Positions 1-64,000 of a stretch of DNA of 64,000 bases are shown piece after piece. Every line of letters begins with the position of its first letter. The first letter of the stretch is position 1. Source of the stretch: Nemopilema nomurai (lineage: Eukaryota > Cnidaria > Scyphozoa > Rhizostomeae > Rhizostomatidae). The position numbers and the translations under genes are program-made. The stretch covers positions 2,377,560 through 2,441,559 of the forward strand of contig ML133383.1 in NCBI GenBank assembly GCA_003864495.1, written 5' to 3'. The notes beneath the pieces are model-generated. The model was not told the origin of the DNA, did not search any database, and saw only the letters and a program-made list of their open reading frames with translations.

Positions 1-482
1 TGGAAATGCCTTACGAAGGAGGGAAAATATCCATGGTCGTGATCGTGCCAAAAACCCAAGAGAAATTTATTCAAGTGGAAAAGACAATCTCATCTGCAGA
101 CATGAGCAGAATGATGGGCGAACTTTACGAATTTCCCCCCTCAACAGTAGACGTGCACATGCCGAAATTCAAATTCAATACAAAGCTGAATTTGAAAGAT
201 CTCCTTACAAAGATGGGGATGCGTGACGTATTCAGTTCCAGGGACGCTGATTTGTCCGGAATCACTGGCTACCGGGGAATGTACGTCTCGAACGCCTTGC
301 ACAAAGCGTATGTCAACGTGGACGAGAAGGGCACCGAGGCAGCAGCAACCGGAATCGGGATTGCCCTGACAAGTCTGCCGTTCCAATTCCAGGTGAACAG
401 GCCGTTTATATTCTTGATTCGCCACGTGGAGACGAACACAGTCTTGTTCATGGGGCGCGTCATGGACCCTACAGCTGAGTGA
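1..482 (+). CDS. Serpin, C-terminal part (5' end outside window)
   Basis: C-terminal 159 residues of a serpin, read in the frame starting at base 3 and open to the window edge; stop TGA at 480-482. Visible landmarks are the strand 'GGKISMVVIVPK', 'DLSGITGYRGMYVSNALHKA', and the serpin signature 'VNRPFIFLIRH' ahead of the C-terminal 'MGRVMDP'. The reactive-centre hinge 'DEKGTEAAATG' is canonical for inhibitory serpins (Gly at P15, Thr at P14, small residues P12-P9), so a working protease inhibitor that inserts its loop into sheet A is likely. Counting 14 residues from P15 puts P1 near Ser with Leu at P1', in a stretch ALTSLPF, which would suit an elastase or chymotrypsin-like target (inference). 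No intron interrupts the visible part. Closely related to the convergent serpin at 3188-4420. Confidence 0.95.
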   Translation, partial: EMPYEGGKISMVVIVPKTQEKFIQVEKTISSADMSRMMGELYEFPPSTVDVHMPKFKFNTKLNLKDLLTKMGMRDVFSSRDADLSGITGYRGMYVSNALHKAYVNVDEKGTEAAATGIGIALTSLPFQFQVNRPFIFLIRHVETNTVLFMGRVMDPTAE

Positions 483-773
483 AAGAGCAATACGTAACAC
501 AAAGGAACTGATATCACAATGTATCCACACTTTAAATGTTATTTTTCCAGTTATTATATACTGAACTATTTGAATTTCCGCCTTGTGTTTTGCTTTGAAT
601 CTGATGCCTGTTCTTAGGTGAAATGTTTATTGAGCGACTCACCAAAAATCACGAGCTGTCTATATCTTAACTGTTTTGGAAGTCTTGCCTTTAAATTCCA
701 GCTAAAGAATGACAAAATTGTAGTCACGAGGAATGAATAACAGTTTCCAAACTCGTCATTTCACTTTTATGAT

Positions 774-793
774 AATAAATTTTCTGCAATAAA
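774..793 (+). terminator. Polyadenylation signals of the first serpin
   Basis: Two AATAAA hexamers (774-779 and 788-793) lie about 290 bp after the stop codon on the same strand. They are the first canonical signals downstream and the likely 3' end of that transcript. Confidence 0.5.
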
Positions 794-2009
794 TATTTCA
801 ATGATATGATCGCCACCTAATTCTAAAATATATAAATATAATTGAAGCTAGAGTTTTTTACCGTCTAATGCCATCCCAACAAAAATTCAACAAACACATC
901 ACCGAGTAAGTTTGGGCGTTGTATTTGATTGACAGCTTTCCCTTTCAGTTGTCATTTTCCTTTGATTGGCATTTCTTCTGTGTTCCCGGTTCGCGAAAGG
1001 CTTTTGAACCGATTATTCAAGAATACATGAAAGAGCAAGGTAAAAAAGTCAGAAACCAGCTTTCCGGGTATGTTTGAAAGGGTTAAAGAAACTGTATCAG
1101 CAGTAAAGGAATAATTGTCGTCCAGGAAAATTGACGGCTCCACGGCTGGGAGCCGGAGAAAGGTTTGGCTTGCTAATGAAAAATTTGTGGAAGGTCTATT
1201 AGTAATTTTATTACAAACAAAGTGATTGGAAAAAAACTTTGTTTTGGATAGGTAATGAGGAAGGTTTGGATTATGAAAATTGCAGTCAGATGAAGGTTGG
1301 AACTTTTTCTGGACTTTGGCCAAAAAGTGCAAAAAGACGGCTAAAAAAAGAATCGATTGGAATTGCAGAAAAAATTAAGAAAAGAGGGTTTGATTGAAAA
1401 GGTCAAATTAATGAGGCCTATAATTCAATCAAGGTTTTCACCAATAAAATTGTAAGGCCTGTGGAGAATAAGGAAAGAAGCACTCCGAAGTGTAAATAGT
1501 GCGGGAATGAGTCGTATCAAAGTAAGATGTGTTTTATCAAATATTTTTGAAAAACTCACATAAGGGGGTGGATGAAAACGGCATTCCAAGAGGTATGACT
1601 ACAGCACTCTCTTAGTTTATTTAAGTGGCCATGCCCCCCTCACCAAGTTAAAAAGTTTAAAACAAGTTGGTCCACTTTTAACTAGAATTGATATATTTTG
1701 GTATAATGATATATTCTACAATAACCGGCTCTACATAACTACAGTCTTCACCACAAACGATGCCCATCTAAAAAATTCCAGCATTCTGCTCAACCAGTAT
1801 GTAAAGCCGTATACCATCCATTGCACGAAGGAAAATGCTAGTCTGCGCGCAGGATAGGAAGTATAAGTGGGGGAGTTTGATTGTGTTGAAATGAGCTTAC
1901 AAGGAGGGTATCACCCCCAAAAAATGAGGGTCTAGCCCTGACAATTTTCCAAATGTGAAGAAAGCGGCTTCTACCTAAATCATCACGCGAACGGGGTTTC
2001 TCCCAAACA

Positions 2010-2026
2010 GGGGGGGGGGGGGGGGG
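2010..2026. repeat. Poly-G tract, 17 bases
   Basis: An uninterrupted run of 17 G in otherwise AT-rich intergenic DNA, next to a shorter run of G or C on either side. Such tracts are length-unstable and can form quadruplex-like structures. The exact length may be a sequencing estimate. Confidence 0.9.
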
Positions 2027-2301
2027 TAGTAAAACCCTTTCTACTGGCCAGTTGTTTTTTGGACACCGAAACAGTGCTGCGAACATAGTGCAACTCCATT
2101 CCTCTAAGAATAAAATAACCTAGACCTGCAAATATTTCATAAAAGATCATAAGAGTTTTAAAATCTTAAAAATTGGAGAATCATCAAATTTCAGAGCTCC
2201 GATCTGGAACTTTTTCCATAACCGAAAGTTTGGAAAACTTTTAAAGTTGTCATTACAAAATTTCGATGCATTTCCTGGATCATACTTAATCAAAGCGCAA
2301 C

Positions 2302-2469
2302 ATGGAGCTTAAAGACTCGTTGCTTAGATTGATCTTTGCGCACCGAAATTCGTTCAAGTATCCGAAAATGACCGCGAACTTCTACGGGTCGCCATTTCGG
2401 GACGCCATCAATGAATCTGACCTTGAAGAAAGCGAAGAAGGCGAACAGTCAGGGCTGCCTTTGTTGTAA
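2302..2469 (+). CDS. Small ORF, 55 codons, unidentified
   Basis: ATG to TAA frame of 55 residues, beginning MELKDSLLRLIFAHRNSF and ending in an acidic Ser/Glu-rich tail. An in-frame TAA at 2287-2289 lies just upstream. Base composition is clearly less AT-rich than the flanks, with many C/G third positions, which is how real exons in this window look. There is no recognisable domain. It might be a micropeptide gene, a terminal exon of an unseen gene, or a remnant of a mobile element. Confidence 0.3.
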   Translation: MELKDSLLRLIFAHRNSFKYPKMTANFYGSPFRDAINESDLEESEEGEQSGLPLL

Positions 2470-3187
2470 AAAAGCTTGTTTGCGTATTAGAAAAGAATAG
2501 CAATTCTAGAAGTTAGGCCTCCCTCCAGCAACAATGTTTATGCAGAACTTGATTTTTGGTTAGTCTGAAAATGCATTATGGGATATCTGCGCAGCGCAAA
2601 GGAGCATTGTCAGCAATGACTCTTTAAGCATTGGGGTATTATTTAGTAGGCAGGCATCCGAAAACATTTAGGATGCATATAATGAGCAACCCCTTTTCAA
2701 GCTTCTTTAAAAATCTATTCAACATGACTATCTGCAATGTCAAAGGCACATTTTCTTTGGCCTAATCCACAGCGATATTGTCTGAGAGCCCTTATCTTTG
2801 TTTGAAAACCGGCACACTTGTGAAATAGCAAGATTTTTAACCAGTAGACAAAAAACCCTACATTTGAATAAAAAGAATTTGTGAATTTTAATGATCAAAT
2901 ATCGATTACAATTATTGATGGTTCTACACCGAAAAGAATTACAAATACATCGACAAATGCAGCTTCCACTAGTGGATTAAATATTCATAAATCCAGTTTT
3001 CTCTTAAAAGTTATTGTACATTCAGTATATAGAATATCATAAAATACAAAATGTAAGCAGCTTAAATATAACTACAGTAAAAATTGAAGATGACACAAGA
3101 TGCTAAAATAAGCAGTACATATCAATAGGTCAATCGATAATATAGAGAATAACAGCGAGGCATGTTAATCAGAAAAAGGTACATTTC
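2470..3187. other. Intergenic DNA between convergent serpins
   Basis: AT-rich stretch without long frames or recognised motifs. It should contain the 3' UTR of the minus-strand serpin. No canonical AATAAA on the minus strand was seen close to its stop; an ATTAAA variant lies near 2886-2891. Confidence 0.4.
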
Positions 3188-4420
3188 TTAGGCCAGGGGG
3201 TCCATAACGCACCCCATAAATAAAATGGTGTTCGTTGGTTTATGGCGAATCAGGAAAATGAACGGCTTGTCCACGCGCAACGGGCGCTCCGATTTGGGCT
3301 GCCCCCCAAAATCGGGGGCAGACCCCGCTCTAGCTCCATCCTCGTTGACATCAATAACAGCTCTATGAATGGCATCCGAGACGAACAGCCCCCTGTAGCC
3401 TGTTATACCGGACAGATCCGCGGACTGTTGGCTGAAAATATCCTTTATCCCCATCATGTTTTTAAGACTTGACTTCAAATCTAACTGGTGTGAAATTCTG
3501 AATCTTGGCAGGTAGATGTCGTTATACGAGGCTGGATTAAGATGGAGTTCCTGAAACATCTCGTCTATGTCAGCGAATGTGAGGTTCTTCTGAATTCTTC
3601 GGAATGTCAGGCTCGTCTTTGGCACAACAACAACCATAGACATTTCTCCCACGATTGGAATATCCAAAAGATCGTATGGAGGTGTTACAAACGTTTGGTA
3701 GGCACGAAAAACTCCTTCTTGGTGCATCATGGGAACTTTCACTTTCTGGTACCCATCTCCTACATATTTGGTGAAATCTTGCATGGTTGTTTGCTTTTTA
3801 TCAAAACCATACTCCCATAAGCTTTTGAAATACACAGCGTTGGTCAGAAAAAGCCTTGAACGTAAATCAACGTTTTCTTGGGTGAGAAGTTCTCTGATTT
3901 TTTGGTTGGTCTTCTCCGCCACCCATTCGTTCATCTCTTTTCTCGATTTTTCAGCATGTTTAATAAAGTTCAGTTCCTCAAGGTCAGCATCAAAGCTCTT
4001 CGCCAGCCTGTTTACGTAATCATTGCAACGGACTGTACAAAAATATTCTTGAACCCAAAGCTTGTTGGCAAAACAAAGAGTGTTGTTTGGTCGAAGTGGG
4101 GCGAAAACGTTGGAAAGCAGGCGTTCTATTCCTTCATCGCCATGTTTGGATCCATAGCCTTCGATGAATTTTTGCCATCTCAAAGCTTTCTCAATTTGCC
4201 TTTCTGTAGTCGATTTAGCTCCAGCCTTCAGCATTCCAAGAGCAATGTAGATACCAAGGGGCGAGAAAAACAGGTTCTGGGACTCATTATGAACGGTAGC
4301 AAGCTTGCAGTAAAAATCTACAGCAAAGTCATTGACGTAGAATGATCGCTCCGAGTTCTGAGATGAAACCAATAGCACCGGTAAGGCCAGCACGCAGAAG
4401 ACAGCAAATGTTGTAGCCAT
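3188..4420 (-). CDS. Secreted serpin with non-canonical hinge, single exon
   Basis: Complete 410-residue serpin. The frame stays open upstream to 4495, but the first ATG is at 4418-4420; the earlier in-frame start is a GTG and lies at or before the expected transcription start. Residues 1-20 (MATTFAVFCVLALPVLLVSS) are a signal peptide, so the product is secreted. Serpin landmarks in order: 'NLFFSPLGIYIALGML' near residue 47, 'LFLTNAVYFKSLWEYGF' in strand 3A, 'DLSGITGYRGLFVSDAIHRA', then the signature 'RVDKPFIFLIRH' and C-terminal 'MGCVMDPLA'. Three N-glycosylation sequons are visible (NES, NNT, NLT). The hinge reads NEDGARAGSAPD, with Ala at P14, Arg at P13, Gly at P11 and Pro at P8, where inhibitory serpins have Thr, Glu, Ala and Thr. 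Loop insertion may be impaired. P1-P1' by counting is Lys376-Ser377, a trypsin-like site. Intronless, as is the visible part of its paralogue. Confidence 0.95.
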   Translation of the reverse strand: MATTFAVFCVLALPVLLVSSQNSERSFYVNDFAVDFYCKLATVHNESQNLFFSPLGIYIALGMLKAGAKSTTERQIEKALRWQKFIEGYGSKHGDEGIERLLSNVFAPLRPNNTLCFANKLWVQEYFCTVRCNDYVNRLAKSFDADLEELNFIKHAEKSRKEMNEWVAEKTNQKIRELLTQENVDLRSRLFLTNAVYFKSLWEYGFDKKQTTMQDFTKYVGDGYQKVKVPMMHQEGVFRAYQTFVTPPYDLLDIPIVGEMSMVVVVPKTSLTFRRIQKNLTFADIDEMFQELHLNPASYNDIYLPRFRISHQLDLKSSLKNMMGIKDIFSQQSADLSGITGYRGLFVSDAIHRAVIDVNEDGARAGSAPDFGGQPKSERPLRVDKPFIFLIRHKPTNTILFMGCVMDPLA

Positions 4421-4510
4421 ATTCGTATCTACCAATTCCGACCTTCCCTTGAACGCTCCTTGTTCAAGTGAAGTTTTCTTCTTTCTTGCAGTCACACCGA
4501 GCCTTAACAG

Positions 4511-4518
4511 CTTTTATA
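4511..4518 (-). promoter_or_regulatory. TATA box of the minus-strand serpin
   Basis: Perfect TATAAAAG on the minus strand, about 90 bp upstream of the ATG at 4420. A start site 25-30 bp downstream would fall near 4481-4487, which excludes the GTG at 4495 as a start codon and supports the ATG. Confidence 0.6.
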
Positions 4519-6324
4519 AAATAAAAAACAGTTATTCCGGACAGGAACCTTCAGGAGTCTTGAATGTTCATTGGCAGGATTTCCGAGCAACACAATCACA
4601 AATGACGCCTACATATCCATAGCTACACCTTTTTCCCCCATGAGCACACCTCATTGAGCCGCGTCCGGTTTTAGAAAAAGCGGTTCCGAAATGTTCGGTC
4701 TTAAGCATAGTTTGCCTCTAGGACAGATTTTGCCAAAAGCAAGGGGATGGCATTACCGGGTCTCCAACAAAAAGCCAGAACAAAAACATTGCTGTATCTT
4801 GGTGGTTAAAACGAGCGAGATTGAGAACACGAAATTTCAGTCAACCGGATTCCAAACCAGTAAGGCTTTATCGGACTCCTCGCAATATTAGAAAGTTGTA
4901 ATAAGAAATAAGTATTCAACCAACAACATAAATGTTCGTAAAATTTGTTTTGATGCGAAAAGAAATAAATTCTACATTCAAAAAGATTTCTGCTTTTGGA
5001 AATATCTCAAGGTACACATTTTGAAAAATCAAAGGTCGCCCATGACTTGCGAAAGTTCTTTCAATAGATCAATGAACCTTTAGGACAAAGACTCCTGTAT
5101 TTTCGCAAAAAATGACATAAACAGGCCTTGCAGCTCTTTTAGTTAGCATAACATTTCTTTGATGGGCCTCAATAAATGCCTTGCTAGAAATTCTATAATA
5201 TAAACCATCTAGGAATTCTGGAACAGTGTGCGTTACTGAGGTGATAAAAAGATAGCTTAAATTGTGGCAAAAGTGGATCCACCCTAAGCCATGACCAAAT
5301 GCACGTAAATAGTTACAATAGCTATTTCTGATCTTTCTTCCTATTATAAGGAAGCCCACAGTTTATCCTTAATGTTGTTTCAGTATGGTTACTTCTTTCC
5401 AATAAAAAAGATACGAATAGTGAGACAATTAGGTGGTTATTGCGGAGAACAGATGCCTACGCTGCTTGGGGAGCAGAGCATACATCGCATGGAATGGTCT
5501 GTTATAAACATTAATTAAGAAATTTATCATTGGTAGATATGAATCGGTTTCTCATAACATTTTAGTATTTGGAAAAAAGGTTTCGGTACTTCAAAAGGCC
5601 TTGAAGGATGTAAACAAAATGAATAGCAAACGAGAAGTCAAAAAGTCCCTTGGGGGAAAGACTGTAAGAAATTACAGGAAAGTAATCTCGAGAGAGACAA
5701 TAAAAGAAACCGAATTAGGGAAGTTGTAAAATGAACAGCTTTGAATAAGGATAATATATGCGAGGAAGGTGTTAAAAAGACTTCACCCGAGGTATTCTCT
5801 TGAAGAAAACAAACTACGGAGACGAACAATTATGGTGCTAGACTGAGGGGAGGAGGACAGATTGTTAGAAATGATGAGAAGACGTTCTCAGGAGAATCGT
5901 AAAAAAAGACATCGAAATCCGGAAACTGAATAGCAAATATTAGGCACGGAATAAATCAGGGGAAAATTGTAAAAAAGGGTTCCCAGGAGAATTTACAGAA
6001 AACAACATTTATTAATTTACTAATCGCGCACAGGGATTTAAATTGATATTGCTGACTTTTTAAGGAATATTAAGGAATCATTTTTGTATGTGCTGTTAGA
6101 AAAAAAATATGTGAACCATATTAATTTCCAAAAGTTAACCAATGGAAAATTGCAAGAATTTTGTTTAAAAAAGTAAACAGAAACGTTTTCTCCAGAAACA
6201 GTGATGTATTGAGGCAATACAATGGAATGAAATGTTGTTTCTTGACACATGAATTATGACCAATCTTAACTATAGTCTAATACAGGCATAGAAACATTAT
6301 ACTGATTTGTTGACCTTTAGAAAG
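4519..6324. other. Intergenic DNA, no recognised gene
   Basis: Upstream flank of the second serpin. The longest frame (5069-5359, minus) begins at a GTG and shows no motif. Between 5640 and 6000 there is loosely repetitive purine-rich sequence with the recurring phrase 'aattgtaaaaaa', probably simple-sequence decay. Confidence 0.4.
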
Positions 6325-6382
6325 ACAGTACAATACAAGAACAGTACAATACAAGAACAATACAACACAAGAACAATACAAG
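6325..6382. repeat. 16-bp tandem repeat, about 3.6 copies
   Basis: Unit 'acagtacaatacaaga' repeated at 6325, 6341 and 6357 (the third copy with three substitutions), then a partial copy. Confidence 0.9.
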
Positions 6383-6514
6383 TTTTGCAACTAATCAATC
6401 ATTACTTGCATTTTCATTTAAAATACAAAATTTACTAGGAATAAATAAAATATTTACATCGTTCCAAAGGAGTCGCTAGCAGTAGCTCTTTTTTGTGATT
6501 TTTTGCTTCATTCT

Positions 6515-6532
6515 TCAGATTGATGCTGATGT
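6515..6532 (-). CDS. MZT1: MZT1 probable terminal exon 3
   Basis: A T-rich tract and TTGTTGCAG acceptor (AG at 6534-6533) precede ACA TCA GCA TCA ATC TGA, adding TSASI and a stop. Vertebrate MZT1 also ends a few residues after the core with small polar residues, so this is plausible, but a five-codon exon could match by chance. No canonical minus-strand AATAAA was seen just beyond it. Confidence 0.45.
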   Translation of the reverse strand, partial: TSASI

Positions 6533-9296
6533 CTGCAACAATCAATCAATCAATAAACAAACAATCAATTTGACAAAGACAAAAACAAACAAAATGGCAT
6601 GGGGAGGCATACTATAAACAACTAAAAGCCAGATAAAACGAAAAATTACATTAAACCTAGGCTCTAACCCTGCTGGACAGTAGCGTTCTAGTTTGATAGG
6701 GGTGTTACTTGAGAACCTAATAGCTTATGAAACAAATTGTACCAGCCAAATCTAATTAACACAGTTTTAAATAAAACAGACCATTACTAACATGTGTTCA
6801 TTATTCCCCTCAGTTTGTATGCCATCATCAAATAATTTTAAGAAGTCTTGCTAAATTGACAGAAAATCATGCTATCTACTTTCAAATTCCAATTGAAGTC
6901 TGGTTCTAACACATCACTGTATAATGATACTTGGTTTACAATAAATTTGCCACAAAACCACAGATAGTTTTGGTAGCACTTAAAGATTACTTTAAATTAA
7001 ATTTCACAATTCTTCTAACACATCTGTTGTTCTGCTATATCGAAACATATTTCCCTGCACAGTTTGTAAAGGAAAACCAAAAAGAGAAGTGAGTTTGTCA
7101 AAAAAATCAACTCCAAAGCCTTTTCCTTCTTAGTGATTGCTCTAGCATTTATACTGTTTCAACCAGCACATAGCATCTAGTTAATTATAGAATATTGATG
7201 CTCAATCTTGAAAAATGTCCTTCTACATGTGATCCCCATTTTAGACTTGGATATTAAATGTTTTCCTTGCACATGGGTGATTGGAAGACATTTCACAGAA
7301 AAACGTTTGTGAGAGTAAAGGCAATTACATATTTTGAATATTGAAACAAAGAGGGAAATACCCTATAATACCTGTATTGCTGCACTCTCCCTACGAAGCT
7401 CCTTGATAACCAAAGCTAATGCTTCAGGATTGACTCCAGCTTCAATCAGTTTTACACATATTGATAGGCTTTCTGAGTCTAAACCAGTGTTCAATAGATT
7501 TGACATTTCCATGAGGGCTGAAAACGAAAATTTTATTCATTTCAGCAGTGATAGCATTAGAAGACAAAGTGATAGTGCTAGAGTGATTTAGCATTTATTA
7601 AACCAGTGAAGACATAGTAACCCTGCAAGAAATTGTTATATTATGGACTTTGCTATACCTGGGCACAGAGAAGGTCAATTGAAAGAGAGAAAGAAAATAG
7701 AAAACAATTATGGGTTGTGATAAAGGTCAAGGTTATTCCAAAAGTTCTGGGCCCCTTCATTTTGTGGTAAGGTGACCAGTCCTTTTTTATAATTGATGCT
7801 TGTATATTAATGGGAAAGAAGGGTGCTTCTTATACATGGCAAGAGCATTTTGATGTGAAATTAAGGGTGCCTCGTTACAAAAATACATCTCATACAAGAA
7901 GAAATATGGTAATTAGATTTCTAGCTTCAACATCTACAAGGATGACCAAGTAAACTGTATTGACAAGTAGCACAGAACTTCCTCAAAAATATGAGATCAA
8001 TGTTAAAACAACTTCCAGATAAGAACAAAAATAACCTTAAGCATAATCTCTAAAGCTGTTTGTAGGCTATTTCTTGAGTCATATATTATTTCTATGGATT
8101 GAACCAATAACAAAAACTGGATTATCACTTTTGACCACTCAGCTTCTGCTTAAAGACAAAAACTGATGATGACAATCTGTTATCCATATAAGGAGTCGCT
8201 GTCTGTCACATGTATTAAAGGGTTAGCAGAACATGTTCAAAATTATTCCCATGTGCAAGCCACATGGCTAAGGGATTTGAGCAACTGCTTGTTATACACG
8301 CTTTTTATAAGGAACCACTTTATAAGGAACCTACATGTAGAAGGCCGAAATATTTAAAGAACTTATAATACTACTAAAATAGAAATCACTAAGGAATTTT
8401 TTTTATTTGAAAAATTGTTATAACTGCAAGTATCAAGAACTAAAAAGCCGGTTCCATTCATTTGCAGCCAATACTTGCATAGATTGTTTGATATTCATGT
8501 GTCAAGTGCTTCATTGAGTAGTTTCCACATATGCTGTCTCGGTCCTCTCTCTGTCTCGGTTAACTCTGAATTAAATTCATTATAATTTGGAGATGGTCTA
8601 TGAGAATTTGTTTTTTTTTTATGATGTTGAAAAAATTATTCTTACCACCACATACCACTGTTTTGTGACAGATATTTATTTAGTTGTATTTGATAATGTT
8701 TGACTTTTGCTTATTATTATGCAGGCTTGGCAGTCTATTTTCTGAACAATGATCTCTCGATACTCCAATACCTATACATTTAATCAATCTTATAAAACGT
8801 TTATGGCCCCTAGAATCGGGCAATTCATTCCAGTTGGTTGCAATCATACTTGCACCATACCACTAGCAAACATAAACTTAATTAAACTTAAATGTACACA
8901 CCCCAGTTGTGAGTTGTCTGCCGGGGCTGACTACAAAGAGCATTTTTTCAGTATTATAGGCTACCTTTTTGCCTCTTGCAAGTAATTGATGGTACCTAAA
9001 CGTACAATGGTAATAATAATCAACTTCGCTGCAGAGTATCGAGTACGTTAAACATAAATTGAGTACGACATGAGAGGATAATTTGTTAGGCCTGCGCGCG
9101 CGAGAAGGGGCCGGCCCGGGGCAATAACATCCGGCATACATTTAGCAGAATTAAACCATAAGATTTTGCATCTTCTTACAATAAAACATATCGAGTAAAT
9201 GAGCTTGCACAGAAGATAAACTTTAAATAGTCTGCTCTTACTGTCAAGTGTTTCTCTTGCCGCAGCAACTTTTTCTCTTTCCTCCCTGGACGCCAT
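6515..9296 (-). CDS. MZT1: Mitotic-spindle organizing protein 1 (MOZART1)
   Basis: Spliced minus-strand gene. Exon 1 (9296-9242) gives [18 protein letters not shown] plus one base; exon 2 (7517-7372) gives 49 residues beginning [18 protein letters not shown] and continuing through '[24 protein letters not shown]'. This matches the conserved MZT1 core (pattern: ARETxDxLxEISxxLNTGLD, then GxNPEALxxxIKELR). Splice phases agree exactly. The product is 72 residues with the probable exon 3, against about 82 in vertebrates. MZT1 binds the N-termini of gamma-tubulin complex proteins and helps recruit and activate the gamma-tubulin ring complex at centrosomes and spindle poles. The start has a good Kozak context (AAAATGGCG). 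Introns are about 1.72 kb and 0.84 kb. If the exon 2 donor is not used, the frame reads on for Val-Leu and stops at 7363-7365, giving 69 residues. Confidence 0.92.
6533..7371 (-). other. MZT1 intron 2 (if exon 3 is real)
   Basis: AT-rich and without recognisable features, except a CAAT/AATC simple-repeat patch at 6540-6570 just before the proposed acceptor. Confidence 0.4.
7372..7517 (-). CDS. MZT1: MZT1 coding exon 2
   Basis: Acceptor TTTTCAG at 7518-7524, donor CAG|GTATTA at 7372/7371. The 146 bp plus the single base from exon 1 make 49 whole codons, ending in phase 0. The similarity to the family is strongest here. Confidence 0.93.
7518..9241 (-). other. MZT1 intron 1
   Basis: 1.72 kb, GT/AG bounded. 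The only distinctive content is a GC-rich patch at about 9087-9135 containing a CGCGCG run and GGCCGGCCCGGGG, adjacent to exon 1; it may be part of a CpG-rich promoter-proximal region. No independent gene is evident. Confidence 0.6.
9242..9296 (-). CDS. MZT1: MZT1 coding exon 1
   Basis: ATG at 9294-9296. Eighteen codons plus one base, then donor GTAAGA (GT at 9241-9240). Phase 1. A short CpG-rich stretch follows in the intron. Confidence 0.9.
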
Positions 9297-10146
9297 TTTA
9301 GTTCTACGTTAAAAGGGTCTGGAGCGAGTTCCACGAATTCACAAGGAAACAATCGATCAAGCGGTGCTAAGAAATTTTGCAGAGGAAGTCCCAGGGGCCA
9401 AGAGATGGAGGTCCCCCTCGTTCGAAAAACAATAGTTCCTAAGAGATGTTCATAAAAGGCTAGCAAAACAGCAGCCCTCAAGGTAGAATAATACAAAGAA
9501 ACTGTTCACTTGCACGCGTTTTGGGAATCAGAAATCAATGAATATCTGTGTTCCAAAGTGACAGAAGCGTGCAAGCATGGTATACATGCCATATAAATAC
9601 CTTCGTCAACCTGACGTTCGTCCTTTGCCCCTCGTGCTCTGACAGTGAAAGCACCTCCGTTCCAAGCCGAGCAAGAAAGCTTCGGCCTAAGGTACGTGAA
9701 TGCCACACAAGTGTAAATCTTTTTTTAAGGGAGAATCTTTCAAAACATTTGAAAACAACAATCTTTCTTTCCAAAATTTACAATTACCACCTAGCTTCTC
9801 AAAATTTAAGTTAAATTCGAAGTTAGAGCTGAACTTTCATTGTTTACAATAAAACTACCGAAGATGCAACAGTAAGAGTTTTCTAATTTCTTTCAATATT
9901 TCAAACAAACTATTTGTATACATTAATAACAACGAAAGGATTTTAGTGACCTAGCAACCAGACTATTATTTCTTAGTGTGTTATTGCAAGAATACCTGAT
10001 TTCAGTTGATGTTTTGAATTGAACAACATTTAAATAAATAGCCTACAATTTCCAACACCTTAAATCCAGGTTTTCTTCATAAATCCAAGAATGCTTGTCG
10101 ACCTTTTTTCATTCAACTCATGGTAGTTTTTATAAACCAAAAAATA
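9297..10146. other. MZT1 upstream region, with exon-like GC-richer block
   Basis: Contains the MZT1 5' UTR and promoter. The block 9596-9690 is less AT-rich. It is open in several frames and is bounded by splice-like signals on both strands: a GTACGTGA donor on plus at about 9691, or on minus an acceptor CCTTAG and a donor GAAG|GTATTT. It may be an untranslated or first exon of a divergent gene. I cannot identify a product. Confidence 0.3.
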
Positions 10147-10323
10147 TCATAATCCATTAATTGAAATATTATATTCTGTTACAGGTTTTGGACGGATTAC
10201 GCCTTTTGTTCTGATCAAATCTTCATTTTCAAGACAGTATAGTATGTAAGTACCAAGTTTCTTGAATTTTTCATCTTTTTCAACATTTTGTTTATTCATA
10301 ATATTGGCTGGCTGACATGGCAT
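10147..10323 (-). CDS. Coding-like segment, 58 codons, unidentified
   Basis: ATG at 10321-10323 to TGA. Translation begins MPCQPANIMNKQNVEKDEKF and continues through 'KKLGTYILYCLENEDLIRTK', ending in NISINGL. The composition (alternating hydrophobic and charged residues, few low-complexity codons) looks like real protein. A CAG acceptor-like site lies inside the first codons, so it could be a terminal exon joined to coding-like segments at higher coordinates. No family recognised. Confidence 0.35.
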   Translation of the reverse strand: MPCQPANIMNKQNVEKDEKFKKLGTYILYCLENEDLIRTKGVIRPKPVTEYNISINGL

Positions 10324-10857
10324 TATTACCACTCATTTTTTGCAGAGCTTATAATTTTTCACTTTTGTCTATGCCTTCTTCTCATCCTAAAACCCGGTCA
10401 TGAAATTATCTGCCAGGAACTTGCAATATTAATTGCTTCTAATAATGGTTTATACTAGATATTGATAAATTGTGATAACTATTTCTGCTGTTTAATTTAT
10501 ACCACTTTTGCCACTTCACAAATTAAGCTAAGTATTGCATATACAACAGTTTTGATGTCAGCAGATATTTTATTTGGCTTATAACCAAGTACTCTAACTT
10601 TTACAAAAAGGACTCAAAAAGGGTTGGCTGCTGTCAAATATTAAGGGTCAAATAAACACCAGGAGACAGCAAGAAAGTGAAATTAGAAAACATTCATTGA
10701 GGAATTACCAACAATTGTCAATAATACGTCTGATATTAGTATTTTGCAAGAAAAGTTATATAAAGTTAGGTTTATCTCCTTTATCATAAGTATACTCCTT
10801 ATCCTAAAACACTTAGTCTGCCTTTATCACTTTCTTTTGAATAACTTAAGAAACATT

Positions 10858-11209
10858 TCATAAAATTTCAAAAATTGAACTGAAAATTCTCAAAAAATTT
10901 TCATGTTGTTGCCTACAAATCAATTGACTTTTTGAAAAGATTTCTTCAACCTTTTCAACTTTTGGCCCCATGTCTCCTTGAGTATACTGGAAATGCTTTG
11001 TGGTGGATTTCAGCTTTGAGGTTTGTTGGATGGGAGTTGTGGTGGTGGTGTTGAGGTGGTGTTGGGGTGGTGTTGAGGTGGTGTTGAGGTGGTGTTGGGG
11101 TTGGCTTTGCTTTAATGAAAGGTTGGCTGTTGTGATTGGTTGAAGAGGTATTGCATTCCCAGTGTACCAAGGAGTCAAAATTCATTTTTTCGGAAATTGA
11201 TTCAGTCAT
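10858..11209 (-). other. Coding-like segment with an 11-bp repeat
   Basis: Two overlapping minus-strand frames are open here. One contains a Thr/Pro/Gln/His-rich stretch from the 11-bp repeat and then 'TSKLKSTTKHFQYTQGDMGP' and a Lys/Glu-rich tail. It could be an exon of the same unidentified gene as 10147-10323 and 11839-12174, or chance openness caused by the repeat. Confidence 0.2.
11054..11097. repeat. 11-bp tandem repeat, four copies
   Basis: Unit 'aggtggtgttg' (first base a or g) four times, with partial copies on both sides. Reads as Gln/His/Asn/Thr/Pro-rich on the minus strand. Confidence 0.9.
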
Positions 11210-11838
11210 CTTTAAATATTCAGTACTCCAACTTTCAACAAATTTTTATGTATTGAAAAATTCTTTAAAAAACTGCAGGTGGAAAATCCTCAAGTTATAT
11301 TCTTAAAGAATTTCTAAAATATTATACAATCTTCTTTCAGCAATCGTAATAAAAATAGGATCCATTCCTCAAGAAATAGTGCCTATTGAGAATTTTTGTC
11401 AAAATGCCCTCAAAGGATTCAAAAGACTTTTTTCTGAAATCTGTATCAAAATGTGAAAACTTTTCATTACATATGTAATTTTGCCTCTTTTGCATTTTGC
11501 ATTTTGACTTTGTAGACTTGAACATTAAGTTAGCATTTTGTAGCACCTCGTGCACCTAATTTAAGGATTTAATGCAAAATCTTTCCAGGCTCATTACAAA
11601 AGCATTTTCTTTCAAGTAACAAAAATGCAGTTCACTTGAAAATTATATGTGTAATACACAATATTCTGTAAGGTTCAAGCTGCTTTTGTATATTGCAGTT
11701 ATTTTTTAAGCATTAAGTGAACTATTAGTTTTCAATCTAGCATGGGAAGCATTTTATTTTATTTTTAGATATTGTTGTTGCCAAATAATTAATTATAAGG
11801 TTGCTAATCTTCCTCCACTTTGTGCACAAAAGTTATAA

Positions 11839-12174
11839 CTAAATATAATTTTTAATCTTTAGTGCATTGAAAATAAACTCTGGCTTTATTTTATCAATCA
11901 TCAATGTTTTGATCACAGTAGATATTCTTGATTCCAGGCTGTTAGTTTCCACTGTTTCATTTGTAAAACCTTTTTTTAATTCTTTTTCAGGTTTGGCTAC
12001 ACTTTGGCTACACTTTTTTTCATTTTTGTTATAACTTAGCAGATGACTGTTCATGATAATGAGCTCTCTTGCGTTCCTAATCATATTTTTCCCAATTGTT
12101 ACATTTTGAAATAGCTTTTGAGCTTCTCCTGCTGGAATGGAAGTCAAGAAATGGCACATCCTTAAACCAATAAA
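11839..12174 (-). other. Coding-like segment, 111 codons, unidentified
   Basis: A minus-strand frame preceded by an acceptor-like CTTACAG (AG at 12176-12175). It starts FIGLRMCHFLTSIPAGEAQK, is amphipathic and Lys/Asn-rich, and ends at a stop near 11839. The frame continues upstream only to a TTG, so an ATG start is absent unless Met at about 12157 is used. It may be an exon or a decayed transposable-element coding region. No domain identified. Confidence 0.3.
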
Positions 12175-12207
12175 CTGTAAGTGTGTATTCTTTGAATTTT
12201 TGACCAA

Positions 12208-15200
12208 CAGAAAATTTAGAAATTTTCAAATGCTAGTTTTGCAAATTTAATTGCCTCCATGCAACTTTGTTTTCTTTTGCTTACTGTCTTAGTTTATCAA
12301 TCTTATTTGAATGTTATCGAATGCATTAGCCTGCTTTGTTATTCTGGCCATAATTGCTCAAGAGGTGGGCAAAAGAGGATGGACTTGGTATTTGCTGCTC
12401 AGTGCACCTGTGCAGAAGAGATGATCCACTCAACTGACAGGGGTATTTGTGGTATATTATATATTTATGTATTGATATGCAAAAAATATTGATTGATTCT
12501 CTCCACCATGATACCAAGGGTTTCATTCTAATGATTGTTAGCATCTTTTGGAAAAAATCAAGTCATTTGAAGCTTCATGCTTGCTTTCAAGATGATATTT
12601 AACGTTTTTACCTCTTTTTGGGTTCTCTTTTTTGTAAGTGCAATGTTGGACATTTGCTGATTTTTTTTCAGGATTGGCAAATTGCATTGTAGCACAATTT
12701 TTCTTCTTTCCTTTTCCCATAGTTTTGCCCTTTCCTTATTACAAAGTATTTGAAGAGTATTTACGGTTTTGGAAGTTAGCAGAATTTAGGAAGGTGATAT
12801 TTTGCTCAGCGTTTGTTTAGGAAGTATATTTTTCAGTCTCTGCAAGTATTTGTCTTTTGGTAGAAATAAGGTCCTGTACTTGGCAAATAATCAGACACAT
12901 TTAAATCTGGATTGAAGGTCAGTCAATTGATATTCATTGCATATTTCACTTATTACTTTTTTCTAACATAGTTTTTCCTGATTTGGTATTCTTTGTCCAC
13001 TTTCAAGCATATTTTCATTTTCAGAATTATTTGTCCTCTTTGGTACTCTATTTATATTGTCTTAGTATTAACAGGTGGCAAGTGATCAAGCAGTTGAATT
13101 TGAATACTCACTTGCAGAAACTTATTCAAAGTGAGTTTTGTTTATTGGATGTTTTTTCTTTTTGCACTTATCTTTGTATGCTAAGATATCAATACTTTAT
13201 ACTTTTGGAAAGGAATTTATCAAGAAATTCTTTGCAATAATTGCTCATGTCAGGTTATTGAGTCAATTGTAGTGTTTGCAAATCTTCAAACAGTTCCATG
13301 ACCAAGTAGTATTCCCAGACTGGTTTCAGTAACCCCTCTTTTGTTTGTAATATATTCATTATGTTCCTTTTTATAAACATCAAGCAGTCCTAGTCTCTTA
13401 TGTCTTTTATTAATCAAAGACCTATTGAACAATTTAACCATAGGCTCTAGCCCTCCTCTTCTTTGTCACCAGCAAGCAATGAAAATTTGGGTTCTCTTTT
13501 CAGGCACTTTGAAAGTGGTCTGATGCCTGATGATTAGGAACAATTTTGTCTTGACACAAGTGGTGAGTCTTTTCAGCAAATTCTATCTTTAGCAAATTAA
13601 CTATTGAAAAAAGAATCAGTATTTGTGCTTTCACCATTACCTTTCCCTCAGGGGACATGTGATTACTGATAAAACAATTTGTATTAAAGAAAGACCTATT
13701 TATATCCAATACAAATATCCTATATGTACCATTTTATCAGTTGCCCTCAACGGTCCTCAATAATGATTAATTGACTCACCACTTGACTAAAAATAAAAAA
13801 ATAAAATCTGTGAAATCCACAAAACTGTACTGAAATTGTCACTCATATGCAGTTTGGTTATCAAAAACAAATAGTATAAAAAAAAACAATTTGTACAAGA
13901 AGCTTTGTACAAAGGGGCATTTAAACAATGTAGGATGGATAAATTATGATAAAGTCTTTATCCGACAATTTCTTGGCAATTTCTTCTCAAAAGATACAGA
14001 AGTTATTTTTCATTTCGTAAGTCAATATACTTTTTGTTTCATTTCTCTTTCAATGCTGCCAGAGCTCAAATATCAATTAAAATTATTATTCAAACGATAA
14101 TAAAACATCAAATTCACAATTAAATTATCTTTTCAGCCAATTTTTATCATTTTGGGGAAACTTTCAAACAAAACAGCATATTTTTGATAAAGCAAAAGCT
14201 ATCTTTTTAAGACAAGAAATCACAATAAAATTTCAAATTCAGTTTCCACTTCTTTCACATTGACCTTTTGCATTCATGAGCCTTTGTGTGGATGAAGATT
14301 GGATGGTTGATTTGGATGGAAATAGGAGGCGATGGTGGTTCGTGGTGTTGCGATTTGTCTTGTTGGAGGCTGGTTTGATGGGTTGCTGGAAGGCTTGGCT
14401 GTGGATGCAAAGGTCATTCGCCTGAAATGCCAAAAATCGTTTTTCTTTCAAACCAAATGAACTCAAACGATATTATTAAAAAAACAATAATAAAAGATTT
14501 GTCAGAAATTAGCACTTGAAAGCAAATAATGCAAATTACAACTTTGGGCGATAAGGCTTTTAAATTTTGAAATAGATTTTGAAATTTGGCGTCATTTCCA
14601 TTTTACATCGAAACTATATGACTCTTTTCAAAATATTCTTTCATATTACTAAGCAAGTTTTGGTTAATTTTTAAGAGAAAAATACTTTGCGTCTGCACTT
14701 TATACCGTTGACTTTTTCTCGCACTCAACAATTCCCTTGAGAATTTCCCGTACCTCTAAATTCCCATGGGATACGCCTGCATAAATAGACCCGCGTGGCA
14801 CGTGAATTCATTATGGTCAGTGGCTAATAATGCATTATTGAACATTGCATCAGTACTTTTCTTTTGAAAATAGGGAAGTTTTCCCGCAAGTCTGAAAATC
14901 ATTTACTCTGAATCGAGTTGTGCCAACACTTTACTCAATACACAGTCAAAATTAAGGGTTGCGAAGGTAGAGAATAAGTTGCAATTGGCGTTCAGCGGAA
15001 CATATTCCTAAATGAAAGCTTGAAATGAATGACACAATTTGCTTATTTGATTTGAAAGTTTCGGCAATGTTTCCATTTGGTCGCTAAAATCAGATTATTC
15101 AGTCAGGATAAGTAGTTGAGGTTCGGTCATATACAGAAGCTGTTACTTAGAAGTCTCTTCATTTAAAAGGCAAAACCCTGGCAACTTTATGTTTGGATGT

Positions 15201-15432
15201 AGTGTTAGAAACTAATCGCCATATGTACAGATGTACGGTCTTCACCTGCTAAGTGATAGAATATCATCAAATTACGAAAGTTTTTTAGGCCCACGAACTT
15301 GAAAAATACATCTATTCACTATCATTCAGTATAAAGTCTATTATACATTTGAGTCATTTTCCAAATGTTAGGCCTAAGAAAAGAACTTTAGTGTTTGAGT
15401 ACAACTTTATGCTAGATGTTGGTAAATTATCG
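12208..15432. other. AT-rich DNA with traces of coding sequence
   Basis: No confident gene. On the minus strand near 12570-12670 the frame reads 'HCTYKK', then 'KNVKYHLESKHE', resembling the second half of a C2H2 or BED-type zinc finger. Only one of the two expected cysteines is in place, so at best it is a decayed copy. A 75-codon minus frame at 14239-14466 is Ser/Asn/Gln-rich without motif. Near 14780-14806 there is ATAAATAG followed by an E-box CACGTG, of unknown meaning. Confidence 0.3.
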
Positions 15433-15828
15433 TCATAGATGCATGAAGGGCAGATCTTGACCTGCAAAGTGACAGAATGTCTCTTGGGTACTGCATCGGC
15501 AAAAAAGCGTGCAACCCAGTAGAGCTCTTTGTCTAGAAGCAATAGCACGTCTTAACCCACTCTTTCTGAAGTGCGATTGCCTTGCATCGTAGAAATAATG
15601 CTCTGATAAACATTGCTTCTTATTAATTACACAAAATCGCTTTATTATTTCGATGGCTTTGATTAACGTCAACTTTCCTGATTCTTGTGGATTCTGTTTT
15701 GCTGGTTTCTTCTTCATCTTTTCAGTGTATGGACAGCAATTCAGGAGAGAAGCATTGCGCGACCAGAGGAGTTTCATAGACAAGGACACCGAAGAAAACG
15801 AACATTTTATTAACGATGAACTCTGCAT
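15433..15828 (-). CDS. Hypothetical ORF, 131 codons
   Basis: ATG at 15826-15828, stop at 15433. Starts MQSSSLIKCSFSSVSLSMKL; central part Lys-rich ('KMKKKPAKQNPQESGKLTLI'), C-terminal part Cys/His-containing. It has no recognisable domain or signal peptide. A CAG|GTCAAG donor-like site lies near its 3' end, so part of it could be an exon. Other than the serpins, it is the longest ATG-initiated frame in the single-copy part of the window. Confidence 0.25.
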   Translation of the reverse strand: MQSSSLIKCSFSSVSLSMKLLWSRNASLLNCCPYTEKMKKKPAKQNPQESGKLTLIKAIEIIKRFCVINKKQCLSEHYFYDARQSHFRKSGLRRAIASRQRALLGCTLFCRCSTQETFCHFAGQDLPFMHL

Positions 15829-16471
15829 TTAGATTATTTTTAGACGGTGCCCTACTTTATATTTAAAATTGGCATACCTCGCAGTATTTAGGAAGCTGTA
15901 CCTCAGACATGGACATATTACTAGAAGTTACCAAACATTAGAAAGACCCGTCGATTGATCCCCTTTTTGGAGAGGTGTCTGCTTGAAACACCAGAGATTA
16001 TTAGAACAACCACCCATCCACCCATTGTGTAAGGACCACCCGATATTCAAATGAACATATAGGAGAGTATAATAGCATTCACCATAATTAGTAGCACCCT
16101 AGGTTATGTTACTCCCATTAAATAGATACTTACATTCCAAGTGATAACTTGAACTTCTAGCCTGTAGATACTCTTTCCATATACATTCAAAACTGTGATC
16201 TGCAAGTTTATAATTTACTTACGTCTATTGTAGTTATTACATCAATATATCCGTCCAATGTAGGGTCCCCCTTGCCTACCCTTTATTAGTAGCAGTTCCC
16301 TTTTAACATCCCTTCTTTATTTCCTATCATTATCTTATTCGTTTTGCTAAAGTCCTAATACTGCGAGGAACTGCCGACTTAGTTTTACTTATTCAAACGT
16401 TGTAAGGGTGTTAGATTACCCTTTATCGTTTAGAGTATTCTATATTTTTGTAAGTAATTAGTTAATTGCTT
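15829..16471. other. Intergenic DNA
   Basis: No frame, repeat or motif that I can support. Confidence 0.5.
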
Positions 16472-16728
16472 AGGAGACTGTTTTGATATTGCGTTAGGGG
16501 TTGCCTTAGCATGGCGTTTTAATCGGAGAGTTAGCAAGGAGGCCTTCTTCTTGTCAACCCTTTGCTTAAAACGCCATTTTGAGATAACCCCTAACACAAC
16601 ATTGAAGGGGTCTTCTTAGCACGGTGTTTTAATCAGGGGGTTAACACGGGGGACTTCTCTTCCCTCTTGTTGTTAACCCTTTGCTTAAAACACCTTGCTA
16701 AGACGACCCCGACCAAAAACAGTCTCCT
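16472..16728. mobile_element. Foldback / MITE-like element, 257 bp
   Basis: Bounded by a perfect 13-bp terminal inverted repeat AGGAGACTGTTTT (16472-16484 and, reversed, 16716-16728). Inside lie two tandem hairpins. The first has arms GTTAGGGGTT (16493-16502) and AACCCCTAAC (16586-16595), with inner arms ATGGCGTTTTAA (16511-16522) and its complement (16566-16577). The second has an 18-bp arm at 16615-16632, paired at 16685-16702 with one mismatch. The two hairpins are diverged copies of each other. There is no coding capacity and no clear target-site duplication. It is probably a non-autonomous DNA transposon of the foldback type. Confidence 0.65.
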
Positions 16729-16870
16729 GGTTTCTTAGGTAGGTAGACATTAAGATTGTACGTAGAGTAAATTATCGCTTGAATGAAGAGGAGAAAATTG
16801 AATTGGATTGCTACCTGACCCCCGTCTTCAGTGAAACGAAAGCGAGGCCAAGCGGCCAAAATAGGGGCAT

Positions 16871-17130
16871 TTAATTGGCCAACAAACAATAGAAGAAACA
16901 AAAGAAAATGGAGGGCTGTGATTGGTTAAAAACAAAAGAAAGTTTTAAATACTGGCTTCTGATTGGCTCTGAAAACAATAGCAGAATGCTGCTTTCTGAT
17001 TGGTCAACTAACAATGGCGGCCCTTGGCGGCCAAAGGCTACCCAAAAAGCGCTTTATCTACAGATCACGGCTCCTGCCCGCAGCCGCCAGAAGGGTCAAA
17101 ATAAAGCAATCTGATTGGCCAAAAACAATG
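16871..17130 (+). promoter_or_regulatory. Cluster of CCAAT (NF-Y) and AACAAT (SOX-like) motifs
   Basis: Five ATTGG (inverted CCAAT) boxes: 16874-16878, 16921-16925, 16962-16966, 16999-17003 and 17114-17118. Three have the full Y-box context CTGATTGG. Four of the five are followed within about 15 bp by AACAAT, often AACAATAG or AACAATGG, which matches the SOX-type HMG consensus. The region is GC-richer than its flanks. It could be a promoter or enhancer with NF-Y/SOX pairs, or a degenerate 40-50 bp tandem repeat. No gene start is recognised next to it. Confidence 0.35.
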
Positions 17131-17416
17131 ATCTGTCAATCATTCACGGCTCTAGCCCGCCCTCGGCCAAGCCGCTACTTGCGGGCAAAATATTCCAAGA
17201 AAACAATGGTTAAGTCTTAGAAAAATCCGGAGGAAAATTCAAAGGAAATTTCAATAGAAAACTACTTTGAATTTCTATTGTTGAAGCTAAAGACCACCAT
17301 TGAAATCTCTCCTAAGGTCTATTGTTTTTCCGGGAGAAAACAAAAGAGACAAGATTGAAATACAATTCAACATTGTTATTGGCATAAAAGAGGTTCCCTT
17401 CAATTCAATGGACATC
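17131..17416. other. Transition into minisatellite
   Basis: From about 17225 the sequence contains diverged fragments of the following 45-bp repeat ('aattcaaaggaaatttcaatagaaa'-type phrases); otherwise nothing recognised. Confidence 0.5.
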
Positions 17417-18045
17417 GGGGGAAATTCAATGGAACTTTCAAGTAAACTACAATAGAAATCGGGGGTCAATTCAAAGGAAGTTTAAGGTAAAATACAATAG
17501 AAATCGGGGGTTAATTCAAAGGAAGTTTCAGGTAAAATACAATAGAAATCGGGGGTCAATTCAATGGAAGTTTCAGGTAAAATACAATAGAAATCGGGGG
17601 TCAATTCAAAGGAAGTTTCAGGTAAAATACAATAGAAATCGGGGGTCAATTCAATGGAAGTTTCAGGTAAAATACAATAGAAATCGGGGGTCAATTCAAT
17701 GGAAGTTTCAGGTAAAATACAATAGAAATCGGGGGTCAATTCAATGGAAGTTTCAGGTAAAATACAATAGAAATCGGGGGTCAATTCAAAGGAAGTTTAA
17801 GGTAAAATACAATAGAAATCGGGGGTCAATTCAATGGAAGTTTCAGGTAAAATACAATAGAAATCGGGGGTCAATTCAAAGGAAGTTTCAGGTAAAATAC
17901 AATAGAAATCGGGGGTCAATTCAAAGGAAGTTTCAGGTAAAATACAATAGAAATCGGGGGTCAATTCAAAGGAAGTTTCAGGTAAAATACAATAGAAATC
18001 GGGGGTCAATTCTATAGAGTTTGAGGTAAAGTACAATGAAATAAG
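17417..18045. repeat. 45-bp minisatellite, about 14 copies
   Basis: Units start every 45 bp from 17461 to 18001, after one diverged copy at 17417; the last copy is decayed. Each unit begins with GGGGGTCAATTCAA and ends AATAGAAATC. Variants alternate between AATGG and AAAGG. Because 45 is a multiple of three, the minus strand is open through most of the array as a 15-residue repeat TPDFYCILPETS(I/F)EL. The copies at 17461 and 17776 carry a C-to-A change (tttaagg) that puts a stop in that frame. No start, signal or non-repeat domain is attached, so a protein is not supported. Confidence 0.95.
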
Positions 18046-21000
18046 GGAGTATATTGGTAAGATAATTTCGACGGATACACAATAGGTAACGGGGATAGAG
18101 GCTTTTAAGGTGAAAAGTGGAGACAAATGGAAAACAACCTTATTTAGAGTAAAATGTTAGTCTAAAATCAAAAGACTCAAAGAAAAGCTTTTCAAAATCT
18201 TAGAAGAAGGCATGGATTGATATTGCAATTGAAATATACCAATGAAAAAACGGATCAATGGCTTTTACCACATCGACAGCCCCTTTGGTGCGAGCACGAT
18301 AAAACCACAAGAACTGAAGCAATTTGGAAATGAATCAAATAATCTTAAATTAGTTTTGAATCACTTGCGACTGAATCAAGGTGAAAGAGACTTGAGAAAT
18401 GTGGCCTCATCCGCTGATAAATTTATTTCAATAAACGAGAAAATAGACGAGTATAAAGATAATTTAAAATACGGTTAAGCAAACTTGACATGAAAAACAC
18501 TGAGAGTTCGTACGATAAAGTTCGCAAATGATAGAAATGTTCACTCTTTCGACTTTCTTCTGTGGGAACGCGGCTATATATCTTCTTTCTGGAAAGTTCT
18601 GGTAGCTTGGAGTAAACAATGACCTAAGGAATCAAACAAACGCTTACATTAGGCCGCTCCTCTCCACACAAGACTCGACGTTTTGCAAGCAGCTTTTGCT
18701 TCTAAGACACGGTCAACGAAAGAAGCCACTAATGTTACAACTCAAATTAGTATTTTGTGTGCTACATCTGTTCTTATGTTAGTGAACATATCGAAAAACT
18801 ATCGGCAGAATCAGTATCACCGGTACGAACAACGAAAATCGAAGTGTAAAATCATCCAAAATTCATTGACCTACCCAAACACCTATCGATGCATGGCAAA
18901 ATAAGAAAGTATTACAATCTACTTACGCGAAAAGCTTGCAAAATCCGATAAAATCCCCAACTGAAGTAGGTTTCTTCGGTGTTTGATTACGAAAATCATC
19001 TGAAGGCCACGTTTAAAGGTGTGAAAGTTCTTTGTTTTGAAATCAAAGGCGAACTCCACGAGTGTGGCCTAGAAAGAATCAAATGGAAAAACGTAGTGTT
19101 TTTTACGTAAAATTGTAAGATATGTGCCAAGATTAATCCAAACATATGCTAAAGCTCTAAAGAGAACATTGGTTGCTGTGGGATGGAAGTTAGTGCTTTG
19201 TTTTCATTTGGAAAAAGAGGATCCTTCTTACTTTAGGAATTCATGCACTTTGACTTGTGATTTATAACGAAGCTTTGGTTGTGATACAAACAAGTTATTT
19301 TTTTTATCTAAACTGAGTGCAATATATTGAAGAATTTTTAGAAACTTTACATTAAGACTAAGTAAGCGTTATTTCTCTTTTTTAAAACATTAAATTATTT
19401 TTTATTGATCCACAAAAGCATTCAATGTATGTAAGAAACGCAAGTGGATGATAGAATTGCAAGAGGGAGGGGTGCCCTATTTTAATAACTTCGCAAGAAT
19501 TGAACGATGCTTCACTCTGTGCGCAAAAACGTTCACCATTTTTGAAGAATTCAATAAGTCATCACTAGATTACCCTGCTAACGTATATAAGAAAGGGTAA
19601 GTATACTTTTTCTTTCTGTAGGTCGAAAATAACAAGTCGAAATAAAGGGGAAGAGTAACTTGGCTTTTTCAAACATTTATCACAAAAGGAAGCAATTAAA
19701 CATGTAAGGAATTGCACGGTAGGATCACCTTTTACAAAACCCTGATGAACTTTCCATGTTTCTTGGAAATGTAGTCGCTACAACAGAGAGGAATAAAGTT
19801 GGTTGAAGAACTCGATGAGAACTAGAAATGGAAATTAGAATCTCATTACAATCCAAGCAGACCACATATGAAACTGAAAAGGTAAGAGCGCTCCCAGAGC
19901 TCTAGCGGGGTGTGTTAGCGGTGTCACGCCTGGAAAATAACCAGAAAGTTGATCATGCATTGGGGAACTAGACATAAAAAGGGGACTTTTTGAACGACAA
20001 CATTTGAAACTGTTAAATAAATTTTCTGTGAAGAAAAAGTTGGTCAGAAAAGTATAGCAGCTCACTTTTTTCCGAAACGGTATAATCGGTATTGAGGAAC
20101 CATCATATGAACTATTGACGTTAAGTTGCTTTGTTATAGACAAATTTGTGAAGTTATAGACCAACAAATGTACCGCGACATCCAGGCTATACTCCGCAAA
20201 GCTGAATGATACGTCGTGCATGCTGCGTGAGATGCATCGAAGCCCTTTCCTCTAAATGATCTTCAGTCTGTCATTTCAGTCACAGAAGAGAAATAATCTC
20301 ACTTTCCTGGCATCAGAGTCATCTCAGAAACACAGTCCACATGCGTCTATAGCCGTCTAGCGCTTTATTTACTCTGTTCCACCAGTATCTTTTTTAAGCT
20401 TGCTATTGAAGCAAGCTAGATAAACAACCAAAAGAATTATTGGGGAAATCTCAAAAAGATTGAGAAAAGTCAAGTATAAAGTGCATGGAGACCATTTCTT
20501 CAACAGGGAGAAACGATGATGTGATTTGTAGCGCCCTATGTTAGTTGACTTGTTAGATATTTGTCGTCATGGCATATCAAGGATTTAATAAAAAAAAAAA
20601 AACAAGAAAAAATTATGTTGAAACGGAAGGATGAAGAAAGTTAGGTGAACGAGGAGGTAAAATAATTCTAAAGAAGAAAGTCAAGGAAATCAGAAGACGG
20701 AGTGGGGTAATCCTGGCACCTACAATTAAGGGGAAAACCCCAGACATTGCTAATGCATCAAATTAAAAAATACTCAAGTAATGTATACAAGGTAAGTACT
20801 CTTCTCATTCTTCTGATTAAAAAGCCTCATAAGCTAAATATAATCAAAACGTCTTTGAAGAATTATTGCAAAACAGCAAAACTCTAATGCGATTCTCAAT
20901 TCCTTCTCTTATTCAAAACATCAAAGACAGGCATCCACAAATTAGAATACCCTGGGACAAGACAATGTCAATTTCCTTTCTTTGTAAACATAAAGAGTAA

Positions 21001-21301
21001 AATGTTATTTTTACATTGTTTTTATTTACATAGTGAATTTATATGATACACATGCCTTTATGTTTGCCTTCACACCTTTTAAAATGTTGCCTTGGTACAA
21101 TTTCCTCGCATGTGTTTTAAGGCATAGCAATGTTCACTCTCATTGGCCTACCTTTCCGCAATAAACAGGTCATTAATTAGAGACTAGTTGATTTGCAAAC
21201 ATACTGTTCATTGATAAAACACCAAAAGTCATCTAAACTAACTAAGCCAGTCGATTGGGAAGGCTAGTAGGCCCCTGTGACTTGAAACATTTGCATACTG
21301 C
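18046..21301. other. Intergenic DNA 3' of DNAAF3
   Basis: Frames of 78 codons at 18242-18478 (plus, ATG) and 128 codons at 19835-20221 (minus, ATG) are open but have no motif. A short poly-A stretch is at 20590-20601. A minus-strand polyadenylation site for DNAAF3 is expected in the upper part, but I could not assign one. Confidence 0.35.
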
Positions 21302-21376
21302 CTACTGATTATTTCCGTTTGCTGCTAGATCGAAGAAAGCACATGCGCTCTTTTCTGCGTCACATTCGCGTATCAT
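21302..21376 (-). CDS. DNAAF3: DNAAF3 terminal exon G
   Basis: Acceptor AATTTGCAG (AG at 21378-21377), then 24 codons [20 protein letters not shown] and GNNQ, and TAG at 21302-21304. Phase 0 fits exon F. The position and the 'xxDAxxxxFxxF' flavour resemble the end of the conserved region in other DNAAF3 proteins, but similarity is weak. Confidence 0.7.
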   Translation of the reverse strand: MIRECDAEKSACAFFDLAANGNNQ

Positions 21377-24300
21377 CTGCAAATTAAAAGAGGGGGAGAG
21401 AGATTTTAAAACCTAAGAAAAATAGAACTACGAACATCCCAAACAATATAAGATATGGGTAAATATACAACTTTCAAGAATGTGAAGGTAAAAGTGTAAG
21501 TAGTGAAGAAAGCTATAGGAAAATCATGACGTATTCCTGTAGATAGAAAATGTATGGGCTATTTGGGACAAGGATCCGTCTGTCCTGAAAAGCAAAAGCA
21601 GGTGTTTTGTCTATAATAGATGAGCAACAAGTGTGGAAGGCAGAGTCTATTGACCAAACAGAAGATTTGAGATAGCAGAAAGGATTGAAAACTAGCAAAC
21701 ATTAAGCAGATAAAGATCAATGAAGAAAAAATGAGTGGTCCAAAGACAATTAACTGTCGAAATGAAGGAAAAGTTTCTTCACACGAGAACTACGAAGATG
21801 GTGCATGCAGCGTGGGCAAGCAGAATCTTTGGGAAATGAATGCTGTGAAGTAATTTAGGTGCAGCTGAAAATAGTTGTGCGAAGAAAGGAAGGCCGATAA
21901 GGCTGGATGAGGGCAAGAGGATAAGGAATAGCAGAAAATACGAATTGTAAATAGATACACAACCTTGAAACCAAGAGCTTCAGCCATGGCCTTTGTTTTC
22001 TTGTTATATTCAACTCGATGCTCATGTCTTAGGTCAAGCATAAAGCTGTAAAAGAAATTACATACTGTAATTATATTTTATCATAAAAATACTACATCCA
22101 TAAAAACCTTTGGAGATAAAGACATCAAAACTAAGGCCTAAAAACAGGGAAGATATTGTAAAGACGAGGTCTTAAAATTTCACAATTGTATTGGTAAGCA
22201 AAGGCATATGTGCTGAGTATGAAAAGCTATATGTATAAATGAGGTGAGAGTATATATCAAATCCCAAACCATGACCAACTGGATTTATTGATGATTGATG
22301 ACAAGTGATTAATGACTAGGTATGATACGTGAAAATAGTTCTTCCTCTTACGCTCAACAGGTCGATTTAAATACATTTCTGGGGATCTGCTTAGGGTTGG
22401 GGGTGGGGTGAACACAGAGAGACATGAAATTTTAGCCTTTGTACTTGATTTTCATGAAACTAATTTTTGAGCAAACGAGACATTTCCACCTCTTTTACAG
22501 TGTTCCTTGATTAAATTATGACATTCTGATTCAAAATTACAGTGTTGTTGTAGTATATTGTTCATATTTAATGTAGTAAGTAAAAATGAAAGAATCTTAA
22601 GATATGACATTAACAAACAACTAGATACCCACTTGGATGACTCAATCATCAATCTTGAATTCTTGGAGATAATGGGCTTTATATCTTCTGTTAGAAGATG
22701 CACCATGCTAAAAAGGTATTTTTAAATAAATTTTTATTTCTTGAATAAAAGGTTGCTTCAAAGTCAAGAAAGACAACGGCTGTGAATCACTACTCAAAAG
22801 ATGAAACCTTTTTGTTTTCTTAGTTTCAAATAAATTCAAGCTAGTAAGAACTAGAACTGGCGTTGAACAAAGAATATGCTAAGGAAAAAATCCTTTTTTG
22901 TGAAAGAATCTCGTGGCAGCTATTGGTACCTCAATTATTCCCGAGAATCAAGATAAGACAAAAATTTCCAAAATGCATTGAAAGAACTGTGGTTTAGACT
23001 AAAATTGGATCATTGATTGACTTCGTTTAAGCAAAACAGATGGAGTAATGCTAGAGGCAAAACTTAAGATAAAAAGCATTCACAAAATGGATCTCACGTT
23101 GATGAAGTTTGCTGCTAAAACTCATGACAGTTAACATATCTTAAATAGAAAACCTGGCCAGTTTAATCAAGTCATCAAAGGAAAGCCTTCCGAAGGAATG
23201 GCTCGTAAATCACATGAATAAAACCAAAAAGTCTAGTTCTGCATACCTGTTTGATAGGAAGATAACATCAAATAGGCCTGAATATTTGGATTTTCGTGAA
23301 AGATCAGGCACTGAACCAATCGGAAGAAAGACAATTTTAAGACCATCTATGACGTCATATTCTGAAAAAGAGTGAACAAGTAATTGAAGCTAATGAATGA
23401 AAACCGAACAACGCTTATCATCACCAAACATTATAAATAAATTATGAATATATTATAAATATAAATATTATGACAAATATAAATATTATAAACATAGACT
23501 CAATGACAAACAAGGTATATTCAAAGACTGGTTGCAAGGGAATCGTCCACTTCAATAAAAAAATCGAGGTCAGATCTTAATTAGTGTTTATTTCAAGTGT
23601 TTATCCTTTCATCTGAAACTCTAGCATTAGCTTTAACGCTAACTTTATGAAGACAAAAAGTTTCACAGAATCAAATTTGTCAATAATTCATTAAACTTAG
23701 GAAAAAAATTACAATCAAAACATACTGAATTAAAAACGTAACAAGAACCAGTTAAATCGCAAGTACTATGATTCTTACTTGGAGGGGCTTTTGCACCAGC
23801 ATCTGATTTCTTCTCTTCAGTTTTTGCCTCTGATTCTTGTGGCAACTCTGCTTCCTCTTTTATTTCACTAAGCTCGGCTCTGGGGGACAATTTCTTCGTT
23901 ACACTGTCAGTTTTTAAAGGGCATAAACTGTATGCTTCGCCAGTCATCATTTCGTATATCCAAGCCGTGATGTTATGCTCAGCTACGTTTGTTGCCGTCT
24001 AGAAACCAAACTTCTGCCATCAAAAGTTGCAGAGTAACAACACTGGCCTCATAAGAGCGTCAATGTTGAAAATATTTATTGCAAACCCTAATAGGTTCCG
24101 GGGAATAAAAGATCTTGGGTACACAGAGGTGGACGGAATCAAATGGTAAGAATAATAATATTCGGGAGCATGTTATTTATTTGATAGTCCACTAAATTAA
24201 ACTGCATACAAAAGAGGAGCAATCTCTCTGAGGTTCACAAGCTGTCATCTGTAATTTTTCAAAATAAATGTCATCACAGTTTTTGTTCCCTTCCATCATT

Positions 24301-25267
24301 AAACAGCTACCTCTGAAACTCTGTTCATACCCTTACATAGACAACCATGTAACCATGTATGGTCTTTTACTACGAAAGCTAACCATAATATCATTGTTTG
24401 CATGCTTTTAGTCATACAGTGAAGACAGTTCCTTCAACATACCTTGACATAGATGTCATTGTTTTTCTTAAAAAGAGATTCTTCTTCGCTCTCAATGCCA
24501 TAAGACAAGTAAGGACTGTTCACAAGGTCACCCCAGTAGCCTCGCCTTGCAAACTTCTCTCCATCCTGGTAACACAAAGAAGACTGTTCGTGTCATTCCA
24601 TCTACTATAATGCAGGGGCATTTCGTGGACCAAAATGTTATTTTCATTAGCAGATCATGAAATACGTAATCATAAATCAACCAGATATGGCTAAGGGTGA
24701 AAGTAAAATAAATTGTCTTGGGTGAAATAATGGACGAGTGTAAGTCGACAAGGAAATGTTAAAGTGAAGGAAAAGTATTTAATATTTAGTTTGAAAGAAA
24801 GGAAAACTGACAATTTTTAGTGGATTGAATGTGACGTTTTTATAAGAGGTAGCTATTATAGGGCTCAAAAATAAAAGAGCAGAGAAAATGTTAGTATGCC
24901 CGAATAATCGGAAATGCTTTCAATTGAAATGTAGAAAACTACCTTTCTCTAAAGATCACATAAGGGCCATTTTTATTTTATTTCATGATGAGACCATAAA
25001 GATAATCCTTAGACCAGACCTGGAAATCTTTTGCTTTTAGAGGAACTTTTTTTAATTACAGTTGTAACTATGACATACCCTAGATAGAAACGTGCACCTA
25101 GCTAAATTTTAAGGAAATATGATTCTCCAAAGAAATCATACCTTCTTGATGATAATACCAGAGGCCAAAGTTCTGTTTGGAACCTCGTAAGAAGAATCTT
25201 CCCTTAGTTCAAAAGCAACGCCACTCTCTCGCCATGTCTGATACTCCTTGAAATTTATAACTGGGGC
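21302..25267 (-). CDS. DNAAF3: Dynein axonemal assembly factor 3, last seven exons (5' missing)
   Basis: Seven minus-strand exons with matching phases encode 271 C-terminal residues. Diagnostic blocks: '[18 protein letters not shown]' then '[10 protein letters not shown]'; '[20 protein letters not shown]'; '[14 protein letters not shown]'; '[18 protein letters not shown]'; '[14 protein letters not shown]'; '[20 protein letters not shown]'. They occur in the same order in the DNAAF3/PF22 family. The protein acts in the cytoplasm of ciliated cells in pre-assembly of outer and inner dynein arms, so this animal has motile cilia. A charged Glu/Lys-rich linker in exon C (23779-23998) separates two conserved blocks. 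The family is about 450-550 residues, so about 200 N-terminal residues are missing. No upstream exon was found between 25268 and the satellite at 29.1 kb. Either a very long intron spans the array, or the locus is truncated or misassembled. Confidence 0.92.
21964..22045 (-). CDS. DNAAF3: DNAAF3 exon F
   Basis: Acceptor TTTTACAG, donor AAG|GTTGTG (weak after GT). One base plus 27 codons, [16 protein letters not shown] and on to ALGFK; ends in phase 0. Confidence 0.9.
22633..22707 (-). CDS. DNAAF3: DNAAF3 exon E
   Basis: Acceptor CTTTTTAG, donor CCAA|GTGGGT. 75 bp; one base completes Ser, then [13 protein letters not shown], ending with two bases. Phase 2/2. Confidence 0.88.
23247..23361 (-). 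CDS. DNAAF3: DNAAF3 exon D
   Basis: Acceptor CTTTTTCAG, donor AACAG|GTATGC. Two bases, 37 codons, two bases (phase 1 to 2). Encodes the '[19 protein letters not shown]' block and 'LFDVIFLSN'. Confidence 0.92.
23779..23998 (-). CDS. DNAAF3: DNAAF3 exon C
   Basis: Acceptor TTTCTAG, donor CCAA|GTAAGA. 73 codons plus one base (phase 0 to 1). Starts [13 protein letters not shown]. Its second half is a low-complexity Glu/Lys/Ala linker. Confidence 0.9.
24443..24565 (-). CDS. DNAAF3: DNAAF3 exon B
   Basis: Acceptor GTTACCAG, donor AAG|GTATGT. 41 codons, phase 0/0. Contains RRGYWGD, the most conserved block of the family. Confidence 0.93.
25142..25267 (-). CDS. DNAAF3: DNAAF3 exon A (first in window)
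   Basis: Acceptor TTTTTTCAG (AG at 25269-25268), donor AAG|GTATGA at 25142/25141. 42 whole codons, phase 0 at both ends. Begins [12 protein letters not shown]. Confidence 0.92.
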
Positions 25268-27647
25268 CTGAAAAAATAAGTGCAATATAGAAAACAAATA
25301 AAAATAGATGAGAGGACAGAACGGAGCAATGAACCACCATGACAAGATGTTTTGAGTTTGAAGAAAATTTTATGCTCTAGCATTAATGTTATGTAAGGTA
25401 CAACTTAGCTTTAGAAGCTAATTTGCAAACATCTAGACACGGATACAATTATCTTATACACAATTAATGTTTCAACATATTCTCCATTTAGTCACGAGTC
25501 ATAGTTACACAAGTTCAAATCCATTCTTGAATCAATTTATTATCTTCAATCATTGACAGCGTGATTATATTAATAGTGCTAATCATGCTAAAAAATAATG
25601 GGACAATGATATACTACACTAGCCTATTTTAAGCAGCGCTCATGTCATGAGCAGCATGTTGAAAAAGTCATAAAACCTGCCACTATATGATGAAGTAAAT
25701 GATAAAATACAAAATGATCAAGAAATTTCAACAAAACTAGAAATTATAAACAGCTGCCGAGGTAGCACAGGACCAACGCCTATGTAGTCTAGAGAACTGT
25801 TTCTAAAACACTGTTTCCGTAAACTACAGAAGAGATTTCCAGCAAACCTTCATAACGAGACTGGCTAGACATCAGAAGTTGACGGCTAATTGTGACGTCA
25901 TAATAATAAACAGCCGCAACAACTATACCACGAGCAGTCTGCAGGCGATTACTCATTTCGTTGGCTGGAGCATTAGCAGAGGATTGCAAGAGAATTCGAA
26001 GAGAGGATGACGCCGATAACGAGACATCAGGGTAAGGGTTTTTGTAAAACTTTTTGCGGAAGATAAAATGAGCTTGATGCTTGATAATATTGTATTGCAA
26101 GGGAGCAATGTTGCAAGGAGAAATGGTTCATTTGAAGGAAAATAAGGCGTAAGATTGCTGCTCATTCGAAATAACGGAATCGATGTTAAAGTATTTTTAA
26201 GAGAGCGAATAAAAACAGCTCAGTTAAAATATATTTTCGCAATGGAAGGGAAAAGGTGGGTAAAGATTGTAGAACAAAACGATTTTATATTCCAAGAAAT
26301 CAAATTCAAAATTGATAGTTGTTCGAAATAACGGCATTGAGATCAAAAGGATTTAAACTGATATTTATAAGGAGCTCAAGTAAAACGGTATGTTTTAACA
26401 TGGAATAATATATTCGTAATTGCATAGTATTTTAGTTGGATTCAAATATGATGTTCCAAAAAATAAGAAGCATTAAATGTAAGTAAACTGAAAGCCATTA
26501 ATAGTAGAGTCGTAGCAGCAATAATCGGTAATTACAAATAACTCAAGTAGAACAAGAAATAAATGACACAAAATTTGTAGTGAACGTAGAAGAAGCAGGA
26601 ATCGTAAATCATATTGAAATTTATATACAAACTAGTTCAAGTTGAAATAAGGGTTTATGAGAGTATAGCATCCTGATTGTAGGGTAACGTATTCCTCTTT
26701 CACATAAAACCAGAGTAAAATAGCAGATCACTCTACATACATACGTGCATTTCAATTTATAACGCAGGTTAATAAAGGCTGCAATACTGCAGATCTGGGC
26801 CGGCAAAAAACATTTAGAAAATGACATACTCACAAAAAATGCAGTGTTACAAAATAATTAAAAATTCGTTTTAGGGAATAAGATCTCAAAGGTACGAACA
26901 ATTTATGCCCACATTGCTATTGAAAGTAGTTTTGTTTCAAAATTAGTCCTCACAATGATGTCTTAAATCGTTCTTAGTTTTTCTTCAAAGGTTTTCATAT
27001 TCTTTATGGTCTTTATGTTGCATCACTAATTCCTACCTAATTTCAAATAACTGGTAATTTGAAACTGTTCCTACTTATCTCTTGTTGGGACTAATTACAT
27101 AAAAACTTTTCTCTTTCCCGGCTCGCGTCCGTGGAAACACTTTGCATATTCGCAATCATTCTTCGACTACATATGGATGAGAATGGTAGCCATCTTGCTG
27201 CCACCAATGTGATCTCATTGTCCTGATATTCAGGCAATGCTTTACTATCCTTGGTGCTCTTACGTTAACCATTTCAAGGTTCTGTTATCCGCTTTCTTAT
27301 GGGGTGCGGTTACAGCCAAAATAGTGCAAATGCCTTTTGTAAAATTGCACCTAGCATCGACCCAACGAAACCATTTGCATCTGTATTTATTTCTACCTAA
27401 CATCTGAAGGTAGTTTTTAGGAAACTGATAAGCTTCAGCTTATCGGGCAGCGACCAGGTCCTTCCTTTTGATGTGACCACACCTCGAAATTCCTTATGCC
27501 TGGCAGAATAAATTCTTAGGCTTATTGTGTCTAAGTATTCTTGATACTCTATGTAAGTTAGTTCCCGGCTCCAAGTTATAAAGAAGGATATCAGGTTGCG
27601 AAAAAATTTACCACGCTATGAAACAAAAAGTTTTATAAATTAGAGAA
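25268..27647. other. DNAAF3 upstream flank or intron, with one coding-like frame
   Basis: No DNAAF3 exon recognised. At 25789-26100 (minus) a 103-codon frame without an upstream ATG reads like protein ('SNRLQTARGIVVAAVYYYDV', then 'LMSSQSRYEGLLEISSVVYG') and the DNA is less AT-rich than around it. It may be an exon of something unidentified. The two stretches near 26165-26260 and 26300-26420 share phrases ('ttcgaaataacgg') and look like diverged duplicates. Between 27120 and 27420 there is moderately GC-richer DNA of unknown origin. Confidence 0.3.
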
Positions 27648-27830
27648 TACCATTTTACAAAGAAGAAAGTGGCATTATATGGCATAGGAGTACCATTTCA
27701 CAAAAAAACTAGTACGATTTAAAAAAAAACAGAGGGTACCATTTTGAAAAAGAAAAGGTATCATTTTATAAAACAGCGGGTATCATTTTTTGAAACGATA
27801 AAATTTTGGAAAACAGATGGTACCGCAGTT
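27648..27830. repeat. Degenerate tandem repeat of 'gtaccattttacaaa'
   Basis: Five to six diverged copies of a phrase close to 'gtaccattttacaaaa', spaced about 25-35 bp, immediately next to the reverse-transcriptase remnant. It may be the variable 3' tail region of that element (inference). Confidence 0.6.
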
Positions 27831-28273
27831 ATTATAAAATGGGTCGGATAGTCTCCTCCATTTCAGTTGCTGCTCTATAATAGTCCCTAGGTACTTCGTC
27901 TTCTTTACATATTCAATGATCTCATTCCCTAGATTTATTGGCATAAGCGGTCTTTTGAACTCGGACTTGGCTATTATCATTGCCACTGACATGATGAATA
28001 GTCAGCTGACTGCAAATATACCAGATGCTTTGACAATCTTTAATTAACTTCATAGCTACAACAGCTTCATCGGGACCGGAACAGTCGGGACCCGAGGAAT
28101 GATCCCTGTAAGACTCCATTTCCAACTACTTTTAGCGTTGATTTGCTTCTGCTGATTTCAACAAACTAACATATGTCCATCAAATAGCTTTTTATTAGCT
28201 TGCACACATCTCTTGAAATACCAGTTGCAAATAGTTTCCTTAGGAGTACTTTGTGGTTTATCGTATCAAACAT
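27783..28273 (-). mobile_element. Non-LTR retrotransposon reverse-transcriptase remnant
   Basis: Three minus-strand pieces in the right order but different frames. At 28273-28166 'MFDTINHKVLLRKLFATGIS' with 'KLIKSYL' is the FDTIDHxxLLxKL block just ahead of the RT palm motifs. At about 28085-27990 is 'DEAVVAMKLIKDCQSIWYI', where the catalytic YADD region should be, but the Asp pair is not intact. At 27992-27850 is 'INLGNEIIEYVKKTKYLGTI' followed by 'EQQLKW', the KYLG block of the RT thumb. Frameshifts and loss of the catalytic motif make it dead. Clade (RTE, Jockey or CR1-like) cannot be set by eye. Confidence 0.75.
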
Positions 28274-29146
28274 TCTTTAAATGAGACTTTCTTGTTAACT
28301 ATTGCATCTTTCAATTTTACAGACACTCATAGTAACATGGTTCTCCGCTGAGACTAGCTTTACATCTCCACTGAATTATACTTTGAATTATACTTGACAG
28401 ATTCTAGAGCTTTGTATGGTCATCCAGCTGTAGACCATCTATACTTCCATGTTCTTTACTTGGCACAGAAAAGAGACTTTTCTGTGGCTTTTATTACGTA
28501 TCTCTAAACCTTTCCATTAGCGTTAATGTAAAAAAAACTTCTTCTAAGAATCTCTGGGATAAAGATATTGTCGTGTGTTCGTATGTGTGAGCAGGCACAT
28601 ACAAATTAATATAAATAAAGGCAATATCAACAGATTAACTTAGAAGATATGAGAGGATATATAGATATAAACATTAAAATTGCTAAAATAGCCTCCAAGA
28701 TCTAATTGAACCAGCAGCGTTAAAAATGTAAAGTTAGAAGTTAAAAGTATGTCCAAAAAATCAAGTATATAGCTCAAATGAAAAGAAGCATTTCAAAAAA
28801 GAAATACATTGAACATTATCGAAAGACGTTACTCATTGGACAACAAAAACAACAAAAAATTTATAAAGAGTTTTTGAAGCAGCGATAGCAAAATGCATTG
28901 ATGGAAACATAAAACATAAGAAAATGCTGTCTATTTGTAGATATGCAATAGCGCAGAAAACTGAAAGCTCAAACGCAAGGAGCAATCGATAAAAAGAAAA
29001 CACTTCAATGTCATTGGAGATGAGTAAACTCAGAGAGTCAAGAATGTGGAAGTGCGATGTATAAACAAAACGGTAGAAGGCTTTTTGCCATTAGGACCGC
29101 GCATGGGTCTTGTGAAGTAAGCAGGATTGACGGACTTATTTTTTAC
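28274..29146. other. Flank between retroelement and satellite array
   Basis: AT-rich. 28274-28520 on the minus strand still carries faint RT-like phrases and is probably the older 5' part of the same remnant. From about 28600 to 29146 nothing is recognised; this is single-copy sequence up to the array edge. Confidence 0.4.
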
Positions 29147-29585
29147 TATGACGTCAAATTGATTGATATACGCCACAACTATAAATTTGGAAGAATCGAT
29201 AAACGAGAAACCAGTTCACTCGTGAAGCAGCAGCGCAGGGATTGCCAAAAGATAGCTCTTGGGTGACGAAAGAAACGGTTCAAGAAATTAACCAAAACGG
29301 TATTCAACAAAGCAATATCCAAAAGAACAACCTCCATCTTGTGTTTGCGAATAGACAGTGAGAATTAAAATCAGTTCGTTCTAACACTCAAAGAATATCA
29401 ACGTCGGTAAGTACAATACATAAAAAGTAATATTTTTTATGACACTCCGACAAGTCATTGTAGCGAATGATATACTAAAAGATGTAATGAACCATCAATG
29501 TATACTCATTCGGTACGTTTAATATAAAAATCGTACAAATCTGTTGTCAATTAATATTACATATTCGCATTAGGAAAGGGCTTTG
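29147..29585 (+). repeat. Cassette 1 (edge copy, partial, divergent)
   Basis: Resembles the other cassettes only from the CRE onward (TGACGTCA 29149-29156, TATAAAT 29180-29186, donor-like G|GTAAGTAC at 29407). The left diverged monomer and the first part of the core are absent; upstream is single-copy DNA. Its reading frame is broken relative to the others. It marks the left boundary of the array and is either an old edge copy or close to the source. Confidence 0.9.
29149..29186 (+). promoter_or_regulatory. CRE plus TATA box, promoter-like (cassette 1)
   Basis: TGACGTCA, 23 bp, then TATAAAT: the same spacing as in all other cassettes despite substitutions around it (for example ACAAC for ACACC just before TATA). 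This is the arrangement of a CREB/ATF-type core promoter. An initiator-like TTCACTC lies about 30 bp after TATA, as expected for a start site. Transcription itself is inferred. Confidence 0.4.
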
Positions 29586-32500
29586 TAAAGGCTCGTCAAT
29601 GCCTTAATAGAAATGTAGTAGATGCAAAACACAACCGATGTATATTGATTCGGTAGCATCTATGTTGAGTTGTAATATCATTGTAACCTGTAGTCAATCA
29701 ATGTAAAAAATCGTCATAAAAACATCATTGTAAAGGCTCGTCAACACCTTGATAGAAATGCAGAAGATGTAAAGCACAACCGATGTATATTGATTCGATA
29801 GCATGTATGTTGAGTTGTAATATAATTGTAACCTGTAGTCAATCAATGTAAAAAAATCGTCATAAAAACAGAATTGTAAAGGCTCGTCAATGCCTTAATA
29901 GAAATGCAGAAGATGTAAAGCACAACCAATGAATATTCATTTGGTAATATGTATGTTGAATAGTAATATTATTGTAATATGTAGTCAATTAATGTAAAAT
30001 AATGTAGCATCTGTGTTGAGTTGTAATATCATTGTAACCTGTAGTCAATCAATGTAAAAAAATCGTCATAAAAACAGAATTGTAAAGGCTCGTCAATGCC
30101 TTGATAGAAATGCAGAAGATGTAAAGCACAACCAATGTATATTGATTTGACAGTATGTATGCTGAGTAGTAATATCATTGTAACCTGTAGTCAATCAATG
30201 TAAAAAATCGTCATAAAAACATCATTGTAAAGGCTCGTCAATGCCTTGATAGAAATACAGAAGATGTAAAGCACAACCGATGTATATTGATTCGATAGCA
30301 TGTATGTTGAGTAGTAATATTATTGTAATATGTAGTCAATTAATGTAAAAAATCGTCATAAAAACATCATTGTAAAGGCTCGTCAACGCCTTGATAGAAA
30401 TGCAGAAGATGTAAAGCACAACCAATGTTTATTGATTCGGTAGCATCTGTGTTGAGTTGTAATATAATTGTAACCTGTAGTCAATCAATGTAAAAAAATC
30501 GTCATAAAAACAGAATTGTAAAGGCTCGTCAACGCCTTGATAGAAATGCAGAAGATGTAAAGCACAACCAATGTTTATTGATTCGATAGCATGTATGTTG
30601 AGTTGTAATATCATTGTAACCTGTAGTCAATCAATGTAAAAAATCGTCATAAAAACATCATTGTAAAGGCTCGTCAACGCCTTGATAGAAATGCAGAAGA
30701 TGTAAAGCACAACCAATGAATATTCATTTGGTAATATGTATGTTGAATAGTAATATTATTGTAATATGTAGTCAATTAATGTAAAATACTCGTCACAAAA
30801 ATATCATTGTAAAGGCTTGTCAATGCCTTGATAGAAATGCAGAAGATGTAAAGCACAACCAATGTTTATTGATTCGATAGCATGTATGTTGAGTAGTAAT
30901 ATTATTGTAACCTGTAGTCAGTTAATGTAAACAATTCGCCATAAAAACAGCATTGTAAGGATGCTCGTCAATGCCTTGATAGAAATGCAGAAGATGTCAA
31001 ACACAATCAATGTTTATTGATTCGATAGCATGTATGTTGAGTTGTAATATCATTGTAACCTGTAGTCAATCAATGTAAAAAATTCGCCATAAAAACAGCA
31101 TTGTAAAGGCTCGTCAATGCCTTGATAGAAATGTAGTAGAAGCAAAACACAACCGATGTATATAGATTCGGTAGCATCTATGTTGAGTAGTAATATTATT
31201 GTAACCTGTAGTCAGTTAATGTAAACAATTCGCCATAAAAACAGCATTGTAAAGGCTCGTCAATGCCTTGATAGAAATGCAGAAGATGTAAAACACAACC
31301 AATGTTTATTGATTCGATAGCATGTATGTTGAGTTGTAATATCATTGTAACCTGTAGTCAATGAATGTAAAAAATTCGCCATAAAAACAGCATTGTAAAG
31401 GCTTGTCAATGCCTTAATAGAAATGTAGTAGAAGCAAAACACAACCGATGTATATAGATTCGGTAGCATCTATGTTGAGTAGTAATATTATTGTAACCTG
31501 TAGTCAGTTAATGTAAAAGATTCGTCATAAAAACAGCATTGTAAAGGCTCCTAAATGCCTTGATAGAAATGTAGTGGATGTAAAACACAACCAATGTTTA
31601 TTGATTCGGTAGCATCTATGTTGAGTTGTAATATCATTGTAACCTGTAGTCAATCAATGTAAAAAAATCGTCATAAAAACATCATTGTAAAGGCTTGTCA
31701 ATGCCTTGATAGAAATGCAGAAGATGTAAAGCACAACCAGTGAATATTTATTTGGTAATATGTATGTTGAGTAGTAATATTATTGTAACCTGTAGTCAAT
31801 GAATGTAAAAAATCGTCATAAAAACATCATTGTAAAGGCTTGTCAATGCCTTGATAGAAATGCAGAAGATGTAAAGCACAACCAGTGAATATTTATTTGG
31901 TAATATGTATGTTGAGTAGTAATATCATTGTAACCTGTAGTCAATCAATGTAAAAAATCGTCATAAAAACAGCATTGTAAAGGCTCGTCAATGCCTTGAT
32001 AGAAATGTAGTAGAAGAAAACACAACCGATGTATATTGATTCGGTAGCATCTGTGTGAGTTGTAATATATTGTAACCTGTAGTCAATCAATGTAAAAAAT
32101 CGTCATAAAAACAGAATTGTAAAGGCTCGTCAATGCCTTGATAGAAATGCAGAAGATGTAAAGCACAACCGATGTATATTGATTTGACAGTATGTATGCT
32201 GAGTAGTAATATTATTGTAACCTGTAGTCAATCAATGTAAAAAATCGTCATAAAAACATCATTGTAAAGGCTCGTCAATGCCTTAATAGAAATGTAGTAG
32301 ATGCAAAACACAACCGATGTATATTGATTCGGTAGCATCTATGTTGAGTAGTAATATTATTGTAACCTGTAGTCAGATAATGTAAAAAATTCGCCATAAA
32401 AACAGCATTGTAAAGGCTCCTCAATGCCTTGATAGAAATGTAGTGGATTTAAAACACAACCGATGTATATTGATTCGGTAGCATCTGTGTTGAGTAGTAA

Positions 32501-33846
32501 TATTATTGTAACCTGTACTCAATTTATGTAAAAGATTCGTCATAAAAACATCATTGTAAAGGCTCGTCAATGCCTTGATAGAAATGCAGAAGATTAAAGC
32601 ACAACCGATGTATATTGATTCGATAGCATCTATGTTGAGTAGTAATATTATTGTAACCTGTACTCAATTTATGTAAAAGATTCGTCATAAAAACATCATT
32701 GTAAAGGCTCGTCAATGCCTTGATAGAAATGTAGTAGATGTAAAACAAAACCGATGTATATTGATTCGATAGCATCTATGTTGAGTAGTAATATTATTGT
32801 AACCTGTACTCAATTTATGTAAAAGATTCGTCATATAAACATCATTGTAAAGGCTCGTCAGTGCCTTGATAAAAATGTAGTAGAAGCAAAACACAACCGA
32901 TGTATATAGATTCGGTAGCATCTATGTTGAGTAGTAATATTATTGTAACCTGTAGTCAGTTAATGTAAAAGATTCGTCATAAAAACAGCATTGTAAAGGC
33001 TCGTCAATGCCTTGATAGAAATGTAGTAGATGTAAAACACAACCGATGTATATTGATTCGGTAGCATCTATGTTGAGTAGTAATATTATTGTAACCTGTA
33101 GTCAATGAATGTCAAAAAATCGTCATAAAAACATCATTGTAAAGGCTCGTCAATGCCTTAATAGAAATGTAGTAGATGCAAAACACAACCGATGTATATT
33201 GATTCGGTAGCATCTATGTTGAGTTGTAATATCATTGTAACCTGTAGTCAATCAATGTAAAAAAATCGTCATAAAAACATCATTGTAAAGGCTTGTCAAT
33301 GCCTTGATAGAAATGCAGAAGATGTAAAGCACAACCAATGAATATTAATTTGGTAATATGTATGTTGAGTAGTAATATTATTGTAACCTGTAGTCAATCA
33401 ATGTAAAAAAATCGTCATAAAAACATCATTGTAAAGGCTTGTCAATGCCTTGATAGAAATGCAGAAGATGTAAAGCACAACGAGTGAATATTTATTTGGT
33501 AATATGTATGTTGAGTAGTAATATCATTGTAACCTGTAGTCAATCAATGTAAAAAATCGTCATAAAAACATCATTGTAAAGGCTCGTCAATGCCTTAATA
33601 GAAATGTAGTAGAAGCAAAACACAACCGATGTATATTGATTCGGTAGCATCTGTGTTGAGTTGTAATATCATTGTAACCTGTAGTCAATCAATGTAAAAA
33701 AATCGTCATAAAAACAGAATTGTAAAGGCTCGTCAATGCCTTCATAGAAATGCAGAAGATGTAAAGCACAACCGATGTATATTGATTTGACAGTATGTAT
33801 GCTGAGTAGTAATATTATTGTAACCTGTAGTCAGTTAATGTAAAAT
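29586..33846. repeat. Satellite block 1, about 29 monomers
   Basis: 4,261 bp of 146-bp monomers, the most heterogeneous block. Its first half has many GCAGAAGATG-type monomers, and there are variants with AATATTCATTTGG at the position of GTATATTGATTCGG. A partial duplicate of 30429-30720 recurs at 41583-41874. Confidence 0.95.
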
Positions 33847-34476
33847 ATTCGACTTGAAATTGATCATTGCCAAGGCTCTTCAATGTCTTCTTATTGAATC
33901 AGAAGAAGATGTGAAAAACAACCAGTCTTTGGCTTTTCGGGAGAAGTTACGTTAATTATTATATGAATTATTCCAATGTAGTTGACTCGACAAAAACATC
34001 AACAACAACACGCCGAGAAGACTGGGAACCCGTCTTTCTCTGTGACGTCAAATTGATTGATATACGCCACACCTATAAATTTGGAAGAATCGATAGTCGA
34101 GGAACCAGTTCACTCGTAGGAGCAGCAGCGCAGAGATTGCCAAAAGATAGCTCTTGGGTGACGAAAGAAACGGTTCAAGAAATTAACCAAAACGGTATTC
34201 AAGAAAGCAATATCCCAGAAGACAACCTCCCTTGTGTTTGGGAATGGACATTCAACATAAAATCAGTTCGTTCTAACACCCAAAGAAAGTCAACGTGTGT
34301 AAGTACAATACATAAAAAGTAATATTTTCTATGACACTCCGACAAGTCATTGTAGCGAATGAGATACTAAAAGATGTAATGAGCCATCAATGTATACTCA
34401 TTCGGTACGTTTAATATAAAAATCGTACAAATCTGATGTCAATTAATAATACATATTCGCATAGGAGAGGGCTTTG
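33847..34476 (+). repeat. Cassette 2 (reference copy)
   Basis: 630 bp. The left part, to about 34000, is a diverged satellite monomer (CATTGCCAAGGCTC, AGAAGAAGATGT and ACAACC line up with monomer phrases). The core is about 34005-34335 and is less AT-rich. The right part, from about 34340, is again a diverged monomer (AGATGTAA, CATTCGGTA, CATATTCGCAT, TTTGTAAAGGCTCG). CRE at 34043-34050, TATAAAT at 34074-34080, GTAAGTAC from 34299. Compared with copies 3, 9 and 12, two bases are missing in 'CCTCCCTTGTG', so the plus-strand frame of the core changes and runs 119 codons. Confidence 0.95.
34043..34080 (+). promoter_or_regulatory. CRE plus TATA box, promoter-like (cassette 2)
   Basis: TGACGTCA and TATAAAT, 23 bp apart, starting 196 and 227 bp into the cassette. 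The same offsets hold in copies 3 and 9. Function is inferred from motif arrangement only. Confidence 0.4.
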
Positions 34477-37400
34477 TAAAGGCTCGTCAATGCCTTGATT
34501 GAAATGTAGTAGATGCAAAACACAACCGATGTATATTGATTCGGTAGCATCTATGTTGAGTAGTAATATTATTGTAACCTGTAGTCAGTTAATGTAAAAA
34601 TTCGCCATAAAAACAGCATTGTAAAGGCTTGTCAATGCCATGATAGAAATGTAGTGGATGTAAAACACAACCAATCTTTATTGGTTCGGTAGCATGTATG
34701 TTGAGTTGTAATATCATTGTAGCCTGTAGTCAATCAATGTAAAAAAATCGTCATAAAAACATCATTGTAAAGGCTCGTCAATGCCTTAATAGAAATGTAG
34801 TAGATGCAAAACACAACCGATGTATATTGATTCGATAGCATCTATGTTGAGTAGTAATATTATTGTAACCTGTACTCAATTTATGTAAAAGATTCGTCAT
34901 AAAAACAGCATTGTAAAGGCTCCTCAATGCCTTAATAGAAATGTAGTAGATGCAAAACACAACCGATGTATATTGATTTGGTAGCATCTATGTTGAGTAG
35001 TAATATTATTGTAACCTGTAGTCAATGAATGTCAAAAAATCGTCATAAAAACAGCATTGTAAAGGCTTGTCAATGCCATGATAGAAATGTAGTGGATGTA
35101 AAACACAACCAATGTTTATTGATTCGGTAGCATGTATGTTGAGTTGTAATATCATTGTAACCTGTAGTCAATCAATGTAAAAAAATCGTCATAAAAACAT
35201 CATTGTAAAGGCTCGTCAATGCCTTAATAGAAATGTAGTAGATGCAAAACACAACCGATGTATATTGATTCGATAGCATCTATGTTGAGTAGTAATATTA
35301 TTGTAACCTGTACTCAATTTATGTAAAAGATTCGTCATAAAAACAGCATTGTAAAGGCTCCTCAATGCCTTGATAGAAATGTAGTAGATGTAAAACACAA
35401 CCGATGTATATTGATTTGGTAGCATCTATGTTGAGTAGTAATATTATTGTAACCTGTAGTCAATGAATGTCAAAAAATCGTCATAAAAACAGCATTGTAA
35501 AGGCTCGTCAATGACATGATAGAAATGTAGTAGATGTAAAACACAACCGATGTATATTGATTCGGTAGCATCTATGTTGAGTAGTAATATTATTGTAACC
35601 TGTAGTCAATGAATGTCAAAAAATCGTCATAAAAACAGCATTGTAAAGGCTCGTCAATGACATGATAGAAATGTAGTAGATGTAAAACACAACCGATGTA
35701 TATTGATTCGGTAGCATCTATGTTGAGTTGTAATATCATTGTAACCTGTAGTCAATGAATGTCAAAAATCGTCATAAAAACAGCATTGTAAAGGCTCGTC
35801 AATGACATGATAGAAATGTAGTAGATGTAAAACACAACCAATGTATATTGATTTGGTAGCATCTATGTTGAGTAGTAATATTATTGTAACCTGTAGTCAG
35901 TTAATGTAAAATATTCGTCATAAAAATATTATTGCAAAGGCTCGTCAATGCCTTCATAGAAATGCAGAAGATGTAAAGCACAACCAGTGAATATTTATTT
36001 GGTAATATGTATGTTGAGTTGTAATATCATTGTAACCTGTAGTCAGTTAATGTAAAAAATTCGCCATAAAAACAGCATTGTAAAGGCTTGTCAATGCCAT
36101 GATAGAAATGTAGTGGATGTAAAACACAACCAATGTTTATTGATTTGGTAGCATGTATGTTGAGTTGTAATATCATTGTAACCTGTAGTCAATCAATGTA
36201 AAAAAATCGTCATAAAAACATCATTGTAAAGGCTCGTCAATGCCTTAATAGAAATGTAGTAGATGCAAAACACAACCGATGTATATTGATTCGATAGCAT
36301 CTATGTTGAGTAGTAATATTATTGTAACCTGTACTCAATTTATGTAAAAGATTCGTCATAAAAACAGCATTGTAAAGGCTCCTCAATGCCATGATAGAAA
36401 TGTAGTAGATGTAAAACACAACCGATGTTTATTGATTCGGTAGCATCTATGTTGAGTAGTAATATTATTGTAACCTGTACTCAATTTATGTAAAAGATTC
36501 GTCATAAAAACATCATTGTAAAGGCTCGTCAATGCCTTGATAGAAATGTAATAGATGTAAAACAAAACCGATGTATATTGATTCGATAGCATCTATGTTG
36601 AGTAGTAATATTATTGTAACCTGAAGTCAGTTAATGTAAAAGATTCGTCATAAAAACATCATTGTAAAGGCTCGTCAATGCCTTGATAGAAATGTAGTAG
36701 ATGTAAAGCACAACCAGTGAATATTTATTTGGTAATATGTATGTTGAGTAGTAATATCATTGTAACCTGTAGTCAATCAATGTAAAAAATCGTCATAAAA
36801 ACATCATTGTAAAGGCTCGTCAATGCCTTGATAGAAATACAGAAGATGTAAAGCACAACCAGTGAATATTTATTTGGTAATATGTATGTTGAATAGTAAT
36901 ATTATTGTAACCTGTAGTCAGTTAATGTAAAAGATTCGTCATAAAAACATCATTGTAAAGGCTCGTCAATGCCTCAATAGAAATGTAGTAGATGCAAAAC
37001 ACAACCGATGTATATTGATTCGATAGCATCTATGTTGAGTAGTAATATTATTGTAACCTGTAGTCAATCAATGTAAAAAATCGTCATAAAAACATCATTG
37101 TAAAGGCTCGTCAATGCCTTAATAGAAATGTAGTAGATGCAAAACACAACCGATGTATATTGATTCGGTAGCATCTATGTTGAGTAGTAATACTATTGTA
37201 ACCTGTAGTCAGATAATGTAAAAAATTCGCCATAAAAACAGCATTGTAAAGGCTTCTCAATGCCTTGATAGAAATGTAGTAGATGTAAAACACAACCGAT
37301 GTATATTGATTCGGTAGCATCTATGTTGAGTAGTAATATTATTGTAACCTGTACTCAATTTATGTAAAAGATTCGTCATAAAAACATCATTGTAAAGGCT

Positions 37401-38537
37401 CCTCAATGCCTTGATAGAAATGTAGTGGATTTAAAACACAACCGATGTATATTGATTCGGTAGCATCTGTGTTGAGTAGTAATATTATGGCAATCTGTAC
37501 TCAATTTATGTAAAAGATTCGTCATAAAAACATCATTGTAAAGGCTCGTCAATGCCTTGATAGAAATGTAGTAGAAGCAAAACACAACCGATGTATATTG
37601 ATTCGGTAGCATCTATGTTGAGTTGTAATATCATTGTAACCTGTAGTCAATGAATGTCAAAAAATCGTCATAAAAACATCATTGTAAAGGCTCGTCAATG
37701 CCTTAATAGAAATGTAGTAGATGCAAAACACAACCGATGTATATTGATTCGGTAGCATCTGTGTTGAGTTGTAATATCATTGTAACCTGTAGTCAATCAA
37801 TGTAAAAAAATCGTCATAAAAACATCATTGTAAAGGCTCGTCAATGCCTTGATTGAAATGTAGTAGATGCAAAACAAAACCGATGTATATTGATTCGGTA
37901 GCATCTGTGTTGAGTTGTAATATCATTGTAACCTGTAGTCAATCAATGTAAAAAAATCGTCATAAAAACATCATTGTAAAGGCTTGTCAATGCCTTGATA
38001 GAAATGCAGAAGATGTAAAGCACAACCAGTGAATATTTATTTGGTAATATGTATGTTGAGTAGTAATATTATTGTAACCTGTAGTCAATCAATGTAAAAA
38101 AATCGTCATAAAAACATCATTGTAAAGGCTTGTCAATGCCTTGATAGAAATGCAGAAGATGTAAAGCACAACCAGTGAATATTTATTTGGTAATATGTAT
38201 GTTGAGTAGTAATATCATTGTAACCTGTAGTCAATCAATGTAAAAAATCGTCATAAAAACATCATTGTAAAGGCTCGTCAATGCCTTAATAGAAATGTAG
38301 TAGAAGCAAAACCCAACCGATGTATATTGATTCGGTAGCATCTGTGTTGAGTTGTAATATCATTGTAACCTGTAGTCAATCAATGTAAAAAAATCGTCAT
38401 AAAAACAGAATTGTAAAGGCTCGTCAATGCCTTCATAGAAATGCAGAAGATGTAAAGCACAACCGATGTATATTGATTTGACAGTATGTATGCTGAGTAG
38501 TAATATTATTGTAACCTGTAGTCAGTTAATGTAAAAT
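34477..38537. repeat. Satellite block 2, about 28 monomers
   Basis: 4,061 bp, 27 monomers plus 119 bp. Mixed variants; a 'TGACATGATAG' subtype is confined to 35500-35830. Confidence 0.95.
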
Positions 38538-39170
38538 ATTCGACTTGAAATTGATCATTGCCAAGGCTCTTCAATGTCTTCTTATTGAATCAGAAGAAGA
38601 TGTGAAAAACAACCAGTCTTTGGCTTTTTGGGAGAAGTTACGTTAATTATTATATGAATTATTCCAATGTAGTTGACTCGACAAAAACATCAACAACAAC
38701 ACGCCAAGAAGACCGGGAACCCGTCTTTCTCTGTGACGTCAAATTGATTTATATACGCCACACCTATAAATTTGGAAGAATCGATAGTCGAGGAACCAGT
38801 TCACTCGTAGGAGCAGCAGCGCAGAGATTGCCAAAAGATAGCTCTTGGGTGACGAAAGAAACGGTTCAAGAAATTAACCAAAACGGTATTCAAGAAAGCA
38901 ATATCCCAGAAGACAACCTCCATCTTGTGTTTGGGAATGGACATTCAACATAAAATCAGTTCGTTCTAACACCCAAAGAAAGTCAACGTGTGTAAGTACA
39001 ATACATAAAAAGTAATATTTTCTATGACACTCCGACAAGTCATTGTAGCGAATGAGATACTAAAAGAAGTAATGAGCCATCAATGTATACTCATTCGGTA
39101 CGTTTAATATAAAAATCGTACAAATCTGATGTCAATTAATAATACATATTCGCATTAGGAGAGGGCTTTG
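38538..39170 (+). repeat. Cassette 3
   Basis: 633 bp. The plus-strand core is open for 99 codons from ATG 38654. One substitution (GATTT for GATTG) lies between CRE (38734) and TATA (38765). Donor GTAAGTAC from 38992. Confidence 0.95.
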
Positions 39171-40169
39171 TAAAGGCTCGTCAATGCCTTGATTGAAATG
39201 TAGTAGATGCAAAACACAACCGATGTATATTGATTCGGTAGCATCTGTGTTGAGTAGTAATATTATTGTAACCTGTAGTCAGTTAATGTAAAAAATTCGC
39301 CATGAAAACATCATTGTAAAGGCTTGTCAATGCCATGATAGAAATGTAGTGGATGTAAAACACAACCAATGTTTATTGGTTCGGTAGCATGTATGTTGAG
39401 TTGTAATATCATTGTAGCCTGTAGTCAATCAATGTAAAAAAATCGTCATAAAAACATCATTGTAAAGGCTCGTCAATGCCTTAATAGAAATGTAGTAGAT
39501 GCAAAACACAACCGATGTATATTGATTCGGTAGCATCTATGTTGAGTAGTAATATTATTGTAACCTGTACTCAATTTATGTAAAAGATTCGTCATAAAAA
39601 CAGCATTGTAAAGGCTCCTCAATGCCTTGATAGAAATGTAGTAGATGTAAAACACAACCGATGTATATTGATTTGGTAGGATCTATGTTGAGTAGTAATA
39701 TTATTGTAACCTGTAGTCAGTTAATGTAAAAAATTCGCCATAAAAACAGCATTGTAAAGGCTTGTCAATGCCATGATAGAAATGTAGTGGATGTAAAACA
39801 CAACCAATGTTTATTGATTTGGTAGCATGTATGTTGAGTTGTAATATCATTGTAACCTGTAGTCAATCAATGTAAAAAAATCGTCAAAAAACATCATTGT
39901 AAAGGCTCGTCAATGCCTTAATAGAAATGTAGTAGATGCAAAACACAACCGATGTATATTGATTCGGTAGCATCTATGTTGAGTAGTAATATTATTGTAA
40001 CCTGTAGTCAGATAATGTAAAAAATTCGCCATAAAAACAGCATTGTAAAGGCTTGTCAATGCCTTCATAGAAATGCAGAAGATGTAAAGCACAACCGATG
40101 TATATTGATTTGACAGTATGTATGCTGAGTAGTAATATTATTGTAACCTGTAGTCAGTTAATGTAAAAT
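39171..40169. repeat. Satellite block 3, about 7 monomers
   Basis: 999 bp, six monomers plus 123 bp; same length class as block 10. Confidence 0.95.
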
Positions 40170-40798
40170 ATTCGACTTGAAATTGATCATTGCCAAGGCT
40201 CTTCAATGTCTTCTTATTGATCAGAAGAAGATGTGAAAAACAACCAGTCTTTGGCTTTTCGGGAGAAGTTACGTTAATTATTATATGAATTATTCCAATT
40301 AGTTGACTCGACAAAAACATCAACAACAACACGCCGAGAAGACCGGGAACCCGTCTTTCTCTGTGACGTCAAATTGATTGATATATGCCACACCTATAAA
40401 TTTGGAAGAATCGATAGTCGAGGAACCAGTTCACTCGTAGGAGCAGCAGCGCAGAGATTGCCAAAAGATAGCTCTTGGGTGACGAAAGAAACGGTTCAAG
40501 AAATTAACCAAAACGGTATTCAAGAAAGCAATATCCCAGAAGACAACCTCCCTTGTGTTTGGGAATGGACATTCAACATAAAATCAGTTCGTTCTAACAC
40601 CCAAAGAAAGTCAACGTGTGTAAGTACAATACATAAAAAGTAATATTTTCTATGACACTCCGACAAGTCATTGTAGCGAATGAGATACTAAAAGATGTAA
40701 TGAGCCATCAATGTATACTCATTCGGTACGTTTAATATAAAAATCGTACAAATCTGATGTCAATTAATAATACATATTCGCACTAGGAGAGGGCTTTG
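40170..40798 (+). repeat. Cassette 4
   Basis: 629 bp. Shares with cassette 5 single-base deletions in TTATTGATCAG and CCAATTAGTT and the change ATATATGCC upstream of TATA, so 4 and 5 are sister copies. It has the two-base deletion CCTCCCTTGTG also seen in copy 2. Confidence 0.95.
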
Positions 40799-42233
40799 TA
40801 AAGGCTCGTCAATGCCTTGATTGAAATGTAGTAGATGCAAAACACAACCGATGTATATTGATTCGGTACCATCTGTGTTGAGTAGTAATATTATTGTAAC
40901 CTGTAGTCAGTTAATGTAAAAAATTCGCCATAAAAACAGCATTGTAAAGGCTTGTCAATGCCATGATAGAAATGTAGTGGATGTAAAACACAACCAATGT
41001 TTATTGGTTCGGTAGCATGTATGTTGAGTTGTAATATCATTGTAGCCTGTAGTCAATCAATGTAAAAAAATCGTCATATAAACATCATTGTAAAGGCTCG
41101 TCAATGCCTTAATAGAAATGTAGTAGATGCAAAACACAACCGATGTATATTGATTCGATAGCATCTATGTTGAGTAGTAATATTATTGTAACCTGTACTC
41201 AATTTATGTAAAAGATTCGTCATAAAAACAGCATTGTAAAGGCTCCTCAATGCCTTGATAGAAATGTAGTAGATGTAAAACAAAACCGATGTATATTGAT
41301 TCCATAGCATCTATGTTGAGTAGTAATATTATGGCAATCTGTAGTCAATCAATGTAAAAAATCATCATAAAACAGCATTGTAAAGGCTCGGCAATGCCTT
41401 GATTGAAATGTAGTGGATGTAAAACACAAAAAATGTTTATTGATTCGGTAGCATCTGTGTTGAGTTGTAATATAATTGTAACCTGTAGTCAATCAATGTA
41501 AAAAAATCGTCATAAAAACAGAATTGTAAAGGCTCGTCAACGCCTTGATAGAAATGCAGAAGATGTAAAGCACAAAAAATGTTTATTGATTCGGTAGCAT
41601 CTGTGTTGAGTTGTAATATAATTGTAACCTGTAGTCAATCAATGTAAAAAAATCGTCATAAAAACAGAATTGTAAAGGCTCGTCAACGCCTTGATAGAAA
41701 TGCAGAAGATGTAAAGCACAACCAATGTTTATTGATTCGATAGCATGTATGTTGAGTTGTAATATCATTGTAACCTGTAGTCAATCAATGTAAAAAATCG
41801 TCATAAAAACATCATTGTAAAGGCTCGTCAACGCCTTGATAGAAATGCAGAAGATGTAAAGCACAACCGATGTATATTGATTCGATAGCATGTATGTTGA
41901 GTTGTAATATCATTGTAACCTGTAGTCAATCAATGTAAACAAATCGTCAAAAAAACATCATTGTAAAGGCTCGTCAATGCCTTAATAGAAATGTAGTAGA
42001 TGCAAAACACAACCGATGTATATTGATTCGGTAGCATCTATGTTGAGTAGTAATATTATTGTAACCTGTAGTCAGATAATGTAAAAAATTCGCCATAAAA
42101 ACAGCATTGTAAAGGCTTGTCAATGCCTTCATAGAAATGCAGAAGATGTAAAGCACAACCGATGTATATTGATTTGACAGTATGTATGCTGAGTAGTAAT
42201 ATTATTGTAACCTGTAGTCAGTTAATGTAAAAT
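40799..42233. repeat. Satellite block 4, about 10 monomers
   Basis: 1,435 bp, nine monomers plus 121 bp. Contains CACAAAAAATG variants and a segment matching block 1. Confidence 0.95.
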
Positions 42234-42861
42234 ATTCGACTTGAAATTGATCATTGCCAAGGCTCTTCAATGTCTTCTTATTGATCAGAAGAAGATGTGA
42301 AAAACAACCAGTCTTTGGCTTTTCGGGAGAAGTTACGTTAATTATTATATGAATTATTCCAATTAGTTGACTCGACAAAAACATCAACAACAACACGCCG
42401 AGAAGACCGGGAACCCGTCTTTCTCTGTGACGTCAAATTGATTGATATATGCCACACCTATAAATTTGGAAGAATCGATAGTCGAGGAACCAGTTCACTC
42501 GTAGGAGCAGCAGCGCAGAGATTGCCAAAAGATAGCTCTTGGGTGACGAAAGAAACGGTTCAAAAAATTAACCAAACGGTATTCAAGAAAGCAATATCCC
42601 AGAAGACAACCTCCCTTGTGTTTGGGAATGGACATTCAACATAAAATCAGTTCGTTCTAACACCCAAAGAAAGTCAACGTGTGTAAGTACAATACATAAA
42701 AAGTAATATTTTCTATGACACTCCGACAAGTCATTGTAGCGAATGAGATACTAAAAGATGTAATGAGCCATCAATGTATACTCATTCGGTACGTTTAATA
42801 TAAAAGACGTACAAATCTGATGTCAATTAATAATACATATTCGCATTAGGAGAGGGCTTTG
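42234..42861 (+). repeat. Cassette 5
   Basis: 628 bp. Sister of cassette 4 (2,064 bp apart), with an additional single-base deletion (ACCAAACGG) that shifts the core frame. Confidence 0.95.
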
Positions 42862-45468
42862 TAAAGGCTCGTCAATGCCTTGATTGAAATGTAGTAGATG
42901 CAAAACACAACCGATGTATATTGATTCGGTAGCATCTGTGTTGAGTAGTAATATTATTGTAACCTGTAGTCAGTTATTGTAAAAAATTCGCCATAAAAAC
43001 AGCATTGTAAAGGCTTGTCAATGCCATGATAGAAATGTAGTGGATGTAAAACACAACCAATGTTTATTGGTTCGGTAGCATGTATGTTGAGTTGTAATAT
43101 CATTGTAGCCTGTAGTCAATCAATGTAAAAAAATCGCCATAAAAACATCATTGTAAAGGCTCGTCAATGCCTTAATAGAAATGTAGTAGATGCAAAACAC
43201 AACCGATGTATATTGATTCGATAGCATCTATGTTGAGTAGTAATATTATTGTAACCTGTACTCAATTTATGTAAAAGATTCGTCATAAAAACAGCATTGT
43301 AAAGGCTCCTCAATGCCTTGATAGAAATGTAGTAGATGTAAAACACAACCGATGTATATTGATTTGGTAGCATCTATGTTGAGTAGTAATATTATTGTAA
43401 CCTGTACTCAATTTATGTAAAAGATTCGTCATAAAAACATCATTGTAAAGGCTCGTCAATGCCTTGATAGAAATGTAGTAGATGTAAAACAAAACCGATG
43501 TATATTGATTCGATAGCATCTATGTTGAGTAGTAATATTATTGTAACCTGTACTCAATTTATGTAAAAGATTCGTCATAAAAACAGCATTGTAAAGGCTC
43601 CTCAATGCCTTGATAGAAATGTAGTAGATGTAAAACACAACCGATGTATATTGATTCGATAGCATCTATGTTGAGTAGTAATATTATTGTAACCTGTACT
43701 CAATTTATGTAAAAGATTCGTCATAAAAACAGCCATTGTAAAGGCTCCTCAATGCCTTGATAGAAATGTAGTAGATGTAAAACACAACCGATGTATATTG
43801 ATTCGATAGCATCTATGTTTGAGTAGTAATATTATTGTAACCTGTACTCAATTTATGTAAAAGATTCGTCATAAAAACATCATTGTAAAGGCTCGGCAAT
43901 GCCTTGATTGAAATGTAGTAGATGTAAAACACAACCGATGTATATTGATTCGATAGCATCTATGTTGAGTAGTAATATTATTGTAACCTGTAGTCAATCA
44001 ATGTAAAAAAATCGTCATAAAAACATCATTGTAAAGGCTCGTCAATGCCTTAATAGAAATGTAGTAGATGCAAAACACAACCGATGTATATTGATTCGAT
44101 AGCATCTATGTTGAGTAGTAATATTATTGTAACCTGTACTCAATTTATGTAAAAGATTCGTCATAAAAACAGCATTGTAAAGGCTCCTCAATGCCTTGAT
44201 AGAAATGTAGTAGATGTAAAACACAACCGATGTATATTGATTCGGTAGCATCTATGTTGAGTAGTAATATTATTGTAACCTGTACTCAATTTATGTAAAA
44301 GATTCGTCATAAAAACAGCATTGTAAAGGCTCGGCAATGCCTTGATTGAAATGTAGTGGATGTAAAACACAACCGATGTATATTGATTCGGTAGCATCTA
44401 TGTTGAGTAGTAATATTATTGTAACCTGTACTCAATTTATGTAAAAGATTCGTCATAAAAACAGCATTGTAAAGGCTCCTCAATGCCTTGATAGAAATGT
44501 AGTAGATGTAAAACACAACCGATGTATATTGATTCGGTAGCATCTATGTTGAGTAGTAATATTATTGTAACCTGTACTCAATTTATGTAAAAGATTCGTC
44601 ATAAAAACAGCATTGTAAAGGCTCCTCAATGCCTTGATAGAAATGTAGTAGATGTAAAACACAACCGATGTATATTGATTTGGTAGCATCTATGTTGAGT
44701 AGTAATATTATTGTAACCTGTACTCAATTTATGTAAAAGATTCGTCATAAAAACAGCATTGTAAAGGCTCGGCAATGCCTTGATTGAAATGTAGTAGATG
44801 TAAAACACAAAAAATGTTTATTGATTCGGTAGCATTTGTGTTGAGTTGTAATATAATTGTAACCTGTAGTCAATCAATGTAAAAAAATCGTCATAAAAAC
44901 AGAATTGTAAAGGCTCGTCAACGCCTTGATAGAAATGCAGAAGATGTAAAGCACAAAAAATGTTTATTGATTCGGTAGCATCTGTGTTGAGTTGTAATAT
45001 AATTGTAACCTGTAGTCAATCAATGTAAAAAAATCGTCATAAAAACAGAATTGTAAAGGCTCGTCAACGCCTTAATAGAAATGCAGAAGATGCAAAGCAC
45101 AACCAATGTTTATTGATTCGATAGCATGTATGTTGAGTTGTAATATCATTGTAACCTGTAGTCAATCAATGTAAAAAATCGTCATAAAAACATCATTGTA
45201 AAGGCTCGTCAACGCCTTGATAGAAATGCAGAAGATGTAAAGCACAAAAAATGTTTATTGATTCGGTAGCATCTGTGTTTAGTTGTAATATAATTGTAAC
45301 CTGTAGTCAATCAATGTAAAAAAATCGTCATAAAAACAGAATTGTAAAGGCTCGTCAATGCCTTCATAGAAATGCAGAAGATGTAAAGCACAACCGATGT
45401 ATATTGATTTGACAGTATGTATGCTGAGTAGTAATATTATTGTAACCTGTAGTCAGTTAATGTAAAAT
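42862..45468. repeat. Satellite block 5, about 18 monomers
   Basis: 2,607 bp, 17 monomers plus 125 bp. Holds the most homogeneous run of the array (43.2-44.8 kb), nearly all of the 'TACTCAATTTATGTAAAAGATTCG' subtype. Confidence 0.95.
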
Positions 45469-46102
45469 ATTCGACTTGAAATTGATCATTGCCAAGGCTC
45501 TTCAATGTCTTCTTATTGAATCAGAAGAAGATGTGAAAAACAACCAGTCTTTGGCTTTTCGGGAGAAGTTACGTTAATTATTATATGAATTATTCCAATG
45601 TAGTTAATCGACAAAAACATCAACAACAACACGCCGAGAAGACCGGGAACCCGTCTTTCTCTGTGACGTCAAATTGATTGATATACGCCACACCTATAAA
45701 TTTGGAAGAATCGATAGTCGAGGAACCAGTTCACTCGTAGGAGCAGCAGCGCAGAGATTGCCAAAAGATAGCTCTTGGGTGACGAAAGAAACGGTTCAAG
45801 AAATTAACCAAAACGGTATTCAAGAAAGCAATATCCCAGAAGACAACCTCCATCTTGTGTTTGGGAATGGACATTCAACATAAAATCAGTTCGTTCTAAC
45901 ACCCAAAGAAAGTCAACGTCGGTAAGTACAATACAAAAAAAGTAATATTTTTCAGGACACTCCGACAAGTCATTGTAGCGAATGAGATACTAAAAGATGT
46001 AATGAGCCATCAATGTATACTCATTCGGTACGTTTATATATAAAAATCGTACAAATCTGATGTCAATTAATAATTACATATTCGCATTAGGAGAGGGCTT
46101 TG
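45469..46102 (+). repeat. Cassette 6
   Basis: 634 bp. GTTAATCG replaces GTTGACTCG, which breaks the frame upstream, so the open part starts at 45674. The donor context is CG|GTAAGTAC, as in copies 1 and 7; TTTTTCAGGACAC replaces TTTTCTATGACAC, also as in copy 7. Confidence 0.95.
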
Positions 46103-47936
46103 TAAAGGCTCGTCAATGCCTTGATTGAATGTAGTAGATGCAAAACACAACCGATGTATATTGATTCGGTAGCATCTGTGTTGAGTAGTAATATTATTGT
46201 AACCTGTAGTCAGTTAATGTAAAAAATTCGCCATAAAAACAGCATTGTAAAGGCTTGTCAATGCCATGATAGAAATGTAGTGGATGTAAAACACAACCAA
46301 TCTTTATTGGTTCGGTAGCATGTATGTTGAGTTGTAATATCATTGTAGCCTGTAGTCAATCAATGTAAAAAAATTGTCATAAAAACATCATTGTAAAGGC
46401 TCGTCAATGCCTTAATAGAAATGTAGTAGATGCAAAACACAACCGATGTATATTGATTCGGTAGCATCTATGTTGAGTAGTAATATTATTGTAACCTGTA
46501 TTCAGATAATGTAAAAAATTCGCCATAAAAACAGCATTGTAAAGGCTTGTCAATGCCTTGATAGAAATTAGTAGATGCAAAACACAACCGATGTATATTG
46601 ATTCGGTAGCATCTGTGTTGAGTAGTAATATTATGGCAATCTGTACTCAATTTATGTAAAAGATTCGTCATTAAAACATCATTGTAAAGGCTCGTCAATG
46701 CCTTGATAGAAATGCAGAAGATGTAAAGCACAACCGATGTATATTGATTCGAAAGCATCTATGTTGAGTAGTAATATTATTGTAACCTGTACTCAATTTA
46801 TGTAAAAGATTCGTCATAAAAACATCATTGTAAAGGCTCGTCAATGCCTTGATAGAAATGTAGTAGATGTAAAACAAAACCGATGTATATTGATTCGATA
46901 GCATCTATGTTGAGTAGTAATATTATTGTAACCTGTACTCAATTTATGTAAAAGATTCGTCATAAAAACATCATTGTAAAGGCTCGTCAATGCCTTGATA
47001 GAAATGTAGTAGATGTAAAACAAAACCGATGTATATTGATTCGATAGCATCTGTGTTGAGTAGTAATATTATGGCAATCTGTAGTCAATCAATGTAAACA
47101 AATCGTCAAAAAAACAGAATTGTAAAGGCTCGTCAACGCCTTGATAGAAATGCAGAAGATGTAAAGCACAACCGATGTATATTGATTCGATAGCATGTAT
47201 GATGAGTTGTAATATCATTGTAACCTGTAGTCAATCAATGTAAAAAAATCGTCATAAAAACATCATTGTAAAGGCTCGGCAATGCCTTGATTGAAATGTA
47301 GTGGATGTAAAACACAAACAATGTTTATTGATTCGGTAGCATCTGTGTTTAGTTGTAATATAATTGTAACCTGTAGTCAATCAATGTAAAAAAATCGTCA
47401 TAAAAACAGAATTGTAAAGCACAACCAATGAATATTCATTTGGTAATATGTATGTTGAATAGTAATATTATTGTAATATGTAGTCAATTAATGTAAAATA
47501 CTCGTCACAAAAATATCATTGTAAAGGCTTGTCAATGCCTTGATAGAAATGCAGAAGATGTAAAGCACAACCAATGTTTATTGATTCGATAGCATGTATG
47601 TTGAGTAGTAATATTATTGTAACCTGTAGTCAGTTAATGTAAACAATTCGCCATAAAAACAGCATTGTAAAGGCTCGTCTATGCCTTGATAGAAATGCAG
47701 AAGATGTCAAACACAATCAATGTTTATTTATTCGATAGCATGTATGTTGAGTTGTAATATCATTGTAACCTGTATCAATCAATGTAAAAAAATCGTCATA
47801 AAAACATCATTGTAAAGGCTTGTCAATGCCTTCATAGAAATGCAGAAGATGTAAAGCACAACCGATGTATATTGATTTGACAGTATGTATGCTGAGTAGT
47901 AATATTATTGTAACCTGTAGTCAGTTAATGTAAAAT
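46103..47936. repeat. Satellite block 6, about 12.5 monomers
   Basis: 1,834 bp. Contains one monomer shortened between two GTAAAG phrases (junction near 47415). Nearly identical to block 7, offset 2,467 bp, but with one extra monomer. Confidence 0.95.
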
Positions 47937-48568
47937 ATTCGACTTGAAATTGATCATTGCCAAGGCTCTTCAATGTCTTCTTATTGAATCAGAAGAAGAT
48001 GTGAAAAACAACCAGTCTTTGGCTTTTCGGGAGAAGTTACGTTAATTATTATATGAATTATTCCAATGTAGTTGACTCGACAAAAACATCAACAACAACA
48101 CGCCGAGAAGACCGGGAACCCGTCTTTCTCTGTGACGTCAAATTGATTGATATACGCCACACCTATAAATTTGGAAGAATCGATAGTCGAGGAACCAGTT
48201 CACTCGTAGGAGCAGCAGCGCAGAGATTGCCAAAAGATAGCTCTTGGGTGACGAAAGAAACGGTTCAAGAAATTAACCAAAACGGTATTCAAGAAAGCAA
48301 TATCCAGAAGACAACCTCCATCTTGTGTTTGGGAATGGACATTCAACATAAAATCAGTTCGTTCTAACACCCAAAGAAAGTCAACGTCGGTAAGTACAAT
48401 ACAAAAAAAGTAATATTTTTCAGGACACTCCGACAAGTCATTGTAGCGAATGAGATACTAAAAGATGTAATGAGCCATCAATGTATACTCATTCGGTACG
48501 TTTAATATAAAAATCGTACAAATCTGATGTCAATTAATAATACATATTCGCATTAGGAGAGGGCTTTG
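47937..48568 (+). repeat. Cassette 7
   Basis: 632 bp. A single-base deletion (ATATCCAGAAG) shifts the core frame. Donor context CG|GTAAGTAC, shared with copies 1 and 6. Confidence 0.95.
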
Positions 48569-50694
48569 TAAAGGCTCGTCAATGCCTTGATTGAAATGTA
48601 GTAGATGCAAAACACAACCGATGTATATTGATTCGGTAGCATCTGTGTTGAGTAGTAATATTATTGTAACCTGTAGTCAGTTAATGTAAAAAATTCGCCA
48701 TAAAAACAGCATTGTAAAGGCTTGTCAATGCCATGATAGAAATGTAGTGGATGTAAAACACAACCAATCTTTATTGGTTCGGTAGCATGTATGTTGAGTT
48801 GTAATATCATTGTAGCCTGTAGTCAATCAATGTAAAAAAATTGTCATAAAAACATCATTGTAAAGGCTCGTCAATGCCTTAATAGAAATGTAGTAGATGC
48901 AAAACACAACCGATGTATATTGATTCGGTAGCATCTATGTTGAGTAGTAATATTATTGTAACCTGTATTCAGATAATGTAAAAAATTCGCCATAAAAACA
49001 GCATTGTAAAGGCTTGTCAATGCCTTGATAGAAATTAGTAGATGCAAAACACAACCGATGTATATTGATTCGGTAGCATCTGTGTTGAGTAGTAATATTA
49101 TGGCAATCTGTACTCAATTTATGTAAAAGATTCGTCATTAAAACATCATTGTAAAGGCTCGTCAATGCCTTGATAGAAATGCAGAAGATGTAAAGCACAA
49201 CCGATGTATATTGATTCGAAAGCATCTATGTTGAGTAGTAATATTATTGTAACCTGTACTCAATTTATGTAAAAGATTCGTCATAAAAACATCATTGTAA
49301 AGGCTCGTCAATGCCTTGATAGAAATGTAGTAGATGTAAAACAAAACCGATGTATATTGATTCGATAGCATCTGTGTTGAGTAGTAATATTATGGCAATC
49401 TGTAGTCAATCAATGTAAACAAATCGTCAAAAAAACAGAATTGTAAAGGCTCGTCAACGCCTTGATAGAAATGCAGAAGATGTAAAGCACAACCGATGTA
49501 TATTGATTCGATAGCATGTATGATGAGTTGTAATATCATTGTAACCTGTAGTCAATCAATGTAAAAAAATCGTCATAAAAACATCATTGTAAAGGCTCGG
49601 CAATGCCTTGATTGAAATGTAGTGGATGTAAAACACAAACAATGTTTATTGATTCGGTAGCATCTGTGTTTAGTTGTAATATAATTGTAACCTGTAGTCA
49701 ATCAATGTAAAAAAATCGTCATAAAAACAGAATTGTAAAGCACAACCAATGAATATTCATTTGGTAATATGTATGTTGAATAGTAATATTATTGTAATAT
49801 GTAGTCAATTAATGTAAAATACTCGTCACAAAAATATCATTGTAAAGGCTTGTCAATGCCTTGATAGAAATGCAGAAGATGTAAAGCACAACCAATGTTT
49901 ATTGATTCGATAGCATGTATGTTGAGTAGTAATATTATTGTAACCTGTAGTCAGTTAATGTAAACAATTCGCCATAAAAACAGCATTGTAAAGGCTCGTC
50001 TATGCCTTGATAGAAATGCAGAAGATGTCAAACACAATCAATGTTTATTTATTCGATAGCATGTATGTTGAGTTGTAATATCATTGTAACCTGTATCAAT
50101 CAATGTAAAAAAATCGTCATAAAAACATCATTGTAAAGGCTTGTCAATGCCTTGATAGAAATGCAGAAGATTCAAAGCACAACCAGTGAATATTTATTTG
50201 GTAATATGTATGTTGAGTAGTAATATTATTGTAACCTGTAGTCAATCAATGTAAAAAAATCGTCATAAAAACATCATTGTAAAGGCTTGTCAATGCCTTG
50301 ATAGAAATGCAGAAGATGTAAAGCACAACGAGTGAATATTTATTTGGTAATATGTATGTTGAGTAGTAATATCATTGTAACCTGTAGTCAATCAATGTAA
50401 AAAATCGTCATAAAAACATCATTGTAAAGGCTCGTCAATGCCTTAATAGAAATGTAGTAGAAGCAAAACACAACCGATGTATATTGATTCGGTAGCATCT
50501 GTGTTGAGTTGTAATATCATTGTAACCTGTAGTCAATCAATGTAAAAAAATCGTCATAAAAACAGAATTGTAAAGGCTCGTCAATGCCTTCATAGAAATG
50601 CAGAAGATGTAAAGCACAACCGATGTATATTAATTTGACAGTATGTATGCTGAGTAGTAATATTATTGTAACCTGTAGTCAGTTAATGTAAAAT
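48569..50694. repeat. Satellite block 7, about 14.5 monomers
   Basis: 2,126 bp. Carries the same private variants as block 6 (AAATTAGTAGATGC, CATTAAAACATC, GTATGATGAG, the GTAAAG-junction short monomer), followed by three further monomers of another subtype. Confidence 0.95.
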
Positions 50695-51328
50695 ATTCGA
50701 CTTGAAATTGATCATTGCCAAGGCTCTTCAATGTCTTCTTATTGAATCAGAAGAAGATGTGAAAAACAACCAGTCTTTGGCTTTTCGGGAGAAGTTACGT
50801 TAATTATTGTATGAATTATTCCAATGTAGTTGACTCGACAAAAACATCAACAACAACACGCCGAGAAGACCGGGAACCCGTCTTTCTCTGTGACGTCAAA
50901 TTGATTGATATACGCCACACCTATAAATTTGGAAGAATCGATAGTCGAGGAACCAGTTCACTCGTAGGAGCAGCAGCGCAGAGATTGCCAAAAGATAGCT
51001 CTTGGGTGACGAAAGAAAACGGTTCAAGAAATTAACCAAAACGGTATTCAAGAAAGCAATATCCCAGAAGACAACCTCCATCTTGTGTTTGGGAATGGAC
51101 ATTCAACATAAAATCAGTTCGTTGTAACACCCAAAGAAAGTCAACGTGTGTAAGTACAATACATAAAAAGTAATATTTTCTATGACACTCCGACAAGTCA
51201 TTGTAGCGAATGAGATACTAAAAGAAGTAATGAGCCATCAATGTATACTCATTCGGCACGTTTAATATAAAAATCGTACAAATCTGATGTCAATTAATAA
51301 TACATATTCGCATTAGGAGAGGGCTTTG
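50695..51328 (+). repeat. Cassette 8
   Basis: 634 bp. A one-base insertion (GAAAGAAAACGG) truncates the core frame at 74 codons. CRE, TATA and GTAAGTAC intact. Confidence 0.95.
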
Positions 51329-53057
51329 TAAAGGCTCGTCAATGCCTTGATTGAAATGTAGTAGATGCAAAACACAACCGATGTATATTGATTCGGTAGC
51401 ATCTGTGTTGAGTAGTAATATTATTGTAACCTGTAGTCAGTTAATGTAAAAAATTCGCCATAAAAACAGCATTGTAAAGGCTTGTCAATGCCATGATAGA
51501 AATGTAGTGGATGTAAAACACAACCAATCTTTATTGGTTCGGTAGCATGTATGTTGAGTTGTAATATCATTGTAGCCTGTAGTCAATCAATGTAAAAAAA
51601 TCGTCATAAAAACATCATTGAAAAGGCTCGTCAATGCCTTAATAGAAATGTAGTAGATGCAAAACACAACCGATGTATATTGATTCGATAGCATCTATGT
51701 TGAGTAGTAATATTATTGTAACCTGTACTCAATTTATGTAAAAGATTCGTCATAAAAACAGCATTGTAAAGGCTCCTCAATGCCTTGATAGAAATGTAGT
51801 AGATGTAAAACACAACCGATGTATATTGATTCGGTAGCATCTATGTTGAGTAGTAATATTATTGTAACCTGTAGTCAGTTAATGTAAAAAATTCGCCATA
51901 AAAACAGCATTGTAAAGGCTTGTCAATGCCATGATAGAAATGTAGTGGATGTAAAACACAACCAATCTTTATTGGTTCGGTAGCATGTATGTTGAGTTGT
52001 AATATCATTGTAGCCTGTAGTCAATCAATGTAAAAAAATCGTCATAAAAACATCATTGAAAAGCTCGTCAATGCCTTAATAGAAATGTAGTAGATGCAAA
52101 ACACAACCGATGTATATTGATTCGATAGCATCTATGTTGAGTAGTAATATTATTGTAACCTGTACTCAATTTATGTAAAAGATTCGTCATAAAAACAGCA
52201 TTGTAAAGGCTCCTCAATGCCTTGATAGAAATGTAGTAGATGTAAAACACAACCGATGTATATTGATTCGGTAGCATCTATGTTGAGTAGTAATATTATT
52301 GTAACCTGTAGTCAGTTAATGTAAAAAATTCGCCATAAAAACAGCATTGTAAAGGCTTGTCAATGCCATGATAGAAATGTAGTGGATGTAAAACACAACC
52401 AATGTTTATTGGTTCGGTAGCATGTATGTTGAGTTTTAATATCATTGTAGCCTGTAGTCAATCAATGTAAAAAAATCGTCATAAAAACATCATTGTAAAG
52501 GCTTGTCAATGCCTTAATAGAAATGTAGTAGATGCAAAACACAACCGATGTATATTGATTCGGTAGCATCTATGTTGAGTAGTAATATTATTGTAACCTG
52601 TACTCAATTTATGTAAAAGATTCGTCATAAAAATGGCATTGTAAAGGCTCCTCAATGCCTTGATAGAAATGTAGTAGATGTAAAACACAACCGATGTATA
52701 TTGATTCGGTAGCATCTATGTTGAGTAGTAATATTATTGTAACCTGTAGTCAGTTAATGTAAAATATTCGTCATAAAAATATCATTGCAAAGGCTCGTCA
52801 ATGCCTTCATAGAAATGCAGAAGATGTAAAGCACAACCAGTGAATATTTATTTGGTAATATGTATGTTGAGTTGTAATATCATTGTAACCTGTAGTCAAT
52901 CAATGTAAAAAAATCGTCATAAAAACAGAATTGTAAAGGCTCGTCAATGCCTTCATAGAAATGCAGAAGATGTAAAGCACAACCGATGTATATTGATTTG
53001 ACAGTATGTATGCTGAGTAGTAATATTATTGTAACCTGTAGTCAGTTAATGTAAAAT
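51329..53057. repeat. Satellite block 8, about 12 monomers
   Basis: 1,729 bp, 11 monomers plus 123 bp. A three-monomer period is visible (about 437 bp: 51631, 52068 and 52506 are equivalent points). Confidence 0.95.
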
Positions 53058-53690
53058 ATTCGACTTGAAATTGATCATTGCCAAGGCTCTTCAATGTCTT
53101 CTTATTGAATCAGAAGAAGATGTGAAAAACAACCAGTCTTTGGCTTTTCGGGAGAAGTTACGTTAATTATTATATGAATTATTCCAATGTAGTTGACTCG
53201 ACAAAAACATCAACAACAACACGCCGAGAAGACCGGGAACCCGTCTTTCTCTGTGACGTCAAATTGATTGATATACGCCACACCTATAAATTTGGAAGAA
53301 TCGATAGTCGAGGAACCAGTTCACTCGTAGGAGCAGCAGCGCAGAGATTGCCAAAAGATAGCTCTTGGGTGACGAAAGAAACGGTTCAAGAAATTAACCA
53401 AAACGGTATTCAAGAAAGCAATATCCCAGAAGACAACCTCCATCTTGTGTTTGGGAATGGACATTCAACATAAAATCAGTTCGTTCTAACACCCAAAGAA
53501 AGTCAACGTGTGTAAGTACAATACATAAAAAGTAATATTTTCTATGACACTCCGACAAGTCATTGTAGCGAATGAGATACTAAAAGAAGTAATGAGCCAT
53601 CAATGTATACTCATTAGACACGTTTAATACAAGAATCGTACAAATCTGATGTCAATTAATAATACATATTCGCATTAGGAGAGGGCTTTG
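53058..53690 (+). repeat. Cassette 9
   Basis: 633 bp, core frame of 99 codons intact. The right diverged monomer carries private changes (CATTAGACACG, TACAAGAATCG). Confidence 0.95.
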
Positions 53691-55566
53691 TAAAGGCTCG
53701 TCAATGCCTTGATTGAAATGTAGTAGATGCAAAACACAACCGATGTATATTGATTCGGTACCATCTGTGTTGAGTAGTAATATTATTGTAACCTGTAGTC
53801 AGTTAATGTAAAAAATTCGCCATAAAAACAGCATTGTAAAGGCTTGTCAATGCCATGATAGAAATGTAGTGGATGTAAAACACAACCAATGTTTATTGGT
53901 TCGGTAGCATGTATGTTGAGTTGTAATATCATTGTAGCCTGTAGTCAATCAATGTAAAAAAATCGTCATAAAAACATCATTGTAAAGGCTCGTCAATGCC
54001 TTAATAGAAATGTAGTAGATGCAAAACACAACCGATGTATATTGATTCGATAGCATCTATGTTGAGTAGTAATATTATTGTAACCTGTACTCAATTTATG
54101 TAAAAGATTCGTCATAAAAACAGCATTGTAAAGGCTCCTCAATGCCTTGATAGAAATGTAGTGGATGTAAAACACAACCGATGTATATTGATTCGGTAGC
54201 ATCTGTGTTGAGCAGTAATATTATGGCAATCTGTACTCAATTTATGTAAAAGATTCGTCATAAAAACATCATTGTAAAGGCTCGTCAATGCCTTGATAGA
54301 AATGCAGAAGATGTAAAGCACAACCGATGTATATTGATTCGATAGCATCTATGTTGAGTAGTGATATTATTGTAACCTGTACTCAATTTATGTAAAAGAT
54401 TGGTCATAAAAACATCATTGTAAAGGCTCGTCAATGCCTTGATAGAAATGTAGTAGATGTAAAACAAAACCGATGTATATTGATTCGGTAGCATCTATGT
54501 TGAGTTGTAATATCATTGTAACCTGTAGTCAGTTAATGTAAAAGATTCGTCATAAAAACATCATTGTAAAGGCTCGTCAATGCCTTGATAGAAATGCAGA
54601 AGATGTAAAGCACAACCGATGTATATTGATTCGATAGCATCTATGTTGAGTAGTAATATTATTGTAACCTGTACTCAATTTATGTAAAAGATTCGCCATA
54701 AAAACATCATTGTAAAGGCTCCTCAATGCCTTGATAGAAATGTAGTGGATGTAAAACACAACCGATGTATATTGATTCGGTAGCATCTGTGTTGAGTAGT
54801 AATATTATGGCAATCTGTACTCAATTTATGTAAAAGATTCGTCATAAAAACATCATTGTAAAGGCTCGTCAATGCCTTGATAGAAATGCAGAAGATGTAA
54901 AGCACAACCGATGTATATTGATTCGATAGCATCTATGTTGAGTAGTAATATTATTGTAACCTGTACTCAATTTATGTAAAAGATTCGTCATAAAAACATC
55001 ATTGTAAAGGCTCGTCAATGCCTTGATAGAAATGTAGTAGATGTAAAACAAAACCGATGTATATTGATTCGATAGCATCTATGTTGAGTAGTAATATTAT
55101 TGTAACCTGTACTCAATTTATGTAAAAGATTCGTCATAAAAACATCATTGTAAAGGCTCGTCAACGCCTTGATAGAAATGCAGAAGATGTAAAGCACAAC
55201 CAATGTTTATTGATTCGGTAGCATCTATGTTGAGTAGTAATATTATTGTAATCTGTGGTCTATAGATGTAAAAAATTCGTCATAAAAATATCATTGTAAA
55301 GGCTCGTCAACGCCTTGATAGAAATGCAGAAGATGTAAAGCACAACCAATGTTTATTTATTCGGTAGCATCTATGTTGAGTAGTAATATTATTGTAACCT
55401 GTAGTCAGTTAATGTAAAAAATTCGCCATAAAAACAGCATAGTAAAGGCTCGTCAATGCCTTGATTGAAATGTAGTGGATGTAAAACACAACCGATGTAT
55501 ATTGATTCGGTAGCATCTATGTTGAGTAGTAATATTATTGTAATCTGTGGTCTATCAATGTAAAAA
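53691..55566. repeat. Satellite block 9, about 13 monomers
   Basis: 1,876 bp, 12 monomers plus 124 bp. Several 'TATGGCAATCTG' variants alternate with standard monomers at 438-bp (three-monomer) spacing. Confidence 0.95.
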
Positions 55567-56197
55567 ATTCGACTTGAAATTGATCATTGCCAAGGCTCTT
55601 CGATGTCTTCTTATTGAATCAGACGAAGATGTGAAAAACAACCAGTCTTTGGCTTTTCGGGAGAAGTTACGTTAATTATTATATGAATTATTCTAATGTA
55701 GTTGACTCGACAAAAACATCAACAACAACACGCCGAGAAGACCGGGAACCCGTCTTTCTCTGTGACGTCAAATTGATTGATATACGCCACACCTATAAAT
55801 TTGGAAGAATCGATAGTCGAGGAACCAGTTCACTCGTAGGAGCAGCAGCGCAGAGATTGCCAAAAGATAGCTCTTGGGTGACGAAAGAAACGGTTCAAGA
55901 AATTAACCAAAACGGTATTCAAGAAAGCAATATCCCAGAAGACAACCTCCATCTTGTGTTTGGGAATGGACATTCAACATAAAATCAGTTCGTTCTAACA
56001 CCCAAAGAAAGTCAACGTGTGTAAGTACAATACATAAAAAGTAATATTTTCTATGACACTCCGACAAGTCATTGTAGCGAATGAGTACTAAAAAAGTAAT
56101 GAGCCATCAATGTATACTCATTCGGCACGTTTAATATAAAAATCGTACAAATCTGATGTCAATTAATAATACATATTCGCATTAGGAGAGGGCTTTG
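55567..56197 (+). repeat. Cassette 10
   Basis: 631 bp, 99-codon frame intact. Shares CTTCGATGTC and AGACGAAGATG with copy 12. Two small deletions in the right monomer (GAGTACTAAAAAAGTAATG). Confidence 0.95.
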
Positions 56198-57197
56198 TAA
56201 AGGCTCGTCAATGCCTTGATTGAAATGTAGTAGATGTAAAACACAACCGATGTATATTGATTCGGTAGCATCTGTGTTGAGTAGTAATATTATTGTAACC
56301 TGTAGTCAGTTAATGTAAAAAATTCGCCATGAAAACATCATTGTAAAGGCTCGTCAATGCCTTGATAGAAATGTAGTGGATGTAAAACACAACCAATGTT
56401 TATTGGTTCGGTAGCATCTGTGTTGAGTAGTAATATTATTGTAACCTGTAGTCAGTTAATGTAAAAGATTCGTCATAAAAACAGCATTGTAAAGGCTCCT
56501 CAATGCCATGATAGAAATGTAGTAGATGTAAAACACAACCGATGTATATTGATTTGGTAGCATCTATGTTGAGTAGTAATATTATTGTAACCTGTAGTCA
56601 GTTAATGTAAAAAATTCGCCATGAAAACATCATTGTAAAGGCTTGTCAATGCCATGATAGAAATGTAGTGGATGTAAAACACAACCAATGTTTATTGGTT
56701 CGGTAGCATCTGTGTTGAGTAGTAATATTATGGCAATCTGTACTCAATTTATGTAAAAGATTCGTCATAAAAACATCATTGTAAAGGCTCGTCAATGCCT
56801 TAATAGAAATGTAGTAGATGCAAAACACAACCGATGTATATTGATTCGGTAGCATCTATGTTGAGTAGTAATATTGTTGTAACCTGTAGTCAGTTAATAT
56901 AAAAAATTCGTCATAAAAACATCATTGTAAAGGCTCGTCAATGCCTTAATAGAAATGTAGTAGATGTAAAACACAACCAATGTATATTGATTCGGTAGCA
57001 TCTATGTTGAGTAGTAATATTATTGTAACCTGTAGTCAATCAATGTAAAAAAATCGTCATAAAAACAGAATTGTAAAGGCTCGTCAATGCCTTAATAGAA
57101 ATGTAGTAGATGTAAAACACAACCAATGTATATTGATTCGGCAGTATGTATGTTGAGTAGTAATATTATTGTAACCTGTAGTCAGTTAATGTAAAAT
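56198..57197. repeat. Satellite block 10, about 7 monomers
   Basis: 1,000 bp, six monomers plus 124 bp. Confidence 0.95.
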
Positions 57198-57830
57198 ATT
57201 TGACTTGAAATTGATCATTGCCAAGGCTCTTCAATGTCTTCTTATTGAATCAGAAGAAGATGTGAAAAACAACCAGTCTTTGGCTTTTCGGTAGAAGTTA
57301 CGTTAATTATTATATGAATTATTCCAATGTAGTTGACTCGACAACAACATCAACAACAACACGCCGAGAAGACCGGGAACCCGTCTTTCTCTGTGACGTC
57401 AAATTGATTGATATACGCCACACCTATAAATTTGGAAGAATCGATAGTCGAGGAACCAGTTCACTCGTAGGAGCAGCAGCGCAGAGATTGCCAAAAGATA
57501 GCTCTTGGGTGACGAAAGAAACGGTTCAAGAAATTAACCAAAACGGTATTCAAGAAAGCAATATCCCAGAAGACAACCTCCATCTTGTGTTTGGGAATGG
57601 ATATTCAACATAAAATCAGTTCGTTCTAACACCCAAAGAAAGTCAACGTATGTAAGTACAATACATAAAAAGTAATATTTTCTATGACACTCCGACAAGT
57701 CATTGTAGCGAATGAGATACTAAAAGATGTAATGAGCCATCAATTTATACTCATTCGGTACGTTTAATATAAAAATCGTACAAATCTGATGTCAATTAAT
57801 AATACATATTCGCATTAGGAGAGGGCTTTG
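57198..57830 (+). repeat. Cassette 11
   Basis: 633 bp, 99-codon frame intact with one substitution (ACAACAACATC). Donor context AT|GTAAGTAC. Confidence 0.95.
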
Positions 57831-60800
57831 TAAAGGCTCCTCAATGCCTTGATTGAAATGTAGTAGATGCAAAACACAACCGATGTATATTGATTCGGTA
57901 GCATCTGTGTTGAGTAGTAATATTATTGTAACCTGTAGTCAGTTAATGTAAAATATTCGTCATAAAAACAGCATTGTAAAGGCTTGTCAATGCCATGATA
58001 GAAATGTTGTGGATGTAAAACACAACCAATGTTTATTGGTTCGGTAGCATGTATCTTGAGTTGTAATATCATTGTAGCCTGTAGTCAATCAATGTAAAAA
58101 AATCGTCATCAAAACATCATTGTAAAGGCTCGTCAATGCCTTAATAGAAATGTAGTAGATGTAAAACACAACCGATATATATTGATTTGGTAGCATCTAT
58201 GTTGAGTAGTAATATTATTGTAACCTGTAGTCAGTTAATGTAAAATATTCGTCATAAAAACAGCATTGTAAAGGCTCGTCAATGCCTTGATAGAAATGTT
58301 GTGGATGTAAAACACAACCTATGTTTATTGTTTCGGTAGCATGTATGTTGAGTTGTAATATCATTGTAACCTGTAGTCAATCAATGTAAAAAAATCGTCA
58401 TAAAAACATCATTGTAAAGGCTTGTCAATGCCTTAATAGAAATGTAGTAGATGCAAAACACAACCGATGTATATTGATTCGGTAGCATCTATGTTGAGTA
58501 GTAATATCATTGTAACCTGTACTCAATTTATGTAAAAGATTCGTCATAAAAACAGCATTGTAAAGGCTCCTCAATGCCTTGATAGAAATGTAGTAGATGT
58601 AAAACACAACCGATGTATATTGATTCGGTAGCATCTATGTTGAGTAGTAATATTATTGTAACCTGTACTCAATTTATGTAAAAGATTCGTCATAAAAACA
58701 TCATTGTAAAGGCTCCTCAATGCCTTGATAGAAATGTAGTAGATGTAAAACACAACCGATGTATATTGATTCGGTAGCATCTATGTTGAGTAGTAATATT
58801 ATTGTAACCTGTAGTCAGTTAATGTAAAAAATTCGTTATAAAAACAGGATTGTAAAGGCTTGTCAATGCCATGATAGAAATGTATTGGATGTAAAACACA
58901 ACCAATGTTTATTGATTTGGTAGCATGTATGTTGAGTTGTAATATTATTGTAACCTGTACTCAATTTATGTAAAAGATTCGTCATAAAAACATCATTGTA
59001 AAGGCTCCTCAATGCCTTGATAGAAATGTAGTGGATGTAAAACACAACAGATGTATATTGATTCGGTAGCATCTGTGTTGAGTAGTAATATTATGGCAAT
59101 CTGTACTCAATTTATGTAAAAGATTCGTCATAAAAACATCATTGTAAAGGCTCGTCAATGTCTTGATAGAAATGTAGTAGATGTAAAACAAAACCGATGT
59201 ATATTGATTCGATAGCATCTATGTTGAGTAGTAATATTATTGTAACCTGTACTCAATTTATGTAAAAATTCGTCATAAAACATCATTGTAAAGGCTCGTC
59301 AATGCCTTGATAGAAATGTAGTAGATGTAAAACAAAACCGATGTATATTGATTCCATAGCATCTATGTTGAGTAGTAATATTTTGGCAATCTGTACTCAA
59401 TTTATGTAAAAGATTCGTCATAAAAACATCATTGTAAAGGCTCGTCAATGCCTTGATAGAAATGTAGAAGATGTAAACACAACCGATGTATATTGATTCG
59501 ATAGCATCTATGTTGAGTAGTAATATTATTGTAACCTGTACTCAATTTATGTAAAAGATTCGTCATAAAAACATCATTGTAAAGGCTCGTCAATGCCTTG
59601 ATAGAAATGTAGTAGATGTAAAGCACAACCGATGTATATTGATTCGATAGCATCTATGTTGAGTAGTAATATTATTGTAACCTGTACTCAATTTTGTAAA
59701 AGATTCGTCATAAAAACATCATTGTAAAGGCTCGTCAATGCCTTGATAGAAATGTAGTAGATGTAAAACAAAACCGATGTATATTGATTCGATAGCATCT
59801 ATGTTGAGTAGTAAAATTATTGTAACCTGTACTCAATTTATGTAAAAGATTCGTCATAAAAACATCATTGTAAAGGCTCGTCAATGCCTTGATAGAAATG
59901 TAGTGGATGTAAAACACAACCGATGTATATGATTCGGTAGCATCTGTGTTGAGTAGTAATATTATGTAACTGTCTCAATTGTAAAAGATTCGTCATAAAA
60001 ACATCATTGTAAAGGCTCGTCAATGCCTTGATAGAAATGTAGTGGATGTAAAACACAACCGATGTATATTGATTCGGTAGCATCTGTGTTGAGTAGTAAT
60101 ATATTGTAACTGTAGTCAATTTATGTAAAAATTCGTCATAAAAACATCATTGTAAAGGCTCGTCAATGCCTTGATAGAAATGCAGAAGATGTAAAGCACA
60201 ACCGATGTATATTGATTCGATAGCATCTATGTTGAGTAGTAATATTATTGTAACCTGTAGTCAATAAATGTCAAAAATTCGTCATAAAAACATCATTGTA
60301 AAGGCTCGTCAATGCCTTGATAGAAATGTAGTAGATGTAAAGCACAACCGAATGTATATTGATTCGATAGCATCTATGTTGAGTAGTAATATTATTGTAA
60401 CCTGTAGTCAATTAATGTAAAAAATTCGTCATAAAAACATCATTGTAAAGGCTCGTCAACGCCTTGATAGAAATGCAGAAGATGTAAAGCACAACCAATG
60501 TTTATTGATTCGTAGCATCTATGTTGAGTAGTAATATTATTGTAATCTGTGTCAATAGATGTAAAAAATTCGTCATAAAAATCATTGTAAAGGCTCGTCA
60601 ACGCCTTGATAGAAATGCAGAAGATGTAAAGCACAACCAATGTTTATTTATTCGGTAGCATCTATGTTGAGTAGTAATATTATTGTAACCTGTAGTCAGT
60701 TAATGTAAAACATTCGCCATAAAAACAGCATTGTAAAGGCTCGTCAATGCCTTGATTGAAATGTAGTAGATGTAAAACACAACCGATGTATATTGATTCG

Positions 60801-60857
60801 GTAGCATCTATGTTGAGTAGTAATATTATTGTAATCTGTGGTCTATAAATGTAAAAA
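57831..60857. repeat. Satellite block 11, about 21 monomers
   Basis: 3,027 bp. From about 59.2 kb many monomers carry one- or two-base deletions (for example TATATGATTCGG near 59930 and ATTATGTAACTGTCTCAATTG near 59960), so the block falls short of whole monomers plus about 123 bp. Confidence 0.95.
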
Positions 60858-61490
60858 ATTCGACTTGAAATTGATCATTGCCAAGGCTCTTCGATGTCTT
60901 CTTATTGAATCAGACGAAGATGTTAAAAACAACCAGTCTTTGGCTTTTCGGGAGAAGTTACGTTAATTATTATATGAATTATTCCAATGTAGTTGACTCG
61001 ACAAAAACATCAACAACAACACGCCGAGAAGACCGGGAACCCGCCTTTCTCTGTGACGTCAAATTGATTGATATACGCCACACCTATAAATTTGGAAGAA
61101 TCGATAGTCGAGGAACCAGTTCACTCGTAGGAGCAGCAGCGCAGAGATTGCCAAAAGATAGCTCTTGGGTGACGAAAGAAACGGTTCAAGAAATTAACCA
61201 AAACGGTATTCAAGAAAGCAATATCCCAGAAGACAACCTCCATTTTGTGTTTGGGAATGGATATTCAACATAAAATCAGTTCGTTCTAACACCCAAAGAA
61301 AGTCAACGTCTGTAAGTACAATACATAAAAAGTAATATTTTCTATGACACTCCGACAAGTCATTGTAGCGAATGAGATACTAAAAGATGTAATGAGCCAT
61401 CAATGTATACTCATTCGGTACGTTTAATATAAAAATCGTACAAATCTGATGTCAATTAATAATACATATTCGCATTAGGAGAGGGCTTTG
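60858..61490 (+). repeat. Cassette 12
   Basis: 633 bp. The upstream frame is open further because GATGTTAAAAAC replaces GATGTGAAAAAC; the core frame itself is intact. Donor context CT|GTAAGTAC. Confidence 0.95.
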
Positions 61491-64000
61491 TAAAGGCTCG
61501 TCAATGCCTTGATTGAAATGTAGTAGATGCAAAACACAACCGATGTATATTGATTCGGTAGTATGTATGTTGAGTAGTAATATTATTGTAACCTGTAGTC
61601 AGTTAATGTAAAAATTCGCATAAAAACAGCATTGTAAAGGCTCGTCAATGCCTGATAGAAATGTAGTAATGTAAAACACAACCATGTATATTGATTCGGT
61701 AGCATCTATGTTGAGTAGTAATATTATTGTAACCTGTAGTCAGTTAATATAAAAAATTCGTCATAAAAACATCATTGTAAAGGCTCGTCAATGCCTTGAT
61801 AGAAATGTAGTGAATGTAAAACACAACCAATGTTTATTGATTCGGTAGCATGTATGTTGAGTAGTAATATTATTGTAACCTGTAGTCAGTTAATGTAAAA
61901 GATTCGTCATAAAAACAGCATTGTAAAGGCTCCTCAATGCCTTGATAGAAATGTAGTAGATGTAAAACACAACCGATGTATATTGATTCGGTAGCATCTA
62001 TGTTGAGTAGTAATATTATTGTAACCTGTAGTCAGTTAATGTAAAAAATTCGTCATAAAAACATCATTGTAAAGGCTCGTCAATGCCTTGATAGAAATGT
62101 AGTGGATGTAAAACACAACCAATGTTTATTGATTCGGTAGCATCTATGTTGAGTAGTAATATTATTGTAACCTGTAGTCAGTTAATGTAAAAAATTCGTC
62201 ATAAAAACATCATTGTAAAGGCTCGTCAATGCCTTGATAGAAATGTAGTAGATGTAAAACACAACCGATGTATATTGATTCGGTAGCATGTATGTTGAGT
62301 AGTAATATTATTGTAACCTGTAGTCAGTTAATGTAAAAAATTCGTCATAAAAACAGCATTGTAAAGGCTCGTCAATGCCTTGATAGAAATGTAGTGATGT
62401 AAAACACAACCAATGTATATTGATTCGGTAGCATCTATGTTGAGTAGTAATATTATTGTAACCTGTAGTCAGTTAATAAAAAATTCGTCATAAAAACAGC
62501 ATTGTAAAGGCTCGTCAATGATTGATAGAAATGTAGTGATGTAAAACACAACCGATGTATATTGATTCGGTAGCATCTATGTTGAGTAGTAATATTTTGT
62601 AACCTGTAGTCAGTTAATGTAAAAAAATTCGTCATAAAAACATCATTGTAAAGGCTCGTCAATGCCTTATAGAAATGTAGTAGATGTAAAACACAACCAA
62701 TGTATATTGATTCGGTAGCATCTATGTTGAGTAGTAATATTATTGTAACCTGTAGTCAATCAATGTAAAAATTCGTCATAAAAACAGCATTGTAAAGGCT
62801 CGTCAATGCTTGATAGAAATGTAGTAGATGTAAAACACAACCAATGTATATTGATTCGGTAGCATATGTATGTTGAGTAGTAATATTATTGTAACCTGTA
62901 GTCAGTTAATGTAAAAATTCGTCATAAAAACAGCATTGTAAAGGCTTCAATGCCTTGATAGAAATGTAGTAGATGTAAAACACAACCGATGTATATTGAT
63001 TCGGTAGCATCTATGTTGAGTAGTAATATCATTGTAACCTGTAGTCAGTTAATGTAAAAAATTCGCCATAAAAACAGCATTGTAAAGGCTCGTCAATGCC
63101 TTGATAGAAATGTAGTAGATGTAAAACACAACCAATGAATATTATTGATTCGGTAGCATGTATGTTGAGTAGTAATATTATTGTAACCTGTAGTCAGTTA
63201 ATGTAAAAATTCGTCATAAAAACAGCATTGTAAAGGCTCCTCAATGCCTTGATAGAAATGTAGTAGATGTAAAACACAACCGATGTATATTGATTCGGTA
63301 GCATCTATGTTGAGTAGTAATATTATTGTAACCTGTAGTCAATTTATGTAAAAATTCGTCATAAAAACAGCATTGTAAAGGCTCGTCAATGCCTTGATAG
63401 AAATGTAGTAGATGTAAAACACAACCGATGTATATTGATTCGGTAGCATCTATGTTGAGTAGTAATATTATTGTAACCTGTAGTCAATGAATGTCAAAAA
63501 TTCGTCATAAAAACATCATTGTAAAGGCTTGTCAATGCCTTGATAGAAATGTAGTGATGTAAAACACAACCAATGTTATTGATTCGGTAGCATCTATGTT
63601 GAGTAGTAATATTATTGTAACCTGTAGTCAGTTAATGTAAAAAATTCGTCATAAAAACATCATTGTAAAGGCTCGTCAATGCCTTGATAGAAATGTAGTG
63701 AATGTAAAACACAACCAATGTTTATTGATTCGGTAGCATGTATGTTGAGTAGTAATATTATTGTAACCTGTAGTCAGTTAATGTAAAAAATTCGTCATAA
63801 AAACAGCATTGTAAAGGCTCGTCAATGCCTTGATAGAAATGTAGTAGATGTAAAACACAACCGATGTATATTGATTCGGTAGCATGTATGTTGAGTAGTA
63901 ATATTATTGTAACCTGTAGTCAGTTAATGTAAAAAATTCGTCATAAAAACAGCATTGTAAAGGCTCTCAATGCCTTGATAGAAATGTAGTAGATGTAAAA
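61491..64000. repeat. Satellite block 12, continues past the window
   Basis: 2,510 bp, about 17 monomers, mostly one subtype (CAGTTAATGTAAAAAATTCGTC). Several monomers have single-base deletions, for example GTAGTGATGTAAAAC. Confidence 0.95.

Follow-up and report, generated by a model that had tools for sequence, protein, structure and literature searches.

Human DXZ4 is a tandem array in which each unit has promoter activity of its own and is transcribed; it is GC-rich, X-linked and bound by CTCF, and splicing was not observed in primates, according to the available portion of the source (PMC3491370). The same portion describes mouse Dxz4 as carrying a 163-nt exon in each monomer and producing a spliced satellite RNA, with the promoter outside the array (PMC3491370). 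Internal Pol II starts are described for the beetle satellite PRAT and for newt satellite 2: the promoter of newt satellite 2 is of the snRNA type, and PRAT has several scattered start sites and a consensus without a perfect TATA box (PMC2220036, in its available portion). Human HSat3 is a stress-induced satellite RNA driven by HSF1, with CREBBP as an associated factor (PMC10813801, in its available portion). Among the literature matches listed, no title or opening of an abstract was recognised as describing promoters embedded in a cnidarian satellite. CTCF binding, X-linkage and X-inactivation chromatin are, to our knowledge, not to be expected in a cnidarian.

We analysed a window of 64,000 nucleotides from the jellyfish Nemopilema nomurai that contains most of a composite satellite array, here called array A. 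A promoter in every unit, the feature of human DXZ4, is predicted here from a CRE and a TATA box found in all 36 copies of the family; unlike DXZ4 as described in the available portion of PMC3491370, the jellyfish array is AT-rich and combines a short satellite with a CRE/TATA module and a conserved 5' splice site. It resembles mouse Dxz4, as far as that portion describes it, in having tandem units with exonic sequence (a putative exon in our case), and differs from it in that each module has a predicted TATA-type promoter and that the exon resembles a first exon. In contrast with PRAT and newt satellite 2, as presented in the available part of PMC2220036, there is one defined promoter-like module per multi-monomer unit, and no CRE/TATA/5' splice site module is described for HSat3 in the available part of PMC10813801. 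The preliminary description of this locus had called the layout unfamiliar. As a category it is already known, since the units of human DXZ4 each show promoter activity (PMC3491370, available portion), and the jellyfish array would be a variant of such promoter-bearing macrosatellites.

Results

Organization of array A in the window

The part of array A that lies in the window occupies positions 29147..64000 on the + strand and consists of 146-bp monomers and 12 promoter-exon modules. The monomers span 34 kb of the window as a head-to-tail array with higher-order units, as in a satellite or macrosatellite, and the modules recur at intervals of 1.6-4.9 kb. Module 2 extends from CRE to 5' splice site over 34043..34306, with the CRE at 34043-34050, the TATA box at 34074-34080, a CAGTT whose A is position 34107, the sequence TTCACTC at 34109-34115, an inferred exon at 34107-34298 and GTAAGTAC, which contains the 5' splice site, at 34299-34306. 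Matches to the CRE-TATA pair and to GTAAGTAC place the following modules, all on the + strand, at 38734..38999 (module 3), 40364..40627 (module 4), 42428..42690 (module 5), 45664..45929 (module 6), 48133..48397 (module 7), 50891..51157 (module 8), 53254..53519 (module 9), 55763..56028 (module 10), 57394..57659 (module 11) and 61054..61319 (module 12). Module 1, the left-edge copy, runs from CRE to 5' splice site at 29149..29414 (+ strand) and has unique sequence upstream.

A diverged satellite monomer and an ACA-rich stretch (33841..34042, + strand) lie 5' of module 2, and this arrangement recurs 5' of each of the 10 remaining interior modules in the window. Downstream of module 2, the segment 34307..34480 (+ strand), which would be the start of an intron or of a read-through region, opens with about 30 bp that are followed by a diverged monomer and, after it, by regular monomers. 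The array extends beyond the window to about C19:2443.8k, where the monomers are decayed, and a 13th cassette, which carries GTATGTAC, lies 1.4 kb beyond the window end; because the array continues past the window, the cassette count is 13 and not 12.

The preliminary description had assigned the CRE, the TATA box 23 bp further on and the splice donor to every cassette of the window, and the counts bear this out. The CRE, TGACGTCA, matches exactly at 14 places in the window, of which 12 are in cassettes (shuffle mean 0.84), CRE-N23-TATAAAT is present in 12/12 window cassettes (shuffle mean 0.00), and GTAAGTAC again has 14 exact matches, 12 of them in cassettes. The distance of about 220 bp that had been given for GTAAGTAC is correct with the TATA box as starting point, for which cassette 2 gives 218 bp, and the elements are all on the + strand, the single orientation that had been reported. 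It was also rightly noted that the edge copy keeps all named elements: this copy is 92% identical to cassette 2, with homology beginning 3 bp before the CRE and unrelated DNA further upstream. Pairwise identity among the 11 interior cassettes is 95.9-99.5% over a 390-base core, so that the agreement of motifs among them is little informative.

The module family in the genome

Homology searches of the 212.9-Mb genome detected at least 36 module copies at three loci, both counts being lower bounds; in this the core is unlike a dispersed transposable element, a possibility that had been raised at the outset. Array A contributes 13 copies and one haplotig copy. Array B, one end of which runs into Ns, has 21 copies over two contigs and is about 69% identical to A, and locus C has a single copy. 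Only three lineages are present (A, B and C); B and C are the closer relatives, and their divergence from A affects about 30% of positions. All copies, that is 36 at three loci, adjoin monomers of the same satellite family, and their orientation is uniform within each locus. Locus C also contains one decayed, promoter-less 3' fragment in which the donor GT is lost as well. A search for a single-copy parent had been recommended; copy C is the nearest match, but it sits among decayed monomers.

Outside the family, the CRE-TATA pair has 18 matches genome-wide versus 8 for a reversed-pattern control, hence the pair alone is only mildly enriched. Two of these 18 places were read, C95 and one of four C54 copies. 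At C54 the pair precedes a 167-aa open frame, and at C95 it precedes a gene-like locus, where CRE, inverted CCAAT and TATA box are followed by a 28-aa first-exon frame ending at GTGAGT and by frames that look exon-like by eye; the C95 protein pieces matched no Pfam family. C95 was rejected as the parent gene and is regarded as an independent promoter with this layout, because its alignment with the module family beyond CRE, CCAAT and TATA is not convincing.

Conservation of promoter and splice-site letters

The motifs were defined on array A alone, therefore B and C provide a test of them. CRE and TATA box are kept in 36/36 copies, 22 bp apart in B and 23 bp apart in C and in the A cassettes of the window. 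The donor reads GTAAGT in 34/36 copies. The remaining two have GTATGT and GCAAGT, variants that work as donors, and a donor of the GTAAGT type or a donor-like variant is thus found in 36 copies. Across A, B and C, 22/23 motif letters are invariant versus 144/246 letters elsewhere in the module (P=1.4e-4), and random block placement gives P=6e-4. CRE and TATA box together are invariant at 15/15 letters, compared with 12/23 in the spacer between them (P=0.001), which is the background level. The longest invariant block, TGACGTCAAATTG, is 13 letters long and contains the CRE. As the whole family changes slowly (the monomer consensus is 71% identical between A and B, the exon 66%), nothing but the motif letters stands out. 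Inside the arrays, variability was not significantly lower in motif columns than elsewhere (P=0.10 for A and 0.09 for B), and within-array purifying selection on the motifs was rejected for that reason.

TTCACTC had been proposed as an initiator. The sequence is indeed present in 14/14 A copies, and in cassette 2 it starts 28 bp past the TATA box, but only 5/7 of its letters are invariant and 0/22 B and C copies have it (they read TTTAATC), so the initiator role is not supported. Just upstream, CAGTT is conserved at 5/5 letters; it is found at TATA+33 in A and C, and in 21/21 B copies, and its distance to the donor is nearly constant (188-198 nt). CRE, TATA box and this start signal keep fixed distances from one another and are more strongly conserved than the sequence around them, as in a TATA-type promoter. 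Of the earlier promoter and first-exon reading, the CRE, TATA box and 5' splice site, which are kept in B and C, are therefore retained and the TTCACTC initiator is not. An inverted CCAAT (ATTGG) follows the CRE in 18/21 B copies, in 1/1 C and in 1/14 A copies. Its scarcity in A led us to reject it as a fixed fourth element and, as it is common in B and C, the promoter content is not uniform.

Sense-strand content of the arrays

Over the stretch of array A inside the window (29147-64000), AATAAA occurs twice on the + strand versus 60 times on the - strand, and on the + strand the array A monomers contain no GTAAGT and nearly no AATAAA. A first-order Markov null predicts 93 AATAAA in A versus 2 seen. 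With a column-by-column monomer null, 1.8 are expected versus 1 seen among 168 monomers of A, and 8.5 versus 3 among 554 monomers of B; 49% (A) and 23% (B) of hexamers of similar expectation are as low or lower. Selection against sense-strand poly(A) signals was rejected, the sparsity being explained by the monomer sequence alone under the column null.

Inspection by eye revealed no acceptor that both A and B possess; a pyrimidine run plus TAG occurs in the B monomer and is absent at the same place in the A monomer. Four window modules are crossed by open frames of 120-135 aa, the minimum length considered being 120 aa. These frames run through the CRE and the TATA box, and the locus C frame is only 78 aa, so a coding role of the exon was rejected. 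Rfam gave 0 matches for the whole window at gathering level and 0 for 33800-36000 at E up to 1, and tRNA models gave 0 tRNAs.

Discussion

Array A has a composite anatomy, its module is present at three loci, two of which are strongly diverged from the third, and CRE, TATA box and 5' splice site are conserved in excess. On balance, we favour a composite satellite whose repeating head is probably a real Pol II promoter with a noncoding first exon and which would yield satellite RNAs. Each unit would start with a CRE, followed after 22-23 bp by the TATA box and, 33 bp after the first T of TATA, by a CAGT start signal; an exon of about 190-198 nt, a 5' splice site and, after the module, a variable run of 144-146-bp monomers would follow. 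Transcription would begin at the modules and proceed rightwards through the monomers, and its products would be nested long satellite RNAs, either spliced or held by U1 at the promoter-proximal 5' splice site. We infer transcription, its start site, CREB/ATF as activator and splicing from the sequence. Conservation of the motifs in the diverged second array suggests that the repeats are transcribed now or were until recently. The likeliest role, which is a guess, is that of a noncoding satellite RNA acting on the chromatin of its own array or feeding small-RNA pathways.

A once-active start of a gene or repeat could instead have been trapped, amplified and silenced, its motifs now being kept by within-array homogenisation. 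The close similarity of interior A copies (95.9-99.5%), the equal conservation of the satellite itself between A and B, and the failure to find a conserved reading frame or, by eye, a shared acceptor all agree with such a fossil. However, homogenisation within arrays cannot keep motif letters constant across all three loci as spacer and exon diverge (motifs versus the rest, P=1.4e-4), and the two donor exceptions remain donor-like, so we consider a fossil rather unlikely. Modules that bind CREB/ATF (perhaps NF-Y in most B copies) as enhancer, boundary or recombination sites, RNA being a by-product, would fit with a CRE that is complete in 36/36 copies and lies within the longest invariant block, and DXZ4 is a precedent as a factor-binding macrosatellite (PMC3491370, available portion); this is clearly unlikely, as pure binding requires neither a TATA box at a fixed distance nor a 5' splice site.

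Length, TATA box and strong directionality of the module would also suit a transposable-element promoter (e.g. LTR) caught in the satellite, and a pair of 300-bp direct repeats, 2.8 kb apart and with 99% identity, lies on either side of copy C. These repeats, however, enclose a relic array and not the module itself, no dispersed copies were found, and the at least 36 copies at three loci are all beside monomers of the family; such an origin seems quite improbable. Gene clusters with variable first exons have promoter, exon and 5' splice site repeated in one direction. The modules share this arrangement and might each supply an alternative first exon to a gene lying past the array, with splicing to one common downstream exon, but this is very improbable: the only gene recognised downstream of A (DUF4471 domain) is on the opposite strand, and a 1.3-kb stretch downstream of A matches only satellite relatives elsewhere.

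It has long been asked whether the transcription of satellites is noise or is favoured by selection. In the jellyfish arrays the promoter letters can be told apart from the remaining repeat sequence, and the presence of two diverged arrays and a single copy in one genome provides an internal test of selection that is independent of RNA data. In a more specific and doubtful version of the satellite-RNA reading, the two diverged arrays would be batteries of about a dozen near-identical CREB/ATF-responsive promoters, maintained by selection and firing together to give a nested ladder of noncoding RNA upon cAMP or stress signals. If this is true, the satellite would be an inducible RNA-producing organ of the chromosome and not a passive repeat.

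Results

Array A, the satellite array of the window, starts at 29147 and continues past the window end; it consists of 146-bp monomers, with a module inserted each 1.6-4.9 kb. The preliminary description had claimed a CRE, a 23-bp spacer, TATAAAT and a donor (5' splice site) in every one of twelve cassettes on one strand, and this was confirmed: 12/12 window modules carry, on the + strand, TGACGTCA, then 23 bp, then TATAAAT, plus GTAAGTAC. A thirteenth module, with the donor GTATGT, was found 1.4 kb beyond the window, at position 1443 of the adjoining sequence (L009). The final regular run of monomers (TRF) stops at L009:1289, barely within the leading monomer of this module, after which decayed monomers extend to about L009:2250. 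When the 1.3-kb stretch following A was searched against the genome, it matched only itself and satellite relatives. The first gene recognised downstream encodes a DUF4471 domain (E 6e-24), the family to which the dynein assembly factor DNAAF3 belongs; the gene lies on the minus strand, and array A therefore does not look like its 5' end. The window also contains a serpin gene (3188-4420, minus strand; 66% identity to a Rhopilema esculentum serpin, 68% to another serpin), and a 45-bp tandem repeat (17402-18042, 14 copies) with an uninterrupted 209-aa reading frame made up of a 15-residue repeat. The serpin matches indicate a scyphozoan-like host.

Homology searches of the genome (212.9 Mb in 226 contigs) with cores from A, B and C returned the identical 36 module places each time, counts that are lower bounds. 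All matches were modules in two of these searches (36/36 each) and 36/40 in the other, the four extra ones being matches of 36-38 bases at the query's ACA-rich beginning. There are at least 13 A copies on C19, the contig on which the window occupies 2377560-2441559, and at least one on C197; at least 12 copies of a diverged array, B, on C61 (2.87-2.95 Mb) and at least nine on C47 (0.245-0.293 Mb); and at least one copy at a third locus, C (C61:2160501). C197 is 95% identical to the left edge of A over unique sequence, and is probably its other haplotype. For B, too, the two contigs probably represent the haplotypes of a single locus, because a satellite of period 172-176 bp, different from B's own, precedes B on both (L013:4-1597, L021:1-1322); the B stretches hold N runs, and the sequence seen ends before the right end of B. 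With both pairs read as haplotypes, there are therefore three independent module lineages. Core identity is 78-82% between B and C, 69-70% between A and B and 71-74% between A and C, so that B and C are closer to each other than to A.

B is the same composite as A, with monomers of 143-144 bp (consensus 71% identical to that of A) and the module, judged by eye, at the equivalent monomer position. Locus C holds one whole module amid decayed monomers, and a fragment of a second one limited to the exon end, in which the bases aligned to the donor GT are AG. A 300-bp direct repeat, 99% identical and 2.8 kb apart (L012:3104-3403 and 5909-6208; C61 near 2.16 Mb), flanks copy C and its decayed monomers, with weaker similarity for some hundreds of bases beyond; it may stem from recent duplication or from a mobile element. 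Short matches to the A monomer (74% over 131 bases) lie away from modules at C47:316183, C61:3061612, C27:158699 and C15:1674457, and may be further satellite relatives.

The motifs had been picked from A alone, and B and C are therefore independent data. In the aligned cores, 55% of the 400 columns are the same in all three consensuses; invariant letters amount to 8/8 in the CRE, 7/7 in the TATA box, 6/6 in GTAAGT and 7/8 in GTAAGTAC. Taken together, CRE, TATA and GTAAGTAC have 22/23 invariant letters, compared with 144/246 for the remaining letters from CRE to donor (P=1.4e-4), and randomly placed blocks of the same lengths reached 22 in 0.06% of 200,000 draws. CRE and TATA (15/15) also differ from the spacer between them (12/23; P=0.001). 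Of the 36 individual copies, all retain an intact CRE and TATA box and 34 retain GTAAGT, the others having GTATGT and GCAAGT, both of which are known to function as donors. TTCACTC, proposed earlier as the initiator, did not hold up: 5/7 of its letters are invariant and the word is present in 14/14 A copies and absent from B (0/21 copies) and C. All letters are invariant (5/5) in CAGTT, whose sequence overlaps the beginning of TTCACTC. Invariance also extends over other long blocks, namely GGAGCAGCAGC and GCAGAGAT, placed by eye in A at 13-31 nt past the presumed start, the A of CAGT.

Copies are 95.9-99.5% identical in the interior of A and 85-100% in B. Inside a single array, variation is lower at the motif columns than at the others, a difference short of significance (A, P=0.10; B, P=0.09). 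Exon identity between A and B is 66%, no better than the monomers' 71%. The case for selection, as read from these alignments, rests on the motif letters.

CRE and TATA box are separated by 23 bp in A and C, and by 22 bp in B. Counting from the TATA box's first T, the A of CAGT comes 33 bp later in A, in C and in 21/21 B copies; the donor follows this base at 191-196 nt (array A), 198 nt (C) and 188-198 nt (B; measured as 200-210 from another CAGTT 12 bases upstream, less 12). The predicted exon is therefore nearly constant in length despite single-base gains and losses.

Genome-wide, CRE-N20..26-TATAAAT has 54 matches, 36 in the satellite family and 18 elsewhere; the pattern read backwards has eight. 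Among these 18, the loci read were that on C95 and one of four copies on C54. In the C54 copy, a 167-aa open frame begins 112 bp after the TATA box; the four copies (C54:294138-309880) are spaced 5.1-5.3 kb and suggest a gene family in tandem whose promoters are laid out similarly. On C95, the TATA box is followed at 105 bp by the start of a 28-aa first-exon frame that runs into GTGAGT, and exon-like frames were seen by eye further on; the C95 frames had no match in Pfam. The layout, judged from these frames, thus also precedes other gene-like loci of this genome, the pair alone being only mildly enriched. An inverted CCAAT (ATTGG) follows the CRE in C95, 18/21 B copies and C, and in only 1/14 A copies.

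Discussion

Promoters within satellites are already known. Promoter activity is described in each unit of human DXZ4 and a 163-nt exon in each mouse Dxz4 monomer (PMC3491370), transcription from inside PRAT and newt satellite 2 (PMC2220036), and induction of HSat3 by stress (PMC10813801). Among the literature matches listed, we recognised no TATA/CRE/5' splice site module in any short-monomer satellite, and no promoter-bearing cnidarian satellite.

In the window part of A, AATAAA occurs twice on the sense strand (both after 60 kb) versus 60 times on the opposite strand, and sense-strand GTAAGT is confined to modules; among 554 B monomers GTAAGT occurs once. This scarcity would suit long read-through RNAs; it follows from the monomer sequence and gives no indication of selection. 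Whereas the flank has a CpG observed/expected ratio of 0.64, A reaches 0.93 and B 1.19 (Ns allowed for); together with the CRE, whose CpG is intact, this hints at low germline methylation.

The 5' splice site might serve in splicing, or merely in protection of a long RNA by U1, a known mechanism; a putative acceptor (pyrimidine run and TAG) was seen by eye in the B monomer, and not at the equivalent place in A. CREB/ATF, proposed from the consensus site, would be the activator. The module is read here as a Pol II promoter, working or recently working, together with a noncoding first exon, heading every satellite unit, and its sequence suggests that RNA may be produced from it.
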